Positions 1 to 64,000 of a stretch of 64,000 bases of DNA are shown here, piece after piece. The notes beneath the pieces were generated by a model. It was not told the origin of the DNA. It did no database searches and saw nothing but the letters and a program-made list of their open reading frames with translations. The stretch is taken from positions 1 to 64,000 of the forward strand of contig JAILZT010000021.1 of assembly GCA_023512345.1 (NCBI GenBank), in the 5' to 3' direction. Every line of letters begins with the position of its first letter. Position 1 is the stretch's first letter. The stretch comes from Paenibacillus sp. (GTDB lineage: Bacteria; Bacillota; Bacilli; Paenibacillales; Paenibacillaceae). The position numbers were made by a program, and so were the translations under genes.

Positions 1-483
1 TGGACAGCGGCCAGCGGAGCGACAGATGTGAAGATCGAGCAGTCGCCAGTTGGAGCGAACAGCTGGACAACGGCAAGCACGGGCGCGATTGCAGTGAATG
101 CGGCAACCGCAACGGTAACGGGGCTGATCGCGGCAACGAGCTATGACTTCCGGTTGGTGGTCACAGGCGGGGCGAACGCAGGCAGCTCGAATACGGCAAG
201 CGTGACGACTGAAGTAGCGCCAATCACCGACTTTGCGAACACAGCAAAGACGAGCACAAGCGCATCCTTTAGCTGGACAGCGGCCAGCGGAGCGACAGAT
301 GTGAAGATCGAGCAGTCGCCAGTTGGAGCGAACAGCTGGACAACGGCAAGTACGGGTGCGATTGCAGTGAATGCGGCAACCGCAACGGTAACGGGACTGA
401 GCGCGGCAACAAGCTATGACTTCAGGTTGGTGGTCACAGGCGGAGCGAACGCAGGCAGCTCGAATACGGTAAGCGTGACGACT
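1..483 (+). repeat. 273-bp tandem direct repeat encoding FN3 modules
   Basis: The sequence beginning TGGACAGCGGCCAGCGG at base 1 recurs at base 274. The copies (about 1-210 and 274-483) differ at only about ten positions. The period of 273 bp equals 91 codons, so gain or loss of units keeps the frame. More copies probably lie left of the window. Confidence 0.9.
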
Positions 484-2676
484 AATGCAGCGCTGACTTA
501 TACGGTTGCAACGATTACTGATCAAACGACTTCAGCACTTATTCAAGGTTATGCTTCAGGTACACAAGAAACTAAAAGCATCAATATTACGAATACCGGA
601 ACAGGTGATTTGACGAACTTGTCTGTTGAGCTGAGTGGTACGAACGCTGATGATTTTGTGATCTCGCAGCCAGCTTCTCCGCTAAACAGCGGATCGCCAG
701 CGGCAAATTTTACGGTTAAAGTTAAAGACGGTCTGGCAGCAGGAACATACACGGCAACAGTCACGATATCTGCAGATCACATGACAGATCAGATGTTCAC
801 AGTGACGCAGGTGGTAAATCTGCCTGACGCTCCTGCAAACCCGCAAAATCTTGTGGCAAGTGGAGGAGATGAACAGATTGTATTGAACTGGGGCACGGCA
901 ACGGAAGCGACGTATTACAACCTGTATATGTCTACCACATCAGGTGAATTTAGCACTATACCAGATGCGACAGTAACGCAGACCACTTACAATTTTCAAA
1001 ATTTGATAAACGGTACAACCTATTACTTCAAGGTGAAAGCAGGTAACTTGGGAGGCTTGAGCGGGGAGTCCAATTCAGCATCTGCGACTCCCGCAACGGT
1101 TCCGGGAGCTCCAACAAATGTCTCAGCGGTTGCTGGAAACGGTCAAGCGATAATAAGCTTCTCAGCTCCTGCTGACAATGGTGGAAGTGCTATTACGGGC
1201 TACGAAGTGATTGCCTCACCAGGGAACATCCTTATGACCGGAAGTGCAAGTCCGATTATTATTACAGGCTTAACGAATGGAACGAGTTATACCTTCACAG
1301 TGAAGGCGATAAATGGTGAGGGCAGCAGTGCATCTTCTGGTGCATCTAATGCTATTATCCCTATATCGCCAACAGGTGGGAGTACCGATCCAGTACCAGT
1401 ACCTACAACGCCACCTCAGTCTGGAACAGGCGTCGATGTGCTCGTTAACGGTAAAGTGGAAAATGCCGGAACGGCAACAACAAGCAGCCGTAATGATCAG
1501 TCCGTGACAACGATAGCTATTGACCAGAAAAAGCTGGACGACAAGCTCGCGGTTGAAGGTCAAGGTGCGGTCGTGACGATACCTGTTAATGCGAATTCGG
1601 ATATAGTCGTCGGTGAATTGAACGGTCAAATGATTAAAAATATGGAGAATAAACAGGCCGTATTAGAGATCAAGACAGATCGGGCAACGTACATTTTACC
1701 AGCACAGCAAATCAATATTGACTCCATATCTAATCAATTTGGCAGAACAGTGGCCTTGCAGGATATTAAATTACAGATTGAAATCGCAGTGCCGACAGCG
1801 GAGACTTTGAAAAAGGTAGGAGATGCAGCCACAAAAGGATCTTTTACATTGGTGGCACCACCCATTGATTTCACAGTAAAAGCAACAAATGCGGGGACAA
1901 CCGTTGAAGTATCTAAATTTAACGCCTATGTGGAGCGCATCATTGCCCTTCCGGATGGTGTTGATCCTAACAAAATCACTACAGGCGTTGTTGTTGATCC
2001 AGACGGTACGGTTCGCCACGTACCCACCAAGATCGTGGTTATCGATGGCAAATATTACGCGAAGGTGAACAGCTTGACGAATAGTACGTATTCAGTTGTG
2101 TGGCACCCGTTGGAATTCAGTGATGTGTCGAACCACTGGGCAAAAGATGCAGTCAACAATATGGGATCACGAATGGTTATCGAGGGCACAGGAAATAGCA
2201 TGTTCAGTCCTGATCAGGATGTTACCCGTGCGGAATTTGCAGCCATTATTGTTCGTGGATTGGGGCTTAAGCTTGAGAGTGGAACGAGTGTATTCTCGGA
2301 TGTGTTGGCAGCAGACTGGTACAGCAGTGTTATAAATACAGCAAAGATATATCACTTAATCGATGGATTTGAAGATGGAACCTTCCGTCCGAACGATAAG
2401 ATCACTCGTGAACAAGCGATGGCCATTATTGCCAAAGCGATGACGATCACGAATTTGAAAGCAAAGATTTCTGCTCCATCCACAGATGCTGCACTAGAGC
2501 GGTATATAGATATGGCAAAGGTGTCTACTTGGGCAAGAAGCGCTATTGCTGACAGCGTACAGGCTGGCCTTGTCTCTGGGAGAAGCAGTACAGAACTTGC
2601 ACCGAAAGACTACATGACTAGAGCTGAGGTTGCAGCAATTGTGGAAAGGCTTCTTCGAAAGTCTGATCTGATTTAA
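1..2676 (+). CDS. SLH-domain, fibronectin type III surface protein (5' partial)
   Basis: The frame is open from base 1, so the start and signal peptide lie left of the window; 891 residues are visible. Order: two nearly identical fibronectin-III-like modules (about residues 1-165), an Ig-like module (about 165-275), two more FN3 modules (about 280-460), a Pro/Thr linker, a region of the kind often found before SLH domains in Paenibacillus surface proteins (about 485-705), and three SLH repeats at the C terminus beginning FSDVSNHWAKDAV, FSDVLAADWYSSV and YIDMAKVSTWARS. SLH repeats bind pyruvylated secondary cell-wall polymer, so the protein should be displayed on the surface. The FN3 modules suggest spacing, adhesion or a partner enzymatic domain upstream. 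Codon use in the first 480 bases is more GC-rich than later. A terminator follows. Confidence 0.9.
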   Translation, partial: WTAASGATDVKIEQSPVGANSWTTASTGAIAVNAATATVTGLIAATSYDFRLVVTGGANAGSSNTASVTTEVAPITDFANTAKTSTSASFSWTAASGATDVKIEQSPVGANSWTTASTGAIAVNAATATVTGLSAATSYDFRLVVTGGANAGSSNTVSVTTNAALTYTVATITDQTTSALIQGYASGTQETKSINITNTGTGDLTNLSVELSGTNADDFVISQPASPLNSGSPAANFTVKVKDGLAAGTYTATVTISADHMTDQMFTVTQVVNLPDAPANPQNLVASGGDEQIVLNWGTATEATYYNLYMSTTSGEFSTIPDATVTQTTYNFQNLINGTTYYFKVKAGNLGGLSGESNSASATPATVPGAPTNVSAVAGNGQAIISFSAPADNGGSAITGYEVIASPGNILMTGSASPIIITGLTNGTSYTFTVKAINGEGSSASSGASNAIIPISPTGGSTDPVPVPTTPPQSGTGVDVLVNGKVENAGTATTSSRNDQSVTTIAIDQKKLDDKLAVEGQGAVVTIPVNANSDIVVGELNGQMIKNMENKQAVLEIKTDRATYILPAQQINIDSISNQFGRTVALQDIKLQIEIAVPTAETLKKVGDAATKGSFTLVAPPIDFTVKATNAGTTVEVSKFNAYVERIIALPDGVDPNKITTGVVVDPDGTVRHVPTKIVVIDGKYYAKVNSLTNSTYSVVWHPLEFSDVSNHWAKDAVNNMGSRMVIEGTGNSMFSPDQDVTRAEFAAIIVRGLGLKLESGTSVFSDVLAADWYSSVINTAKIYHLIDGFEDGTFRPNDKITREQAMAIIAKAMTITNLKAKISAPSTDAALERYIDMAKVSTWARSAIADSVQAGLVSGRSSTELAPKDYMTRAEVAAIVERLLRKSDLI

Positions 2677-2694
2677 TAGAATTCATAGGTGGAG

Positions 2695-2745
2695 GGTTAT
2701 CTTGTTCATGCTCTTAATAGAGATGAGCGGGATGACCTTTTTTTT
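2695..2745 (+). terminator. Rho-independent terminator of the SLH protein gene
   Basis: GGTTATC (2695-2701) pairs with GATGACC (2731-2737), with an inner stem CTCT/AGAG, followed by eight T. Confidence 0.75.
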
Positions 2746-2816
2746 AGTGAAATATTGTAATGCATACATCTATCTTTAATGATATTCTCAAATGAAAAAG
2801 CAGGGGAGAAGTTCAA

Positions 2817-3626
2817 ATGAAAGAAAAAGAAATTATTGATCATACGACTATGCCCATTACTGTGAAACGTATGGTCCTTGATATACATAAACTTGGGGTT
2901 CAAGAGGGGGATTGTATTATTGTACATTCCTCTCTGTCCAAGCTGGGTTGGGTTTGCGGAGGTCCACAAGCGGTTGTGCAAGCTTTGCTGGAAGCGGTTG
3001 GCGTTGAGGGAACACTCATCATGCCTGCGCAAAGCGGGGATTGGAGTGATCCTGCTGAATGGGAGCATCCGCCTGTTCCCCAAGATTGGATTGAGATCAT
3101 ATACCGTGAAATGCCGGCGTACGATCCGTACAAGACACCGACAAGAGGAATGGGGAGAATTGCTGAAGTTTTTAGAACATTCCCGCAAACCGTTAGATCC
3201 CAGCATCCCCAGGTATCCTTTTGCGCCAATGGGAAGCAGGCAAGTTCTATCGTCTCTAATCATGAATTAACCCCTCAGTTTGGAATGGCTTCGCCATTAG
3301 GCAAGTTGTACAATCTCAATGCGAAAGTACATCTATTGGGGGTGGAATACGACTCATGCACCAGCTTTCACCTTGCCGAAGCCCGAATAGAGCGTATGCC
3401 CGAAAAAAGAATGGGGGCTGCTATATTTGAGGATGGGGAGAGAGTGTGGAAATGGTTTACGGACTGTAGGTATGATTCTGATGATTTTGCTGCGATCGGA
3501 GAGTCATTTGAGGAGCATTACAGTGTCCAAAAAGGAAGTGTTGGGAGCGCTGAATGCAGGCTTTTCGATATGAGAGAAGCTGTAGATTTTGCAGAACAAT
3601 GGCTACCCAAAAATCGGCTGTTTTAA
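2817..3626 (+). CDS. AAC(3)-family aminoglycoside N-acetyltransferase-like protein
   Basis: 269 residues, the usual length of the Antibiotic_NAT (AAC(3)/YokD) family, which transfers acetyl from acetyl-CoA to the 3-amino group of 2-deoxystreptamine aminoglycosides. Family-like segments seen: VHSSLSKLGWVCGGP near residue 38, GTLIMPAQSGDWSDP near 64, a PTRGMGRIAEVFR segment near 104, and HLLGVEYDSCTSFHLAE near 175. Start ATG 2817 follows AGGGGAG at normal spacing. It stands alone between a terminator and a long spacer. Chromosomal members in Bacillales often have unknown natural substrates, so a resistance phenotype is not implied. Confidence 0.85.
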   Translation: MKEKEIIDHTTMPITVKRMVLDIHKLGVQEGDCIIVHSSLSKLGWVCGGPQAVVQALLEAVGVEGTLIMPAQSGDWSDPAEWEHPPVPQDWIEIIYREMPAYDPYKTPTRGMGRIAEVFRTFPQTVRSQHPQVSFCANGKQASSIVSNHELTPQFGMASPLGKLYNLNAKVHLLGVEYDSCTSFHLAEARIERMPEKRMGAAIFEDGERVWKWFTDCRYDSDDFAAIGESFEEHYSVQKGSVGSAECRLFDMREAVDFAEQWLPKNRLF

Positions 3627-4117
3627 TATACGGAACATATTTGGATTTGTAATAATTGAAGGGTGCGGATTTCCGACTATTTAAACTTCACACCTCTTTC
3701 TTGCGGACTGTACAGCCACTATTTAAGTCTCAGAGGGTCATACGAATCCTATGCGGACCCAGGAGACGCTAATCAATCAAAAACAGCCTCGCTTGGGAGG
3801 AAAACTGTCCAATAGAGTCTCTGGAGTCCGTATAAATTCCTAATCGTCCGGTTTTGCTCAAATAAGGTCTTCTCTGTCCGTATAGAAAGGTGTTCTTTCA
3901 CAACGCTCAGCCTTGATCCAAGTAGAAGATGCTAATTGGGACATAGGAAATGAAATCAGTGAAGCAAGCACCAAGCTTGGTTGGGGCAAAAGAGTAAGTA
4001 GACATATAAGGGGCAAGTTTAAGCTGAAACTAGGCTTTGAGCTTGGCTTTTCATCATTCACATCCATTTGAGTTACTAAGTCTTGAAGGGTATACTTTAT
4101 CAGAAATATACGTGTAG
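3627..4117. other. Long intergenic spacer with dispersed repeat and possible gene remnant
   Basis: Roughly 500 bases without a convincing intact gene. The left half carries several GCGGA/TCCG-type elements, including a 40-bp repeat at 3702-3741. The right half has a plus-strand stretch, about 3886-4073, open for about 60 codons and reading ...NWDIGNEISEASTKLGWG... up to a TGA. It has no start codon with a ribosome site and may be the tail of a decayed gene. Confidence 0.5.
3664..3741 (+). repeat. Dispersed intergenic repeat, copy 1 (plus a degenerate copy)
   Basis: Positions 3702-3741 (TGCGGACTGTACAGCC ... GGGTCAT) match 16638-16677 at 38 of 40 bases. A shorter degenerate version, GCGGATTTCCGACTATTTAA, begins at 3665. 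Further TCCGTATA and GCGGAC elements follow to about 3890. Both copies lie between genes. Confidence 0.75.
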
Positions 4118-4150
4118 TATGATATGCGTTCAGATATGGAGGCTAAGACA

Positions 4151-4495
4151 TTGCAGCTAATCAATCCAGCGGAAATTCAAGATAGAATCGACCAACTTAA
4201 GGATCAGGATTTGTACATCCACCTTGAGATGACAACGGGAGCCTATGCTTCACACTTAGACAGCTCTAAGCATCCAGCTGCCACATTTATTACTAATGCG
4301 ATTGTTCGCTACTCCCATGGGTCCATTTCAGGGAACGGACCTTTTCGGGTCGGCCTAAAAATGCCGCAGGGCTGGATATACTCCGAAGGGCTGACTCACT
4401 TTGAAGAGAGTGAGACCCACCGATTGATCATGGCAGGGCATGACAGTCAGGGCAAGCTGATCGTAGCCTTACAATTAAGCCGGGAACCCTTTTAG
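4151..4495 (+). CDS. yojF: YojF family (DUF1806) protein
   Basis: About 114 residues matching the YojF family, whose gene precedes bshB2 in Bacillus subtilis. Family-like segments include YIHLEMTTGAYASH, FITNAIVRYSHGSISG and GLKMPQGWIYSEGLTHFE. The reading frame is open from ATG 4124, but that codon has no ribosome site. TGGAGG at 4137-4142 sits eight bases before TTG 4151, giving MQLINPAEIQ..., which agrees with the short N terminus of family members. It is translationally coupled to bshB2: its TAG ends within the first possible GTG of that gene. The biochemical role is not established; context suggests a link to bacillithiol metabolism. Confidence 0.8.
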   Translation: MQLINPAEIQDRIDQLKDQDLYIHLEMTTGAYASHLDSSKHPAATFITNAIVRYSHGSISGNGPFRVGLKMPQGWIYSEGLTHFEESETHRLIMAGHDSQGKLIVALQLSREPF

Positions 4496-4518
4496 TGAAA
4501 GAGGAGATGAGAAGTTCA

Positions 4519-5202
4519 GTGGACAAACCTAAACATATTCTAGTTGTACTGCCGCATCCAGATGATGAGGCATTTGGTGCATCAGGAACACTAGCTATGC
4601 ATGTGCAGAGTGGAACACAAGTCACCTATGCCTGCCTTACATTAGGTGAAATGGGCCGCAATATGGGCATCCCGCCTTTTGCCAACCGGGTAACCCTTCC
4701 AGAAATACGCAAGAAGGAGCTGGAGGATTCCTGCCGAGCTATCGGCATACAGGATTTAAGAATGTTAGGCTTTCACGATAAGATGTTAGAATTCGAGGAA
4801 CAAGAATTACTGGATGAACAAATAGACGCTCTTCTGCAAGAGCTTCACCCCTCGCTGATTATTACCTTTTATCCAGGTTACAGTGTTCATCCGGATCATG
4901 ATGCCTGCGGAGCTGCTGTTATCCGAACGGTTGGAAAGCTTGCTAAGGAAGAAAGGTCCCCTGTTCACTGTATAGCCTTCGCTAAGAATCTTGAGCAGGA
5001 TATCGGGCAGCCGGATGTAATAAATGATGTCAGCCATTTTTTGAAGCAAAAAATGTCCTCTATAGAAGCGCATCAATCTCAATTTCAAGCCGCTGAGTTA
5101 TTAGGCAGTATAGAGTTACAACCTGAAGAAATCCAAGAGCGTTTTGGGACAGAACATTTCTGGACCTATCCATTTGAGGGGAGAAACAATCGTGGAAGAT
5201 AA
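4519..5202 (+). CDS. bshB2: Bacillithiol biosynthesis deacetylase BshB2
   Basis: LmbE/PIG-L-type zinc-dependent deacetylase. In bacillithiol synthesis this family removes acetyl from GlcNAc-malate to give GlcN-malate. The metal-binding motif HPDDEAFG is near the N terminus, with GEMGRNMGIP and the downstream SVHPDHDA motif carrying the third histidine. Start choice: GTG 4495 overlaps the yojF stop but lacks a clear ribosome site, and ATG 4507 lies on top of GAGGAG. GTG 4519, about 11 bases after AGGAGA, gives MDKPKHILVVLPHPDDE, matching family N termini. Total about 227 residues. The yojF-bshB2 pairing supports the assignment. The end overlaps the next gene by 11 bases. Confidence 0.9.
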   Translation: MDKPKHILVVLPHPDDEAFGASGTLAMHVQSGTQVTYACLTLGEMGRNMGIPPFANRVTLPEIRKKELEDSCRAIGIQDLRMLGFHDKMLEFEEQELLDEQIDALLQELHPSLIITFYPGYSVHPDHDACGAAVIRTVGKLAKEERSPVHCIAFAKNLEQDIGQPDVINDVSHFLKQKMSSIEAHQSQFQAAELLGSIELQPEEIQERFGTEHFWTYPFEGRNNRGR

Positions 5203-5575
5203 AAATAAATTTAGCTCAATTGACGAGTACATTGTACAATTTCCTCTTGAAGTTCAGGAGATTTTACAAACGTTAAGGAAAGTGATAAAAGAGTCTGCAC
5301 CGGATGCAAAAGAAAAAATAAGCTATCAAATGCCTACTTTTGAGTTGCATGGAAATTTGGTGCATTTTGCTGCCTTTAAGAATCATATTGGATTTTATCC
5401 AGCCCCTTCAGGAATAGAGGCATTTGCACGGGAGTTATCAGGCTATAAAGGAGCAAAGGGATCCGTGCAATTTCCTCTAGACAAGCCTATGCCCTATGAA
5501 TTAATAAGGGAGATCGTTACATTTAGAGTGGCAGAGAATATGAAGAAGGCAGAAGGCAAGTCGAAAAAGAAGTAA
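5192..5575 (+). CDS. DUF1801 / YdhG-type iron-chaperone-like protein
   Basis: 127 residues from GTG 5192, which follows GAGGGGAGA by about eight bases. An upstream in-frame ATG at 5144 would lie deep inside bshB2 and lacks a ribosome site. The DUF1801 fold is recognisable from IDEYIVQFPLEVQEILQTLR, APDAKEKISYQMPTF and HIGFYPAPSGIEAF. Family members are small proteins with frataxin-like folds, some described as intracellular iron chaperones; the function here is not proven. The gene ends the yojF-bshB2 cluster and is followed by a terminator. A lysine-rich tail (GKSKKK) is visible. Confidence 0.8.
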   Translation: MEDKNKFSSIDEYIVQFPLEVQEILQTLRKVIKESAPDAKEKISYQMPTFELHGNLVHFAAFKNHIGFYPAPSGIEAFARELSGYKGAKGSVQFPLDKPMPYELIREIVTFRVAENMKKAEGKSKKK

Positions 5576-5580
5576 AGTTT

Positions 5581-6690
5581 TTAAGCCTCATCCGCCGGGG
5601 ATGAGGCTTTTCTTTGTCTCCATTTTCCAACAATGAGCAAGAGCAAGGGCAGACCTAGCATATTAACGGGCATCGCTACAGGCACCCAATAATTATTCAA
5701 ATAATTCCCAGTAGCCTCTGTAACATCTTTGGGAATTAACGCAAAGACAAAAATAACCGGGATAATGAACCAGATCATGTTTCTCCAGTTGCGGACATTC
5801 AATAATTGGGCAGTCCCATAGCTCAATAAGAAGAGAAGTACAGACAATTTGACGAACACGCTAGCGATCCATATCATGACCGGAATGGCGTCGAAATTTT
5901 CGATAAAACCGAACAACGATATTTTTTTGGTCATTTCGAAAAAAGGGTACCACATCTTAGGGGAAAGATTGACCCCTAACGTGAGTATGACCATCATCGT
6001 TGTCATCAGAACAAAGAAAATCGCGGTTAAGATCGCTCCGTACACGTAAGGAGCTCCCTTACGAGGCTTAGTCATAAACGACGCAAACATGAGATATTCG
6101 ACGGAATGACCGAGGTAAGAGGCCGGAGCCAAGGATCCGTTAAGTATTCCCGATATTCCGGTATCCGCATAGATCGGGAGGATATTTTTCCAATTCATCA
6201 TATTAATACTCGCGATAAGGACTAGACTGACCATGATCAGAATGATCGGTCCCAATAACTCACCGCAGCGTGCGATGCCATCGATTCCTCCCGAATAGGT
6301 CGCATAGACAATCACGAAGATCATTAGGAGCATAGTCGCTTCTTTGGGCGTCCTTTGAAGCAGCATGACTTGGACTAAATCAGAGAATTGGCGGAGTACA
6401 ATCGGGGTGATCGTATACCATTGAACCAAATAGATTACGACTACGGCTTTGCCGATCCACGTTCCGAGAATCGTCTGACTGTATTCGAAAAAAGTCTGTC
6501 CGGGGTAAAGATGCGCGGCTTTTGTTGCGAGTAACGCAATCAGCAAGTCGATGCATCCGGCCACGATAACGGAAATCCAAGCGTCTTGTTTAGCTTGTAG
6601 GCTTGGTGTGACCGTCATGACCAACGTCATACCGAGATCCATGATTAAAATGATCCAGAAAACCTGTAAACCCGTCAATTTAATCTTCAT
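5581..6690 (-). CDS. GerB-type spore germination permease (GerAB/ArcD/ProY family)
   Basis: 369 residues from ATG at 6690, with GAAGAGG eight bases upstream (an in-frame TTG three codons earlier is less likely). About ten hydrophobic segments, as in the APC-superfamily B subunits of GerA-type receptors, which bind the germinant in the spore inner membrane. It begins LTGLQVFWIILIMDLGMTLV, as family members commonly do. It is the last gene of an A-C-B operon, the order seen in the B. subtilis gerK operon. No germinant specificity can be read from the sequence. Expression would be expected in the forespore, but I could not find a convincing SigG promoter. Confidence 0.9.
   Translation of the reverse strand: MKIKLTGLQVFWIILIMDLGMTLVMTVTPSLQAKQDAWISVIVAGCIDLLIALLATKAAHLYPGQTFFEYSQTILGTWIGKAVVVIYLVQWYTITPIVLRQFSDLVQVMLLQRTPKEATMLLMIFVIVYATYSGGIDGIARCGELLGPIILIMVSLVLIASINMMNWKNILPIYADTGISGILNGSLAPASYLGHSVEYLMFASFMTKPRKGAPYVYGAILTAIFFVLMTTMMVILTLGVNLSPKMWYPFFEMTKKISLFGFIENFDAIPVMIWIASVFVKLSVLLFLLSYGTAQLLNVRNWRNMIWFIIPVIFVFALIPKDVTEATGNYLNNYWVPVAMPVNMLGLPLLLLIVGKWRQRKASSPADEA
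5583..5616 (+). terminator. Terminator after the DUF1801 gene
   Basis: AAGCCTCATCC pairs with GGATGAGGCTT, then TTCTTT. The stem overlaps the last codons of the convergent gerB-type gene. Confidence 0.75.
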
Positions 6691-6726
6691 GGTAAGCAAC
6701 CTCTTCTAAATTGATAGTCAGTCTGT

Positions 6727-7896
6727 TTACTTCTTATGGGCGGGAGCTTGCGTTTTACCAGTTCTTTTAATCTTGAAGTCAACATCAACAGTCACAGGAA
6801 CATCGGGAAAAGTGTCCATCCAGTTCTTTTTAAGTTTTTTCCAAGCATAAGGATGTTCGATGTGAATTTCCTCTCCGATACCCAGAACATCCGACTTCAT
6901 ATTTTTCTGCAATTGTTCTAACAATCCCTCGACCTTGGTTTGAATTTCCTCTGACAGTAGTCTTTCTAAGCGTTTCATGTTATCAATTTTGCTCAGGTCT
7001 AGCTTTGAATCATTATCAAGGGCTCGAACCCCAGCGTGGAATGTAATGGATACTTGAGGAGTTTCATACTTCACGAAAGTCTTTACCTTCACGCCGCTAT
7101 GCAGCATTTCAACACCTATTGTTCCCTTGTACTGCTCATCTTCCGGTTCTATTTGTACAGTAAATCTCATATGCTGGGTTTTCCCTATCCACCAACGCAA
7201 CAGATTCAAATCATCAGGCGCCAGAAACCCTGCCAATTTGTTTCCTCGGTAAACCGCCGCACGATCGATCAAGAACGTTTCAATGTCGGTGCCTTTATTA
7301 ATAACCCTAATGGCTGCTGTAACCGGCGATTTCCCTTCCGAGGACAGGGCATTTAGAAATTCGTCGATTTTGACGGGAAAGTTTAGGTTGTTGGCTTGGA
7401 TTTTGTTGATCCCGATGCTCGGGATAAGCTCTAGCTGATAGGGGGTGTTCAAAATTTCTTTGGCTGTGGATTCATAGGCAGTCACTACGTAACTGTTGTA
7501 GCGGCTCTCAGGTAACCGGGTGAAAGTATCCAGAACCTGATTAAGGCCCTTCCGGGCATATTTTTCACCGATCACGATAACCCCTCTATGTCCAAAATCG
7601 ATGGTTCGAGACAATTGTTGTTGTAATTGCCCCAAGGCTTCCGAGGAGTTATTGCCTTTGGCAGAAATGACGATGACTGATTTCTTACCTCCCCCTCCGG
7701 TTTGCACGGCACTGGGAATTCCTGTTGGAAGAGCGATCTGCAAGGTGAGCTCCAGCTTTCCGTCATCCATGAGGTCGAGTCCACTTGCTATGATCAGAGC
7801 AAGATCGTCCATTTCAACGCGATCCCAGCATCCTGTCGTTAATACTAGAAAGACGAGAAATACCAAGCACCTGCATATCAATAAGATTCTTGCCAT
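6727..7896 (-). CDS. Ger(x)C family spore germination lipoprotein
   Basis: 389 residues. The signal sequence is followed by the lipobox LTTGC (cysteine near residue 23), so diacylglyceryl attachment and location on the outer face of the spore inner membrane are expected. The GerC start CWDRVEMDDLALI is typical. The N-terminal domain contains GVIVIGEKYARKGL and the C-terminal domain runs to PVTVDVDFKIKRTG. The gene starts nine bases after the A-subunit stop and ends 36 bases before the B-subunit start, so the three genes form one operon. C subunits are needed for function of GerA-type receptors. Confidence 0.92.
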   Translation of the reverse strand: MARILLICRCLVFLVFLVLTTGCWDRVEMDDLALIIASGLDLMDDGKLELTLQIALPTGIPSAVQTGGGGKKSVIVISAKGNNSSEALGQLQQQLSRTIDFGHRGVIVIGEKYARKGLNQVLDTFTRLPESRYNSYVVTAYESTAKEILNTPYQLELIPSIGINKIQANNLNFPVKIDEFLNALSSEGKSPVTAAIRVINKGTDIETFLIDRAAVYRGNKLAGFLAPDDLNLLRWWIGKTQHMRFTVQIEPEDEQYKGTIGVEMLHSGVKVKTFVKYETPQVSITFHAGVRALDNDSKLDLSKIDNMKRLERLLSEEIQTKVEGLLEQLQKNMKSDVLGIGEEIHIEHPYAWKKLKKNWMDTFPDVPVTVDVDFKIKRTGKTQAPAHKK

Positions 7897-7905
7897 GTTC
7901 TTCTC

Positions 7906-9423
7906 TCACTCCAGTCGTTTCTTGGTTTGCTGGTGACGCCTTAGCATCATCCTCCAAGGAGCTCTGAACAATACATCTGACAGTCCGGTTAAGTTGAACG
8001 GTGCGAGCGGTGTCATATAAGGGACACCGAAGGAACGCAGGTTCACCAGATGGATCAAGACGGCAATTAAGCCGACCACAACACCGTATAGGCCAAAAGA
8101 TGCTGCGAAGAGCATGAGTGGAAACCGAATAATGCTGATCGCCTGGCTCATGCTAGGGTTGGGAATGAGGAATGATGCGATTCCCGTAACGGATACGACT
8201 ATGATTTTGGGAGCGGAAATAATGCCTGCCTGAACGGCAGCCTGTCCAATAACAAGCGCGCCCACTATACTTATAGTCTGGCCGACGGGACGGGGAAGAC
8301 GGATTCCTGCCTCGCGAAGTGCCTCGAACGTGATTTCCATGATCAATGCCTCCATTACTGCCGGAAAGGGGACGACTTCCCGCGCCGCAGCGAGGCTTAA
8401 GGTCAAGCTGGTAGGAATCATTTCCTGATGAAAGGTTGTAATCGCAATAAATATAGCAGGAAGTGCCATCGCCAAAAAGGCGAATAGATATCTCAACCAT
8501 CGCAGCATTGTAGCGTAAATGAATTTCATGTAATAGTCTTCGGCCGACTGAAAACCGAACCAGAAAGAAATAGGCAGGATTAGCACTACCGGTGAACCGT
8601 CTATGAGAACCGCAACTTTTCCTTCGACTAAGGATGCCGAAACCAAATCAGGCCGTTGGGTAGCCTGCATGGTAGGAAAGGGCGAATAGGGTTGATCACT
8701 GATCAATTCCTCGATGTAACCTGATTCCAGTACACTGCCCATGTCGATGTTCGATATCCGTTGCTTCACTTCATCGACCACGCTCTGATGTGCTATATCT
8801 TCAATGTAGACAATAGCCACATCTGTCTGGGAAAGTCCTCCAACGCAAAGCTTCTCAATCTTCAGTCGAGGCGTCCGAATACGCTGACGAAGGAGGGTGA
8901 GATTGATCTCGAGCTTCTCGATGAACCCGTATCGCGGCCCTCGAATACCAGCCTCAACTGACGGTTCTTCCAGCTGACGATGCAGCTTGTCTCTAACTTT
9001 AAAGGAGAAAGCCTCGGTGGAGGCTTCAACGAATAAAACGACTTCTCCTCTGAGGAGGAGCTGAACGACTTCATTTATGTTCAAAGCGATTTGGGGCTGC
9101 ACTGTGGAAGCCAATTTATAATTGAGCTGTTCAGAGAGCTGTTGAGGGCTTTCTATGGGAACGGAGTCTTGCAGCATCAAAGGCTCTAAGAATCCTGTGT
9201 CCCAAAGTTGTTTGTCGATCAAGACTTCGAGATATACCACCATGGCAGGGGTGGAGCCGAATATATGGAGCCTGCGAACAACAAGATCGGAACAATTGAC
9301 GAACAATTGTTTGATGGCTGATTCATTGTCATCCAACTTATCAGAAATCTTCGATTCGATTGCAGGACCAAGACCCTTCAGTTTTTTCTGGATAGGATCA
9401 GATACTTTGTTTTTTGGTTTCAT
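7906..9423 (-). CDS. GerA-type spore germination receptor subunit A
   Basis: 505 residues from ATG 9423, preceded by GGAAGGAGGTGGAGT; an upstream in-frame start at 9459 would bypass this strong ribosome site. It has a hydrophilic N-terminal domain of about 300 residues (IKQLFVNCSDLVVRRL, FVEASTEAFSFKVRDKLHRQ, PYSPFPTMQATQRPD) followed by five or so membrane segments including REVVPFPAVMEALIMEITFE and RLPRPVGQTISIVGALVIGQ, the conserved core of the GerA family. It is the first gene of the A-C-B operon. Confidence 0.93.
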   Translation of the reverse strand: MKPKNKVSDPIQKKLKGLGPAIESKISDKLDDNESAIKQLFVNCSDLVVRRLHIFGSTPAMVVYLEVLIDKQLWDTGFLEPLMLQDSVPIESPQQLSEQLNYKLASTVQPQIALNINEVVQLLLRGEVVLFVEASTEAFSFKVRDKLHRQLEEPSVEAGIRGPRYGFIEKLEINLTLLRQRIRTPRLKIEKLCVGGLSQTDVAIVYIEDIAHQSVVDEVKQRISNIDMGSVLESGYIEELISDQPYSPFPTMQATQRPDLVSASLVEGKVAVLIDGSPVVLILPISFWFGFQSAEDYYMKFIYATMLRWLRYLFAFLAMALPAIFIAITTFHQEMIPTSLTLSLAAAREVVPFPAVMEALIMEITFEALREAGIRLPRPVGQTISIVGALVIGQAAVQAGIISAPKIIVVSVTGIASFLIPNPSMSQAISIIRFPLMLFAASFGLYGVVVGLIAVLIHLVNLRSFGVPYMTPLAPFNLTGLSDVLFRAPWRMMLRRHQQTKKRLE

Positions 9424-9549
9424 ACTCCACCTCCTTCCAAAATAACCTTTCCCATCCACTTTAAGATTATACGGATGAATTTAGATATGTTAGACAATAC
9501 TTGTGGCATCGCTAACGAATGATTGTGGTGTGGAAAGGGTGTGAAAGGA

Positions 9550-9639
9550 ATGAAAATACTCGGAAAAGCTGCCGCCTTTCTAGTTATTGTTGCTTTATCG
9601 GGACTGGTTCTGTATTTCTCCGTCTCATCAGGAGGTTAA
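9550..9639 (+). CDS. 29-residue single-span membrane peptide
   Basis: ATG 9550 follows GGAAAGGG at nine bases. The product reads MKILGKAAAFLVIVALSGLV then LYFSVSSGG: a positively charged start, one hydrophobic span and a short tail. It is divergent from the gerA-type operon across about 125 bases, and its stop overlaps the stop of the convergent GMC oxidoreductase gene. Too short for family assignment. The clear ribosome site and hydrophobic pattern favour a real small protein, perhaps sporulation-linked by location, but this is inference. Confidence 0.5.
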   Translation: MKILGKAAAFLVIVALSGLVLYFSVSSGG

Positions 9640-11360
9640 GCAAAATACTTGGTGGCGATTTTTTCGGCCGTTCGTGTGGCCAATGCCTGGGTTGTGAGCG
9701 TCGGATTCGGACCGCCGATTCCATTAAAGTGCACACTGTTATCTGCTATGAACAAGCGTTTAACTTGAAAGGCCTCACAGTTTGAATCGGTAACATACCC
9801 CATCCGCATCGTGCTTTCTAGATGGAGCATGAAGCTGAAGGGCAAATCCGAACGAATAATCCTTTTGGCACCGGCTTGCTGCAGCGTTTCAGAGGCATAT
9901 CTGGCCAGTTGATCGCGTCTTTTTAACGTTCTGGGGCTGGGGGTATAATACACGACCGGAATCGGACCATTCTCGTCTTTCAATAGTGGATCGACTTCTA
10001 CTCTATTACGGAAGAGTGTGTCGTCATCCGTTAGCAGAAGCATACTCATAGTCCGGGAATAATTCATCATCAGCTCTTTCAATGGAGGACCGACGACCCG
10101 CCCGTGAATATCCCATGGGGCTCCTGGCTCTGGCGGGTTAAGGGCGTCATATCCGGCTTCACTGAACCCGTACGTTAAATAGGACATTAATCCTGGGCTT
10201 AGACATGAGACTTGGAAGATCCCGACTCCGGGGATATCGACTCTGGCTCCCGAAGTATGCCCCACATACGGATACACAGCAGGCGTGCCCATAATGCTCA
10301 TAAGTTCCTTTTCATCAAAAACTCCCGCAACCCAGTCAAAGCAGTGATTCGTCAAGCCTCTTCCTACCCATGCATTGTGAGGCAGCTCCGAGTTTATCCA
10401 TAGGCGTGGCGATTCGATACAGCCGGCGGCCATAACGACCGTTCGAGCTGTTAACTCACCGATCTCTCCCGTCCACGTATCCCGAAACTTCACACCTATC
10501 GCCCGAAGTCCTTCTTTAGGATCATGTGCCGTCAAGATCTTGATTACGAAGGAATTCGGTCGGATCGCAACGTTCCCGGTTTTGAGAGCGAGCGGCACAT
10601 AGCTGACAAGAGTACTTCGTTTGGCTATTTTATCTACCGAAGGGCCGGCCGTGCATCCGTTGACGCAATTCCCTTTAAGGGTACAACCTTCCATGTTCGA
10701 TAATTGCTCCAACGAATAATTGGGATTCATCAGGTGTTCGTTGGTCGGCAGAATGGCATTCGGATTTGGGCGGTACCCCGGAGTCGTGACATTTAGTGTT
10801 GGATTAAGTGACCATCCTGCCTTTTTAGCACCATAGTAGAAAAGCTCTTCTTTGGGAGTTGTAGGGGCAAACTGGACGGGCAGTGTAGCTTCAGCTTTTT
10901 CATAATAGGGAATTAGATCCCGATAGCTAATCGGCCAGATATTGTCGACTGCAGCAGGAAAAGCGCGCGGTGACTGGCCCCAATAATGCTGAGTCGTTCC
11001 TCCTACTCCGGATAGCTGCCAGATTTCACCTTTTTGGCGCATAACTCGATGCCAAGGTGTACGGCGGCGATCGGCAGGCCCGAAGCGAAATACACCGGAT
11101 ACCACGTCGTTCATATTGTTTTCATACGCATTGAAAATCTTCTTGTATATCCCGACATCCAAATCGTTAGAATCGGAGCTCCATTCTCCGCCGCGTTCAC
11201 TATTCGGTTTCTGCCACTTTTTGTTTCCGTACCAGGGCCCAGCTTCCAGGACCAGAACCTTCAAACCTGCTTCTCCGAGTTCCTTGGCCACAACGCCGCC
11301 ACCGCCGCCTGACCCGATGACGATTACGTCGGCATCGAACATCCCCTCTGCATTATTCAA
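9636..11360 (-). CDS. GMC family FAD-dependent oxidoreductase
   Basis: 574 residues. The FAD-binding motif VIVIGSGGGGGVVAKEL lies at about residues 10-26, followed by VLVLEAGPW. The C-terminal GMC region contains HLESTMRMG and ends with HFNGIGGPNPTLTTQALATR. The family oxidises alcohols and sugars, as in gluconate 2-dehydrogenase large subunits. A Cys-rich stretch (CTLKGNCVNGCTAGPSVDKIAKRST) is present near residue 228. No signal peptide is obvious; secretion could depend on its partner. It overlaps the upstream subunit-3 gene by eight bases, so the two are co-translated. The substrate is unknown. Confidence 0.88.
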   Translation of the reverse strand: MNNAEGMFDADVIVIGSGGGGGVVAKELGEAGLKVLVLEAGPWYGNKKWQKPNSERGGEWSSDSNDLDVGIYKKIFNAYENNMNDVVSGVFRFGPADRRRTPWHRVMRQKGEIWQLSGVGGTTQHYWGQSPRAFPAAVDNIWPISYRDLIPYYEKAEATLPVQFAPTTPKEELFYYGAKKAGWSLNPTLNVTTPGYRPNPNAILPTNEHLMNPNYSLEQLSNMEGCTLKGNCVNGCTAGPSVDKIAKRSTLVSYVPLALKTGNVAIRPNSFVIKILTAHDPKEGLRAIGVKFRDTWTGEIGELTARTVVMAAGCIESPRLWINSELPHNAWVGRGLTNHCFDWVAGVFDEKELMSIMGTPAVYPYVGHTSGARVDIPGVGIFQVSCLSPGLMSYLTYGFSEAGYDALNPPEPGAPWDIHGRVVGPPLKELMMNYSRTMSMLLLTDDDTLFRNRVEVDPLLKDENGPIPVVYYTPSPRTLKRRDQLARYASETLQQAGAKRIIRSDLPFSFMLHLESTMRMGYVTDSNCEAFQVKRLFIADNSVHFNGIGGPNPTLTTQALATRTAEKIATKYFA

Positions 11361-12012
11361 TGGTGGATTCCCCTCCTTTTCGTACGATAGTCAACAGATA
11401 ACCCCTAAGGGCCCGATAACCGGGGACAACTCCAGGATATCCAACCTGCCTCCAACTGAGCGGAAAGGATTCCAGCCTTCGTTCAGTGGGAGTAGCAAGC
11501 CGGGTCGTCCCGTAAGCAGACCACTCCGAGTAATATCCAAACATCGTTTGTCTGTTCAGAAAGTCCACCATAAACCGCACAAAACCCCCATCGTCCCGGT
11601 ATGGAGGAGGAAAGGCTCCAAGATCGACATTCAATTGTTCCAGCATAGCGAGGACCCGAATCCGATCGACCGGGGACAAGGAGGAGAACGGACTGCTCTC
11701 CCAAATGGAGCTGTTCGGAGCACACTGCGCCTGCCCCGAGGCAACGAATTGAACGGCGCTTGCATTAAGCATCGTAGCAGTAGACGCAGATAGCGGAACA
11801 ACGGTCAAATAGAACCCAAGTACAAGCGAAAGATTGTGGTCCAATTCCCAAATCATATACTCATGAATGCACAAGTCAACGGCACCTGCTGATTGCTCTG
11901 CCCCGTAAACGGAAAGCGCTGGTGTATTCGGAATGATCGCTTCGACAAGCGCCCGAAACGTCTCAAGGGTATGTACATCGACGGTTAAGGCATAGGTTTG
12001 AGCCGGATGCAT
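11353..12012 (-). CDS. Gluconate 2-dehydrogenase subunit 3-like protein
   Basis: 219 residues starting MHPAQTYALTVDVHTLETFRALVEAIIPNTPALSVYGAEQSAGAVDLCIHEYM in consecutive short segments, which fits the small-subunit (subunit 3) family that accompanies GMC dehydrogenases: an early F-x-L-v-E-a-I-I-P motif and a helical, hydrophobic body. In known systems the small subunit assists export or assembly of the flavoprotein. It lies directly upstream of, and overlaps, the GMC oxidoreductase gene. No twin-arginine signal is visible here. Confidence 0.78.
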   Translation of the reverse strand: MHPAQTYALTVDVHTLETFRALVEAIIPNTPALSVYGAEQSAGAVDLCIHEYMIWELDHNLSLVLGFYLTVVPLSASTATMLNASAVQFVASGQAQCAPNSSIWESSPFSSLSPVDRIRVLAMLEQLNVDLGAFPPPYRDDGGFVRFMVDFLNRQTMFGYYSEWSAYGTTRLATPTERRLESFPLSWRQVGYPGVVPGYRALRGYLLTIVRKGGESTIE

Positions 12013-12210
12013 CAGGTTCCTCCCCTGTATAATCAGATTTTGTCAGACTATATTTTTTTGAACAATAATATCTATTCGTCAGGAGAATTATTCAGACTCT
12101 TCGAACAACCTATTGGGAATTATTACGCTACTTTTTTATCCAGCTGTAAAAAAGGTGAAATTTTAGCGAATGAAGGGGATTTCTGTTCGTTTGTGGAATA
12201 TATAGATTAA
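11998..12210 (+). pseudogene. Possible truncated Crp/Fnr-type cyclic-nucleotide-binding fragment
   Basis: A 70-codon frame ends ...CKKGEILANEGDFCSFVEYID, which resembles the KKGE-(I/V)-L-x-x-EGD-x-x-x-x-x-Y-I start of a cNMP-binding domain in Crp/Fnr regulators. It stops there, with no further domain or HTH in any frame. No good ribosome site is present, and it overlaps the start of the minus-strand subunit-3 gene and the upstream region of the next gene. It may be a gene remnant or chance similarity. Confidence 0.25.
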
Positions 12211-12264
12211 TAGTTACACAGTGATGTGAGGAATTTATCTATCAACATTAGCGGGTGAAGAACA

Positions 12265-15222
12265 ATGGCAGACAAGATCATCGGTGTACTAACCCCCGTT
12301 CTAGACGGCTTTTATTACGGTAATTTATTAAAAAGTATTTCTCAAAAGGCGAAGGAACATCATGTTGGCGTGGTTGTGATCGGTACTTCAGCCAGATACT
12401 ACAAGGAGTCGTATGCTTCAGACTATGTAGATGGCTGGATAGTTATTATGGATGCTGTCGATGACTCTTATATCCAAAATTTACGGAGCCTAGGTAAGCC
12501 TGTCGTGGGTATTAACACCTTGCTTGATGTCGATTATATGGTTTCTATTAACAATAGAGAAATTATGGACAAGGCTGTGGTGCATTTGATGAGCCACGGA
12601 CATAAACATATTGCGTTCATAGGAGATACACATTTTTATGATGCGAAGGAGCGATATCAAGGATACTTGACGGCGCTTCAAAAGCATGGGCTAGAGTATA
12701 GTCATGGCGGGTTCTACGATGTCCTGCAAATGAACACTTACGAGATTGCGGCGTCTATGGTTGAGGAGGGGCTTCCTTTTTCCGCGGTTGTTGTGGTGAA
12801 TGATGTGATGGCGATTGAGTTGATTAATCATTTCAAAACGCTGAATGTCAGAGTCCCTGAGGATATTGCTGTGATAGGCATCGATGATGTACCCATGGCA
12901 AGGTCTATTCGGCCCGCTCTGAGTACTTTTCAACTACCAATAGATGAACTTGGCTTTCAAGCTGCTGAAATTCTGCTGCAACATTTATGGAATGAGACTA
13001 TGAGACCTACCCAGTTATCAGCTAAAAAGGTTTACCGCAGCAGTTGCGGATGCAGAGCCGGAACAAAGGTGGAAATGGACGACCCTACGGAGACGGTTCA
13101 GTATTTGGGCAATATGATGTCCCGTAATTTTAATCTCGGAGTTCTCATGCAATCTTATAAAAATAATGAGACGACAGAGATGAACTGGCTCTTTCACACT
13201 CCTTTCCGAAGAGGGGTCGTAGGCTTAAACAACGTAAGATCAAAGGAAAAGGTTCAAATATATCAATTCAATTTAGATAGCCGCTTGGAAAGTGATAAAA
13301 AGCGGAGTATGGAGCCGATTGAGCCTCCTAGTTTCCCACCCTTCGAAATATGGAAGGAACCTTCGTTTTTGGGTGATGAGAATGTAATCGTCATCGTACC
13401 CGTTGTGCTGGAAGAACAGATGCTAGGGGTCATGGCGCTTGTCGGGTTAGGAGATATATCCACAGAACTCAGTCCCTTTAATACAACGTTTCAACTGGCT
13501 AATTTCTTCGCCTCTGCTTTGGTGCGTGAATCCATACATTCAGAACTTCAGACCTACTCCCAGATTTTAGAGATTATTTCTAATTTAACGCATGACGGGA
13601 TATGGGATATTAATGTGGATCAAGGGGAGATTTCGGTCAAAGGGGGGATATTTAAGGCTCTTGGTTATTCCCAAGACCAGATTCCCACAGGACTACAGGC
13701 TGTAGCGAATATCATTCATATGAATGACTTGAAAAAGACGAGGGAGGTTTTCAAAAAGCATCATGGCGTTCATAACCCCTCCTTTGAAGCAGAGTGTCGC
13801 TGCCGGCATTTTAATGGGACTTATGTATGGATGCAGATCAATGGAAACGCTCAATATGATCATTCGGGGAAAATGGTTCGAGTTGTAGGCTCTGTTAAGG
13901 ATATTTCGGAGAGAAAGCTTGCAGAAGAGCGAATAAGTCAACTGGCTTACAGCGATCCACTTACGGGACTTGCCAATCGACTCTTTCTTGAACAGGAATA
14001 TACCCTGTTATTAGACAAGGCAAGAGTGAACCATAGTAAGCTCGCTGTGCTTTTGCTGGACCTGGATCGTTTCAAATTAATCAACGACAGCTACGGGCAC
14101 CTTGCAGGTGACCAAGTGCTCAGGTACGTGGCCGAGCAAGTGTCTTCCCTGGTTAAGAAGGGGGATCTAGTAGCCCGGATCGGCGGAGATGAATTCGAAG
14201 TTGTCATGCCAAATGTACGGGATGGGGAAGCGGTATTGGAAGTTGCTGAAAAAATTGTGGAGCGGCTAAACGAGCCGTTTTATGATGGAGGCAGAGAATA
14301 TTATATTTCCGGCAGTATAGGCATCGCGCTGTATCCCGATCATGGTGAGGATGCGGAGACGTTAACCAGACATGCAGACCTTGCTATGTATCAAGCGAAG
14401 GAAACCGGAAACAGATGTCAGTTGTTTTCACTAGATACAAACATTCCCCGCAGTCATCAGCTTGATATGGAGAATGATCTGCGTAAAGCGTTGGCACGTC
14501 AGGAACTTATTGTTTACTATCAGCCGCAATATGATTTGAGCAAGGAGAGTATCTACGGAGTGGAGGCTCTGCTGCGCTGGAATTCACCCAAGTACGGGTT
14601 CGTGAGCCCGGAGGTTTTTATCCCTATTGCTGAAAGTACGGGTCTGATCATTACGATCTGTGAATGGGTACTTCGAGAAGCTTGCCTACTAAGCAGCCAG
14701 TGGAGACAACGAGATGAATCCGTCAAAAAAGTATCTGTTAACATTTCCGCTAAACAATTGAATCATCCCCATTTTGTAAACACTGTAAAACAAGTGCTTG
14801 CGGAAACAGGTTGCAATCCGGGTGATCTGTGCTTGGAAATTACGGAGAGCATGATGCTGATAGATGTGGAATACAGTATGAGAATTGTGAAGGAATTAAT
14901 AGAAACGGGAGTGATTGTCTCTATTGATGATTTCGGTACGGGTTACTCCTCATTGTCTTTGATTAAGAATTTCCCGATATCCGTATTGAAAATTGATAAA
15001 TCCTTCATTGATGACATGACCGTTAGCGAAGAGAATAAAGCCATTGTTCACGCGATTATAAAAATGTCACAGATCATGTCCCTGAAAGTCGTCGCGGAGG
15101 GTGTAGAAACATTGGAGCAACTGAATATCCTTAAGGATATGGGCGTGGATTACATTCAAGGGTATTATATCAGCAAGCCGTTGCCGATTAAGGAATTAGA
15201 GTTGTTTATTGCAAAATCATAG
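12265..15222 (+). CDS. LacI-type sensor - PAS - GGDEF - EAL c-di-GMP enzyme
   Basis: 985 residues. Residues 1-260 form a complete LacI/GalR-type periplasmic-binding-like domain (IIGVLTPVLDGFYYG, HKHIAFIGD, VVVVNDVMAIELINHF, VIGIDDVPMARSIRPALSTF) but without the DNA-binding helix-turn-helix. A linker with SSCGCRAG (near 260) and a GAF-like region follow, then a PAS domain (about 430-550, ending VRVVGSVKDISERK), GGDEF (active site GGDEF near 640) and EAL (EALLRW near 767, with DDFGTGYSSL downstream). Both catalytic signatures are intact, so cyclase and phosphodiesterase activities are both possible. No membrane segment or signal peptide is evident, so it should sense a cytoplasmic ligand. Start ATG 12265 follows GGGTGAAG. 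Confidence 0.92.
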   Translation: MADKIIGVLTPVLDGFYYGNLLKSISQKAKEHHVGVVVIGTSARYYKESYASDYVDGWIVIMDAVDDSYIQNLRSLGKPVVGINTLLDVDYMVSINNREIMDKAVVHLMSHGHKHIAFIGDTHFYDAKERYQGYLTALQKHGLEYSHGGFYDVLQMNTYEIAASMVEEGLPFSAVVVVNDVMAIELINHFKTLNVRVPEDIAVIGIDDVPMARSIRPALSTFQLPIDELGFQAAEILLQHLWNETMRPTQLSAKKVYRSSCGCRAGTKVEMDDPTETVQYLGNMMSRNFNLGVLMQSYKNNETTEMNWLFHTPFRRGVVGLNNVRSKEKVQIYQFNLDSRLESDKKRSMEPIEPPSFPPFEIWKEPSFLGDENVIVIVPVVLEEQMLGVMALVGLGDISTELSPFNTTFQLANFFASALVRESIHSELQTYSQILEIISNLTHDGIWDINVDQGEISVKGGIFKALGYSQDQIPTGLQAVANIIHMNDLKKTREVFKKHHGVHNPSFEAECRCRHFNGTYVWMQINGNAQYDHSGKMVRVVGSVKDISERKLAEERISQLAYSDPLTGLANRLFLEQEYTLLLDKARVNHSKLAVLLLDLDRFKLINDSYGHLAGDQVLRYVAEQVSSLVKKGDLVARIGGDEFEVVMPNVRDGEAVLEVAEKIVERLNEPFYDGGREYYISGSIGIALYPDHGEDAETLTRHADLAMYQAKETGNRCQLFSLDTNIPRSHQLDMENDLRKALARQELIVYYQPQYDLSKESIYGVEALLRWNSPKYGFVSPEVFIPIAESTGLIITICEWVLREACLLSSQWRQRDESVKKVSVNISAKQLNHPHFVNTVKQVLAETGCNPGDLCLEITESMMLIDVEYSMRIVKELIETGVIVSIDDFGTGYSSLSLIKNFPISVLKIDKSFIDDMTVSEENKAIVHAIIKMSQIMSLKVVAEGVETLEQLNILKDMGVDYIQGYYISKPLPIKELELFIAKS

Positions 15223-15227
15223 AAACG

Positions 15228-15890
15228 ATGGTGTTTATGAAAATCGAATTTGAAAATAACGAGATCGAATTTAATGTTCAATACGGTAAAAGCAAAAAGA
15301 TATCCCTTCATATAGATTCGGCAGGCCGCATAACCATTAAAGCTCCCAAAGAAACTAGCGAAGAGATAATCACAAGTGTAGTGAAGCAGCATGGCAAGTT
15401 GATACTGGAGAAATTGCAAGCCATTGAGAAATCCAGAGAGAACCCTAATGCAAGAGAGTATCAGGAGGAGGGGAAGTTCCTTCATCTTGGAAAAGAATAT
15501 TTTCTGAATGAGTTAATAGAGACCGGTGAGCTTGAAGAAGAGGAGCTTAAGAAGAATCTTAAAAAGTTCTACTTCACAAGCTGTAAGAAAATAGTAGGAG
15601 AACGAATCCAAAGATATCAAACAGAGCTGAGAGTAAAACCTAAGTCTATTGAGATCGTAGAGTCGAGAACCAAGTGGGGAAGCTGCAGCTCTGATAAAAA
15701 GTTAACCTTTAATTACCGACTAGCGATGGCTCCCATTGAGGTTATAGATTATGTGATCATTCATGAACTCTGCCACCTTCTGCACATGAATCATGATCGC
15801 TCCTTTTGGAGAAAAGTTGGAAGTATAATGCCGGATTATAAAGAGAAGCAGGATTATTTAGCAAGGCATGGGCAGGCTATGACGTTATAA
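15228..15890 (+). CDS. YgjP-type M48-like metallopeptidase
   Basis: About 220 residues (ATG 15228 or, three codons in, ATG 15237). YgjP/DUF45 family: an N-terminal beta-rich part followed by SRTKWGSCSSDKKLTFNYRL and the zinc site HELCHLLHMNHDRSFW, where the two histidines and the glutamate form the HExxH motif and the downstream histidine completes the site. The protein is cytoplasmic. Close spacing after the GGDEF-EAL gene suggests read-through, but no functional link is evident. Confidence 0.85.
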   Translation: MVFMKIEFENNEIEFNVQYGKSKKISLHIDSAGRITIKAPKETSEEIITSVVKQHGKLILEKLQAIEKSRENPNAREYQEEGKFLHLGKEYFLNELIETGELEEEELKKNLKKFYFTSCKKIVGERIQRYQTELRVKPKSIEIVESRTKWGSCSSDKKLTFNYRLAMAPIEVIDYVIIHELCHLLHMNHDRSFWRKVGSIMPDYKEKQDYLARHGQAMTL

Positions 15891-15910
15891 AATGTATAGG
15901 AGGTATGCTC

Positions 15911-16603
15911 ATGAAAACGATTGGTCTAATAGGTGGGATGAGCTGGGAGTCCTCGTTAGAATACTATCGTATTATTAACGAAGAAGTGAGAAACCAATTG
16001 GGCGGATTGCATTCAGCCAAGTGTATTTTGTATAGCCTAGACTTTAGTGAGATAGAACAATATCAGGCAGCAGGTAATTGGGAGTGCGCAGGTAGACGTT
16101 TAGGGGAAGCCGCTCAATCCTTAGAACAAGCAGGGGCAGAAATCCTAGTCCTGTGTACCAATACGATGCATAAAGTAATTGAATATATTGAAGACAACGT
16201 GTCTTTACCAGTCCTCCATATTGCTGACGCTACAGCTTATCAAATTCAACGCTCAACAATAAGCACGGTCGGGCTGCTTGGCACTAGGTATACGATGGAA
16301 CATGATTTCTATAAATCACGAATAGAGTCTAAGGGAATTAAGGTATTGATCCCGAATGCTGAGGATAGGGAAGTCATCAATCGAGTTATCTATGAGGAAT
16401 TGTGTTTAGGAGACATTCAGGAATCCTCAAGACAATATTACAAAAGGGTTATCCAGCGGTTAGTGGATGATGGGGCAGAAGGAATTATATTGGGTTGTAC
16501 AGAAATTGGATTGTTGTTGACGCAAGACGATTCACGGGTCCCCTTGTTTGATACCACATTCATACATGCCATTGAATCTGTTAAAAAAGCACTAGAACAA
16601 TAA
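15911..16603 (+). CDS. Aspartate/glutamate racemase family protein
   Basis: 230 residues. AGGAGGT at 15898-15904 lies seven bases before ATG 15911, giving MKTIGLIGGMSWESS, the usual start of the YgeA/RacX-like aspartate racemase family; the ATG at 15905 touches the ribosome site. The two catalytic cysteines are in VLCTNTMHK (near residue 83) and ILGCTEIGLL (near 195). The family is PLP-independent and interconverts D/L aspartate, glutamate or broader amino acids. A terminator follows. Confidence 0.9.
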   Translation: MKTIGLIGGMSWESSLEYYRIINEEVRNQLGGLHSAKCILYSLDFSEIEQYQAAGNWECAGRRLGEAAQSLEQAGAEILVLCTNTMHKVIEYIEDNVSLPVLHIADATAYQIQRSTISTVGLLGTRYTMEHDFYKSRIESKGIKVLIPNAEDREVINRVIYEELCLGDIQESSRQYYKRVIQRLVDDGAEGIILGCTEIGLLLTQDDSRVPLFDTTFIHAIESVKKALEQ

Positions 16604-16604
16604 A

Positions 16605-16633
16605 AGTCTGGGGAATTTTCCTCGGGCTTTTTA
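16605..16633 (+). terminator. Terminator after the racemase gene
   Basis: AGTCTGGGGA pairs with TCCTCGGGCT (with G-U pairs), followed by a T run. Confidence 0.6.
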
Positions 16634-16637
16634 TTTA

Positions 16638-16677
16638 TGCGGACTGTACAGCCGCTATTTAAGTCTCAAAGGGTCAT
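16638..16677 (+). repeat. Dispersed intergenic repeat, copy 2
   Basis: TGCGGACTGTACAGCCGCTA ... GGGTCAT, 38 of 40 bases identical to 3702-3741. It lies between the racemase terminator and the tetR-type promoter. Confidence 0.75.
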
Positions 16678-16712
16678 GGTGTTTATCGCTTATTTAATTG
16701 TGTTTTTAAATA

Positions 16713-16763
16713 TTGACTACCTTGGTCAACGGGCATACAATAGGGACTGACCAGGGTAGTCAA
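16713..16763 (+). promoter_or_regulatory. SigA promoter with paired TetR-type operators
   Basis: The -35 TTGACT (16713-16718) and -10 TACAAT (16736-16741) are 17 bases apart. The -35 lies in a 16-base arm, TTGACTACCTTGGTCA, whose inverted copy TGACCAGGGTAGTCAA (16748-16763) matches at 15 of 16 bases and covers the expected start site. Each arm is also a TGAC-n-GTCA half-palindrome. A repressor bound here would block RNA polymerase. Confidence 0.8.
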
Positions 16764-16808
16764 TAGCATATTTAGATGCTTTTTTTATTATAAAAAGGGG
16801 TGTATATC

Positions 16809-17438
16809 TTGTTTGCGAAGTTTTTAAATCTGAATCTGGAGAAGCAGGATCGAATCCTAAATGCCGCTCTGAAGGAGTTCGCACAAAAGGGTTATCAGAA
16901 TGCATCCACCAATGAAATCGTTAAAGAAGCGGAAATATCCAAGGGCTTATTGTTCCATTATTTTAAGAATAAGAAGGAACTGTACCTGTTTTTGCATGAT
17001 CATTTCTTGGACATTTTTATGGAGGAGATCCATGCGAAGGTCGATTGGAGTCAAAGGGATATTTTTGATAGATACCGGAATATCGCAAGATTGAAGTTCG
17101 AGGTATACCAGAAGTATCCTGAAAGTTTCAACTTTATAAAGGCATTCTATTCGGAGGATTCAAGTGAAGTTAGGGCAGATTTGGAGCGCAGGAAAAAAGA
17201 GATCATGGATAAGGGCTACGCGGATTTATTCGGTGACATAGATACGACTAAATTTAAAGAGGGAATCGATGTTGAAAAAGCATTAAACGTTATCGTTTGG
17301 ACTATGGAGGGATTTTCGAATAAATATCAGAACAACTTGCCAGCCATCCAACTGGAGCTAATCAACATAGAGGAACTAATCGCCGAAATGGACACCTATA
17401 GTGAGACTTTGAGACAAGGCTTTTATAAATTGGATTAG
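16809..17438 (+). CDS. TetR/AcrR family transcriptional regulator
   Basis: About 210 residues. TTG 16809 follows AAAAAGGGG at about eight bases; the in-frame GTG at 16800 overlaps that site. The N-terminal helix-turn-helix reads RILNAALKEFAQKGYQNAST then NEIVKEAEISKGLLFHYFKN, typical of TetR repressors. The C-terminal ligand domain is not specific. It is first in an operon with an ABC ATPase and two permeases and sits directly behind a palindromic operator, so autorepression with derepression by a transported compound is the likely design. Confidence 0.9.
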   Translation: MFAKFLNLNLEKQDRILNAALKEFAQKGYQNASTNEIVKEAEISKGLLFHYFKNKKELYLFLHDHFLDIFMEEIHAKVDWSQRDIFDRYRNIARLKFEVYQKYPESFNFIKAFYSEDSSEVRADLERRKKEIMDKGYADLFGDIDTTKFKEGIDVEKALNVIVWTMEGFSNKYQNNLPAIQLELINIEELIAEMDTYSETLRQGFYKLD

Positions 17439-17451
17439 GGGAGGCTTTATC

Positions 17452-18336
17452 ATGAATGTAATCGAAATCGATCATTTAACCAAAACCTATGGCAAGGCTA
17501 GAGGGATTAAGGATATTAGCTTCAATGTGGAAGAGGGAGAAATCTTCGGCTTCATTGGCCCTAACGGTGCTGGTAAGTCAACGACCATTAGAACTTTGCT
17601 GTCACTGATCTACCCGACAAGCGGAAGCGCCAAGATTTTTGGCAAGGATTGTATTGAATTTGCTCCTGAAATTAAAAAGGAAATCGGCTACCTGCCCTCC
17701 GAGGTGTTTTATTACGACAATATGAAGGTGATGGAGCTTTTAAAGTACTCGGCCAGCTTTTATAAAAAAGATTGTACGAAAAGAATCAAGGAACTCGCCG
17801 AAATTATGGATCTGGATCTAACAAAGAAAATTGATGATTTATCGCTCGGTAACAAAAAGAAGGTGGGCATTGTTCAGGGACTGCTTCATGAACCCAAGCT
17901 GATTATTCTTGACGAACCGACGAGTGGGCTTGATCCCTTGATGCAGCAAAGATTTTTTGAACTGCTTGAAGCTGAGAATCAAAAAGGAGCAACGGTACTC
18001 TTTTCCTCCCATATCTTAAGTGAGGTTCAGCGGTTATGTAATCGTGTAGCCATCATCAAGGAAGGTGAAATTGTAGCCGTCGAGAAAATCAGCACCTTAC
18101 AGGAAAATAACTATAAAAAGTTCAAAATCCATGCGAAGGCACCTTTAGATGCGAACTATTTTGATATGGCGGGTGTGAGTAATTTAGAGATAAAGAATGG
18201 CATGGTCAGCTTCTTGTTCAAGGGAAACCTCAATACCGTGTTGAAAAAAATCTCGGATATCGATATCGCAAATGTCTGGATCGATGAGCCGGATCTTGAG
18301 GAGATCTTTATGCATTATTATGTTAAGGAGGCTTAG
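17452..18336 (+). CDS. ABC transporter ATP-binding protein
   Basis: 294 residues. Walker A GPNGAGKST (about residues 36-44), signature LSLGNKKKVGIVQG, Walker B LIILDEPTSGLDP, and a switch histidine in LFSSHILSE. The signature has LSLGN in place of LSGGQ, as in several BcrA-type ATPases. C-terminal extension of about 80 residues. It is 13 bases after the tetR-type gene and six bases before the first permease gene. Confidence 0.92.
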   Translation: MNVIEIDHLTKTYGKARGIKDISFNVEEGEIFGFIGPNGAGKSTTIRTLLSLIYPTSGSAKIFGKDCIEFAPEIKKEIGYLPSEVFYYDNMKVMELLKYSASFYKKDCTKRIKELAEIMDLDLTKKIDDLSLGNKKKVGIVQGLLHEPKLIILDEPTSGLDPLMQQRFFELLEAENQKGATVLFSSHILSEVQRLCNRVAIIKEGEIVAVEKISTLQENNYKKFKIHAKAPLDANYFDMAGVSNLEIKNGMVSFLFKGNLNTVLKKISDIDIANVWIDEPDLEEIFMHYYVKEA

Positions 18337-18342
18337 AGCACG

Positions 18343-19140
18343 ATGAATATATTTCTGCATGAAATGAAGGCCTATCGCAAATCGACAATCATTTGGCTAG
18401 TTTCGCTGACAGCTATTATGGCCATGTTCATGTCTATGTTTCCTTCTTTTTCTAAGGATGCTGAGCAGATGACAACCATGCTTGAAGGATATCCAGAAGC
18501 GATCCGAAAAGCTCTTTCACTGGATTTGGAGAATTTCTTTACGATTCTTGGTTTCTACTCCTATGCTTTAAGTTTTATTGTGCTGGCAGGGGCCATACAG
18601 GCGATGAATATCGGGGTATCGATTGTGTCGAAAGAGGTTCGTGACAAAACAGCAGACTTTTTATTGACGAAACCAGTTACACGTACAGCCATTGTAACCG
18701 CTAAGCTATTGGCAGCCTTCGTGTCATTGCTTCTTACCAATATTGTCTATGGGACGGTTGCCCTGTTGGTGGCTTCTCAGGTTCAAGTAGATGACTTCAG
18801 CACGAAAGTGTTCTTACTGCTTAACCTTACCTTATTGATAGTACAGGTCATGTTTCTTGCCTTAGGCATCTTGATCTCAGTAATGGCCAGCAAGATTAAG
18901 TCGGTATTGACGGTTTCACTTGTAACGGTCTTTACATTCTTTTTCATAGGGACGCTTGGGGGGATCGCAGATGAGCAAACCATTCGCTACTTCTCGCCTT
19001 TTAAATATGTGGATACTGCTTATATTATGAAGCATTCAGGTTATGAGGTTAGTTATTTATGGGTTGGGGCTGTCCTTATCCTTGGGGCGATTGCTGCTAG
19101 TTATGTTGTATATGCCAAAAAGGATATCCATGCGGTTTAA
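18343..19140 (+). CDS. ABC-2 type transporter permease (first)
   Basis: 265 residues with six predicted membrane segments. It begins MNIFLHEMKAYRKSTIIWLV and contains VSKEVRDKTADFLLTKPVTR, the conserved cytoplasmic loop of ABC-2 permeases. It is a paralogue of the next gene (equal length, same start pattern), implying a heterodimeric membrane channel for the preceding ATPase. The substrate is unknown; BcrAB-like exporters of this layout often handle peptide antibiotics. Confidence 0.88.
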   Translation: MNIFLHEMKAYRKSTIIWLVSLTAIMAMFMSMFPSFSKDAEQMTTMLEGYPEAIRKALSLDLENFFTILGFYSYALSFIVLAGAIQAMNIGVSIVSKEVRDKTADFLLTKPVTRTAIVTAKLLAAFVSLLLTNIVYGTVALLVASQVQVDDFSTKVFLLLNLTLLIVQVMFLALGILISVMASKIKSVLTVSLVTVFTFFFIGTLGGIADEQTIRYFSPFKYVDTAYIMKHSGYEVSYLWVGAVLILGAIAASYVVYAKKDIHAV

Positions 19141-19155
19141 AGGAGGGATTCGTTC

Positions 19156-19953
19156 GTGAATATATTTTGGAAAGAGATGAAATCGTACCGGAAGCCGCTG
19201 ATTTTTTGGAGCATTGGCATATTTCTAATGGTTGTATCGGGGATGAGTAAATACGCGGGGTTATCTGCATCGGGACAGTCTATGAATGATTTGATGGCAG
19301 ATATGCCTAAATCCTTGAAAGCCATATTAGGTATTGGATCCCTGGATTTGAATACGGCCAGCGGTTATTATGGGTTGCTGTACCTTTATCTGCTGCTAAT
19401 GGCCACCATCCATGCATCAATGCTTGGTGCGAACATCATCTCTAAGGAAGAGAGAGATAAGACCTCGGAGTTTTTATTTGTGAAGCCAGTATCCAGAAAT
19501 GCAATCATTTCCTCCAAGCTGCTGGCGGCGTTCGCGAATATCGTTATATTTAATGGGGTGACGCTCATCTCGTCAATCCTTATCGTCGGACAATACAGTG
19601 ATGGGGAATCGCTGAATGGAGATATCGCCATTACAATGCTGGGTATGTTTATTTTACAACTATTATTTCTGAGTATAGGGTCCGCTATCGCTGCCGTAAA
19701 AAAGAAATCGAAGTCAGCGGGTTCACTAGCTACGGGGATTCTTCTGCTTACGTTCATCATTTCAGTGGCCATCGAGTTAAATGAACGAATCGATAGTCTG
19801 AAATACGTTACACCGTTTAAATACTTTGAACCCAAAAATGTGATGTATGGCGGAGGGCTGGATCTAATCTTTGTCTTGTTGTCCGTAGTGATGATTGTGG
19901 CGCTTTTCAGTGTAACCTATGTTTTTTTCGGAAAAAGAGATTTGAACGCATAA
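19156..19953 (+). CDS. ABC-2 type transporter permease (second)
   Basis: 265 residues, start GTG-like region read as MNIFWKEMKSYRKPLIFWSI with AGGAGGGA upstream. Contains ISKEERDKTSEFLFVKPVSR, the same loop as in its neighbour, and about six membrane segments. It closes the tetR-ABC operon and is followed by a strong terminator. Confidence 0.88.
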   Translation: MNIFWKEMKSYRKPLIFWSIGIFLMVVSGMSKYAGLSASGQSMNDLMADMPKSLKAILGIGSLDLNTASGYYGLLYLYLLLMATIHASMLGANIISKEERDKTSEFLFVKPVSRNAIISSKLLAAFANIVIFNGVTLISSILIVGQYSDGESLNGDIAITMLGMFILQLLFLSIGSAIAAVKKKSKSAGSLATGILLLTFIISVAIELNERIDSLKYVTPFKYFEPKNVMYGGGLDLIFVLLSVVMIVALFSVTYVFFGKRDLNA

Positions 19954-19955
19954 AT

Positions 19956-19998
19956 AAACAGGGTGCCAGTCCCATGGTATGGGATAGCACCCTGTTTT
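19956..19998. terminator. Bidirectional terminator between convergent genes
   Basis: AAACAGGGTGC pairs with GCACCCTGTTT, with an inner CCCAT/ATGGG stem; A and T runs flank it. It serves the ABC operon and the convergent membrane-protein gene. Confidence 0.85.
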
Positions 19999-20008
19999 GT
20001 AAATAGAC

Positions 20009-20518
20009 TTAATGTCCGCCCATATCCATTTTGAATATATCTCCGCCTGGAGGCATGTCCATACTTGGACTGCTGGCTGCAAAGAACAGGACGATAAACA
20101 GAATCGATGCTGCTCCAACTACACCTGCATACATCATCATTCGTTCTTTTTTCGGCAGCTTGAAATTATTTTTCAGCATAAAACTTATGAATGAAATGAC
20201 AATACCCATCGGGATTAAATAAGCTACATACATTGGACTTTCTTTAAAGTGAGAGATGCCACCGCTGATCATACCTATACCTAATGCCAGTGTTAACGAT
20301 AACGTAATGAGTTTCACGCTTTCCGCAGCTGTCATTTTATGATGGTTAATAACGATTTCATTAAATATGGATCCTGCCAGAAATAAACTTAATCCGATGA
20401 TTAGAATAATAGAATATCTAACGGCATTAAAAGGCATGAGTACGATCCCACTTGAAGTCATTCCAATGCCTAAGAAGTAAATTACATATACCAGGTACTT
20501 GTAGATCATGTTTTTCAT
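20009..20518 (-). CDS. Small membrane protein with Met/His-rich C-terminal tail
   Basis: About 170 residues with four to five hydrophobic spans; family not recognised. The C terminus reads SPSMDMPPGGDIFKMDMGGH, with four methionines, four aspartates/histidine and glycines, suggestive of soft-metal (copper) binding, but this is inference. Start is ambiguous: ATG 20527 lies only three bases after AAGGAG and ATG 20518 lies twelve after it. It stands alone between terminators. Confidence 0.65.
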   Translation of the reverse strand: MKNMIYKYLVYVIYFLGIGMTSSGIVLMPFNAVRYSIILIIGLSLFLAGSIFNEIVINHHKMTAAESVKLITLSLTLALGIGMISGGISHFKESPMYVAYLIPMGIVISFISFMLKNNFKLPKKERMMMYAGVVGAASILFIVLFFAASSPSMDMPPGGDIFKMDMGGH

Positions 20519-20605
20519 ATTTACCATGGGCTCCTTTAATTCATTTATAAATATATTTTATAAGTAAAATGTGTAGAATCCATGTGTTTTAGAAAGTTTT
20601 CTGCA

Positions 20606-20655
20606 TAAAAAAAGGCGTTCTTTCAAGGGGGAAACCCCTCAAAAGAACGCTTTTT
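20606..20655. terminator. Terminator of the endoglucanase gene
   Basis: GCGTTCTTT pairs with AAAGAACGC around an inner AGGGG/CCCCT stem; A-rich and T-rich flanks make it usable in both directions, and it lies just beyond the minus-strand GH5 gene. Confidence 0.85.
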
Positions 20656-20670
20656 ACTGCTGTGCAAAGA

Positions 20671-22395
20671 TTACAAAGCTTTACCGGTAATACTAGTTCC
20701 ACTCTTCGTGATGCTGTACGTAACGACTTTACCACTCCAGAAATGGAATTTTAAAATAACCTCACCGTCTTGCACTTCTTTAAAGAAGTTTGGAAGCAGC
20801 TTAATTTCGTTAGTGCCGTAGACAGGCTCGAAGGTGTAACCGAACTCCTTGAAGGAAGTCCAATTTTGCGGACCTGCATTCCCGCCTGATGAATAGACAG
20901 CCTCCATAGTGGCAAGTTGATCACCGTTAAAGGCGGTAGGAACCGCGAAAGAATCCGTAGTGCCTGATGTATTACTCAACTTAGGTGTGTCGGACACAAT
21001 GACTTTGAAGTTCCAGTCTGTGCCCTTGTTGAACTTAGCCGTCAATATGGCATTCACGCCTAACTTACCCGACGCTGTCAGTTCGGTGAGCAGATTGGCT
21101 TTAAGGGTCAGGATTTCTCCATTCAATTCATAATCCTTACCCTTCTTAAGGTTCTTCCCATCCTTTAAGCGAAGAACGGTCAACTGGTTCCCATTCAGGT
21201 TCAATGTAGCATTTGTGTCCTGTATTTGGGCCCCCTTGGTCAGGTAAATAAGGTCAGATTCAGCATTCGATGAACGGCCTTTCAGGCTGGCCATCAAGAC
21301 ATTATAGAGCTCTGGGTCGGACCACTTGTAGGTTTGGCGATTGAAATGCTGGCCGTTATCCCACAGCATAGAGGTAATACTTTTTGATTCGAGATATTGG
21401 GATAAAAATTCGAAAAACTTCAGTTTTTCACCCTGTTCAATGACCCCGGTATTTCTGTCGAAGCCTAATAATCCATATTCACCCACGATTACGGGAATCC
21501 CTTTTGCTACAAAAGTATTGTAGACATTATCGAAGGTTTGAGTAATGTCGTTTTTCGTGTCTTTTTCAAACTTAGTATAGCCTGCAATATTCACACTGAA
21601 AGGCCAGAAGCCATAATAATGGACAGTGGCAATAAGGTTAGGATCATTCAGCTTGATAATAGTTTTGTAGAGTTCATTCATTCTTTCCTGGGAAGGCGTA
21701 GTATTTAGCGAAGGGAGGACGAGTGGTCTGTCCGCATTCAGCCCACCGGATTTTCTAACAATTTGGTGGAAGGAAGTGTTGAGCTCCTCCAACATTAGGT
21801 TCATTTTGGCTTCATCAGTGGTTCCCCCTTCACCGAAGCGGGGTTCATTGATGCTCTCGAACATTAGCTTATCCGGAGCATTTTTGAAGCGGTCGGCAAT
21901 TTGGGTCCAAGCTGCATTATAACGTGCTAATACGCTGTCATGCTTATTCTCCATGTAGCTTACCCACAACCAGGAGTCATGGTGGAGATTAATCATTATA
22001 TAGAGATTGGAGTCCAGCGCCCAGCCGACAACTTCCTCTACACGGTCGAGGTAGGCAGGGTCAATGGCGTAACCAGGGGCAGGACCTATGTGTTGATCCC
22101 ATGTGATTGGGATTCGAATACTCTTGTAGCCTTGTTTGGCAATCTGTTTAATTAACTCTTTCGTTACACGTGGGTTACCCCAGGAGGTTTCATCCGCACC
22201 TGTAGCGTCAAGGGTATTACCCAAGTTCCAGCCAGGCTGCATGTCGTCGACATAGGATTGGATTTTGCTTTTAGGGGGATTACCCTTAAGTTCTTGCTCG
22301 TCTTGTGGAGCGGCGGCGGCAACGGATGAGAACAGAGAGAGTAGAAGGGCAGTAACTACTGTGAGCAGAAAAGATTTGTTTTTGCGCTTAGTCAT
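20671..22395 (-). CDS. Secreted GH5 endoglucanase with X2 and CBM46-like modules
   Basis: 574 residues from ATG 22395, preceded by AAAAAAGGAGAAT; in-frame upstream codons lack a ribosome site. Signal peptide MTKRKNKSFLLTVVTALLLS with AAAA cleavage region. Catalytic GH5 domain to about residue 370: MQPGWNLGNTLDATGADE, IRIPITWDQHIG, acid/base glutamate in SINEPRFGE (about E184) and nucleophile in VIVGEYGLLG (about E306). Then an X2/Ig-like module (about 375-470) and a C-terminal module resembling CBM46. This is the architecture known for GH5_4 enzymes such as Bacillus Cel5B, where CBM46 completes the cleft. Likely substrates are beta-1,4-glucan or xyloglucan. Confidence 0.9.
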   Translation of the reverse strand: MTKRKNKSFLLTVVTALLLSLFSSVAAAAPQDEQELKGNPPKSKIQSYVDDMQPGWNLGNTLDATGADETSWGNPRVTKELIKQIAKQGYKSIRIPITWDQHIGPAPGYAIDPAYLDRVEEVVGWALDSNLYIMINLHHDSWLWVSYMENKHDSVLARYNAAWTQIADRFKNAPDKLMFESINEPRFGEGGTTDEAKMNLMLEELNTSFHQIVRKSGGLNADRPLVLPSLNTTPSQERMNELYKTIIKLNDPNLIATVHYYGFWPFSVNIAGYTKFEKDTKNDITQTFDNVYNTFVAKGIPVIVGEYGLLGFDRNTGVIEQGEKLKFFEFLSQYLESKSITSMLWDNGQHFNRQTYKWSDPELYNVLMASLKGRSSNAESDLIYLTKGAQIQDTNATLNLNGNQLTVLRLKDGKNLKKGKDYELNGEILTLKANLLTELTASGKLGVNAILTAKFNKGTDWNFKVIVSDTPKLSNTSGTTDSFAVPTAFNGDQLATMEAVYSSGGNAGPQNWTSFKEFGYTFEPVYGTNEIKLLPNFFKEVQDGEVILKFHFWSGKVVTYSITKSGTSITGKAL

Positions 22396-22783
22396 TGTAT
22401 TCTCCTTTTTTGAGTAGTTTTGAATACTAAAACCTTGCGTGCAGGGAGCCATTCCGTAATGATCTACGGACGTAAGTATAATCACCTCCCGAAATTTTAT
22501 CTTGAAAGCGTTTTCCTTTTATAGGCTAACATAGGTTCTTTATGAAAAATACCTTAAAAATTTGTATAAAAATCAGGTGTAAATTAGTGTTTTGGATGAA
22601 AGTGGAAGACATTTTGTTTTTAATTTTAAATATTGGGTAATAGAAGATAAGGCGAATTATGTACTTTTAATTCGTCTTTTAAAGGCGCCGCTTTGGACTG
22701 GTAGTGAATTTTAACAATTCCTGTACCTTAACAAAGAGGTGTCTTTTTTTGTCCAGAAACAAAAAACTGGGGGATGGTGACTA
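22396..22783. other. Divergent intergenic region between endoglucanase and nitric-oxide reductase genes
   Basis: 388 bases without a gene. It holds a CRE-like site (22503-22516) on the endoglucanase side. An inverted repeat GGCGAATTA/TAATTCGTC (22651-22677) followed by TTTT lies in the likely leader of the reductase gene, and a CCAG/CTGG pair just before that gene's ribosome site. No clear SigA promoter could be fixed for either gene. Confidence 0.5.
22503..22516 (-). promoter_or_regulatory. Catabolite-responsive element (CRE)
   Basis: TGAAAGCGTTTTCC matches the CcpA consensus WTGNAANCGNWNNCW at nearly every position and is palindromic. It lies 108 bases upstream of the endoglucanase start, where carbon repression of an extracellular glucanase is expected. 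Confidence 0.65.
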
Positions 22784-25078
22784 ATGCAGTATAAGAAGCT
22801 TTGGATTTGGTTAGCGATTGTCTTTATCGGTTCCTTTTCGGTACTTCTTTATTATGGAGGACGAATTTACCAAGAGAAGCCACCCATTCCGAACCAAATT
22901 GTTATGGATTCTGGAGAGGTTATTTATACCAAAAGTGACATTCAAGAAGGGCAAAACATCTGGAAGCGAATGGGGGGGCAGGAGGTCGGGAGTGTATGGG
23001 GTCATGGCGCCTATGTAGCACCGGATTGGACTGCGGATGGTCTTCATCGTGAATTGGTATTTATCTTGGATCATTGGTCTGAAGAGAAGTATGGCACTGT
23101 TTATGAAGAATTAACGGAAGAACAGCAGCTTGGCCTCAAACTGCAACTAAAGAAAGAAATTCGAACGAACACGTACAACAAGGAAAAGGATGAAATTGTA
23201 GTTTCAGCAACCAGAGCGGAAGCGATGAAGAAGGTTAGCGAGCACTATAGCAAAGTCTTTGGAGATGACCCAAGTCTGGCGGAGTACCGTGAACAAATCG
23301 CTCTGCCAAAGAACACTATAGAAAGTTTAGAAGATCGACGTAAAATATCTGCTTTTTTCTTCTGGGCTACATGGTCTACCTCAACGAATCGAGAAGGCAT
23401 GGATGTCACTTACACGAACAATTGGCCGGGAGAAGAATTAATAGATAATGAACCCTCCCATTCACTGCTCATTTGGTCGATATTAAGTGTGATTCTGCTT
23501 CTTGCGGGTGTAGGTGGAATGGTCTGGTATTATGCAGCGCTTCGTGGTAAAGAAAATCATGAGGATGACGAGATTGCCCCCGAGCAGGATCCCTTATTAA
23601 ATATTAAGTCCACCCCATCTATGAAGGCCACACTTAAATATTTCTGGGTAGTGGCCGCGCTCATAGTGGTCCAAGTCGGCTTAGGAATCATTACAGCACA
23701 TTATGCGGTAGAAGGAGGTTCCTTTTATGGAATTCCTATAGCAGAATGGTTCCCCTATGCGGTTACCCGGACGTGGCATCAACAGCTGGGGATTTTTTGG
23801 ATTGCCACGGCATGGCTTGCCACAGGTCTCTATATCGGCCCGGCAATTTCGGGGTATGAACCTAAATATCAACGTTTTGGCGTGAATTTCCTATTTGTTT
23901 GTTTATTAATTATCGTGGTTGGTTCCATGACCGGTGAATGGTTAGCTGTAAAAGGGTACATTGGCAACTTGTCGCATAATTTCTATTTTGGACATCAGGG
24001 ATATGAATATATAGATCTAGGGAGAGTGTGGCAAATTTTCCTAGCCGTAGGCTTATTCCTATGGTTCATTTTAATAGCGAGAGCCATTTGGCCTGCCATT
24101 CAGAAGAAAAGTGATGATAGACACATGCTGGGCTTGTTTCTAATCGCTTCCGTAGCCATCCCCATCTTTTATATGCCAGGTTTGATGTGGGGACAGAACA
24201 CTCATATGAGTATTGTGAGTTATTGGCAATGGTGGGTCGTTCACCTGTGGGTGGAAGGATTCTTTGAAGTATTCGCTGCGGTAGTAATCTCCTTCTTGTT
24301 CTCGAGAATGGGGTTAATACGTACCTCTACAGCGACCGCAACTGTTTTATTCTCAACTGTAATTTATTTAGCAGGAGGGATCATTGGTACATTCCATCAC
24401 CTTTACTTTGCTGGAACACCGGAAGGGGTGCTTGCTTTTGGAGCTGTATTCAGCGCATTGGAGGTTGTACCACTTTTATTGATCGGGATGGAGGCTTATG
24501 AGAACTTAAAGCATGGGCGAGCTAGGGTGTGGGTGAAACGATACAAGTGGCCGATTTATTTCTTTGTCGCAGTATCCTTCTGGAATCTGGTCGGTGCAGG
24601 AATTTTCGGATTTTTAATCAACCCGCCTATCGCGCTCTACTATATGCAAGGGCTCAACTTAACAGCTTTACACGCACATATGGCTCTTTTCGGAGTGTAC
24701 GGTATGCTTGGAATAGGATTGCTGCTATTTTGTCTTCGTGGTTTAACGGGTGCGAAACCCTGGAAAACAAAGCTGCTTAGCTTTTCCTTCTGGGCACTGA
24801 ATATTGGATTGTTGGCAATGGGGCTGCTAAGCTTGCTGCCTGTAGGTATACTGCAAACTTTAGCAAGCATGGAACATGGCATGTGGTATGCTCGTTCAGC
24901 GGAATTCCTTCATTTGGATTATATGCAGATACTGGTTTGGATGCGTGTAATAGGGGACACTATTTTCTCCGTGGGCGTTGGAGGTTTAGTCTGGTTCATC
25001 ATTGGGCTAAAGACAGGTAAATCTTATGTTACGGATTTGAAGCCAGGCTCTACTGATATTGTCGACCCAAAACTATAA
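22784..25078 (+). CDS. norB: Quinol-dependent nitric-oxide reductase (qNOR)
   Basis: 764 residues. Heme-copper oxidase-superfamily NorB with the N-terminal extension that replaces the cytochrome c subunit in qNOR enzymes: an early membrane span, a large external domain (to about residue 225, containing QNIWKRMGGQEVGSVWGHGA and DWTADGLHRE), then about 12-13 membrane spans. Metal-site segments include TRTWHQQLGIFWIATAWLA, WWVVHLWVEGFFEVF and GTFHHLYFAGTPEG. It reduces two NO to N2O with quinol as donor, for NO detoxification or denitrification. Start ATG 22784 follows GGGGGATGGTG. No nor accessory genes adjoin it. Confidence 0.95.
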   Translation: MQYKKLWIWLAIVFIGSFSVLLYYGGRIYQEKPPIPNQIVMDSGEVIYTKSDIQEGQNIWKRMGGQEVGSVWGHGAYVAPDWTADGLHRELVFILDHWSEEKYGTVYEELTEEQQLGLKLQLKKEIRTNTYNKEKDEIVVSATRAEAMKKVSEHYSKVFGDDPSLAEYREQIALPKNTIESLEDRRKISAFFFWATWSTSTNREGMDVTYTNNWPGEELIDNEPSHSLLIWSILSVILLLAGVGGMVWYYAALRGKENHEDDEIAPEQDPLLNIKSTPSMKATLKYFWVVAALIVVQVGLGIITAHYAVEGGSFYGIPIAEWFPYAVTRTWHQQLGIFWIATAWLATGLYIGPAISGYEPKYQRFGVNFLFVCLLIIVVGSMTGEWLAVKGYIGNLSHNFYFGHQGYEYIDLGRVWQIFLAVGLFLWFILIARAIWPAIQKKSDDRHMLGLFLIASVAIPIFYMPGLMWGQNTHMSIVSYWQWWVVHLWVEGFFEVFAAVVISFLFSRMGLIRTSTATATVLFSTVIYLAGGIIGTFHHLYFAGTPEGVLAFGAVFSALEVVPLLLIGMEAYENLKHGRARVWVKRYKWPIYFFVAVSFWNLVGAGIFGFLINPPIALYYMQGLNLTALHAHMALFGVYGMLGIGLLLFCLRGLTGAKPWKTKLLSFSFWALNIGLLAMGLLSLLPVGILQTLASMEHGMWYARSAEFLHLDYMQILVWMRVIGDTIFSVGVGGLVWFIIGLKTGKSYVTDLKPGSTDIVDPKL

Positions 25079-25090
25079 ATTCTGCCTTAT

Positions 25091-25104
25091 CACTTGCGCA
25101 AGTG
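25091..25104. promoter_or_regulatory. Perfect 14-bp palindrome between norB and the HEAT-repeat gene
   Basis: CACTTGCGCAAGTG is a perfect palindrome 13 bases after the norB stop. It lacks a T run, so it is not a standard terminator, and could be an operator or RNA-processing hairpin. Confidence 0.4.
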
Positions 25105-25160
25105 CGGGTTATACTGTTACTGTTAGGTATTGGATGTGAAATAGAAGGGGATTGAAATGA

Positions 25161-25634
25161 ATGGAAAATGAACAATCAAGATATGAACTGCCGGAAAATT
25201 ATGAGGAATTAAAAAAAGCCGCTAACCGCACTGCGGATTGGAAAGCCCGTTTGGCAGCTGTTGAAGAACTGGGCCAGTGGAAAAACAAACAAACTATTGA
25301 TATCCTGACGCGCTTAGTGACGAGCGATCCTGTATATACCGTTCAAGAGGCGGCGTACCTTAAGCTGAAAGAATTTGGCGAAGAGATCGCAGCACCTTCG
25401 AAGAACAAACCTGAATTGGTTAAAGGCGTATCCAAAATCGTACTAAGAATTAAGAAGAGTCTGCCTAAGGACCATACGTATGAAGAGTTCAAGGAAAAGC
25501 TGAAGAAGATGCGCGTAGATGTATACGACATTTACGAAGGCGAAAAGGGCGCTGATTTTGACAAGTGGCTCGAAAAAACTTGGGCGTCGGCAACAGCAAC
25601 AGGTAGACCGAGCACAGGCGGATCAGCCAAGTAG
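25161..25634 (+). CDS. HEAT-repeat-like small protein
   Basis: 157 residues from ATG 25161 with GAAGGGGA about ten bases upstream. The helical segment WKARLAAVEELGQWKNKQTI then LTRLVTSDPVYTVQEAAYLK resembles HEAT/PBS-lyase repeats. The C-terminal half is rich in Lys and Glu (YEEFKEKLKKMRVDVYDIYEGEKG) and ends in a low-complexity SATATGRPSTGGSAK tail. HEAT proteins are scaffolds; the partner is unknown. A strong terminator follows. Co-transcription with norB is possible but not shown. Confidence 0.7.
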   Translation: MENEQSRYELPENYEELKKAANRTADWKARLAAVEELGQWKNKQTIDILTRLVTSDPVYTVQEAAYLKLKEFGEEIAAPSKNKPELVKGVSKIVLRIKKSLPKDHTYEEFKEKLKKMRVDVYDIYEGEKGADFDKWLEKTWASATATGRPSTGGSAK

Positions 25635-25663
25635 TTAAAGTAATGAAGAAGTGAGCGAATGTA

Positions 25664-25694
25664 AAACCTCTCTTTAACTAGAGAGGTTTTTTTG
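25664..25694 (+). terminator. Terminator after the HEAT-repeat gene
   Basis: AACCTCTCT pairs with AGAGAGGTT, followed by seven T. Confidence 0.9.
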
Positions 25695-26243
25695 CTGTTG
25701 GAGTAAAAGGGTTTTTCAAGGTACTGCCTCAAGCTACGACCCAAGCTATCGTCTTAAGTTACCTTTGCCTATACGGCATCTATCGCCCCATCACTCATCG
25801 CCTAACAGTTGATTCCAAACGCAGCCTTAACTAAAATTAGGTTTTAACCTCTCCAGTTCAATAACGGGAGCATTTTTTGAAATTAGAGGGAATAGTTCCC
25901 TATAATTTTTGCATTATGCGTTTTTTAAGAGGATTAGAGGGAAATATACCCTCTAAAATTTGGTTTTAGTCCAATAACGGGAAGATTTGTTGAATTTAGA
26001 GGGAACGATTCCCTCTAATCTTTGCAAAATGCACTTTTTTAATAAATTAGAGGGAGTTATTCCTTATAATTGGGTTTTGGTTATCTTTTCTTTGAACTTT
26101 ATATTATTAATTATTAATGTAATGGAAAATACACCCAGTAAGATAAATCCAGCTGATTCCCCCTTTAATGCTACTTCTTCTACAAAAAATTTCCAAATCC
26201 TTTATAACTCACTCGCACCAACCCGCCTTTCCCCATCCAAATC
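25695..26243. other. Gene-free spacer before htpG
   Basis: About 550 bases with no convincing coding region; the one plus-strand frame (25987-26247) lies over the repeats and has no ribosome site. The left part has no recognisable feature. The middle carries tandem palindromic repeats, and the right part leads into the htpG promoter. Confidence 0.6.
25848..26078. repeat. Two ~113-bp repeat units with TTAGAGGGAA palindromes
   Basis: CAATAACGGGA at 25859 recurs at 25972, a 113-base period. Each unit holds two imperfect palindromes of the form TTAGAGGGAA-n-TTCCCTCTAA, four in all at about 25882, 25932, 25994 and 26045, separated by TTTGCA-ATGC-TTTTTTAA-like spacers. The best formed is TTAGAGGGAA cga TTCCCTCTAA (third copy). 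Confidence 0.75.
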
Positions 26244-26272
26244 TTGACTCCTAATTCTGTATATGTTATATA
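26244..26272 (+). promoter_or_regulatory. SigA promoter of htpG
   Basis: -35 TTGACT (26244-26249), 17-base spacer, -10 TATATA (26267-26272). The CIRCE operator begins eleven bases downstream. Confidence 0.85.
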
Positions 26273-26282
26273 AAAAGAGGAA

Positions 26283-26309
26283 TTAGCACTCTGATTACTT
26301 GAGTGCTAA
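26283..26309 (+). promoter_or_regulatory. CIRCE operator (HrcA binding site)
   Basis: TTAGCACTC, nine bases, GAGTGCTAA: an exact match to the CIRCE consensus. It sits at the expected transcription start of htpG. Confidence 0.95.
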
Positions 26310-26399
26310 TTCCTAGCCAAGCTGATCGTAAGCGGAGCTACATAATTTTTTCCATCCACCATCTTATTTCCCTATATTGAAAGGAGACTTAACCGATCC

Positions 26400-28280
26400 A
26401 TGGTAAAAAAAGAGTTCAAAGCTGAGTCGAAACGAATGTTGGAAATGATGATTAACTCCATTTACACCCATAAAGAAATTTTCCTGAGAGAGCTTATCTC
26501 CAATGCCAGCGATGCTATCGACAAAATCTACTACAAGGCATTATCCGATGAGCAACTGGTGTTCAATAAAGAGGACTATTACATTAAAGTCACTGTAGAT
26601 AAGGCGAACAGAACTTTAACAATCTCCGATACAGGTATCGGGATGACCAAGGAAGACTTGGATAACAACCTCGGAATTATCGCAAAGAGCGGTTCCCTGG
26701 CTTTCAAGAAAGAAAATGAAGCAAAAGACGGACACAATATCATTGGTCAATTCGGGGTTGGTTTCTATGCTGCTTTTATGGTGGCGGATACCGTTACTGT
26801 TACTAGTAAGGCGCTGGGCAGCGATGAGGCTTTTAAATGGGAGTCCCAAGGTGCAGACGGATACACGATTGAGCCTGCTGAGAAAGCTTCCGTAGGAACT
26901 GAGATTGTGCTCACAATCAAGCCTAATACTGAAGACGATCAATATGATGAGTACCTGGAAGAATACCGCCTGAAGTCGATTATCAAAAAATACTCCGATT
27001 TCATTCGCTTCCCGATCAAAATGGATGTGAAAAGCCAGCAGCCTAAAGAAGGCAGCGAGGATGAATTCGTAGAAGTTACCGAAGAACAAACCGTTAACAG
27101 CATGGTGCCGATCTGGCGTAAAAATAAAAACGAGCTGACACCGGAAGACTACGAGAACTTCTACATGGAGAAGCGTTACGGCTTCGACAAGCCGCTTAAG
27201 CATATCCATATCAGCGCCGATGGTGCGGTGGTTTACAATGCAATCCTGTTCATCCCGGAGAACACACCTTACGATTATTACACGAAGGAATATGAAAAAG
27301 GCCTGGAGCTGTACTCCAATGGTGTACTTATCATGGACAAGTGCTCGGACCTGCTTCCTGACTACTTCAGCTTTGTTAAGGGAATGGTAGATTCTGAGGA
27401 TCTGTCCCTAAATATTTCACGTGAGATGCTCCAGCATGACAGACAATTAACGCTTATTGCTAAGAACATTAAGAATAAAGTTAAAGGTCAATTGCAAAGC
27501 TTGTTGAAGGATGAGAGAGAGAAGTACGAGCAATTCTATAAATCCTTTGGCAGACAATTGAAATTTGGCGTTTACAGCGACTATGGAGTGAATAAAGAAA
27601 CGCTGCAAGATCTGCTGATGTTCTATTCATCCAAGGAGAAAAAGCTGGTTACTCTGGATGAATACGTATCGAGAATGCCAGAAGACCAGAAGTATATCTA
27701 CTATGCCTCCGGTGAATCGATTGAAAGAATCGAGAAGCTTCCGCAAACTGAAATGGTATTGGATAAAGGATTCGAGATTCTGTACTTTACAGATGATATT
27801 GACGAATTCGCTATCAACATTATCATGAATTATAAAGAGAAAGAGTTCAAATCCGTATCCAGCGGAGACCTTGGCATCGAAGCGGATGAGAAGGACAAGC
27901 CTACAGAAGCGGAAGAGAATGAGAACAAGGATCTTTTTGAATCTATGAAAAGCATCCTGTCCGGCAAGGTGACTAACGTAAAAGCATCCAAACGCTTGAA
28001 AACTCATCCAGTCTGCCTCTCCACAGAGGGTGAACTATCCATTGAGATGGAGAAGATTCTAAAGGCTATGCCTAACGCTCAAGATGTAAAAGCAGATAAA
28101 GTCCTGGAAATCAACATTAATCATGAGGTATTCCAATCCCTGAAAAATGCTCAAGCCAATGATAAAGAGAAGCTGGGTCTGTATACGAACCTGCTGTACA
28201 ATCAGGCGCTGCTGATCGAAGGTCTGCCTGTCGGCGATCCGGTAGAATTCACTAACGATATTTGCAAGATCATGGTGTAA
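26400..28280 (+). CDS. htpG: Molecular chaperone HtpG (Hsp90)
   Basis: 626 residues, normal for bacterial Hsp90. The N-terminal GHKL ATPase domain shows [28 protein letters not shown] and [14 protein letters not shown]; the middle domain includes [15 protein letters not shown]; the C-terminal dimerisation domain ends without an MEEVD tail, as in bacteria. It assists folding and stress recovery in the cytoplasm using ATP. Start ATG 26400 follows AAAGGAG at about 13 bases. The CIRCE site upstream implies control by HrcA, and a strong terminator follows, so it is monocistronic. Confidence 0.98.
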
Positions 28281-28303
28281 ACTAGCGAAAAGATCGCAAG
28301 TCC

Positions 28304-28345
28304 AAATAACCCGTATGGCCTCGTGCCCATGCGGGTTATTTGTTG
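28304..28345 (+). terminator. Terminator of htpG
   Basis: AAATAACCCG pairs with CGGGTTATTT, with inner GG/CC pairing, then a T-rich tail. Confidence 0.85.
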
Positions 28346-28462
28346 TTTAGCAGCGGGTTTAAACGTAGCATCGGAAATTCCTAAATCCGTAATAAAAGGT
28401 CACTGCAATTCAGAGAATGACATGATACTTTACTGGTAAAGTGTGGGAGGTGGATTGGTGGG

Positions 28463-29500
28463 ATGGAGACTGGCGGGATGGAGACGGTAACCTATTCCTT
28501 ATATGGGGATAGCGCAGACAGTCATAGATATTATGAAGATACAGCCGCATTTACTGATGAAGTCATGAATAAAATGAGCGAAGAAGATGGGATCGACGAA
28601 TTTAGCCGTTATATAGCTGACAGAAATCTGAAGCCTATGGGAGCCGAAATATATAAGTTAGAGTTATTGATGATCGGTGTGTTGTGGAGGATCTATGGAA
28701 ACATCGAATATAATCTGGACTCCTTTGGGAAGTTGATCGGATGGATGCAGGCCTCCGGGGAGTTCGAGCAAGAGAGTCAAAGAATGACGATCTGGTATGA
28801 TTTTTTGAAAGGCAAGCCTCGGAGAGAAGTTGAACACAGACTGTCAACAGCAATGAAGTTGGCGGAATGGTTCGATAAGAGAAGCGAGGAGACCTTAGGC
28901 CGTTACACGCTCCATGTGAATTCGTATATTGATGGCAATCGCGAAAGCCTGAAAGGGAAGGGAAACCAGATTTTCTGCATGCGCCAGCGGGTAGAATATC
29001 ATTTAAATATGGTGGGTGCGGAGATCATGAATCGGGTGTTCAGGAGCGCATTTTTAGAAACCAAGGAAAAAAGAGTGTTCCTTCCGATTTGTATGAGACT
29101 GAAACCTAATGAAGCCTGTAGAGCTGTTCCGATGGAGCAAGGCCTTGTATGCAGAGGCTGTTCGAATGACTGTCAGGTGAACACGATCACGACAATGGGG
29201 AAGGAGCAGGGTTATAAAGTATTGATCATTCCGCATGCTTCTACGGCGTTCGGACAGCGACATATGGCAGAGGGCGAGGTTGGGATTATTGGAGTTGCTT
29301 GTGTGCTCAATCTGATCTCCGGTGGCTATAAAGCCAAAGAATTGGGTTACGAGCCCCAATGTGTGCTGCTGAATTATGCAGGGTGCATCAAGCATTGGCA
29401 TCAGACGGGGATCGTAACCAGTCTTGCTCTGGAACGATTGCAGTACCTGCTACAGTTTGACCCTGCGGTTTCTCAATCCGACCACACATCTACTTCCTAA
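28463..29500 (+). CDS. DUF116 domain protein
   Basis: 345 residues. The C-terminal 140 residues match DUF116: ACRAVPMEQGLVCRGCSNDC, VLIIPHASTAFGQ, GIIGVACVLNLISGGYKAKE and CVLLNYAGCIKHW. At least six cysteines in this part suggest metal or Fe-S binding. The N-terminal 190 residues are helical and acidic and not recognised. ATG 28463 follows GGGAGGTGG at about ten bases; TTG/GTG codons just upstream are also possible. The biochemical function of DUF116 is unknown. Confidence 0.8.
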   Translation: METGGMETVTYSLYGDSADSHRYYEDTAAFTDEVMNKMSEEDGIDEFSRYIADRNLKPMGAEIYKLELLMIGVLWRIYGNIEYNLDSFGKLIGWMQASGEFEQESQRMTIWYDFLKGKPRREVEHRLSTAMKLAEWFDKRSEETLGRYTLHVNSYIDGNRESLKGKGNQIFCMRQRVEYHLNMVGAEIMNRVFRSAFLETKEKRVFLPICMRLKPNEACRAVPMEQGLVCRGCSNDCQVNTITTMGKEQGYKVLIIPHASTAFGQRHMAEGEVGIIGVACVLNLISGGYKAKELGYEPQCVLLNYAGCIKHWHQTGIVTSLALERLQYLLQFDPAVSQSDHTSTS

Positions 29501-29601
29501 GGCGGAGGTTAAATCGTCTTTCAGACGGTTCAGCCTGTTAGGCGGTTCGGAATATAATGAAGCTAGGTTTGAAGAATATGAGGATGCGCGGGAGGGATAT
29601 A

Positions 29602-30531
29602 ATGTCTGTGCTAACAGTAACAAATTTAAGGAAGTCGTACGGGACAGTGAAGGCTGTGGAGGATATCAGCTTTACGGTGGAAGCTGGAGAGGTTTTTACT
29701 ATTATTGGACCTAATGGAGCGGGAAAAACAACAACGCTGGAGATGATTGAAGGATTACAGGAGCCGGATGAAGGTACTATTTCAATAAACGGGCTGACCT
29801 GGAAGAAGGATGAGAGTGAAATCAAAACCTTGATTGGTGTACAGCCGCAATCAGGCGCATTATTCGAATTGCTGACCGCTGAAGAAAATCTGGACTTATT
29901 CGCTTCCTTTTATCCTCGGTCAAGGAAAACCAGCGAAGTGCTGGAGATGATTAACCTGACAGAGCATCGCGGTAAACGTGTAAAGTCACTCTCTGGCGGA
30001 CAGCGGCAGCGATTGGCTATTGGTCTGGCGATGATTAACGATCCGCGGATTATTTTTCTGGATGAGCCTACAACAGGCCTAGACCCCCAAGCACGCCGCA
30101 ATATATGGGACATCATCATGAAGCTGAAGGCACTCGGCACCACCATTATATTGACCACACATTACATGGAAGAGGCTGAGAAGCTGAGCGATCGCGTCTG
30201 CATTGTAGACCAAGGACATATTATCAGTCTGGACACACCAGCTGCCTTAATCAGCAGATTGACTCAGGAACGTGAGATGCGACTGTCGTTCCACGATGGA
30301 GAGGAAGCAGCCAGCCAAACCGAGAAGGCCATCCAAAGTCAGCCCGATATCGTTCGTATGGAGCGGGATGGAGCAAACTTGACGTTATGGTCGGTGAAGC
30401 CGGAGCAATCCTTATATGATTTACTCGGGTTTACCAAGGAACAGGGCTACAGAGTAGAGCATGTATCCATTCGCGAGATGAGCCTTGAAGACGTCTTTAT
30501 TGCCTTTACGGGCAAAGAATGGAGGGACTGA
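29602..30531 (+). CDS. ABC transporter ATP-binding protein
   Basis: 309 residues from ATG 29602, which has GGGAGGG five to six bases upstream; earlier in-frame starts lack this. Walker A GPNGAGKTT (near residue 38), signature LSGGQRQRLAIGLAM, Walker B IIFLDEPTTGLDP, H-loop TTHYMEEAE. DRA/NodI-type ATPase with a C-terminal extension. A TATAAT at 29553-29558 may be its -10. The stop is two bases before the start of the permease gene. Confidence 0.93.
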   Translation: MSVLTVTNLRKSYGTVKAVEDISFTVEAGEVFTIIGPNGAGKTTTLEMIEGLQEPDEGTISINGLTWKKDESEIKTLIGVQPQSGALFELLTAEENLDLFASFYPRSRKTSEVLEMINLTEHRGKRVKSLSGGQRQRLAIGLAMINDPRIIFLDEPTTGLDPQARRNIWDIIMKLKALGTTIILTTHYMEEAEKLSDRVCIVDQGHIISLDTPAALISRLTQEREMRLSFHDGEEAASQTEKAIQSQPDIVRMERDGANLTLWSVKPEQSLYDLLGFTKEQGYRVEHVSIREMSLEDVFIAFTGKEWRD

Positions 30532-30533
30532 CG

Positions 30534-31652
30534 ATGAAGATTGGCAACCAGCTGATGAAGCTGTTCCTGGCACAATTGAAAACGATGTTTCGGGAGAAGC
30601 AGGTTTGGTTCTGGAATTTATTTTTCCCGGTTATTCTGATGGTGATATTCATGGTTATTTTCGGAGGTGGAGACAGCAGCGACTTCAAGGCAAAGGTGGC
30701 GCTGGTGAAGCCGCAATCGAATGCCGCTGCCGACTCGTTCGAAGCTGGACTTAGAAAAGTACCCGTGTTCGAATGGAAGACGGAGCAAGCCGTCAGCAGT
30801 GAACAAGCCGATGCATGGATTAAGGATAAAGATGTGGATGCTGTCATCATTCTTCCTGAGAGTGAAAAGGCCGGTGATATCAAGCTGATTGTTAATACCG
30901 AGAATGAGAATAATGCCACATCTCAGGCCGTCAGGGGAATATTGCAGCAATATGTCCAGCAAGCCAGTTTTGCGGCCGCAGGGGTTGAACCTGCCTTTCA
31001 ACTAGAGTCTTCTGTAGTATCCGGGGGAGATGAGGACCTAAGCAGTGCAGACTTTTTATTGACCGGAATGATTGCCCTGTCAGTTGCTCAAGCGGGGCTG
31101 TTCGGTATGGTTGATATGGTAGAGCTGCGCAGAACAGGCCTGCTTAAACGCCTTCGTCTGACCCCGATGCGTATGGGATTGTACGGAGTTGGAGGGATGA
31201 TGGTCCGTTTTATACTGAGCTTTGTACAGATTGTACTCTTAAGCCTGATTGGGGTATTCGGTTTCGGAGCGAACCTGCATATGGATCTTCCAACATTAAT
31301 TGTAGCTTTCTTTGTAGGCGTGCTTGCGTTTAATGCACTTGGGTACTTATTCTCTTCCTTCAGTAAATCCATCGAGTCATATATGGGGCTGGCCAATATC
31401 ACTAGCTTTTTGATGATGTTCCTAAGCGGGATCTTCTTCGCAACCAGTGGATTACCAGACTGGCTCAAGCCTGTTACTCAGGTGATTCCGCTCACCTATT
31501 TCGTGGAGGGCATGCGGGACGGGATGGTATACGGTTCTGGATTTCTCACCTCTACCTTCTGGAGCGGAATGGGAATATTAGCACTATGGGGCGCAGGGGC
31601 ATTTGCTCTGGGGGCGTTTATCTATCGAAAAGGTAAGGTGGAGGCTCGTTAA
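30534..31652 (+). CDS. ABC-2 type transporter permease
   Basis: 372 residues from ATG 30534, six bases after GGAGGG in the end of the ATPase gene; an in-frame ATG at 30519 overlaps that site. One membrane span near residue 30, an external domain of about 150 residues, then five spans. The segment VDMVELRRTGLLKRLRLTPM is the conserved cytoplasmic loop and FFATSGLPDWLKPVTQVIPL the conserved ABC-2 C-terminal motif. It pairs with the preceding ATPase as an exporter of unknown substrate. Confidence 0.9.
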   Translation: MKIGNQLMKLFLAQLKTMFREKQVWFWNLFFPVILMVIFMVIFGGGDSSDFKAKVALVKPQSNAAADSFEAGLRKVPVFEWKTEQAVSSEQADAWIKDKDVDAVIILPESEKAGDIKLIVNTENENNATSQAVRGILQQYVQQASFAAAGVEPAFQLESSVVSGGDEDLSSADFLLTGMIALSVAQAGLFGMVDMVELRRTGLLKRLRLTPMRMGLYGVGGMMVRFILSFVQIVLLSLIGVFGFGANLHMDLPTLIVAFFVGVLAFNALGYLFSSFSKSIESYMGLANITSFLMMFLSGIFFATSGLPDWLKPVTQVIPLTYFVEGMRDGMVYGSGFLTSTFWSGMGILALWGAGAFALGAFIYRKGKVEAR

Positions 31653-31708
31653 TTTTGCAGATGACGCTAATATGATTGTTAGATGAATTAGGGAATGAAG
31701 AGTGAGGG

Positions 31709-31740
31709 GACCGCTACCTATTATCAGATGGCGGTCTTTT
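31709..31740 (+). terminator. Terminator after the ABC exporter operon
   Basis: GACCGC pairs with GCGGTC around a 16-base loop, followed by TTTT. Confidence 0.6.
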
Positions 31741-31830
31741 GACGTACATAGAGCAGTATTCCGTTTCCGATTTCAATTCAATCTGTGATACGATACTGAA
31801 AACGGTGTTAAGGGAGTGGGTTGTCCAAAC

Positions 31831-33069
31831 ATGAATCCGAACTGGAAAAAGAACATTGTGCTATTTCTCGCCAGCCAGACCATATCCTTATTTGGCTCCT
31901 CGTTGGTTCAGTATGCCATACTTTGGTATATTACCTTAAATACGCAATCCGGTCTCATGATGACGATTTCCATTATATGCGGGTTTTTACCTACGTTTTT
32001 CCTATCTCCTTTTGCGGGAGTTTGGGCGGACCGCTATAACCGTAAAATGCTCATTATTTTATCGGATTCCATCATTGCCGTCACCACGTTAATTCTGGCG
32101 ATATTGTTCCTGATGGGCTTCGATGCCATGTGGCTGCTTTTTGTAGCTTCTGCCTTGCGGGCGCTCGGGTCCGGTGTTCAATCACCAGCTGTAGGTGCTT
32201 TTATTCCACAAATTGTTCCAGAGGATAAACTAACGAAGGTAAGCGGTGCAAACGGTAGTATTCAAGCGTTGGTGATGCTGTTATCCCCTATGCTGAGCGG
32301 CGCATTGCTTACGGTGGCATCCATTGAAACTATATTTTTTATAGATGTAATTACAGCAGTGATTGCTATAGTGTCATTGTTATTGTTTCTCAAAGTTCCT
32401 GTTCATGCCAAGGCCGCACAGAAACAGGATTTAAGTTATGTAAGCGACCTGCGGCTAGGCTTTGCCTATATTAAGAGTCATCCTTTTATCAGAACCTTCT
32501 TTATCTTCTGTGCGTTTTTCTTTATTCTAGCTGCACCTGTTGCTTTTCTAACTCCGCTGCAGGTTACACGATCATTTGGGAATGATATTTGGCGGCTTAC
32601 GGCCATTGAGATTGCTTTTTCCATAGGGATGATGAGCGGCGGGCTGATTATGGCCTCATGGGGTGGATTCCGCAACAAAGTACATACCATGACACTTTCC
32701 AGTCTGGCTATCGGGGCAGGGACTTTTGCGCTTGGTCTTATTCCTATCTTCTGGATCTATCTGTTAGTCATGGGTTTAGTGGGTCTGGTGATGCCGATGT
32801 TTAATACTCCCTCTACGGTTATGCTGCAAGAGAAGGTTGATCCTGACTTTCTGGGCAGAGTATTCGGGGTGCTGGGGATGATCTCTAGCTCAATGATGCC
32901 GCTGGGTATGCTGGTGTTTGGACCTATGGCCGACTTTATCAAAATCGAATGGATGCTTGTCGGAACGGGAGCACTGCTATTCATTCAGGGTTTTTTTCTA
33001 CTGGGTAATAAAGTGCTTATTGAGGCAGGCAAGCCCATATCGAAAGAAGAGGATGGTGTTGAAGTTTGA
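31831..33069 (+). CDS. MFS transporter (macrolide-efflux-like)
   Basis: About 412 residues, 12 membrane spans. The motif GVWADRYNRKMLIILSD after span 2 is the MFS motif A. It resembles the MefA/enterobactin-exporter-like subgroup (start WKKNIVLFLASQTISLFGSS, then YAILWYITL). ATG 31831 follows AAGGGAG at about 15 bases; an in-frame GTG 31816 is adjacent to that site and less likely. Its stop overlaps the TTG start of the next gene by four bases, so the two are translationally coupled. Confidence 0.88.
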   Translation: MNPNWKKNIVLFLASQTISLFGSSLVQYAILWYITLNTQSGLMMTISIICGFLPTFFLSPFAGVWADRYNRKMLIILSDSIIAVTTLILAILFLMGFDAMWLLFVASALRALGSGVQSPAVGAFIPQIVPEDKLTKVSGANGSIQALVMLLSPMLSGALLTVASIETIFFIDVITAVIAIVSLLLFLKVPVHAKAAQKQDLSYVSDLRLGFAYIKSHPFIRTFFIFCAFFFILAAPVAFLTPLQVTRSFGNDIWRLTAIEIAFSIGMMSGGLIMASWGGFRNKVHTMTLSSLAIGAGTFALGLIPIFWIYLLVMGLVGLVMPMFNTPSTVMLQEKVDPDFLGRVFGVLGMISSSMMPLGMLVFGPMADFIKIEWMLVGTGALLFIQGFFLLGNKVLIEAGKPISKEEDGVEV

Positions 33070-33986
33070 ACATCGCCTTAACGGGGATTCCCAATCAAAC
33101 TGCATGGAAGAAGTTCGAACCGGTCCTTAAAGGTTGGTCAAGTGATCTGAAATATGAGGTCGAGAGCGGAGATGGCCAAAGGCTGCTGCTGAGGATCTCC
33201 AGTATGGAGGACTTTGAGAATAAGCTGGCTGAGTATAACAGGGTTAAGATTATTAACCAGCTTGATTTTTCGATGTCGCGGGCTATTGATTTTGGTATAT
33301 GCAACGATGGTAACAATACTTATATGCTGCTGAGTTGGGTGGAGGGGATTCCGCTGCAGGAGTGCCTGTTGTCCTTTTCTGTAACACAGCAGTATCAGTT
33401 GGGGATTCAGGCGGGTCAGATTTTAAAACAAATACATTCCATTCCTAACAAAGAAAATTTGTGCGATTGGGAACGAAAATTACAGGCCAAAATCCTCACT
33501 CGAGTGGAGGCATACGAAAACTGTTCCTACCGAGTTCAGGGAGATGAAACTGCCATTGCTTTTGTCAGAGAAAACATAGGGTTGCTTAGCCATTTGGACA
33601 AAGTCTATCGCCATGGAGATTACCATATTGGGAATTTACTGTACACCGAGCAAGGGAAAATTGGAGTCATTGATTTCAACGGCTGTGACAGTGGTGATTA
33701 TGTAGAGGAGTTCTATAAGCTGCAGTCCTTTGACCGGGAATGGAGTATTCCTTTTGCGAGAGGTAAAATCGACGGGTATTTCGCAGGCGAACCTCCTGTC
33801 GATTTTTGGACAAGACAAGCACTTTATGTAGCGTATTCTTCACTCTTCTCTATTGTGTGGGCGATACCGTTTGGTCCCTCTGAAGTTGAGGGTATGATAG
33901 TAAGATGCAGGGTAGCTTTTGAGGATTATGAGAATTTTAAAAGAGTTGTTCCACGCTGGTATGCAGAAGACTCAGATCATCAATAA
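33066..33986 (+). CDS. Aminoglycoside phosphotransferase-fold (APH) kinase
   Basis: 306 residues from TTG 33066. APH-family catalytic loop RHGDYHIGNLLY (near residue 180) with the catalytic aspartate, then metal-binding GVIDFNGCDSGDYVEEFYKL. N-terminal lobe with LLRISSMEDF. These kinases phosphorylate aminoglycosides, macrolides or metabolites; the substrate cannot be told. The four-base overlap with an efflux-type MFS gene is reminiscent of drug-resistance pairs, but this is inference. Confidence 0.85.
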   Translation: MNIALTGIPNQTAWKKFEPVLKGWSSDLKYEVESGDGQRLLLRISSMEDFENKLAEYNRVKIINQLDFSMSRAIDFGICNDGNNTYMLLSWVEGIPLQECLLSFSVTQQYQLGIQAGQILKQIHSIPNKENLCDWERKLQAKILTRVEAYENCSYRVQGDETAIAFVRENIGLLSHLDKVYRHGDYHIGNLLYTEQGKIGVIDFNGCDSGDYVEEFYKLQSFDREWSIPFARGKIDGYFAGEPPVDFWTRQALYVAYSSLFSIVWAIPFGPSEVEGMIVRCRVAFEDYENFKRVVPRWYAEDSDHQ

Positions 33987-34009
33987 AATACTCAAGGGGG
34001 CTTATCATC

Positions 34010-35419
34010 ATGTCGATCTCAACAACAATGATTATCAGGCTGGAGATTCAAAAATCCATAGCATCTTTTGGAGACGTTGCCTCTCGGATTGCTGAAGCTG
34101 GTGGCGACATTGTTGCCATTGATGTCATTCGTGCAGGCAAGGATGTAACGACCCGGGATATTACGGTGAATGTGATGGATGCTGGTAATGAAGATGTGGT
34201 CAGCGAATTGTCAGAGATGCCGGGGATTAAAGTAATCAATGTCTCCGACCGCACTTTTCTCGCTCATCTCGGCGGCAAAATTGAGGTGACCCCCAAGATG
34301 CCGATTAAGAATCGGGAGGATTTGTCGCAGGTCTATACGCCGGGTGTTGCTCGTGTCTGCACAGCTATAGCGGAGGATCCTAGCAAAGCTTATTCACTTA
34401 CGATGAAGCGAAATACGGTTGCAGTTGTTACGGACGGCACGGCCGTGTTGGGACTGGGAGATATCGGGCCGGAGGCAGCAATGCCGGTCATGGAGGGAAA
34501 AGCAATGCTGTTCAAACAGCTGGCAGGGATCGACGCTTTTCCATTGTGCCTGAATACGAAGGACCCTGATGAGATTGTGAATATAATAAAAGCCGTATCG
34601 CCTGGATTTGGCGGTATCAATTTGGAGGACATCTCTTCCCCGCGCTGCTTTGAGATTGAACGGAGGCTTGCAGCCGAGCTGGACATTCCTGTCTTCCATG
34701 ATGACCAGCACGGTACAGCTATCGTGGCTTTGGCGGGTTTGCTGAATGCCCTTAAAGTGGTTGGCAAGTCCATTGTCACAGCTCGAATCGTCGTTATCGG
34801 CATCGGCGCTGCGGGAGTCTCCATATGCAATCTGCTGCTCGCTGCGGGTGCCAGTCATATTACTGCAGTGGATCGGGAAGGTATTCTTCGGCGAGGGGTG
34901 GCGTATCCCCATCCGGAATGGCTTCAACTGGCTGAGGTAACCAATCCAGAAGGCTTAGAAGGAGGGTTAACCGAAGCAGTTAGTGGGGCTGATGTGTTCA
35001 TTGGTGTATCTGGAGGAGGCGTTCTGACCGTTGATCATGTTAAAAGCATGGCACAAGACAGCATCGTATTTGCGATGGCGAACCCCAACCCGGAGATTGA
35101 CCCCGAATTAGCGGAGCCGTACGTAAGAGTTCTGGCAACAGGCAGAAGTGATTACCCGAACCAGATTAACAACGTTTTATGTTTCCCTGGTATTTTTCGC
35201 GGGGCGCTGGATTGCAGGGCCCGAACTGTGAATCTGGAAATGAAGCTGGGTGCAGCCCAGGCCATTGCTTCGGTTGTTCAAGAAGATGAGTTGAATGAGC
35301 AGTATATTATTCCGAGCATTTTTAATGAAGAGGTAGTAGAACAAGTGCGTATAGCAGTAATTAAGGCGGCGATGGCCACAGGTATGGCTCGACGTGTGCC
35401 GAAGGATTTTAGATCATAA
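34010..35419 (+). CDS. ACT-domain malic enzyme
   Basis: 469 residues. An N-terminal ACT domain (residues 7-75, IIRLEIQKSIASFGDVASRIAE region) precedes the malic-enzyme fold: YTPGVARVCTAIAEDP near 107 holds the catalytic tyrosine, DDQHGTAIVALAGLLNAL near 235, the Rossmann motif VVIGIGAAGVSICNLLLAAG near 265, and FAMANPNPEIDPE. It converts malate to pyruvate with CO2 and NAD(P)H. The ACT domain suggests allosteric control by a small molecule. Cofactor preference is not decided here. ATG 34010 follows CAAGGGGG. Confidence 0.93.
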   Translation: MSISTTMIIRLEIQKSIASFGDVASRIAEAGGDIVAIDVIRAGKDVTTRDITVNVMDAGNEDVVSELSEMPGIKVINVSDRTFLAHLGGKIEVTPKMPIKNREDLSQVYTPGVARVCTAIAEDPSKAYSLTMKRNTVAVVTDGTAVLGLGDIGPEAAMPVMEGKAMLFKQLAGIDAFPLCLNTKDPDEIVNIIKAVSPGFGGINLEDISSPRCFEIERRLAAELDIPVFHDDQHGTAIVALAGLLNALKVVGKSIVTARIVVIGIGAAGVSICNLLLAAGASHITAVDREGILRRGVAYPHPEWLQLAEVTNPEGLEGGLTEAVSGADVFIGVSGGGVLTVDHVKSMAQDSIVFAMANPNPEIDPELAEPYVRVLATGRSDYPNQINNVLCFPGIFRGALDCRARTVNLEMKLGAAQAIASVVQEDELNEQYIIPSIFNEEVVEQVRIAVIKAAMATGMARRVPKDFRS

Positions 35420-35438
35420 ATAGAAGTTAGGTGAAGGA

Positions 35439-36146
35439 ATGGTTTTGCTTGGGGCATTAGTAAACGGAATCACTGTAGTAGTTGGAACGTTATTAGGGCG
35501 GATTCTGCAGCGTATTCCGGAAGGCATGAAAGAAACCGTGATGAACGGAATTGGATTAGCGATTGTCGTTCTAGGTATCCAAATGGGTTTTAAAAGCGGG
35601 AATTTTCTTATAGTGATTATAAGCTTGGTAGTTGGAGCTGTTATCGGGGAACTGATTAATCTCGAAGATAAATTCACCTCAGCAGGACATTGGTTAGAGA
35701 ACAAAATCGGCTCCAATGAACCAGGGAGTATCTCACAGGGATTTATTACCGCGAGCTTGGTCTTTGTGGTTGGGGCGATGGGGATTCTGGGTGCTCTGGA
35801 TAGTGGGATTAAAGGGAATCATGACATCCTCTACACGAAGGCTATTATGGATGGATTTATAGCGATTATCCTAACGACCACTTTGGGAGTTGGTGTGTTA
35901 TTCTCGGCTATTCCTATCATTGTATACGAAGGCTCTATTGCGATTTTAGCTACACAGATTACCCGATTTGTCCCGGAGGACTTACTTAATAGTTGTATTA
36001 GTGAATTGACGGCTACCGGGGGCATCATGATTGCGGCTATAGGCTTGAACTTGCTAGGAATTACTAAAATCAAGGTAGCCAATCTTCTTCCGGGGATATT
36101 AATAGCCGTATTGCTAGTCTCAGCGCTGTATGCATTTCAGTTATAG
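35439..36146 (+). CDS. DUF554 (YdfK-type) membrane protein
   Basis: 235 residues, six to seven membrane spans with many glycines. Typical DUF554 pattern: GALVNGITVVVGTLLGRIL, VVGAVIGELINLEDKF, TASLVFVVGAMGILGALDSG, KAIMDGFIAIILTTTLGVGV and ELTATGGIMIAAIGLNLLGI. Members are presumed transport proteins; the substrate is unknown. ATG 35439 follows GGTGAAGGA closely. It lies 19 bases after the malic-enzyme gene and may be co-transcribed. Confidence 0.88.
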   Translation: MVLLGALVNGITVVVGTLLGRILQRIPEGMKETVMNGIGLAIVVLGIQMGFKSGNFLIVIISLVVGAVIGELINLEDKFTSAGHWLENKIGSNEPGSISQGFITASLVFVVGAMGILGALDSGIKGNHDILYTKAIMDGFIAIILTTTLGVGVLFSAIPIIVYEGSIAILATQITRFVPEDLLNSCISELTATGGIMIAAIGLNLLGITKIKVANLLPGILIAVLLVSALYAFQL

Positions 36147-36169
36147 AAATGAAAGGGAGCCTTAGACTA

Positions 36170-36433
36170 ATGAAAAAGGAAAATAAGAATTGCCAGAGCT
36201 GCGGTATGCCGCTTGCTCGTGATGAACAACGCGGCGGAACTGAGGAAGATGGCAGAAAAAGTAAGAAATATTGCAGTCACTGCTACCAAGATGGTGAGTT
36301 CACCCAGCCTGATCTTACCCCGGAAATGATGAAAGCAAGAGTTCAGCAGAAACTGGTTGAATTCGGTTTTCCTAAGTTCATGACCGGATTCTTTACACGT
36401 AATATTTCAAAGCTTGAACGGTGGACGAAATAA
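36170..36433 (+). CDS. Putative zinc-ribbon protein
   Basis: 87 residues from ATG 36170 with AAAGGGA 11 bases upstream; the ATG at 36149 overlaps that site. The CQSCGMPL and KKYCSHCYQDGEF motifs form a four-cysteine zinc ribbon as in the zinc_ribbon_2 family, followed by a helical tail. Small proteins of this type have no settled role. Confidence 0.8.
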   Translation: MKKENKNCQSCGMPLARDEQRGGTEEDGRKSKKYCSHCYQDGEFTQPDLTPEMMKARVQQKLVEFGFPKFMTGFFTRNISKLERWTK

Positions 36434-36471
36434 CTGCGTATAGTATACAATGTCTATGGGATAAACTTAAG

Positions 36472-36500
36472 TTGACAAAAGATGGGTTTGTCTGTAACTT
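36472..36500 (+). promoter_or_regulatory. thiC: Probable promoter of the thiC transcript
   Basis: -35 TTGACA (36472-36477), 17-base spacer, -10 TAACTT (36495-36500), placed just upstream of the riboswitch. The -10 is weak. Confidence 0.55.
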
Positions 36501-36514
36501 ATAAATAACTTAAA

Positions 36515-36615
36515 TAAGAAACCACTAGGGGAGCCTGAATGGGCTGAGACGGGAAAATTGAATTCCCGGACCCTTGAACCTGATCTGGATTATACCAGCG
36601 TAGGAAAGTGGAGTC
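36515..36615 (+). ncRNA. TPP riboswitch (THI box)
   Basis: Hallmarks are present: GGGGAGCC, GGGCTGAGA, ACCCTTGAACCTGATCTGG and TACCAGCGTAGGAAAGTGG. P1 can form from CCACT (36522-36526) with AGTGG (36607-36611). Upstream of thiC, where thiamine pyrophosphate repression is established in bacilli. Confidence 0.97.
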
Positions 36616-36654
36616 GGATCCTTTTTTCATTGTTGGCCTTGGCCGTTTATGGAT

Positions 36655-36684
36655 AAAGCCGCTCCATTGTGGAGCGGCTTTTTT
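36655..36684 (+). terminator. Riboswitch-controlled terminator in the thiC leader
   Basis: AAGCCGCTCC pairs with GGAGCGGCTT, then TTTT. AGTGGAG (36607-36613), the P1 3' strand, can instead pair with CTCCATT (36662-36668), which would act as antiterminator when TPP is absent. Confidence 0.85.
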
Positions 36685-36792
36685 GCGCACACTCTTATTT
36701 GTTGCTACTAAGTAAGCTAATACTTCTGAAGTGAGTTTTATACTTCTCTGTCTCACTGAAGTGTCGCTTGCAAACCTTTAGGAGGAATGTAA

Positions 36793-38604
<1,812 letters not shown>

Positions 38605-38619
38605 CGGACTAATTATACG

Positions 38620-38680
38620 AAATCGCTCCATTTGTAAGGGTTGAATGATATCATCCTTGCAAAAGGGCGATTTCTTTTTT
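38620..38680 (+). terminator. Terminator of thiC
   Basis: AAATCGCT pairs with GGCGATTT, with inner stem TTGTAAGG/CCTTGCAA, followed by a T run. Confidence 0.8.
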
Positions 38681-38785
38681 AAAGTAGGGCACCAGTGAAA
38701 ATACTAGGGATGCATAGGTGAGTGTGCTAATGTTAATATATAATGAAGCAAGAAACCCAATTTTATTTACATAAAGGATGAAAAT

Positions 38786-39355
38786 ATGCTTACTCAAAAA
38801 TTTCAAGAATATCTCAGTCTTTCGGCGCAATTACGACCGGATTATATTTCAAGCCTAGGTACAAGTGAAGACAGCCTAACTAAAATTACTGAACTATTAC
38901 CTGATGCACCTGAGCTAATTAAGGCTATTTACAGCACGGTTTCCGGAACAAGCAGTGACGTAGAAGAGCCGAGTCTTATCGAATTTGTGCCAGGGTACAG
39001 ATTAATCCATATCGATGAATATGCACAGGAAATGAAGGTGCTGTCGGAGATTTTAAAAGAAAAGGGTCACGAAGTTGAAGGGGTTGTTTTACCGATTCTT
39101 ACGAATTACGGTAGTGATTTTATTTGTTACTATCGTTCGCTGGATGGTGTAGAGCGGATTTGTGATCTTATGCACGACTTTGGAGATTTGGTGGTAATGT
39201 ATGACTCGCCAGAGAAGTTTCTGGAGACTCTTTGTGAGTTTTACAAGCAAGAGGTTTATTTCCTGGACGAAGAAGGCTTCCTGGATTGTGATTTGATCAA
39301 AGAAGGCGAAGTCGGTGCTGAGCTAAATCCAGATGCAAAGTATTGGTCTGAGTAA
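38786..39355 (+). CDS. SMI1/KNR4 (SUKH)-like protein
   Basis: 189 residues, acidic. The pattern LLPDAPELIKAIYSTVSGTS, LIEFVPGYRLIHIDEY and YGSDFICYYRSLDGVERICD, ending VYFLDEEGFLDCDLI, resembles the SUKH/SMI1-KNR4 superfamily, whose members often act as immunity proteins to secreted toxins. No toxin gene adjoins it, so this may be an orphan immunity or a regulatory protein. The assignment is moderate. TATAAT at 38739-38744 may be its -10. A bidirectional terminator follows. Confidence 0.65.
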   Translation: MLTQKFQEYLSLSAQLRPDYISSLGTSEDSLTKITELLPDAPELIKAIYSTVSGTSSDVEEPSLIEFVPGYRLIHIDEYAQEMKVLSEILKEKGHEVEGVVLPILTNYGSDFICYYRSLDGVERICDLMHDFGDLVVMYDSPEKFLETLCEFYKQEVYFLDEEGFLDCDLIKEGEVGAELNPDAKYWSE

Positions 39356-39358
39356 AAG

Positions 39359-39396
39359 AATGCCCCAAGCCGCTAAGGCGTTGGGGCATTTTTTTT
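39359..39396. terminator. Bidirectional terminator between convergent genes
   Basis: AATGCCCCAA pairs with TTGGGGCATT, with inner GCC/GGC, followed by a T run. Confidence 0.9.
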
Positions 39397-39402
39397 CAAC
39401 CG

Positions 39403-40980
39403 TTAAGCATTTTGATCCTGTTCACGAAGCTCTACCCGACGAATTTTGCCGGAGGTCGTCTTAGGAAGATCGCTGATGAACTCTATTTTGCGAGGATACT
39501 TGTAGGGGGCAGTCCATTCTTTAACATGCTCCTGAAGTTCCTTAATAAGTTCTGGTGAACCTGCAGCTGAATCCTTCAGAACGATGAACGCTTTAACTAC
39601 ATGACCCCGAATTTCATCGGGACTGGCGACTACCGCACATTCTTTCACGGAGGAGTGTCTCATGAGGGCTTCCTCTACTTCAAAGGGACCGATGGTGTAT
39701 CCGGCACTAATGATGATATCGTCGCCCCGGCCTTCGAACCAGAAGTAACCATCCTCATCCTTGCGTGCACGGTCTCCAGTTACAAAGAACTCTCCATTCG
39801 TACAGCTCACTTTGCGCTCAGGGTCCTTATAATACGTATGGAACAGAGCGGGCATGGTCAAATGAACGGCTATATCGCCAACCACTCCTGGGGCAACTGG
39901 AATACCCTGCTCATCCACGACCTCTACTAATCCAGGCGCCATAGCTTTACCCATTGAACCTGTACGTACCGGGGTGTCTTTTAGTGTTCCGATTAAAAGC
40001 GTACTTTCAGTTTGTCCATAACCGTCCCGAATGGTGATATTGAAATGGCGTTGGAATTCATTGATTACTTCTTGATTTAAAGGCTCTCCCGCAGATACTG
40101 CACTGCGCAAGTTAGACAGATCATAAGTATCCAGGCCTTCGGCTTTGGCCATTAGGCGATATTCCGTTGGAGTACAACATAATACTTGAATACCTTCATC
40201 CTGCATTAACTGCAAGTAGCGGTTTGGTTGGAAAGGTCCATTATAGACAAAACCGGTGGCCCCATTTCCCAGTACAGCTAAGAATGGACTCCAAATCCAC
40301 TTCTGCCAGCCGGGTGCAGCTGTTGCCCATACCGTGTCGGCTTCCCGGATATCCAACCAAGGGGACGAAGTAATCCGCAAGTGCGCATAACCCCAACCGT
40401 GACTATGAACAACAGCCTTGGGATTACCCGTTGTTCCAGAGGTATAAGCCAGGATAGCCATATCGTCTCGGTGAGTGTTAACTGCAGTTAGTTGATCCGG
40501 TTGCCCAATCATTAGATCCTCCAGATCCAGCCATCCGTCAACTTCACCATTCCCTGACACAGCAAGACGGAAATCCAATGCTGGCAGGTCATCACTAATT
40601 TTATCTACCTCTTTGGTAACCTCAGACCAAGCAATCACAGCACGTGCTTCAGAATGACGGAGGCGATAGGATAAATCCTTGGCCCGGAGCATTTCTGAGG
40701 AAGGGATAACGGCCAACCCTAATTTCAAGCAGGCCAAGTAGATTGCATACGCAATGATTCTTCTCGGAACCATTACCAAAACTCTGTCACCTTTATGTAG
40801 TCCCAGATGAGCCAATCCTCCGGCTAGCCGGTTTGCCTGCTTTAGCAGTTCTCCGTAGCTGATCTCCTCGCGGTCACCTTTTTCATTCAACCATTTGAGG
40901 GCAATCTTGCCGGATGGATGATGCTCCATCTCTGAGGTTAGATTGTAATATTCGGGTGCGATCCATTGCTGGTCATTCAA
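39403..40980 (-). CDS. AMP-forming acyl-CoA synthetase
   Basis: 525 residues. ANL superfamily: A3 motif YTSGTTGNPKAVVHSH (near residue 170), YGQTESTL, the aspartate-containing GEFFVTGDRARKDEDGYFWF, and the C-terminal lysine motif PKTTSGKIRRVELR. Activates a carboxylic acid with ATP and CoA. It is closest in pattern to medium-chain or acetyl/propionyl-type synthetases such as B. subtilis YtcI; the chain length is not certain. The start is MNDQQWIAPEYYNL. It stands alone on the minus strand. Confidence 0.9.
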   Translation of the reverse strand: MNDQQWIAPEYYNLTSEMEHHPSGKIALKWLNEKGDREEISYGELLKQANRLAGGLAHLGLHKGDRVLVMVPRRIIAYAIYLACLKLGLAVIPSSEMLRAKDLSYRLRHSEARAVIAWSEVTKEVDKISDDLPALDFRLAVSGNGEVDGWLDLEDLMIGQPDQLTAVNTHRDDMAILAYTSGTTGNPKAVVHSHGWGYAHLRITSSPWLDIREADTVWATAAPGWQKWIWSPFLAVLGNGATGFVYNGPFQPNRYLQLMQDEGIQVLCCTPTEYRLMAKAEGLDTYDLSNLRSAVSAGEPLNQEVINEFQRHFNITIRDGYGQTESTLLIGTLKDTPVRTGSMGKAMAPGLVEVVDEQGIPVAPGVVGDIAVHLTMPALFHTYYKDPERKVSCTNGEFFVTGDRARKDEDGYFWFEGRGDDIIISAGYTIGPFEVEEALMRHSSVKECAVVASPDEIRGHVVKAFIVLKDSAAGSPELIKELQEHVKEWTAPYKYPRKIEFISDLPKTTSGKIRRVELREQDQNA

Positions 40981-41146
40981 TTCTATCCATCTCCCATTTT
41001 AAAAAGGTATTAACCATCACTTGCTATTATAGCATGAACTCTTAGTACCAGATTCTAAACAGTTTTGCCGAAAATATAAACATTATTTGATTGAGACAGG
41101 CAACAAAAGAGGAACAGGGTGTGTTTTAAATGAAATAATTTATATT

Positions 41147-41162
41147 GTTCTTTATAAAGTGC
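41147..41162 (+). promoter_or_regulatory. SinR-like box 1
   Basis: GTTCTTTATAAAGTGC. The left half GTTCTTT is an exact match to the SinR half-site GTTCTYT known from B. subtilis; the right half is degenerate. Confidence 0.45.
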
Positions 41163-41270
41163 GATAAAGATGTTAAATTATAGACAACATTTACAAAACT
41201 CTTAGTAAATTAAAGATAAACACTCTTTTGTTCGTTATGATGAAACCATGTGAATTGAGTTTATATTCCC

Positions 41271-41480
41271 TGGTAGGGCTGGCCTTTACTTCGGCAGCTA
41301 TAAATAATACCTTGCTGAAAAAATTTAGCAGGGACCCGGGCTTAAAGGTTGTATTTTTTATGGTATGCTACGGCTCCTCCGAGGCAGGTTCTGTTGCGAA
41401 CAGTATCTGCTTCCTAAACCGGAGGAAAATCCGCTGTGGTCCTTGCTTTAGCTTTTGCGGCAAGGTAGACAAGGGGGTGA
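41271..41480 (+). ncRNA. Structured 5' leader RNA of unknown class
   Basis: Nested stem: TCCTCCG (about 41369) pairs with CGGAGGA (about 41419), enclosing AGGCAG/CTGCTT and CTGTT-GCG-AACAG. A second hairpin CCTTGC/GCAAGG spans about 41441-41466. An upstream pair GCTGGCC/GGCAGC and TGCT/AGCA also occur. It does not match the TPP, SAM, c-di-GMP-I, ydaO, M-box, T-box or cobalamin signatures that I know. It would lie in the leader of the gene at 41556. Confidence 0.5.
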
Positions 41481-41555
41481 AGGTGAAAACTATAAATCTT
41501 ATAAAGAACCATTATAGTAGTCTATTTAGACTAGAGGAAAGTGGGGACCGATAAC

Positions 41556-41876
41556 ATGATCAGGTATATAAAGAAGTGCACCAGGCTGACGTTGATGGTT
41601 ATATTGATAAGTACAATCATGCTGCCTGCTTCTGCCTATGCATCTGCTTCGTCGGTGTCACAGAACACCTCCTCTTATGCCACTTCCTTTTTTTCATCAC
41701 TAGCCGGTGAAATATCTTCATTTTTTCAGAAAGATAAGACCACCTATGATTACAATGATACCAAGACAGTCAGCAATAGCTGGTTCAGCTGGTTAAAGGG
41801 AAATGACGTCAAGAATTGGTGGGATGACAAAAAGGATGACTCCTTCATGCTGTGGGAGAAGTATTACTGTTATTGA
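41556..41876 (+). CDS. Small secreted aromatic-rich protein
   Basis: 106 residues from ATG 41556 (GTG 41541 in frame is less likely). Signal peptide: MIRYIKKCTRLTLMVILIST then IMLPASAYASA, with AYA-SA as the probable cleavage site. The mature part is about 75 residues, Ser-rich at first (SSVSQNTSSYATSFFSSLAG), then charged and rich in Trp/Tyr (WFSWLKGNDVKNWWDDKKDD, ending EKYYCY). One cysteine, next to last. No family recognised. It lies at the edge of the exopolysaccharide region behind a SinR-like box, so a matrix or surface role is possible. A terminator follows. Confidence 0.65.
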   Translation: MIRYIKKCTRLTLMVILISTIMLPASAYASASSVSQNTSSYATSFFSSLAGEISSFFQKDKTTYDYNDTKTVSNSWFSWLKGNDVKNWWDDKKDDSFMLWEKYYCY

Positions 41877-41892
41877 AAAGTAATGAATTAAA

Positions 41893-41938
41893 AAACCGAT
41901 TCTCTTGCCAGCTAAGGCCGGGGATCGGTCTTTTTTTG
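41893..41938 (+). terminator. Terminator of the small secreted protein gene
   Basis: ACCGAT pairs with ATCGGT, followed by CTTTTTTT; the loop carries an inner weak stem. Confidence 0.65.
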
Positions 41939-41942
41939 CAAT

Positions 41943-41975
41943 AAAAAAAGAAAAGAGCCGGGCCCAGGGCACCAA
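41943..41975 (-). terminator. Probable terminator of the SLH beta-helix gene
   Basis: On the minus strand GAG-n-GCCCTGGGC-n-CTC is followed by TTTTCTTTTTT. The stem is interrupted. Confidence 0.45.
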
Positions 41976-41988
41976 CTCCTTCCTCCTA

Positions 41989-44900
41989 TTATTTATTTAA
42001 GATGTTCAAGCTCTGACTGTCATTTGCTTTTAGCGCTAAGACCGCTTTATTTAGAGTATTATTCTGTATCAGGTAAGACGGTGCGCCTGTTCCGGCATAA
42101 ATAGTTGAAATTCCTACGGCTGCTATATTGGAAGTGATGGTGTTGTTATTTATCGTTACATTAAGCACATCATAAGGATCATTTCGTTTCCAGTAATCAT
42201 TGATCTTGATCAGTTCAAGGGTGGTTCTAACCATTTTCATGGCTTGGATGATGTTATTCTCTATGACTATCGTTTTAGCTGTCTGAATGGAGATTGCAGT
42301 AGCATCCCCCAGCACATTAAAGGTGGAGTTGCGGACGGTCAGATCCAGAGCGGCATTCTCGCCATAAAGAGCAATATTTCCGGTAGTATTTGAAGTGAAA
42401 GTGCAGTTGTTAAAAATATATTTTCCGGCGCCAAGCTTCGCTGAACCCATCTTATAGCCCTCAGCTGCTTGGAAAGTACTGTTGGTATAAGTTCCGGGCG
42501 GTAAGGATATGCCGTTATTTGAGTTGTACCCAATCATCTTAAGCCCATCAAATATACTTCCTTCTGCTACAGTTCCTGACAGACTGCCCACACTTCCTGC
42601 TCCTGTGACAGTGACGTTGGTGAGGCGGATGGGTTGATTCCAAATTCGTAGTCCTGCATCGATACTCTTGGTAATATTAATATTTACATTGGAGAGTGTG
42701 ACTCCAAACGGTGTTTTGGAAGTAACGGATAATGTGCCATTCGTGATATCCAAACCATCAATGTTAATATTAGGCCCCTCAAAAAAGGTGGAGGAATCAT
42801 TCATACGGTTATTCAGAAGTGTAGTATCGTGATAAGCAACAATTCGTGTCCCGTCAAAATGGTTTCCTTGTACCAATGCACTTTGGAAGGGCGGAGAAAC
42901 CGCTAAACCTATGACTCCTTTTGATGCAAAATGATTTCCTTCTACGGTTGCATGATGGCCGTCATAAAGGATCAAATCGTAAGAAGCGTTATTAAAAAAC
43001 TTATTACTCTGAATAATAGTGTTCGTAACCAAATCCCCGTTCTCTCCATAACCGCCTTCAAGGTCAATTCCGGATTGTGGAGCAATGCCCTTAATATCAT
43101 GCAGGATGTTGTTTTTGATCACAATGTTGTCCGAGCCGACAAGGCTGATTCCTTGGCGACGGTTGAAGGCTGACTCCGAATTCATAATTACGGAATCTCT
43201 GGTTAAGGCCCGGTTCCAATACTCTACATATGCGCCGGTATGTGAGGATTTAGCGAATACGAGATGGAATTGAGTTACCCCCTCAGGAATATCTATAATA
43301 TCCCGCATACTTTTATCCGCCATTTTCGAGTGGAAGGTTCCAGCAGATGTATAGAAGTAAATATCGAACTTGCCCGGCAGGTTTACCGGATTCATCAATT
43401 CGAAATAAGGCTCTTTTTGAAAAATAGGATTTGTCAGCTGCTGCATTACTTTTGTTCTTATTTTGGAAGCGTCTGTAATCGTTTGACCGCTGTCATTAAT
43501 GGAACCTGAGACAAAGCTCTGCTCATAGATATCAACAAGTGTCCCGTGTGCTGCCAGAATAATGCCGTCACCTGTGAAGTGAGTAGTTTTTACTCTGTCG
43601 ATGACCAGATTCTTGACACCTCTAGCGATTATCCCGTAACCAAACTCATGTGTACCCGCTGAACCTGCATGATCCTTCTTGGAGTAGTCATGCGTTACTC
43701 GGTCACCGATATAGGTGCCGCCTCTTAGTGTTACGTTGTTATCTCCATAATCGAGAGCGACAATCTGATAAGATTCCTTGTCATTGGTTTCTTTTTGTAA
43801 AACAACCTCCATAGGAAGGTCAAACAGCATATTGGGAACCATATTAATTTGACTGGCTTTATCAATTAAATAAGTTCCAGGCGTAAGTGTCGTTGCGGTA
43901 ATGCCCTGCTGATAGGCCCAAATTAGCGCGTTATTAATCCCTTTAGTCGTCTCCACCGGGTGAGTGCCGTCATTGTAGATCCCCCAGCGTGATAATTCAA
44001 TTAAATGGTGACTGGGTGTAAAAGCAGCAACTTCACTGCGTTTTGAGATGTTTTCATTCATATCTACAGCTTCTAGCGTAAGGTTGTACATTTTGCCAAA
44101 CTCCAGATTACCTAACTCATAAGAAACTTGGTTAATGACCTCACTGTTCAACATAATGTCATTTACATAGATGTTGTATCCAGCTAGATCTACCTCCGTA
44201 TTGGCAGACCAGTTGAAAGTTATACTGCTAGGACCACCCGTAGCTGAAACATCCGTAGGCACGGCAGGTGGTGTAATGTCTTGGGTGCGAATAGATATGC
44301 TGGTTCCATTTGACGTATTGTTGCTGCTGTCCACTGTCCTAAGCACGTACTCATATTCTGTCTCACTCAGAAGGTTCTTTACTGTAAAAGAACCCTGAGT
44401 AGAGGAACCCACCAAAACATCTTGTTGATAAATATCAGTGCGCACAAAGTCTAAATCCAAAGGATTATTCCATGTCATGGAAATGGATGTGCCATCATCT
44501 GTAGAAGCTATACCGCTCACTTCTTCGGGTGCAAGGTTATCCGGAAGTCCAGGAACGACATTTATTGTTGCAGATGGCTCTGACTCTTTGTTAAGTGTAT
44601 CTATAGTAGTCACGTACAAACTGTAGGATACGCCGTTGGTCAATCCTTTAACTTCATAAGTGGCTTGTGTAACCGAGGTCGTATTGTATTGAAGCCCGTC
44701 CAAATACACGTTGTAACCTGCTAGATTACTTTCGGAATTGCTCTTCCACTGAAGTTGGAGAGAACCATCATAAGGGACGGCAATCAGTTCTTCAGGAGAA
44801 GAAGGAGGAACGGAACTTGCCGTTGTGAAGCTCATGGTTTTGCCTGCAGATTCATGATTTTTTTTGTCAACGGTTTTAAAGGTAAAACTGTATGAAGTTG

Positions 44901-45945
44901 AAGGCGAGAGTCCACTTTCTTCATAAGATGTTCCGGAGCTGGAAGCGACTTTGGAGCCTTCTTTATAAATATTTACTTTCTTAAAAGAGGCATCGCTTGG
45001 ATTGACCCAAGAAAGGGATAGGCTTGTCTCCTTAATGCTGGCTTGGAGACCGGAAATCTCGGCCTGTACGGAATCAATGCTAGAACTAGGGAAAGGTGTT
45101 TGCAGAGGAGTGGGTCCCATAGTAGGGATGGGTGCTGGCTGCGGCTGTGGAGCTGTCAACTCATCTGATCCAGAACCGATTGCTGATCCGGATCCCCCCC
45201 CTGCTCCAGCTGCAATAGCTTCCGGTGATGGTGATGGTGATGGCAAAGGAATAATCTTTACATTATCATCCGTTTGAGGATTTTGATCCATCGGGTACTT
45301 TTCTCCAGCTGGCTCTAAGCGGAATTCTTTATATAGCGTTCTGGCCAGCAAAGCTGCAAATTCAGATCGGCTTACCATTTTGGCAGGTTGAAAGTTGCCT
45401 TTGGAGTCACCTACAGCTACACCGTTACTAATTAACTTAGAAATAGAGGAAGCTGCCCAGTGATTTCGGGCTATGTCATTGGGTTGGATGGTAGTTAAGG
45501 AGGGGGCATTCAGTTCAAAAGCTCGGGCGATCAGAACAGCACTATCTGCCCTTGTCAGCGTTGCCACAGGCCGAAACGACCCGTCTGCATATCCTGTAAT
45601 GAGGGCATGTTTCTCGGCAGCCTCAATATAGGGAAAAGCCCAATAGGAAGCTGGAACATCCGAATGGGACGGCTTTAAGTTAAGTTCCTGTCCAAGGTCA
45701 ATATTGCTGGTTTGTACAATGATCTTGACAGCCTCAGCCCTTGTTATGGGCATGTCGGGACGGAAAGTTCCATCACTATACCCACCAATCACGTTTTGTT
45801 CCTGCAGACGTTCAATTTCTCTTTGAGCCCAGTGTTTTGAAGATATATCAGAAAAGTGGGTGATACCGGCGGCGTGTGATACGGGTGTAATAGGTATCAG
45901 GAGGGTGGTGAACAGCAGAACAATAATCAATAGTAAATTTCTCAT
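41989..45945 (-). CDS. SLH-anchored protein with four FN3 modules and a beta-helix domain
   Basis: 1318 residues. A signal peptide (residues 1-25, cleavage after SHA) is followed by three SLH repeats (about 28-205; FSDISSKHWAQREIERL, HSDVPASYWAFPYIEAA, NDIARNHWAASSISKLI). Then a Pro/Gly/Ser linker, four fibronectin III modules (about 290-655), and a C-terminal right-handed parallel beta-helix (about 657-1318) of the pectate-lyase superfamily beginning RWGIYNDGTHPVETTKGIN. A jelly-roll-like stretch (about 845-935) interrupts the helix between KIRTKV and TRDSVIMNSESAF. The whole beta-helix part is paralogous to the divergent gene at 46226. Likely cell-wall-bound and acting on a polysaccharide as lyase, hydrolase or epimerase; the activity is not shown. 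Confidence 0.9.
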   Translation of the reverse strand: MRNLLLIIVLLFTTLLIPITPVSHAAGITHFSDISSKHWAQREIERLQEQNVIGGYSDGTFRPDMPITRAEAVKIIVQTSNIDLGQELNLKPSHSDVPASYWAFPYIEAAEKHALITGYADGSFRPVATLTRADSAVLIARAFELNAPSLTTIQPNDIARNHWAASSISKLISNGVAVGDSKGNFQPAKMVSRSEFAALLARTLYKEFRLEPAGEKYPMDQNPQTDDNVKIIPLPSPSPSPEAIAAGAGGGSGSAIGSGSDELTAPQPQPAPIPTMGPTPLQTPFPSSSIDSVQAEISGLQASIKETSLSLSWVNPSDASFKKVNIYKEGSKVASSSGTSYEESGLSPSTSYSFTFKTVDKKNHESAGKTMSFTTASSVPPSSPEELIAVPYDGSLQLQWKSNSESNLAGYNVYLDGLQYNTTSVTQATYEVKGLTNGVSYSLYVTTIDTLNKESEPSATINVVPGLPDNLAPEEVSGIASTDDGTSISMTWNNPLDLDFVRTDIYQQDVLVGSSTQGSFTVKNLLSETEYEYVLRTVDSSNNTSNGTSISIRTQDITPPAVPTDVSATGGPSSITFNWSANTEVDLAGYNIYVNDIMLNSEVINQVSYELGNLEFGKMYNLTLEAVDMNENISKRSEVAAFTPSHHLIELSRWGIYNDGTHPVETTKGINNALIWAYQQGITATTLTPGTYLIDKASQINMVPNMLFDLPMEVVLQKETNDKESYQIVALDYGDNNVTLRGGTYIGDRVTHDYSKKDHAGSAGTHEFGYGIIARGVKNLVIDRVKTTHFTGDGIILAAHGTLVDIYEQSFVSGSINDSGQTITDASKIRTKVMQQLTNPIFQKEPYFELMNPVNLPGKFDIYFYTSAGTFHSKMADKSMRDIIDIPEGVTQFHLVFAKSSHTGAYVEYWNRALTRDSVIMNSESAFNRRQGISLVGSDNIVIKNNILHDIKGIAPQSGIDLEGGYGENGDLVTNTIIQSNKFFNNASYDLILYDGHHATVEGNHFASKGVIGLAVSPPFQSALVQGNHFDGTRIVAYHDTTLLNNRMNDSSTFFEGPNINIDGLDITNGTLSVTSKTPFGVTLSNVNINITKSIDAGLRIWNQPIRLTNVTVTGAGSVGSLSGTVAEGSIFDGLKMIGYNSNNGISLPPGTYTNSTFQAAEGYKMGSAKLGAGKYIFNNCTFTSNTTGNIALYGENAALDLTVRNSTFNVLGDATAISIQTAKTIVIENNIIQAMKMVRTTLELIKINDYWKRNDPYDVLNVTINNNTITSNIAAVGISTIYAGTGAPSYLIQNNTLNKAVLALKANDSQSLNILNK

Positions 45946-46225
45946 TATTGTTTTCCCTTCTATTAAAAACCAAATTTTTCAATTGTCTTACCACCTATTT
46001 ATCGGAAAATAAAAGTAGTATTTTTAGGAAGAAACCAAGGATTATTTGGAAAAAAGAGATGACTAAAGTTCTGTCTTTTCAATAGGTGTTTATAGGTCTT
46101 TAGTAGTATGGTTAGCCGTTCACCAGCGGTTTAACTTTTCTTTTAGATGGAAAGCATGGTAGTCTAGATAAGTGCATTCGTTTTAAAGAACGAAAATGTC
46201 TCTAATAAAAATCGGGGTGATATAG
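45946..46225. promoter_or_regulatory. Divergent promoter region of the two beta-helix genes
   Basis: 280 AT-rich bases between the divergent starts. A possible plus-strand promoter is TTAGAT, 16 bases, TAGATA ending near 46170. It is followed by the palindromic box described separately. Confidence 0.45.
46176..46194. promoter_or_regulatory. SinR-like box 2
   Basis: ATTCGTTTTAAAGAAC (46176-46191) aligns over 16 bases with the other boxes; read on the minus strand it includes GTTCTTT. TTCGTT-TTAAAG-AACGAA (46177-46194) is a perfect six-base inverted repeat. Confidence 0.5.
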
Positions 46226-48349
46226 GTGAGCAAAATATTCGGCAGGTTATCCATAATAATGATTTTGTTACTTATTTGTGTTCCAGGAGATGCTTTCAGT
46301 GAAGACAATGCTAATTCTACAACCGTGCAAATGATTGATATTTCCAAATGGGGGATCTACAAAGATGGGACTCATCCAATAGAAACAACCAAAGGGATTA
46401 ACGAGGCACTGATTTGGGCTAACAAAAACGGTATTAAGGCGACTTCACTTCCACCTGGAACCTATCTAATCGATAAGGACAGCCGCATTAACATGGTCAG
46501 TAATATGAAATTTGCTTTGACGTCTGACGTGGTGCTGCAGAAAGAGACTAATGATAAAGAAAACTATGCTCTGATGTATATTGGTTACGGCATTAAAAAT
46601 GTAAGGTTGAGCGGAGGCGTATACGTAGGAGATAGAACAACGCATGATTACTCTAAGAAGGACAATCCATACAGTTCGGGGACTCATGAAGGTGGATACG
46701 GGATCCACACAGATGGTGCCTCTAATATCGTCATTGAGAATGTGAAAGCCGTTGACTTTACTGGAGACGGTCTAATCTTGGGCGGTTATGGAACCATGAT
46801 TACCGATTTATACGAAGGCAGTTTTGTACCGGGGGGGATGACTAGCCTTGGCATTCCGGTGAAAAATGCAACGAAGATTCGTACCAAAACAGCGATCACA
46901 CTGAACAAACCCATTCTTAAAACGGAAAAGTCCTTTGAGCTCTCTAATTTTATGAAGGTGCCCAAAGGCTTTGAGGTGTATTTTTACAAGGCGGATGGCT
47001 CCTTCCTGAAGAAAATATATGCACAAGCACGTAACCAGGTAGGTATTCCAGTGGGTGCCGATCATTTCCATCTTGTATTCAGCCAGACTTCCCTTAAGGG
47101 GGTCTATCTGGAAGTATGGAGTCGTGTAGCTACACGGAACGTTATCGTTACGGACTCAGAGTTTGCTTTTAATCGCCGTCAGGGTATTACCGTCGGAGGG
47201 GCGGATAAAGTGCTCATTAAAGATAGTGTATTTCATGATATGAAAGGAACGGCTCCACAATCTGGTATTGATGTAGAAGGCGGGTTCCATGTTAACGGCT
47301 ATTTCAATAGCAACGTTACTATCAAAAATAATGAATTTTATAATAACGCCGCATATGATGTCATTCTTTATGATGGTGAGAGTGCCGTGGTAGAGGGAAA
47401 CCATCTGGGCTCAAAAGAACGAATCGGCGTCGCTATCTCAGCTCCCTTTAAGAATGCGAGGGTGGTTAACAATCACTTCGACGGATCACGGATTGTTGCG
47501 GAGAATGATGTCGTGTTTGTGGGGAACAAAATGAATGATTCCAACGCCAGCTTTCAAGGTTCCAAAATTATTGTGGAAGGGTTGGAGTTGACGGACTCCA
47601 AACTGGCGGTTACTGCAAAGGATTCATTTGGAGTGGAGATTTCCGACGTAACCATTACTAATAATAAAAAGTATGATACTGGTCTTATTCTGTGGGGAAA
47701 ACCAGTTCGAATCACGAACCTGACCATCTCTGGGCAGTCTACCATGCGTTCAGTAACTGGCGGTGGCACGGGGGGATCTATATTTGAGAATCTTAGAGTT
47801 CTTGATTATAACCCTACCTATGGGCTGACTCTTCCTCCCGGCACTTATAATAATTGTTTCTTTGAGGCGGCAGAGGGCAGCGGGATGGGCACCGTTTCGG
47901 CTACTATGCCGGGCAGTTATATCTTCAACGGCTGCAGCTTCAAAACCAATGCGGGAGGTGCCGGTGCACTGCATGCAGAGCAAGCGAATCTGAATTTGAC
48001 TGTCAAAGACTCTACATTTGATGTGCTTGGCAATGCGACGGCAATCAGTGTTCAGGCTGCTCAAAGTGCTCTTATAGAAAACAATATCATTAACGCACTT
48101 ACCCAAACGGCAAACAGTGTTGAGCTTATTAAGATTAACAGCTATTGGACTAAAAATGCTCCGTTTGATATCCTCAGCGCCACGATTCGCGGCAATACGA
48201 TTACAAGTAATATGCAAGCCTATGGAATATCCACACAGAATGCAGGAGTAAATGCTCCTCCATACGTTATTGAGAACAATATATTAACCAAAGCAAAATT
48301 GGTAGCTAAACCCAATGACAAGCTAAGCAATAACACATTGCTGCCGTAG
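46226..48349 (+). CDS. Secreted beta-helix protein (pectate-lyase superfamily)
   Basis: 707 residues. Signal peptide (residues 1-25, ending GDAFSE), then directly a right-handed beta-helix starting KWGIYKDGTHPIETTKGINE. It aligns along its whole length with residues 650-1318 of the divergent SLH protein: shared TTKGIN-ALIWA, VVLQKETNDKE, HDYSKKD, FTGDG, FNRRQGI, APQSGID-EGG, YDVILYDG and NNHFDGSRIVA. The helix contains the same inserted module (about 200-300). It lacks SLH and FN3 parts, so it should be released. GTG 46226 follows GGGGTGATATAG. A role in trimming or modifying the local exopolysaccharide fits the context but is inference. Confidence 0.88.
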   Translation: MSKIFGRLSIIMILLLICVPGDAFSEDNANSTTVQMIDISKWGIYKDGTHPIETTKGINEALIWANKNGIKATSLPPGTYLIDKDSRINMVSNMKFALTSDVVLQKETNDKENYALMYIGYGIKNVRLSGGVYVGDRTTHDYSKKDNPYSSGTHEGGYGIHTDGASNIVIENVKAVDFTGDGLILGGYGTMITDLYEGSFVPGGMTSLGIPVKNATKIRTKTAITLNKPILKTEKSFELSNFMKVPKGFEVYFYKADGSFLKKIYAQARNQVGIPVGADHFHLVFSQTSLKGVYLEVWSRVATRNVIVTDSEFAFNRRQGITVGGADKVLIKDSVFHDMKGTAPQSGIDVEGGFHVNGYFNSNVTIKNNEFYNNAAYDVILYDGESAVVEGNHLGSKERIGVAISAPFKNARVVNNHFDGSRIVAENDVVFVGNKMNDSNASFQGSKIIVEGLELTDSKLAVTAKDSFGVEISDVTITNNKKYDTGLILWGKPVRITNLTISGQSTMRSVTGGGTGGSIFENLRVLDYNPTYGLTLPPGTYNNCFFEAAEGSGMGTVSATMPGSYIFNGCSFKTNAGGAGALHAEQANLNLTVKDSTFDVLGNATAISVQAAQSALIENNIINALTQTANSVELIKINSYWTKNAPFDILSATIRGNTITSNMQAYGISTQNAGVNAPPYVIENNILTKAKLVAKPNDKLSNNTLLP

Positions 48350-48385
48350 CAGATACGAAACGGCAGAAATACAGTGAACGGTATC

Positions 48386-48417
48386 AGGGATGGGCGAATT
48401 TGCTCATCCCTATTTTT
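48386..48417 (+). terminator. Terminator of the secreted beta-helix gene
   Basis: AGGGATGGGC pairs with GCTCATCCCT, followed by ATTTTT. Confidence 0.85.
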
Positions 48418-48426
48418 AATGAATGA

Positions 48427-48503
48427 AGGTTGACATGTTCTGTATAAAGAACTAAAATTGACAAATAATGTTCTTTATTGAAGTCATTCTCTAAAGTGGG
48501 TGA
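48427..48503 (+). promoter_or_regulatory. Promoter module A with SinR-like box 3
   Basis: -35 TTGACA (48430-48435), 17-base spacer, -10 TAAAAT (48453-48458). The box GTTCTGTATAAAGAAC (48437-48452) fills the spacer, and GTTCTTT recurs at 48470. The 77 bases match 49649-49725 at 72 positions. Confidence 0.8.
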
Positions 48504-48612
48504 TAGCTAGAGGGACGAATCGAATGGTGTTCTCAACTAGTAAGCTCTGGAATAAGTATTACTATGATTCGAGAAACACAAAGGATGACCATCTATAAAG
48601 AGGGGGTTATTT

Positions 48613-49518
48613 ATGAAAGCTGCTTTTATGGTTTTGGCACATAAAAGTTTTGAACAGATTGTATATTTAATTCATGCTCTGCATCACAGTGCAATCGATG
48701 TCTACATACATGTTGATAAGAAAAATGAAGAGCTGTATTCACAGTTATCGAATAAATACAAACATAACGGTAGTGTGAATATCCTGAGAAACAGGGTTTC
48801 GGTTAACCGGGGCGGATTTTCTCAAGTTGAAGCTATACTTGCGTTAATGAAAGAAACTGCACAAAAAAAATATCAATATGTTTCTTTGATTAGCGGGCAA
48901 TGTTTCCCTATAAAATCAGTGGATTACATACTAAACTTTCTCGAGGAGAATAAGGGTAATCAATTTGTAGAGGGGGGAGGAATAGGCCCTAATTTTTGGA
49001 GGCTGAAGTGTTTTAATTTTTTCTCTGAGAACAAACATAATAGAAAAACAGTAATCAGAGTACTAGACAATATCTTTAGAAGACCGCAAAAAGTGTTGAT
49101 ACGGAGAAAAAACTTACAAGGATATGGTCTTTATAAAGGTTCCTCATGGTTTACAATCACTCATGATTGCTTGAAATATATGCTAAACCATATTGATCAA
49201 AATCCAATTTACCTGAGTGACTATAAATTTACTTATTGTCCAGACGAATCTTTTTTTCATAATTTAATTCTGAATAGCGAGTACAAAAAGAATGTTATCA
49301 ATAATGACTTAATGGAGATTGATTGGATCCACCACTTTCAAGGAAGTCCAAGAGTATATTCAATGGATGATTATGGAACATTAAAATCGAGTGATAAGCT
49401 GTTTGCCAGGAAATTTGATATAGAACATGATAAAGAGATTGTCCTGAAATTAATGAATGATGCTGAAAAGCCCACTTGTGCTGATGAAGAGAACCATAAG
49501 TGGAGAAACGTTCTCTAA
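48613..49518 (+). CDS. GT14-type (Core-2/I-Branching) glycosyltransferase
   Basis: 301 residues. Begins MKAAFMVLAHKSFEQIVYLI; IDVYIHVDKKNEE, RVSVNRGGFSQVEA, YVSLISGQCFPIKS and KGSSWFTITHDCLKYML fit the Branch/GT14 family, which transfers beta-1,6-GlcNAc or xylose. Base composition is visibly more AT-rich than that of neighbouring genes, suggesting acquisition. ATG 48613 follows AGAGGGGG. It is flanked by its own promoter copy and a strong terminator, so it forms a separate unit just ahead of the eps-like operon. Confidence 0.85.
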   Translation: MKAAFMVLAHKSFEQIVYLIHALHHSAIDVYIHVDKKNEELYSQLSNKYKHNGSVNILRNRVSVNRGGFSQVEAILALMKETAQKKYQYVSLISGQCFPIKSVDYILNFLEENKGNQFVEGGGIGPNFWRLKCFNFFSENKHNRKTVIRVLDNIFRRPQKVLIRRKNLQGYGLYKGSSWFTITHDCLKYMLNHIDQNPIYLSDYKFTYCPDESFFHNLILNSEYKKNVINNDLMEIDWIHHFQGSPRVYSMDDYGTLKSSDKLFARKFDIEHDKEIVLKLMNDAEKPTCADEENHKWRNVL

Positions 49519-49562
49519 TAAGAACTAATAATTAAGGAATCAGCAATAAAACGTTTGATATC

Positions 49563-49596
49563 AAGAGGAATGGGCAGTTGCGCCCATTCCTCTTTT
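49563..49596 (+). terminator. Terminator of the GT14-type gene
   Basis: AGAGGAATGGGC pairs perfectly with GCCCATTCCTCT, followed by TTTTT. Confidence 0.92.
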
Positions 49597-49648
49597 TCAT
49601 ATAAACGATCCATATAACGAACAAAAGGTTAGGTAAAGAGCCAATAAG

Positions 49649-49725
49649 AGGTTGACATGTTCTATATAAAGAACTAATATTGACGAATAATGTTCTTTAT
49701 TGAAGTCATTCTTTGAAGTGGGTGA
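49649..49725 (+). promoter_or_regulatory. Promoter module B of the eps-like operon with SinR-like box 4
   Basis: -35 TTGACA (49652-49657), 17-base spacer, -10 TAATAT (49675-49680). GTTCTATATAAAGAAC (49659-49674) occupies the spacer; GTTCTTT recurs at 49692-49698. Near-identical to module A, 1222 bases upstream. Confidence 0.82.
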
Positions 49726-49729
49726 AAGC

Positions 49730-50476
49730 GTGGAAGAGGAACTTATCTTAAACGAACGGGCCAACGTATTTAAAAGACCGGTCAAAGAAATCAACCTGAA
49801 GGAACTTTTTTCAGTGATTACGAGAAGGCTGTGGATTGTTTTGCTTTCAACTGCTTTGCTAGGGTTTTTGGGTGGTCTTTATAGTTCAATTCCTGAAACC
49901 CCAATGTATGCCTCCTCCGCCAGAATCATGATAGCATCAGGCAGTCCTGAAATGCTATCCACCTTGCGAGCCTTGATTCGGGAACCTGTTGTTATGGAGA
50001 AGGTGATTAAGGATCTCAATCTGAAGATGTCCGCCGGAGCTCTTCGGGAGAATGTGAACGTAAGCGGTGTGGACAATTCGATTATCACGGTCGTTTCAGT
50101 GTTTAATGCCGATCCTACTCTTACAGCGGGTATAGCTAATGCGGTAGTGAAGGCTTTTACGGATGAGGCTACGAAGAAGCTGGAATTTTACGGAGCCCAT
50201 GTATTGTCCAATGCAGTAACATCACCCGATCCAGTCCCGATTAATCCCCAGAGCAATCGAGCTCTATACATTGGGATCATGATGGGCTTGGTCATTGGGG
50301 TGGGAATTACATTTCTGCTGGATTCTCTAGACGATACTCTAAGATCCGAGGATGACCTTGAAAGGTACTTGGGTATTAAGCCGTTAGGTTCCGTTTCAAA
50401 GATCAGTAAGAAGGATCATTTTGGAAAAGTGAAACGAAAGAATGAATACATACGGGGTGAAACTATTGGCTCATAG
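49730..50476 (+). CDS. Wzz/YveK-type capsular polysaccharide co-polymerase (EpsA-like)
   Basis: About 248 residues from GTG 49730, with GTGGGTG about seven bases upstream. Two membrane spans flank an external domain: LWIVLLSTALLGFLGGLYSS near residue 30 and ALYIGIMMGLVIGVGITFLL near 190, preceded by the proline-rich DPVPINPQSNR. The short cytoplasmic tail has RSEDDLERYLGIKPLGSVSK, typical of modulators that activate a cognate BY-kinase and set chain length. First gene of the operon, overlapping the kinase gene by 11 bases. Confidence 0.9.
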   Translation: MEEELILNERANVFKRPVKEINLKELFSVITRRLWIVLLSTALLGFLGGLYSSIPETPMYASSARIMIASGSPEMLSTLRALIREPVVMEKVIKDLNLKMSAGALRENVNVSGVDNSIITVVSVFNADPTLTAGIANAVVKAFTDEATKKLEFYGAHVLSNAVTSPDPVPINPQSNRALYIGIMMGLVIGVGITFLLDSLDDTLRSEDDLERYLGIKPLGSVSKISKKDHFGKVKRKNEYIRGETIGS

Positions 50477-51131
50477 GGAGAGAAAACCGGAAGAAGGTAG
50501 CATCAACGCATGCTTGATCGCTCACAACAACACTCAATCCGCAATAACTGATCAGTACCGTGCTATTAGGAATAATATCCGTTTTTCTTCGAGCAGCGAA
50601 GAGTTGTCCACCTTAGTCGTTACTTCTTCCTCCGAGGGAGAAGGTAAATCTACGGTAGCTGTGAATTTGGCTATTAGCTTTGCGCAGCATGGAGGAAGGG
50701 TACTGCTGGTGGATGCCAATATTCGAAATCCAAATTTAAATCATGTATTTAATCTGAAACTGTGGCCTGGTCTAACAGATGGTCTGGCGAATCACATTGA
50801 TATTCTGGAGACTATACACCAGAGCAACATCGAGAATTTGTCGGTCATTCCTGGCGGTTCTGCACTCCCAAATGCAGCTGATTTGCTTGATTCGTGGGCT
50901 ATGAAGACCTTTCTAGAGCTTGCAAGGAACCGATATGACATTATTATTTTTGATTGTTCCTCGGTATTGGAGTCACCGGAAACCATTGCGCTTGCCCACA
51001 GATGCAGCGGAGCTATTTTAGTTGTAAAGAGTGAAAAAACTCAACAGAAGAACGCGCTGGAAGCAAAGAGATTGCTGGAGTTCGCGAATGTAAAAATAGT
51101 GGGTGCAGTCCTAAATAAAAAGAAAAAGTAG
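50466..51131 (+). CDS. CpsD/CapB-type tyrosine kinase (EpsB-like)
   Basis: 221 residues from TTG 50466 (GGGGTG eight bases before), reading MAHRERKPEEGSINACLI; in-frame ATG 50442 lacks a ribosome site. Walker A SSEGEGKST, Walker A' VLLVDANIRNP and IIIFDCSSVLE (Walker B). In place of the usual C-terminal tyrosine cluster of BY-kinases, the protein ends KIVGAVLNKKKK. With the preceding modulator it should regulate polymer export, though the autophosphorylation mode may differ. Confidence 0.88.
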   Translation: MAHRERKPEEGSINACLIAHNNTQSAITDQYRAIRNNIRFSSSSEELSTLVVTSSSEGEGKSTVAVNLAISFAQHGGRVLLVDANIRNPNLNHVFNLKLWPGLTDGLANHIDILETIHQSNIENLSVIPGGSALPNAADLLDSWAMKTFLELARNRYDIIIFDCSSVLESPETIALAHRCSGAILVVKSEKTQQKNALEAKRLLEFANVKIVGAVLNKKKK

Positions 51132-51160
51132 CATTTTAGAATAGAAGGGGTGAGCGAACA

Positions 51161-53002
51161 TTGATTTATAAGAATCGATTATCAGTATTGTTATTGATGG
51201 ATTCGCTTATTGTACTGTCGGCTATTTTTATCAGCTGTTTTTTGGTAAACGCCTCTTTTAATGTCTTTACACAACCGGTAGTGGTTAGTTCTATCACTTT
51301 GCTGTTGAGTTATCATGTGTTTGCTTTGGTATCCCACATGTATAAGAAGGCATGGGAATATGCCAGTATCGGAGAATTGATCCTAATTACAAAAGTAATT
51401 TCCTTCTCGATAATCTCAGCGGCTACCGTTCAACTGGTTGTTTCTCAGGAGATTCATTATCGACTGCTGGCTGTGACTTGGATGCTGCATATTCTTCTTA
51501 TTGGAGGTTCAAGATTCTGCTGGCGTGCAATAAGAGGTCGTATCATCAAGCAGGATGAGCCGTTGTTCCAATCCAAACGCACCTTAATTATTGGAGCAGG
51601 ATCTGCCGGTACGATGGTAGCTAGACAATTACTATCCGGCTTCAATAAGGAACTGAAACCTGTAGCCTTTGTAGACGATAACGTCAAAAAGCATGGTTTG
51701 GATATCATGGGAATCCCGGTTGTAGGGAGTACGAATTCCATTGAAGAAATAGCCGCGCAGTATCAAATTGATAATATTGTTATCGCAATTCCCTCGCTCA
51801 ATAAAGGTCAGCTCAAGGCGATCTACGCGGAGTGTGCAAAGTCGACAGCCAAAACGCAAACGATTCCTATGCTTGAAGATCTCGCCAGCGGCAAGATTTC
51901 TGTAAGTCAATTCCGGGATGTACAAGTGGAGGATTTACTCGGGCGGGAGCTGGTACGGCTGGATCTTGAGAGCATATCCGGTTATGTAACCGACAAGGTT
52001 GTCTTAGTTACAGGGGCCGGCGGTTCTATAGGGTCGGAGGTATGTAGACAAATCACTAAATTTAATCCGAAAAAGCTCGTTCTACTTGGACATGGCGAGA
52101 ATAGTATTTACTCCATCGAGATTGAATTAAAGGCCATGTTCAGGGACCAAGGGGTTCAATTCTATACGGAGATTGCGGATCTTCAGGACGAGAGCAAAAT
52201 TATTAGTGTAATGAACTTTCATCGTCCGGATGTTGTCTACCATGCTGCCGCACATAAGCATGTGCCCTTAATGCAGCGGAATCCGGAAGAGGCGGTTAAG
52301 AATAATATCATTGGCACGATGAATGCGGCTAGAGCGGCAAGCTTGTCGGGGGTTGGAACCTTTGTAATGATATCCACTGATAAAGCTGTCAATCCAACCA
52401 GTGTCATGGGCTCCACCAAGCGGATAGCGGAGATGATTATTCAACATATGGATCGCTTCAGCCAAACGAAATTTGTTGCTGTTCGTTTCGGTAATGTTCT
52501 TGGAAGCCGGGGCAGTGTAATTCCATTATTCCGCAAGCAGATTGAGAATGGCGGACCGGTAACGGTAACCCATCCGGATATGGTCCGTTATTTCATGACT
52601 ATACCGGAGGCCTCCAGATTGGTAATCCAAGCGGGTGCACTCGCTCGTGGCGGAGAGGTGTTTGTGCTCGACATGGGGGAACCTGTGAAAATTGTGGATC
52701 TGGCTAAAAATCTGATCCGGATGTCTGGATATTCCCTTGAAGAGATTGGAATTGAATTCACCGGCATGAGACCGGGAGAAAAGATGTATGAAGAGCTTCT
52801 TAAGGATACGGAAGTGCACGACGTCCAGGTATATCCCAAGATATATATCGGAAAATCAACCGAAATGAGTTTTGACGGAGTCGATCACCTTCTGCAGGTC
52901 TATGACACTCTTACCATAGAAGAGCTTAGACAAATGCTGCTCGATATCGCCAATAACCGATTTGAGATTGAAGTTCCACTAATGAAGGCTACAGTAGGTT
53001 AG
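51161..53002 (+). CDS. EpsC/CapD-like nucleoside-diphosphate-sugar dehydratase/epimerase
   Basis: 613 residues from TTG 51161 (AGGGGTG upstream). Four N-terminal membrane spans, a CoA-binding/Rossmann domain (TLIIGAGSAGTMVARQLL near residue 143), then a short-chain dehydrogenase domain with VLVTGAGGSIGSEVCRQI near 285, YHAAAHKHVPLM near 362 and STDKAVNPTSVMGSTKR near 405. Members are UDP-GlcNAc 4,6-dehydratases producing precursors of deoxy-amino sugars; here it likely works with the aminotransferase and acetyltransferase downstream to make a bacillosamine-like sugar. Confidence 0.92.
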   Translation: MIYKNRLSVLLLMDSLIVLSAIFISCFLVNASFNVFTQPVVVSSITLLLSYHVFALVSHMYKKAWEYASIGELILITKVISFSIISAATVQLVVSQEIHYRLLAVTWMLHILLIGGSRFCWRAIRGRIIKQDEPLFQSKRTLIIGAGSAGTMVARQLLSGFNKELKPVAFVDDNVKKHGLDIMGIPVVGSTNSIEEIAAQYQIDNIVIAIPSLNKGQLKAIYAECAKSTAKTQTIPMLEDLASGKISVSQFRDVQVEDLLGRELVRLDLESISGYVTDKVVLVTGAGGSIGSEVCRQITKFNPKKLVLLGHGENSIYSIEIELKAMFRDQGVQFYTEIADLQDESKIISVMNFHRPDVVYHAAAHKHVPLMQRNPEEAVKNNIIGTMNAARAASLSGVGTFVMISTDKAVNPTSVMGSTKRIAEMIIQHMDRFSQTKFVAVRFGNVLGSRGSVIPLFRKQIENGGPVTVTHPDMVRYFMTIPEASRLVIQAGALARGGEVFVLDMGEPVKIVDLAKNLIRMSGYSLEEIGIEFTGMRPGEKMYEELLKDTEVHDVQVYPKIYIGKSTEMSFDGVDHLLQVYDTLTIEELRQMLLDIANNRFEIEVPLMKATVG

Positions 53003-53027
53003 GAAGAATAATGGAGGGAGGCGGCGA

Positions 53028-54191
53028 ATGTCCAATAAAATATTGTTTTGTGCAACCGTCGACTTTCATTTCAGCTCATTTCATTTGCCTGTGCTGGAAT
53101 GGTTCAAGCAACAGAATTGGGAAGTTCATGTTGCCGCACAGGGCGAGATGGAGCTCCCTTTTGTAGATAAGAAATTTAATATCCCTTTGGAGCGCTCACC
53201 CTTCAGCCGAAATAACGTGGCAGCTTACCGTCAGTTGAAAGATATTATAGATCAGAATGATTATCAAATCATCCATTCTCACACACCTATGGGTGGTGTT
53301 CTTGCCCGGCTGGCTGCCAGGGGATCGAGAAAAAAAGGGACAAAGGTCATTTATACTGCACATGGATTTCATTTCTGCAAAGGATCCTCTCTTCTGAACT
53401 GGGCATTGTATTACCCGATTGAGAAGACTCTCTCCCGTCTGACGGACTGCTTGATCACCATAAACAATGAGGATTACAGCCTGGCCGTAAATCACAGGTT
53501 TAAAGCGAAGCAGATTGAGCATGTACATGGTGTGGGAATCAACACCGAACGGTATGGACCTATAGCGCAGGCGGAGAAGGCTCTTCTGAGGAAGGCATTG
53601 TCCTATAATTCCGATGACTTTCTTATGTTCTATGCCGCTGAATTCAACCGTAATAAGAATCATCAGCTGCTGATTAGATCCCTTGCCAAGATTAAGGATC
53701 AGGTCCCTCAGGCGAAACTTCTGTTCGCGGGTCGGGGAAGCCTGCAAGAGGAATGCAAAGAACTAGCTGCACAGCTGGGTGTGGGAGAAAGGGTTGAGTT
53801 TCTCGGATACCGTAATGATATCTATAAGCTCCTGCCTTTATGTGACATCGCTGTTTCAGGAAGCTTGAGAGAAGGTCTTCCCGTTAACATCATGGAAGCG
53901 ATGGCTTGCGGACTGCCTGTGGTTGCAACACGTAATAGGGGACACCTGGAATTGGTGAAAGTTGATGAGAATGGTTTCCTATGTGATCCCGAGCAGGTTC
54001 ATGAGATGTCTAACCATATGCTGACGCTCGCACAGTCCGATGTGATTAAGCAGCGAATGGGTAAGCAGAGCTTGGAATATATCAGGAAGTACGATCTGAG
54101 ACAGGTTAGAGAACAGCTAAGCCGAATTTATACCCCGCTTATGGAGCATTCCACAGCCAACACAGAACATCTACAGCTGTCGGGTCTTTAA
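53028..54191 (+). CDS. Glycosyltransferase family 4 (EpsD-like)
   Basis: 387 residues. N-terminal GT4 acceptor domain MSNKILFCATVDFHFSSFHL and IIHSHTPMGGVLARLAAR; C-terminal donor domain with YAAEFNRNKNHQLLIRSLAK and the E-x7-E motif SLREGLPVNIMEAMACGLPV. Cytoplasmic, membrane-associated transfer of a sugar to a lipid-linked precursor is expected. The order after EpsC matches B. subtilis epsD. Confidence 0.9.
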   Translation: MSNKILFCATVDFHFSSFHLPVLEWFKQQNWEVHVAAQGEMELPFVDKKFNIPLERSPFSRNNVAAYRQLKDIIDQNDYQIIHSHTPMGGVLARLAARGSRKKGTKVIYTAHGFHFCKGSSLLNWALYYPIEKTLSRLTDCLITINNEDYSLAVNHRFKAKQIEHVHGVGINTERYGPIAQAEKALLRKALSYNSDDFLMFYAAEFNRNKNHQLLIRSLAKIKDQVPQAKLLFAGRGSLQEECKELAAQLGVGERVEFLGYRNDIYKLLPLCDIAVSGSLREGLPVNIMEAMACGLPVVATRNRGHLELVKVDENGFLCDPEQVHEMSNHMLTLAQSDVIKQRMGKQSLEYIRKYDLRQVREQLSRIYTPLMEHSTANTEHLQLSGL

Positions 54192-54231
54192 TAAGTGCGG
54201 AATCCAAATATTACTTCTATATGAGGTGAAC

Positions 54232-55119
54232 ATGAGAACTTTAACTGTCTTTACACCTACCTATAATCGCGCCTACTGCTTACATGTGCTATATGAAAGT
54301 CTTGCGCGGCAAACTAATTCGGATTTTGAGTGGCTGATCATCGATGACGGTTCCACAGATAACACCTCGGAAATCGTAGAGGGATGGATACAGGAAAAGT
54401 TGGTATCCATACGCTATTATCGGCAGCAGAATCAGGGAATGCACGGCGCACATAACTCTGCCTACGAGCATATTAAGACCGAACTGAATGTATGTATCGA
54501 TTCGGACGATTATATGCCAGATGATGCCGTTGAGAAAATAATATCATTCTGGAGGCAATACGGGAGTGATAAGGTCAGTGGATTTATTGGTCTGGATAGT
54601 TATTTCAACGGTGAAATTATCGGGACACGGCTACCTGAACATGTGAAGACAGCCACATTGTTTGACCTTTACTACAAGTATGGAGTAACGGGAGACAAGA
54701 AGCTGGTATACCGTACGGCATTAATGAAGGAATATCCGTACCCGTTGTTCGATGGCGAGAATTATGTGGGATTGGCTTACAAGTATTACATGCTGGATAT
54801 TCATTATGAACTCTTGATTATGAATGAGATTCTGTGCTGTGTAGAGTACCTTCCGGATGGATCTACGCGGAATATGCTCAAGCAATATCGGAGGAATCCG
54901 AAGGGGTTTGCCTTTTACCGGGTGGAATTAATGAAGTTGCCCTTTGCGGGGGTACCCTTCAAGATTAGGCAATCCATACACTATGTATCCAGTTCATTGA
55001 TCATGAGAAACAAAAGGATGCTTAGAGAAACACCGGAAAAGCTGCTTACCTTACTCACGTTGTTCCCAGGTTTTGCTCTATATCTGTACATTATGTCCAA
55101 GACAAAGACTAGCAGCTGA
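54232..55119 (+). CDS. Glycosyltransferase family 2
   Basis: About 295 residues from ATG 54232, with GAGGTG upstream (in-frame GTG 54226 is part of it). GT-A fold: TVFTPTYNRAYCLHVLYESL, IIDDGSTDNTSEIV and the metal-binding NVCIDSDDYMPDDAVE. The sugar donor is unknown. It is placed like epsE in B. subtilis. The coding end approaches the next gene by 13 bases. Confidence 0.88.
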   Translation: MRTLTVFTPTYNRAYCLHVLYESLARQTNSDFEWLIIDDGSTDNTSEIVEGWIQEKLVSIRYYRQQNQGMHGAHNSAYEHIKTELNVCIDSDDYMPDDAVEKIISFWRQYGSDKVSGFIGLDSYFNGEIIGTRLPEHVKTATLFDLYYKYGVTGDKKLVYRTALMKEYPYPLFDGENYVGLAYKYYMLDIHYELLIMNEILCCVEYLPDGSTRNMLKQYRRNPKGFAFYRVELMKLPFAGVPFKIRQSIHYVSSSLIMRNKRMLRETPEKLLTLLTLFPGFALYLYIMSKTKTSS

Positions 55120-55132
55120 AAGGGATGAGCGC

Positions 55133-56206
55133 ATGACGATCATTTGGCTTACGCTCATGGTGGGTTTTCTATTCTCATTTCTTGCCCGTTATTATGCCGT
55201 ACCCGATATAAATAGCCCTGTATTTATAAGACCCAGTAAGTCCTTAGCTTACGTCGTTGCTGCTGTAATCGTGATCTGCTCAGGTCTAAGGAACAATATA
55301 GGCGATACCTTCTTTTACATGCATGCTTATATCGTTGACGATTTATCTTGGATGGGGATCCTTCAGAACAAGGATATCGGCTTCGGTATTCTTCAAATGG
55401 TATTGAAAAGCTATACCGATGATCCGCAAATCCTAATTGTAGTTACAGCATTGGTTACCAATTTTCTAATAGTAATGGTGCTGTACAAATATGCAAGATT
55501 GTTTGATCTGGCGGTTTATCTTTATATCACATCAGGTGCATTTATAGTCTCGATGAACGGGATTAGACAGTACCTTACAGCAGCCATTATCTTTGCCGCC
55601 ACTAAGTATATTCTGGATGGCAGCTGGAAGAAGTATATGCTTGTTGTTCTGATTGCGGCCTTGTTTCACCAGAGCGCATTAATCCTGATTCCGATTTACT
55701 TTATCGTGCGCAGAAAGGCTTGGACAACAGCAACGTTTTTAATGCTGGGGCTTGCTGTCCTAATTGTTTTTGGCTTCAATCAATTTTCGGATATTCTCTT
55801 CTCCGCTATTAAGGATACTCAATATGGTGAGTATCAAAGCTTTAGTGAAGGCGGTGCTAACGTCTTCCGGGTCGCTTTTTATGCCCTGCCGCTCGTGATT
55901 GCTTTTCTGGGAAGAGAGAAGCTGAGAGTGCTGTTTCCACACATTGATATTATAGTGAATCTTTCATTAATCGGGTTGCTCCTAATGATTATTTCTACAC
56001 AAAACTGGATTTTCGCCAGGCTGGCCATCTACTTTACGTTATATCAGATCATATTGACCTCATGGGTAGTTAAGGTGTTCCGTAAGAAAGATCAAAAGCT
56101 CGTGTTTTTAAGTCTTTTGATCATCTATCTAGTCTTTTTCTTCTATGAAAATGTGATTACATTGGGACTTCAATACAGGAGCGACTATCTGAAGTGGTTT
56201 CTATAA
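55133..56206 (+). CDS. EpsG-family membrane protein, probable polysaccharide polymerase
   Basis: 357 residues from ATG 55133 with AAAGGGATGAG upstream. About ten to twelve membrane spans. The segment CSGLRNNIGDTFFYMHAY near residue 47 and SMNGIRQYLTAAIIFAATKY near 140 match EpsG/Wzy-like proteins that polymerise repeat units at the outer face of the membrane. Confidence 0.85.
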   Translation: MTIIWLTLMVGFLFSFLARYYAVPDINSPVFIRPSKSLAYVVAAVIVICSGLRNNIGDTFFYMHAYIVDDLSWMGILQNKDIGFGILQMVLKSYTDDPQILIVVTALVTNFLIVMVLYKYARLFDLAVYLYITSGAFIVSMNGIRQYLTAAIIFAATKYILDGSWKKYMLVVLIAALFHQSALILIPIYFIVRRKAWTTATFLMLGLAVLIVFGFNQFSDILFSAIKDTQYGEYQSFSEGGANVFRVAFYALPLVIAFLGREKLRVLFPHIDIIVNLSLIGLLLMIISTQNWIFARLAIYFTLYQIILTSWVVKVFRKKDQKLVFLSLLIIYLVFFFYENVITLGLQYRSDYLKWFL

Positions 56207-56219
56207 AGGAGAAATTTAG

Positions 56220-56954
56220 ATGGAGGATATAGAAAAAATTCCAAGGATTATCCACTACTGCTGGTTTGGAAGAGGAGCAAAGCCGAAAATCCTGCAAAAG
56301 TGCATCATTAGCTGGAAAAAACATTTGCAAGGTTATGAATTCATGGAATGGAATGAGGATAACTTTGACATTAACGCCAATCCATACGTTCGTGAGGCTT
56401 ATGAGGCTAGAAAGTTTGCTTTTGTTAGTGACTATGTACGGCTGCATGCTTTATATGAACGGGGCGGTATTTATATGGATACCGATGTAGAGGTGATTCA
56501 GCCGCTGGACCGTTTTTTGGTACATGAGGCTTTTTCAGGTTTTGAGGATGAAAGCTTTCTCCAATCTGGAACTATGGGTGCAGTGAAAGGACACGGCTGG
56601 ATTAGAGAATTGATGGAGTATTATAACTCTAGAAGCTTTAAGCGGTCTGACGGTACTTACGATACCACTACCAATACTACCGTGATTAGTAGAATCTGCC
56701 GAGAACATGGCCTCCAGCTGAACGGGAAATATCAAGCACTTACGAACGGCGTAATCTTTTACCCGCGCTGCTACTTTAGCCCGTACGATTATATTGATGG
56801 AGGGAACTATATTACGGAGGAAAGCTATACGATACATCATTTTGCCCAATCCTGGCTGCCTTTTCATATTCGGATGAAAAGCCAGTTGAAGAAAACGGTC
56901 AGCAGAGTGATCGGTCATGAGAATGTATCGAAAATAAGGAAGATTTTCTCTTAG
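56220..56954 (+). CDS. GT32-type capsular glycosyltransferase
   Basis: 244 residues. [20 protein letters not shown] at the start and the DXD site [16 protein letters not shown] near residue 80 define the glycosyltransferase sugar-binding (Gly_transf_sug) family; [16 protein letters not shown] precedes it. A cytoplasmic GT-A fold enzyme; donor unknown. Fourteen bases after the EpsG-like gene. Confidence 0.88.
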
Positions 56955-56967
56955 GGAGCTACCGGAT

Positions 56968-57582
56968 ATGAAGCGAATGTTGGATCTCATAGTTGCCATT
57001 CCCGTATTTCTTGTATTTCTGCCGGTGATTACTATTACGGCGCTTCTTGTTCGTATTAAGTTAGGTTCGCCAATTCTTTTTAAGCAAAGTCGTCCGGGCT
57101 TGCATGGGAAGCCTTTCTATGTGTATAAGTTCCGGACAATGACAGATGAGTCGGATTCCTCAGGCCAGTTGTTGTCTGACCATCTCCGTTTAACCACCTT
57201 TGGGAAGTTTTTGAGAAAATATAGTCTGGATGAACTTCCGCAACTGTGGAATGTGCTCAAAGGTGATATCAGTCTGGTCGGTCCAAGACCGCTGTTAGTG
57301 GACTATCTGCCGCTGTATTCGGAAGAGCAGGCCAGAAGACATGAGGTTAAACCGGGAATCACTGGTTGGGCTCAGGTTAACGGCCGCAACACGATATCCT
57401 GGGAGGAAAAGTTCAAACTGGATATCTGGTATGTGGATCACTACAGCTTCATGCTGGATCTCAAGATATTATGGCTAACGCTGCTTAAAGTTGTTAAGAC
57501 GGAGGGCATTAATAGTGCGGATCATGCTACCATGCCGATGTTTCGAGGGGCTGTTAATAATGAAGAGGGAAGTAGAGGGTGA
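56968..57582 (+). CDS. Undecaprenyl-phosphate sugar phosphotransferase (EpsL-like)
   Basis: 204 residues. One N-terminal hydrophobic span and the bacterial sugar-transferase core: [57 protein letters not shown] and [20 protein letters not shown]. These monotopic enzymes place the first sugar phosphate on undecaprenyl phosphate, priming repeat-unit assembly. The adjacent dehydratase and aminotransferase suggest an acetamido-deoxy sugar as primer. Confidence 0.92.
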
Positions 57583-57587
57583 GACCT

Positions 57588-58754
57588 ATGACAACCAACC
57601 ATCGGATTTTTCTGTCTCCGCCTCACATGAGCGGTAGAGAGCAATACTACATTAATGAAGCTTTCGAGACCAACTGGATCGCTCCGCTTGGACCCAATGT
57701 GGATGCCTTTGAGCAAGAGATAGCCGACTATTCGGGTGTTAGGGGTGCCGCCGCATTGAGCTCAGGTACCGCAGCCCTGCATATAGCTCTGCAACTGCTT
57801 GAAGTAGGTAAGGGAGACCGGGTGTTTTGCTCAACTTTAACTTTTGTAGCGAGTGCGAATCCCATCTGCTACTTGAACGCAGAGCCCGTCTTTATAGACT
57901 CTGAGCCTGATACATGGAACATGTCTCCAAGCGCCCTGCAGCTTGCTCTGGAAGAGGCTGACCGTATAGGGAAGCTGCCCAAAGCCGTCATCGTAGTGCA
58001 TTTATATGGGCAAAGTGCCAAGATGAAAGAAATCCTATCCCTCTGCAATCAATATGATATTCCACTTATTGAAGATGCTGCTGAATCGCTTGGGTCTACA
58101 TATCAAGGACAGCCTAGCGGCTCACTTGGAAAATTTGGAATTTTCTCCTTTAATGGCAATAAGATTATTACCACCTCCGGTGGGGGGATGCTCATTTCGA
58201 ATGATGAGGAAGCCTTGAGAAAAGCTCGTTTTCTGGCGACTCAGGCCAGAGATCCAGCTCCGCATTACCAGCACAGCGTTATGGGCTACAATTACCGGTT
58301 AAGCAATCTTCTAGCCGGGGTAGGCAGAGCACAACTGCAGGTGCTGGATGAGCGGGTGGAATCGAGAAGGGCTATATTTGATAGGTACCAGGCAGCACTG
58401 GGGGGTATAGATCGACTCCACTTCATGCCAGAGCTGGCAGGTACAAAGTCAAACCGCTGGCTGACCGCCCTTACGGTTGATGAGGAAGAAAACGGGATGA
58501 AGTTGCCGGAGCTGCTGAAGGCACTGGCGGATCAAAATATAGAGGCGCGTCCTGTATGGAAACCTCTCCATATGCAGCCTTTATTCGCAGGTTGCTTATT
58601 CTATTCCCATAACGATGAAGTTTGTGTATCTGAGCAGTTATTTCAGACTGGACTGTGCCTACCTTCGGGTTCCAGCATGAGTCTGGGTGAACAGCAAAGA
58701 GTGATTACTTGTATTGAGGAATCTTTAATGACCATTTCTACCCAACCCCACTAA
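57588..58754 (+). CDS. DegT/DnrJ/EryC1-type sugar aminotransferase (EpsN-like)
   Basis: 388 residues from ATG 57588 (GAGGGTGAG upstream; GTG 57579 overlaps the previous stop). Family motifs NEAFETNWIAPLGPNVDAFE, AALSSGTAALHIALQLL, LIEDAAESLGSTYQG and the PLP lysine in FSFNGNKIITTSGGG near residue 190. Converts the 4-keto sugar from the EpsC-like enzyme to a 4-amino sugar. It ends four bases before the convergent acetyltransferase gene, with no terminator between. Confidence 0.92.
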   Translation: MTTNHRIFLSPPHMSGREQYYINEAFETNWIAPLGPNVDAFEQEIADYSGVRGAAALSSGTAALHIALQLLEVGKGDRVFCSTLTFVASANPICYLNAEPVFIDSEPDTWNMSPSALQLALEEADRIGKLPKAVIVVHLYGQSAKMKEILSLCNQYDIPLIEDAAESLGSTYQGQPSGSLGKFGIFSFNGNKIITTSGGGMLISNDEEALRKARFLATQARDPAPHYQHSVMGYNYRLSNLLAGVGRAQLQVLDERVESRRAIFDRYQAALGGIDRLHFMPELAGTKSNRWLTALTVDEEENGMKLPELLKALADQNIEARPVWKPLHMQPLFAGCLFYSHNDEVCVSEQLFQTGLCLPSGSSMSLGEQQRVITCIEESLMTISTQPH

Positions 58755-58758
58755 TTGA

Positions 58759-59418
58759 CTATAGATAGCGTTCCCCGAGCTGACGGGTACGTACAACCCG
58801 GGCAGGAGTTCCGTATGCAACCGAGTACTCCGATATATCGGATAATACGGTGGATCCTGCCCCAATAACTGTATGTTCTCCAATGACTGTAGAGTGGATG
58901 ATATTGGCGCCTATGGAGATCACGCTGCAATCACCGATATGTACATTTCCGCCCGTAGCGGTATTGGGAGCTAGGGTCACAAAGTTTCCTAACGTACTAT
59001 CATGATCAACGGAGGCTTGAGAGTAAAGAATGCAATGATTACCGATGATCGTATCGCTGCCGATAACAGCACCAGCCATAACTACACTCCCCTGACCTAT
59101 GACAGTGCCTTTGGCGAGAGTGGCAGAGGGATGTACAGCAGAAATAAAAGTGAAGTCCGGATGTAGTGAGATCAACTGGTCAACGAGCTGCGATCGCCTC
59201 CAATTATCCCCGATAGCTATAATCCCGCCGTAAATTTGGCTCCCCATGTTGGAAACGACCTGCTCATCACCAAGGATTTCATATCCGTAAATCATGGAGC
59301 CTGGTGACTTATAGCTATCCAATATTCCGATGATCTCGTACAAACCCGCTTTCTCAATAACATCAATTACAGCTTTGGCGTGGCCTCCTGCACCGAATAC
59401 AATGATCTTTCTCAACAC
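58759..59418 (-). CDS. NeuD/PglD-type sugar O/N-acetyltransferase (EpsM-like)
   Basis: 219 residues from GTG at 59418, with GGAGG eight bases upstream on the minus strand; upstream in-frame codons are less well placed. Rossmann-like N-terminal part KIIVFGAGGHAKAVIDVIEK, then left-handed hexapeptide repeats (GTVIGQGSVVMAGAVIGSDT, IIGNHCILYSQASVDHDSTL, GNVHIGDCSVISIGANIIHS). It probably acetylates the amino sugar made by the aminotransferase. In B. subtilis epsM lies in the same direction between epsL and epsN; here it is inverted after the epsN-like gene. Confidence 0.9.
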   Translation of the reverse strand: MLRKIIVFGAGGHAKAVIDVIEKAGLYEIIGILDSYKSPGSMIYGYEILGDEQVVSNMGSQIYGGIIAIGDNWRRSQLVDQLISLHPDFTFISAVHPSATLAKGTVIGQGSVVMAGAVIGSDTIIGNHCILYSQASVDHDSTLGNFVTLAPNTATGGNVHIGDCSVISIGANIIHSTVIGEHTVIGAGSTVLSDISEYSVAYGTPARVVRTRQLGERYL

Positions 59419-59502
59419 TCCATCAGCCTCCATTTCTATTCTCAAACTATATCATACTCCTCTGATGAGCCAGAGTAATTTGTAGCTTTTTGCAACAATC
59501 AT

Positions 59503-59579
59503 TTGACAACTTTCCAGATAGAGTGGTACGCTTTATTTGTGTTCGTTAAATAGAACAAAAACTAATAATTTTGTTCGTT
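59503..59579 (+). promoter_or_regulatory. Promoter region of the second exopolysaccharide operon with SinR-like box 5
   Basis: TTGACA at 59503-59508 with a weak TACGCT at 59527-59532 (18-base spacer). GTTCGTTAAATAGAAC (59541-59556) lies around the expected start site and aligns with the other boxes; GTTCGTT recurs at 59573-59579. Confidence 0.5.
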
Positions 59580-59605
59580 ATCTGCTTAGAGTGAGGAGAA
59601 ACCCC

Positions 59606-60793
59606 ATGGGAAATGCGCTGGGTCTTAGCACGGGGACTTTATCGATAGAAATGCGGCTGTTGCTTGCATTTCTAGCTGAAGACCATAATCCGAATGATCT
59701 GCCGGTGTCTCAGCCGGAACTGTTCCGTGAGACCGATTGGGAGATCTTTATAGAACTTGCCCGGCATCATAGAGTGTACCCTTATCTTTACCGGCGGCTC
59801 AAGCATATGAGTGAAGTGTGGGTTCCAGCCTGGGTCGTTAGGAAAATGAATACCTTATATACTACAAACACTTTTCAAATGCTTCATTTGAGCGGTGAGA
59901 TGGAAAGGGTAGGCAAGCTGTTTGCAGACCAGGATATTGATTGTCTTTTCTTAAAGGGGCCTGTTATTGCCAAGGATCTTTACGGGGATATTTCGCTTAG
60001 AACCTCATGTGATCTGGATTTGATTCTTCCTATTGAAGACTTGTCCAAGGCAGAAGGAATCCTGATTCAGCAGGGTTATCTCAAAGATGATTACATACGT
60101 ACCGTTTTGAATGATTGGAAATGGAGGCATCATCATATTGTATTCTTCCATTCTGAGAAGGGCATAAAGGTTGAGCTTCATTGGAGGCTAAACCCCGCTC
60201 CCGCTAAAGAGCCAGCATTTGCTGATTTGTGGGAGCATAGAAGAACAAGCAGCTTAACAAAGGAACCCATTTATTATCTGGGACGTGAAGATTTGTTCCT
60301 CTTTCTTGTATCCCATGGAGCGAGGCATGGTTGGTCCAGAGTGCGATGGCTGTTGGACATTAAGCAGCTGCTCCTACAACAGTTGGACGCTCCAAAGCTT
60401 ACCGCTCTTCTACGTAAGCATCATTATTATTACATTGGAGGACAGGCGCTGGCGCTTACTTCCGGGTTGCTGTCGGTTTCGATAGATCCTCAACTGCAGC
60501 CTATGGAAAGAGCCAACAAGTCCAGACGTTTGGCGCAAGAAGCTTTATTTTATATGGAACGAATGGTTAATCTGCATTCACCTCCTATTCCACCTGAAGT
60601 AGAGAGTTATCATAAGCGGCATCAATTCGCATTATTGACATTCAGCCGTAAATTCTTGTTCGTTTTGAGCTTTCTATTTCCGTACCCGGAGGATGCGGAG
60701 ACGTTACCGTTACCGAAAAATCTACATTTTCTCTATGTTCCGTTGAGACCGGTCTTATGGGCTTGGAGGAAGACGATTGGAGGGCAAGGATGA
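59606..60793 (+). CDS. Nucleotidyltransferase-fold protein of a polysaccharide operon
   Basis: 395 residues from ATG 59606, with GAGGAG upstream. The LFLKGPVIAKDLYGDISLRT and SCDLDLILPIEDLSKAE segments (near residue 118) match the uncharacterised nucleotidyltransferase family (NTP_transf_5-like), with a G-x-D-x-D metal motif partly visible as CDLDL. KVELHWRLNP and FLFLVSHGARHGWSRVRWLLD are also typical. Biochemical role unknown; members recur in capsule and lasso-peptide loci. It overlaps the next gene by four bases (ATGA). Confidence 0.8.
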   Translation: MGNALGLSTGTLSIEMRLLLAFLAEDHNPNDLPVSQPELFRETDWEIFIELARHHRVYPYLYRRLKHMSEVWVPAWVVRKMNTLYTTNTFQMLHLSGEMERVGKLFADQDIDCLFLKGPVIAKDLYGDISLRTSCDLDLILPIEDLSKAEGILIQQGYLKDDYIRTVLNDWKWRHHHIVFFHSEKGIKVELHWRLNPAPAKEPAFADLWEHRRTSSLTKEPIYYLGREDLFLFLVSHGARHGWSRVRWLLDIKQLLLQQLDAPKLTALLRKHHYYYIGGQALALTSGLLSVSIDPQLQPMERANKSRRLAQEALFYMERMVNLHSPPIPPEVESYHKRHQFALLTFSRKFLFVLSFLFPYPEDAETLPLPKNLHFLYVPLRPVLWAWRKTIGGQG

Positions 60794-62013
60794 AGAAGGT
60801 ACTGATCACCTCATATGATATGGAAGTGGGAGGGGTGGAAAGAAGCCTTGCCAGCATGCTGGAGCATTTTGACTATGAACACCATGATGTGGATGTGATG
60901 CTCTATCGCCACCAGGGTGACTTTCTGGACTTGCTTTCCCCGCAGGTGAACTTGCTTAAGGAGCAACCCGCCTATTCAACCTTCCGAAAAACAATACAGG
61001 AAGCATTTAGGGAAGGTCACTACCGTATCGCAATGGGACGTATTCTGGCAAAAATCCATACGGAATGTATCCGAAGAATCCGGAAGATCCCTGAACCCGG
61101 CTATTATCAAATGCAGCTGATATGGAAGTATGTGCTGCCTTATCTCCCTAAGTTTCAACAGGAGTATGACGTTGCGATCAGTTATTTATGGCCTCATTAT
61201 TTTGTGGCCGATAAAGTGAAAGCCAAGCTGAAGATCGGATGGATTCATACGGATTATTTAACAATAGAAACAGATATCCAAGCTGATTTTAAAATGTGGA
61301 GCAAATTTGATTATATTATCGCAGTATCGGAAGCGTGCAAAGTCTCTTTTTTGCAGAAATACGGGTCACTGGAAGAGAAAGTAGTTGTGATTGAGAATAT
61401 CACATCCCCTTATTTTATTAGAATAATGGCAAATAAAGAGGTAGAGAACCCTATGGTGGATGACCCTAACTTCAAACTGGTTACCGTGGGGAGATTGTCT
61501 TATCAGAAAGGTCTCGACTTAGCGGTTAAAGCCTTGAGAGCCTTGAAAGACAAGGGTTATGACAACATCAATTGGTACATTGTCGGTTATGGAAACGATG
61601 AGGCCATGCTGAAAGAGATGATAGCTGAACATCATCTGGAGAACAGCTTTATCCTGTTGGGTAAGCAAACGAACCCCTATCCATTTATGAGTTCATGCGA
61701 CTTATATGTTCAACCTTCGCGCTATGAGGGCAAGGCTGTGACGGTTACAGAGGCCAAAATTTTAGGGAAACCCATATTGATTACCAACTACTCTACAGCG
61801 CCCAGTCAGGTGACGGATGGAGTTGATGGTTCCATTACAGAGCTTTCCGTAGAAGGAATTGTCCAAGGTATTGAGCGTTTGTATCTGAATGGGGACCTGC
61901 GTCAAAGGCTCTCGGGTCATTGCAGCAGATCTGATCATAGCAACACTTATGAATTGGAGAAGCTGTATAGCCTGATCAGCGAAAGGGAGGAGGCTGTTCT
62001 CAGTGCAATATAA
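60790..62013 (+). CDS. Glycosyltransferase family 4
   Basis: 407 residues from ATG 60790, with GGAGGGCAAGG just upstream. MKKVLITSYDMEVGGVERSL fits GT4 acceptor domains; the donor domain shows VTVGRLSYQKGLDLAVKALR and SRYEGKAVTVTEAKILGKPI. Overlaps both neighbouring genes, indicating coupled translation. Confidence 0.9.
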   Translation: MKKVLITSYDMEVGGVERSLASMLEHFDYEHHDVDVMLYRHQGDFLDLLSPQVNLLKEQPAYSTFRKTIQEAFREGHYRIAMGRILAKIHTECIRRIRKIPEPGYYQMQLIWKYVLPYLPKFQQEYDVAISYLWPHYFVADKVKAKLKIGWIHTDYLTIETDIQADFKMWSKFDYIIAVSEACKVSFLQKYGSLEEKVVVIENITSPYFIRIMANKEVENPMVDDPNFKLVTVGRLSYQKGLDLAVKALRALKDKGYDNINWYIVGYGNDEAMLKEMIAEHHLENSFILLGKQTNPYPFMSSCDLYVQPSRYEGKAVTVTEAKILGKPILITNYSTAPSQVTDGVDGSITELSVEGIVQGIERLYLNGDLRQRLSGHCSRSDHSNTYELEKLYSLISEREEAVLSAI

Positions 62014-63055
62014 GGTGAGTGTTATTATCCCCGTATATAATGCTGAACAGTATCTCATTCCGTGTATACATTCTCTCCTGTCCCAGAGTCTTCATGAATG
62101 CCAGTTTGTATTTGTAAATGACGGTTCTGAGGATGGCAGCTTAGGAATTCTTAAGGAATATGCAGCGAAGGATTCGCGAATGGTTCTGGTGGATCAGGAT
62201 AATCAGGGGGTAAGTGCAGCTAGAAACGCAGGCATGACGGCAGCCCTCGGAGAATACATCGGTTTTGTAGATGCGGACGATACCGTGGAGAGAGAAATGT
62301 TCGAAACTCTTTATTTAGCTGCAGTACAAGATCATTGCGATGTGGTGATTTCCAATTTTGAAAGTGAACTCGGACTCCATACTGTAATTACTAGGTATCC
62401 GTTCTCCGTGGAAGCGGTCCTGCATGAAGAGGATATCAAGCGTGACATCCTTCCCTATTACATCAAAAACGATAATTGCAATACGGCCTGCAGCAAACTT
62501 TACAAAAGACAAACATTAATTGAGCATGGCATAGTTTTTCCGGAGAAAGTGGCCTTGGGAGAAGACGGGATGTTCAATATGAGCTTCTTCTGTGTTGCAG
62601 AGAGAGCCAAATACATGGATTATACCGGATATCACTATCGGGAGACTCCAGGGAGTGCCACAAGAAACATAGTGAAACAAGACTACTTCAAAAGAGCATT
62701 AGAGGTATATCAATCTGTTTTGCCTGATGCTTATGTCGTTAAGCTTGAAAATACCGATATCGGAAGACTCAAATCCATCAGGCTCATTCATTCGGCATTA
62801 GCCATTCTACATATTTATATGGAGCCAACCCGTGAGGTTGATTTCAGAACGAGATACGCCTACATCAGAAGTGTAGTAAACAATGAACAGATACAGGCTT
62901 CGCTTCCTTTGTACTACGAGGCAGAATTTAGTTCACTGGGCAGATATCACAAATGGATCATTGGAATGATGCGCAGAAGGCAAGTCGGCGGTATTTATCT
63001 GGCTATTCTTTACAGCAGAATCCGTAACCAATCGCAGGGGAGGAAAGCAATGTGA
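62003..63055 (+). CDS. Glycosyltransferase family 2
   Basis: 350 residues from GTG 62003, preceded by GGGAGGAGG about 11 bases away and lying inside the end of the previous gene. KVSVIIPVYNAEQYLIPCIH, FVNDGSEDGSLGILKEY, GVSAARNAGMTAALGEYIGF and VDADDTVEREMFETLY are standard GT2 motifs, including the DXD-like ADD. Donor unknown. Confidence 0.92.
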   Translation: MQYKVSVIIPVYNAEQYLIPCIHSLLSQSLHECQFVFVNDGSEDGSLGILKEYAAKDSRMVLVDQDNQGVSAARNAGMTAALGEYIGFVDADDTVEREMFETLYLAAVQDHCDVVISNFESELGLHTVITRYPFSVEAVLHEEDIKRDILPYYIKNDNCNTACSKLYKRQTLIEHGIVFPEKVALGEDGMFNMSFFCVAERAKYMDYTGYHYRETPGSATRNIVKQDYFKRALEVYQSVLPDAYVVKLENTDIGRLKSIRLIHSALAILHIYMEPTREVDFRTRYAYIRSVVNNEQIQASLPLYYEAEFSSLGRYHKWIIGMMRRRQVGGIYLAILYSRIRNQSQGRKAM

Positions 63056-64000
63056 GAATCATGATGTTCGCTCATGGAGGCAGCTTGAATAGGGGATGTG
63101 AGGCCATTGTTCGCTCCTCTACGGGAATTATCAAAGAGGGAATAGGCGGAGCTAAGGTCTTTTTGTTATCCGATAGACCGGATACGGATCGAATCATCGG
63201 TACGCTTGATCATATCTATGATGGTTCTGCAATACCTATCTCTAAATATTCACCCCAATGGTTGATGTCATTGCTAAGAGTAAGACTGTTCAAGGATGAA
63301 AAATATGCTCTTGGTCAAATTCATAACAACGTCATCAAACGTATTGGACTGGCTGATGTCTGTATGTCGATTGGGGGGGACAACTACTGTTACGGTGAGC
63401 AACCGGGTTGGTACGAAATCAACCGAAGAATTAAGAAAAAAGGGAAAAAGCTGGTGCTATGGGGCTGTTCCATCGGTGAAGAAGATATCACCCCCCGTAA
63501 ATTGGAGGATTTGAAGCTCTTTGACCTCATTCTGGCTCGGGAGACCTTGACCTACAACATGCTTAAGAATAAGGGACTTACGAATGTGAGATTAGTAGCC
63601 GATCCAGCGTTTACCATGGAAAAGGTAGAGCTTGCACTTCCTATAGGATGGCAAGTGGGGAATACCATAGGCCTCAATTTCAGCCCTCTGGTTATGAGCC
63701 GTAATCAACAATCCAAAGGAGCGATTCGGGAACTGATCAGCCATATACTGCGAACTACAGATATGACGATTGCCTTGACCCCCCACGTCATTGAAGATGG
63801 CAACAATGACTTTGATGTACTCCATGAGTACTATCAGGAATTCAAGCATACGGGTCGTGTAATTCTGCTTCCTGGGAATCTAACTGCTGTGCAATACAAG
63901 GGTTATATCGCTAGAATGAGATTTTTCATAGGTGCAAGAACTCATGCTACTATTGCTGCCTATTCCAATCTGGTTCCCACTATAGTGCTGGGGTATAGCG
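63052..64000 (+). CDS. Polysaccharide pyruvyl transferase family protein (3' partial)
   Basis: GTG 63052 follows GGGGAGG by eight bases and overlaps the previous stop by four. The frame stays open for 316 codons to the window edge. It begins VRIMMFAHGGSLNRGCEAIV, with SIGGDNYCYGEQPGWYEI near residue 105, LVLWGCSIGEEDI near 135, and FFIGARTHATIAAYSNLVPT near the edge, all typical of the family that adds ketal pyruvate to polysaccharides (EpsI/EpsO and CsaB relatives). Pyruvylation would give the polymer negative charge. The end of the gene lies outside the window. Confidence 0.88.
   Translation, partial: MRIMMFAHGGSLNRGCEAIVRSSTGIIKEGIGGAKVFLLSDRPDTDRIIGTLDHIYDGSAIPISKYSPQWLMSLLRVRLFKDEKYALGQIHNNVIKRIGLADVCMSIGGDNYCYGEQPGWYEINRRIKKKGKKLVLWGCSIGEEDITPRKLEDLKLFDLILARETLTYNMLKNKGLTNVRLVADPAFTMEKVELALPIGWQVGNTIGLNFSPLVMSRNQQSKGAIRELISHILRTTDMTIALTPHVIEDGNNDFDVLHEYYQEFKHTGRVILLPGNLTAVQYKGYIARMRFFIGARTHATIAAYSNLVPTIVLGYS

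Follow-up and report, generated by a model that had tools for sequence, protein, structure and literature searches.

The SinR/SinI matrix regulon of Bacillus subtilis comprises epsA-O, tapA-sipW-tasA, slrR and kinB, with slrR, which codes for a SinR homologue, placed immediately before epsA. Does one repressor of this family also govern the exopolysaccharide region of a soil Paenibacillus, and which genes would it reach? The first-pass annotation of a 64,000-nt stretch of this genome (the whole stretch analysed, hereafter the window) had proposed such a regulon from five alignable 16-mers, at 41147, 46176, 48437, 49659 and 59541, and all five were recovered letter for letter. The features of the region are as follows, with operons as predicted units:

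41147..41162, no strand: box GTTCTTTATAAAGTGC (pattern search; blastn against P. wynnii; Pfam of the P. wynnii genes)
41556..41876, plus strand: small secreted protein (ATG start and signal peptide both assigned by eye; without a Pfam family)
41989..45945, minus strand: SLH, fn3 and beta-helix surface protein (Pfam)
46176..46191, no strand: box ATTCGTTTTAAAGAAC in the intergenic region of the two divergent beta-helix genes (pattern search)
46226..48349, plus strand: beta-helix protein (Pfam)
48430..48458, plus strand: promoter of the GT14-type gene, TTGACA-[t + box GTTCTGTATAAAGAAC, 48437-48452]-TAAAAT
48613..49518, plus strand: Core-2/I-branching (GT14-type) glycosyltransferase (Pfam PF02485)
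49510..49525, no strand: additional box GTTCTCTAATAAGAAC where the GT14 gene ends, absent from the first-pass set
49652..49680, plus strand: eps promoter, TTGACA-[t + box GTTCTATATAAAGAAC, 49659-49674]-TAATAT
49700..58754, plus strand: eps-like operon (Pfam), with genes for Wzz, a tyrosine-kinase-type ATPase, an EpsC-type protein, glycosyltransferases, EpsG, a sugar transferase and an aminotransferase
58759..59445, minus strand: PglD-type acyltransferase, divergent and sharing the 59541 region
59541..59556, no strand: box GTTCGTTAAATAGAAC (pattern search; conserved in 18/19 orthologous promoters)
59606..60793, plus strand: NTP_transf_5 nucleotidyltransferase (start by eye)

A recurrent SinR-like box and its statistics

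All five boxes are of one operator type, an inverted GTTCTYT pair with a 2-bp gap (16 bp in all). The match to this pair is exact at 76695, beyond the window, carries one mismatch at 48437, 49510 and 49659, and is more degenerate at 41147, 46176 and 59541. This is the arrangement preferred by B. subtilis SinR, which binds an inverted-pair duplex at 300 nM, an affinity 10-fold above that for tandem or single sites (PMC3163267); the kinB SinR-1 site is likewise a 16-mer built like the present boxes (PMC5733473).

Within the window, the pattern GTTCTWTATAAAGAAC at ≤3 mismatches gave 17 strand matches against 1.38 expected and a maximum of 4 in shuffled sequence (n=100). This pattern was derived from the first-pass sites themselves, so two independent tests were added, namely a pattern built from the published SinR consensus (GTTCTYTNNARAGAAC) and cross-species conservation. 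At ≤1 mismatch, GTTCTYTNNARAGAAC occurred at 11 sites per 5.88 Mb (reversed-pattern control, 4), four of which lie on the window's 78.8-kb contig, or 1.34% of the genome (p ~1e-5); its two exact matches are C14:76695 and a site within an ORF on contig C1. At two mismatches the genome-wide count was no higher than the control (43 strand matches versus 51; 33 distinct sites, 7 of them on the window's contig), and the genome scan is informative for the strongest sites and their clustering only. The broad pattern GTTCN8GAAC was uninformative (135 versus 109).

Promoter geometry and the targets of individual boxes

As the first-pass annotation had noted, the box fills the −35/−10 spacer in two cases, 48437 and 49659, in the configurations TTGACA-N17-TAAAAT and TTGACA-N17-TAATAT, respectively. 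A half-site, GTTCTTTAT, follows 33 bp past both (at 48470 and 49692), and another, GTTCGTTAT, lies 32 bp past box 59541, at 59573. Judged by eye, the probable start of the NTP_transf_5 gene is ATG 59606, which places box 59541 upstream of it; the divergent PglD-type gene has an upstream box in 17/17 relatives.

The remaining boxes have narrower histories. The ATG of the small secreted protein (41556, by eye) stands ~400 bp from box 41147, and of the four homologues found for this protein the three named ones are all from Paenibacillus. In P. wynnii, the orthologue of this box stands before an AMP-binding enzyme/acyltransferase operon (blastn, Pfam); the present genome retains no more than fragments of that operon. 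The P. wynnii secreted-protein gene has its own box, whose left half is absent from this genome. Box 41147 therefore looks like the relic promoter of the deleted operon: it does lie upstream of the secreted-protein gene, as first described, but that gene is probably a secondary target. Of eight relatives compared for box 46176, the four nearest have the same or a near-same site (2/9 under a stricter limit of 2 mismatches to the core pattern). The promoter at 48437 nearly duplicates the eps promoter at 49659 (74/83 nt), and the neighbourhoods of 20 relatives yielded no GT14 homologue. On these comparisons, boxes 41147, 46176 and 48437 are limited to the lineage.

Conservation of the box across relatives

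The eps box was present in 24/24 orthologous wzz promoters, in 23 of them exactly between TTGACA and the −10, and absent from 6/6 paralogous wzz promoters. First genes of units carried a box consistently (Wzz 20/20, NTPtr5 18/19), and 13 operon-internal genes had one in 0/230 windows. In 43 of the 80 sinR loci, 105/113 boxes fell outside ORFs of at least 150 aa, and there five scrambled palindromes with matched base composition gave 1-6 matches each against 113 for the box. The sinR genes lie inside or beside box-bearing loci, and the eps-promoter signature was found in 19/20 genomes with a SinR14 orthologue (SinR14 being the homologue encoded near this window) versus 0/176 other genomes, although p-values for such counts overstate independence, since these genomes are relatives of one another and the locus may be transferred as a single unit.

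Five relatives encode one SinR and one SinI, and have 2-5 boxes per genome within 1 mismatch, including one at an operon near sinIR (5/5) and one at the lasso-peptide promoter (4/5, with a 2-mismatch box there in the fifth). A SipW-type peptidase follows in the operon near sinIR in the three relatives where the fetched locus reached far enough; these three partial peptidases match the SipW model below its cut-off. The first gene of this operon, scanned in four relatives, matched Pfam in 0/4, with one weak NCBIfam TolA match below cut-off, and neither the tapA-position nor the sipW genes of the relatives had a homologue in the stretches of this genome that were searched (the window, L056-L058, L241 and L242). 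Elsewhere, a second SinR-like gene (136-139 aa) with its own box is directly upstream of wzz in 13/20 relatives.

SinR and SinI homologues of this genome

The search for SinR/SinI-like genes suggested with the original box set was productive, with three SinR homologues and one SinI encoded among a total of 37 HTH_3 matches in the genome. The gene for SinR14 lies 6.5 kb past the window end, where it closes a paeninodin-type lasso-peptide operon. SinR14 aligns gap-free to SinR (1b0n/3zkc) over residues 1-106 (E 2.6e-36), with identity at positions 28, 33, 43, 97, 101 and 104. Its N-terminal HTH carries S43 and K28, the latter a sin-box recognition residue (residue roles from PMC6123443). Its C-terminal SinI-like multimerisation domain scores above the PF08671 cut-off, with E97, Y101 and W104 kept and R105 replaced by Lys. 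By NCBIfam, the best model is SlrR at 82.6 bits (cut-off 250), with no SinR model among the matches.

The sinI gene is convergent with a second sinR on contig C46, not adjoining SinR14. This SinI-paired SinR has Asn at position 33, not Ser, so that either position 33 does not decide specificity or the box is common to different paralogues. As a discriminating residue, position 33 is further weakened by genomes with the SinI-paired type only, which still keep the lasso box, and Ser33 in all 80 fetched homologues is uninformative because one seed peptide (KSYLSSIE) contains it. Within 15 kb around sinIR in this genome there is no box within 2 mismatches, and the 420 nt before sinI hold no exact Spo0A box (TGTCGAA or TTCGACA). 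Two 1-mismatch matches to TTCGACA do occur upstream of sinI, and are not callable as Spo0A boxes.

Lasso-peptide and LPP clusters

The lasso operon, with sinR14 at its end, and its box occupy C14:70535-76710, outside the window, with the perfect box (C14:76695) at the lasso-operon promoter. The paeninodin-type cluster encodes cyclase, RRE, B2 peptidase, kinase, exporter and a precursor with C-terminal Ser (RRE and B2 above cut-off; cyclase and HprK-like kinase called from matches below it). NTP_transf_5 leads a polysaccharide operon ~10 kb from the lasso operon in this genome, and its orthologues directly adjoin the lasso operon in 8/8 relatives fetched for comparison. Across genomes, the lasso-promoter box was present in 31/41 copies where a SinR homologue is encoded versus 0/29 where none is; of a further 11 copies whose genomes encode a SinR homologue, 7 lacked it. 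The box was also kept in 12/15 genomes lacking SinR14, and such persistence without a local sinR means that the boxes are not exclusive to SinR14.

A linear phosphopeptide (LPP) cluster on contig C49 encodes SpI, RRE, kinase, NTP transferase, an MsbA-like exporter and a YxxPxVL..FETxxS precursor (SpI, RRE, NTP transferase and ABC above a cut-off, kinase by weak matches only, precursor by motif). Its box is weak, departing from the core pattern at 3 positions in this genome and at 2 in two near relatives. A survey of 25 further loci with related NTP transferases, some of them not proven to be LPP clusters, found none.

Regulatory reading and alternatives

From the sites, promoter geometry, genes, conservation and co-occurrence, all observed directly, we infer with a probability of roughly 80% that SinR-family repressors use these boxes as operators and that the eps, second polysaccharide and lasso operons would be co-switched via SinI. 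The original proposal of one repressor over a matrix regulon is partly upheld, insofar as the boxes match the SinR operator, SinR and SinI are present, strong matches cluster on this contig and matrix operons of other species are boxed too; three SinR homologues coexist, however, and more than one of them may act. Targets beyond the B. subtilis regulon are also present, with the target named for 41147 probably secondary and boxes 46176 and 48437 lineage-limited. The lasso-peptide link was out of reach of the first-pass annotation, as it falls outside the window. The lasso peptide probably belongs to the matrix regulon, and its nucleotidyltransferase probably does too, which suggests that the lasso peptide of this Paenibacillus is made together with the biofilm matrix.

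Short inverted repeats are binding sites of many XRE repressors, and the genome has 37 HTH_3 matches, so the boxes might belong to a different dyad-binding XRE regulator. We consider this improbable, as the boxes agree with the SinR operator in both sequence and spacing, sinR genes sit within or beside the boxed loci, the strongest sites in the one-SinR/one-SinI relatives include the operon near sinIR, and no lasso promoter is boxed in the 29 copies from genomes without a SinR homologue. Chance, promoter composition or repeat spread is less plausible still: although the promoter at 48437 nearly repeats the neighbouring one at 49659 and the two-mismatch genome count did not exceed its control, shuffles, scrambled palindromes and fixed-place conservation across genera all speak against it, and the five first-pass boxes are indeed beyond chance.

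Within the SinR family, the alternatives concern which protein acts and how. A locus regulated by SinR14 alone, with the SinI-paired SinR irrelevant there, is possible and would suit the physical linkage, the co-occurrence with the eps signature and the SinR-like Ser33, but we doubt it, since lasso boxes remain in genomes without SinR14 and the co-occurrence may merely reflect whole-locus transfer. It is unlikely that SinR acts mainly as an activator or that an SlrR-like heteromer has repurposed the box; several paralogues in one genome and the boxed SinR-like gene before wzz in relatives point that way, as does the reported requirement of SinR for positive stringent control at kinB (PMC5733473), but the position between −35 and −10 fits repression and this genome has no SinR-like gene before wzz, the placement directly upstream of epsA by which SlrR is recognised.

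We therefore favour SinR-family repression, in which the inverted GTTCTYT pair would be the site of a SinR dimer, and the downstream half-site may be used in addition by tetramers. The eps operator occupies the −35/−10 spacer, and bound SinR would therefore exclude RNA polymerase. SinI, encoded beside the second sinR, would titrate SinR when matrix is needed, and the release would jointly switch on eps, the nucleotidyltransferase/second polysaccharide operon, the lasso operon and possibly the LPP cluster. Because a sinR paralogue is the last lasso-operon gene, derepression may raise SinR14 and damp the switch. More speculatively, we posit for Paenibacillaceae that the phosphorylated, probably sugar-decorated lasso peptide might be a product of SinR-derepressed matrix cells only, perhaps attached to or signalling in the polysaccharide, and that the operon's sinR might be a self-damping switch that can set the number of matrix-committed cells.

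Comparison with known systems

The predicted regulon resembles that of B. subtilis in its repressor family, inverted GTTCTYT operator and eps targets, in the boxed operon near sinIR of five relatives (with a sipW-type gene where reached) and, in 13/20 relatives though not in this genome, in a SinR-like gene at the slrR position. It differs in having the operator exactly in the −35/−10 spacer with a half-site 31-33 bp on, in the extra sinR ending a lasso operon, and in its predicted lasso, nucleotidyltransferase and second polysaccharide targets. A candidate SinR operator is thereby defined for Paenibacillaceae, with in-spacer promoter geometry kept across genera.

Popov et al. 2026 (PMC13381572) place paeninodin-type lasso clusters and LPP clusters within capsular polysaccharide loci, the same gene sets and co-location as here, and report that a lasso RRE, an LPP RRE and an eps gene of P. 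alginolyticus rise synchronously in stationary phase; there, a biofilm role is only speculated and the function of these lasso peptides and LPPs is called unknown. A word search of its main text, as available, gave 0 occurrences of 'SinR'; the part of PMC7911366 consulted mentions SinR as B. subtilis background only, and no paper joining lasso peptide, Paenibacillus and SinR was found within the literature searched. The operator and sinR gene proposed here could explain the reported co-expression: a conserved SinR operator at eps and lasso promoters is a concrete candidate cause, and lasso/LPP membership of the biofilm programme becomes a simple testable question. In pseudomycoidin, according to PMC9266682, the NTP transferase PsmN is linked to a kinase-containing lasso cluster; as with PadeK/PsmK substrates, the present precursor ends in Ser, but here NTP_transf_5 heads a polysaccharide operon ~10 kb away and its activity is a prediction.

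Candidate sites elsewhere in the genome

Off the window's contig lie 26 two-mismatch sites, 17 within ORFs of at least 70 aa and 9 not. The genes after these nine encode DinB, two methyltransferases, GerPE, a SPOR-domain protein, CheB, one unmatched product, a GGDEF protein and the LPP cluster, of which the last two are of interest.

Probable SinR-family operators and candidate regulators

The five 16-mers that the first-pass annotation had described as SinR-like boxes were all found in the window, and the gene content it had given agreed with Pfam: SLH/beta-helix and beta-helix proteins, a Core-2 branching glycosyltransferase, and two operons, one eps-like (Wzz, EpsC-type, EpsG, sugar transferase) and a second whose first gene is a PF14907 nucleotidyltransferase. 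The underlying pattern, GTTCTTT-AT-AAAGAAC, consists of two inverted SinR consensus motifs, an arrangement reported to be preferred 10-fold by SinR (PMC3163267), and the kinB SinR-1 operator is described as having the same 16-bp form (PMC5733473). Scanning the 5.88 Mb genome with the literature consensus (at most one mismatch) gave 11 sites, 4 of them on contig C14 (p ~1e-5; 78,763 bases, the window covering its first 64,000), against 4 sites in the genome for the reversed pattern. An initial scan of the genome, run with a pattern derived from the sites in the window, turned up a perfect site outside the window, upstream of a lasso-peptide operon:

C14:76695-76710, perfect box GTTCTCTATAAAGAAC in the lasso promoter
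C14:70914-76604, minus strand, lasso operon (ABC exporter, B2 peptidase, PqqD-type RRE, HprK-like kinase, precursor, cyclase)
C14:74514-74639, lasso precursor of 41 aa, within the lasso operon
C14:70535-70864, minus strand, sinR paralogue SinR14, 6.5 kb beyond the window end

The SinR14 gene closes the apparent operon (50-nt gap), which is for a paeninodin-type lasso peptide. It is one of three SinR-like genes in the genome, whose products each carry HTH_3 and PF08671, and a single SinI gene lies convergent with one of the three, so that the SinR/SinI-like gene for which a search had been proposed does exist. SinR14 aligns without gaps to B. subtilis SinR (1b0n, 3zkc) over residues 1-106 (E 2.6e-36), retaining K28, S33, S43, E97, Y101 and W104, with R105 replaced by Lys; mutation of K28, S43 or W104 in B. 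subtilis SinR is reported to weaken or abolish DNA binding (PMC6123443). It is 95% identical in P. wynnii DS2010, P. wynnii being the nearest named relative in the scan; the neighbouring proteins share 65-97% identity with it, lowest for those of the lasso cluster. We put at roughly 80% the probability that the boxes act as operators of the SinR family, with the lasso operon as one of the targets. SinR would most likely repress by sitting in the promoter spacer, SinI would relieve this repression, and the sinR copy inside the lasso operon could provide negative feedback.

Conservation of the boxes

A search for wzz in 25 of 80 sinR loci recovered a recognisable orthologue in 24 genomes, and all 24 promoters carried the box with at most one mismatch. 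In 23 of them TTGACA stands before the box, which takes up the spacer (the -35 is TTGACT in the other, L157), and in most a GTTCTTTAT-like half-site lies 31-33 bp downstream, poorly recognisable in both Cohnella; none of six paralogous wzz promoters had a box. Across 20 of these neighbourhoods, boxes marked the first genes of transcription units (wzz 20/20, NTP_transf_5 18/19, the divergent pglD 17/17, an internal promoter before epsC 16/20, and galE 6/13) and were absent from 230 promoter windows of 13 operon-internal genes; five scrambled palindromes gave one match in total on the same windows. Of the 113 boxes counted in 43 of the 80 sinR loci (almost all of them Paenibacillus or Cohnella), 105 fell outside ORFs of at least 150 aa, a space making up 24% of bases. 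In B. subtilis, slrR lies directly upstream of epsA; in 13 of 20 relatives (L169-L188) the corresponding place, directly before wzz, is taken by a SinR-like gene that has its own box and whose product carries Tyr at position 33.

The remaining window boxes were less conserved. A site similar to box 46176 occurs in P. wynnii, P. rhizophilus, P. spiritus and P. zanthoxyli and is absent in four others examined. The promoter and leader of the GT14 gene (48424-48506, box 48437) match the eps promoter (49646-49728) at 74 of 83 positions, and no GT14 homologue was found in 20 relatives' neighbourhoods, which suggests that this gene is an insertion that copied the eps promoter. By blastn, the region of box 41147 belongs to a promoter that in P. 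wynnii stands before two genes identified by Pfam, one for an AMP-binding enzyme of 609 aa and one for an acyltransferase; only fragments of this operon are left here, the secreted-protein gene being the next intact one. That gene's own box lacks its left half, and the single comparable relative has a different box. Several deletions relative to P. wynnii at 40800-41560 removed most of the lost operon, leaving the secreted-protein gene joined to what had been the promoter region of that operon.

The lasso promoter

Among the 80 sinR loci, 35 had a lasC (lasso cyclase) match, with a box within 450 nt upstream in 32; two of the three exceptions were cut off by the locus end. In 196 Paenibacillaceae genomes, the best 30 lasC matches of a longer list had a box within 450 nt upstream in 27 cases, and all 30 genomes encoded a SinR homologue (E 1e-12). 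A further 40 matches, comprising the next 20 (one duplicate skipped) and 20 lower ones expected mostly to come from genomes without SinR, were examined over 600 nt upstream and 60 inside; the box occurred in 4 of 11 with a SinR homologue in the genome and in none of 29 without. Overall, this amounts to 31/41 versus 0/29 (p 1.6e-11, a guide only because the compared genomes are related). As to gene order, the lasso cluster at L097:8856-14137 is split by sinR, which separates the B2 and RRE genes from lasC, the kinase and the exporter. In L060, L061, L063, L064 and L069, RRE and B2 lie directly before sinR and a lasso cyclase is missing at that place (a 36% lasC match lies farther along in L064; L069 is a short contig).

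Which SinR may read the boxes

The exact eps-promoter signature TTGACANGTTCTNTATNNAGAACTA was present in 19 of the 196 genomes, all within the 20 having a SinR14 orthologue of at least 64% identity, a line set after the list was seen; it was absent from the next genome below (62%), from one at 81% (G189), from 39 genomes with more distant SinR homologues only and from 137 without any. This co-occurrence may reflect a locus travelling as a block, and that SinR14 alone is responsible appears doubtful, given that 12 of 15 lasC promoters keep the box in genomes without SinR14. Fourteen of these 15 genomes belong to the window's genus, and each of the 15 has one SinR and one SinI. Whole-genome scans of five gave 5, 3, 4, 3 and 2 distinct sites with at most one mismatch to GTTCTTTATNAAGAAC, against 0, 0, up to 2 per strand, 0 and 0 for the reversed pattern. 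All five had one or two sites at an operon lying 0.3-3.7 kb away from sinR, and four had a site at the lasso promoter. Pfam and NCBIfam gave no name to the first gene of the sinR-near operon in the four genomes scanned for it; the three loci reaching that far show a partial SipW-type peptidase next. The retained lasso boxes, together with the sites near sinR and at lasso promoters, therefore point to a SinR-family operator that is probably read by more than one paralogue.

Possible ties to peptide tailoring and other candidate targets

The lasso region was examined in eight of the 14 same-genus genomes without SinR14, and in all eight the window's NTP_transf_5 gene has an orthologue (49-55%) directly after the lasso operon and convergent to it, with a box upstream in seven. 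In the lasso peptide pseudomycoidin, adding hexoses to the phosphorylated serine is reported to require the nucleotidyltransferase PsmN (PMC9266682), and the precursor here ends in serine; by this analogy and the lasso-adjacent orthologues, the second "polysaccharide operon" probably starts with a lasso-tailoring enzyme. Another cluster lies on contig C49:

L241:5352-10142 (C49), LPP-type (linear phosphopeptide) RiPP cluster, weak SinR-like box before the precursor

The weak site, C49:117127, directly precedes a precursor with a YxxPxVL..FETxxS motif, followed by an NTP transferase, a kinase-like protein, an RRE, an archaeal-type signal peptidase and an exporter, a gene set termed LPP in PMC13381572. 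The box recurs with two mismatches in two near relatives; a further 25 loci that hold a related NTP transferase lack it. In P. alginolyticus, lasso, LPP and eps genes are reported to go up together in stationary phase; that account calls the roles of the lasso and LPP products unknown, and "SinR" does not occur in its main text (PMC13381572). Finally, a site GTTCTTAATAAAGAAG at C12:413566 (L049:1501-1516) lies directly upstream of a GGDEF protein gene, a possible SinR link to c-di-GMP.
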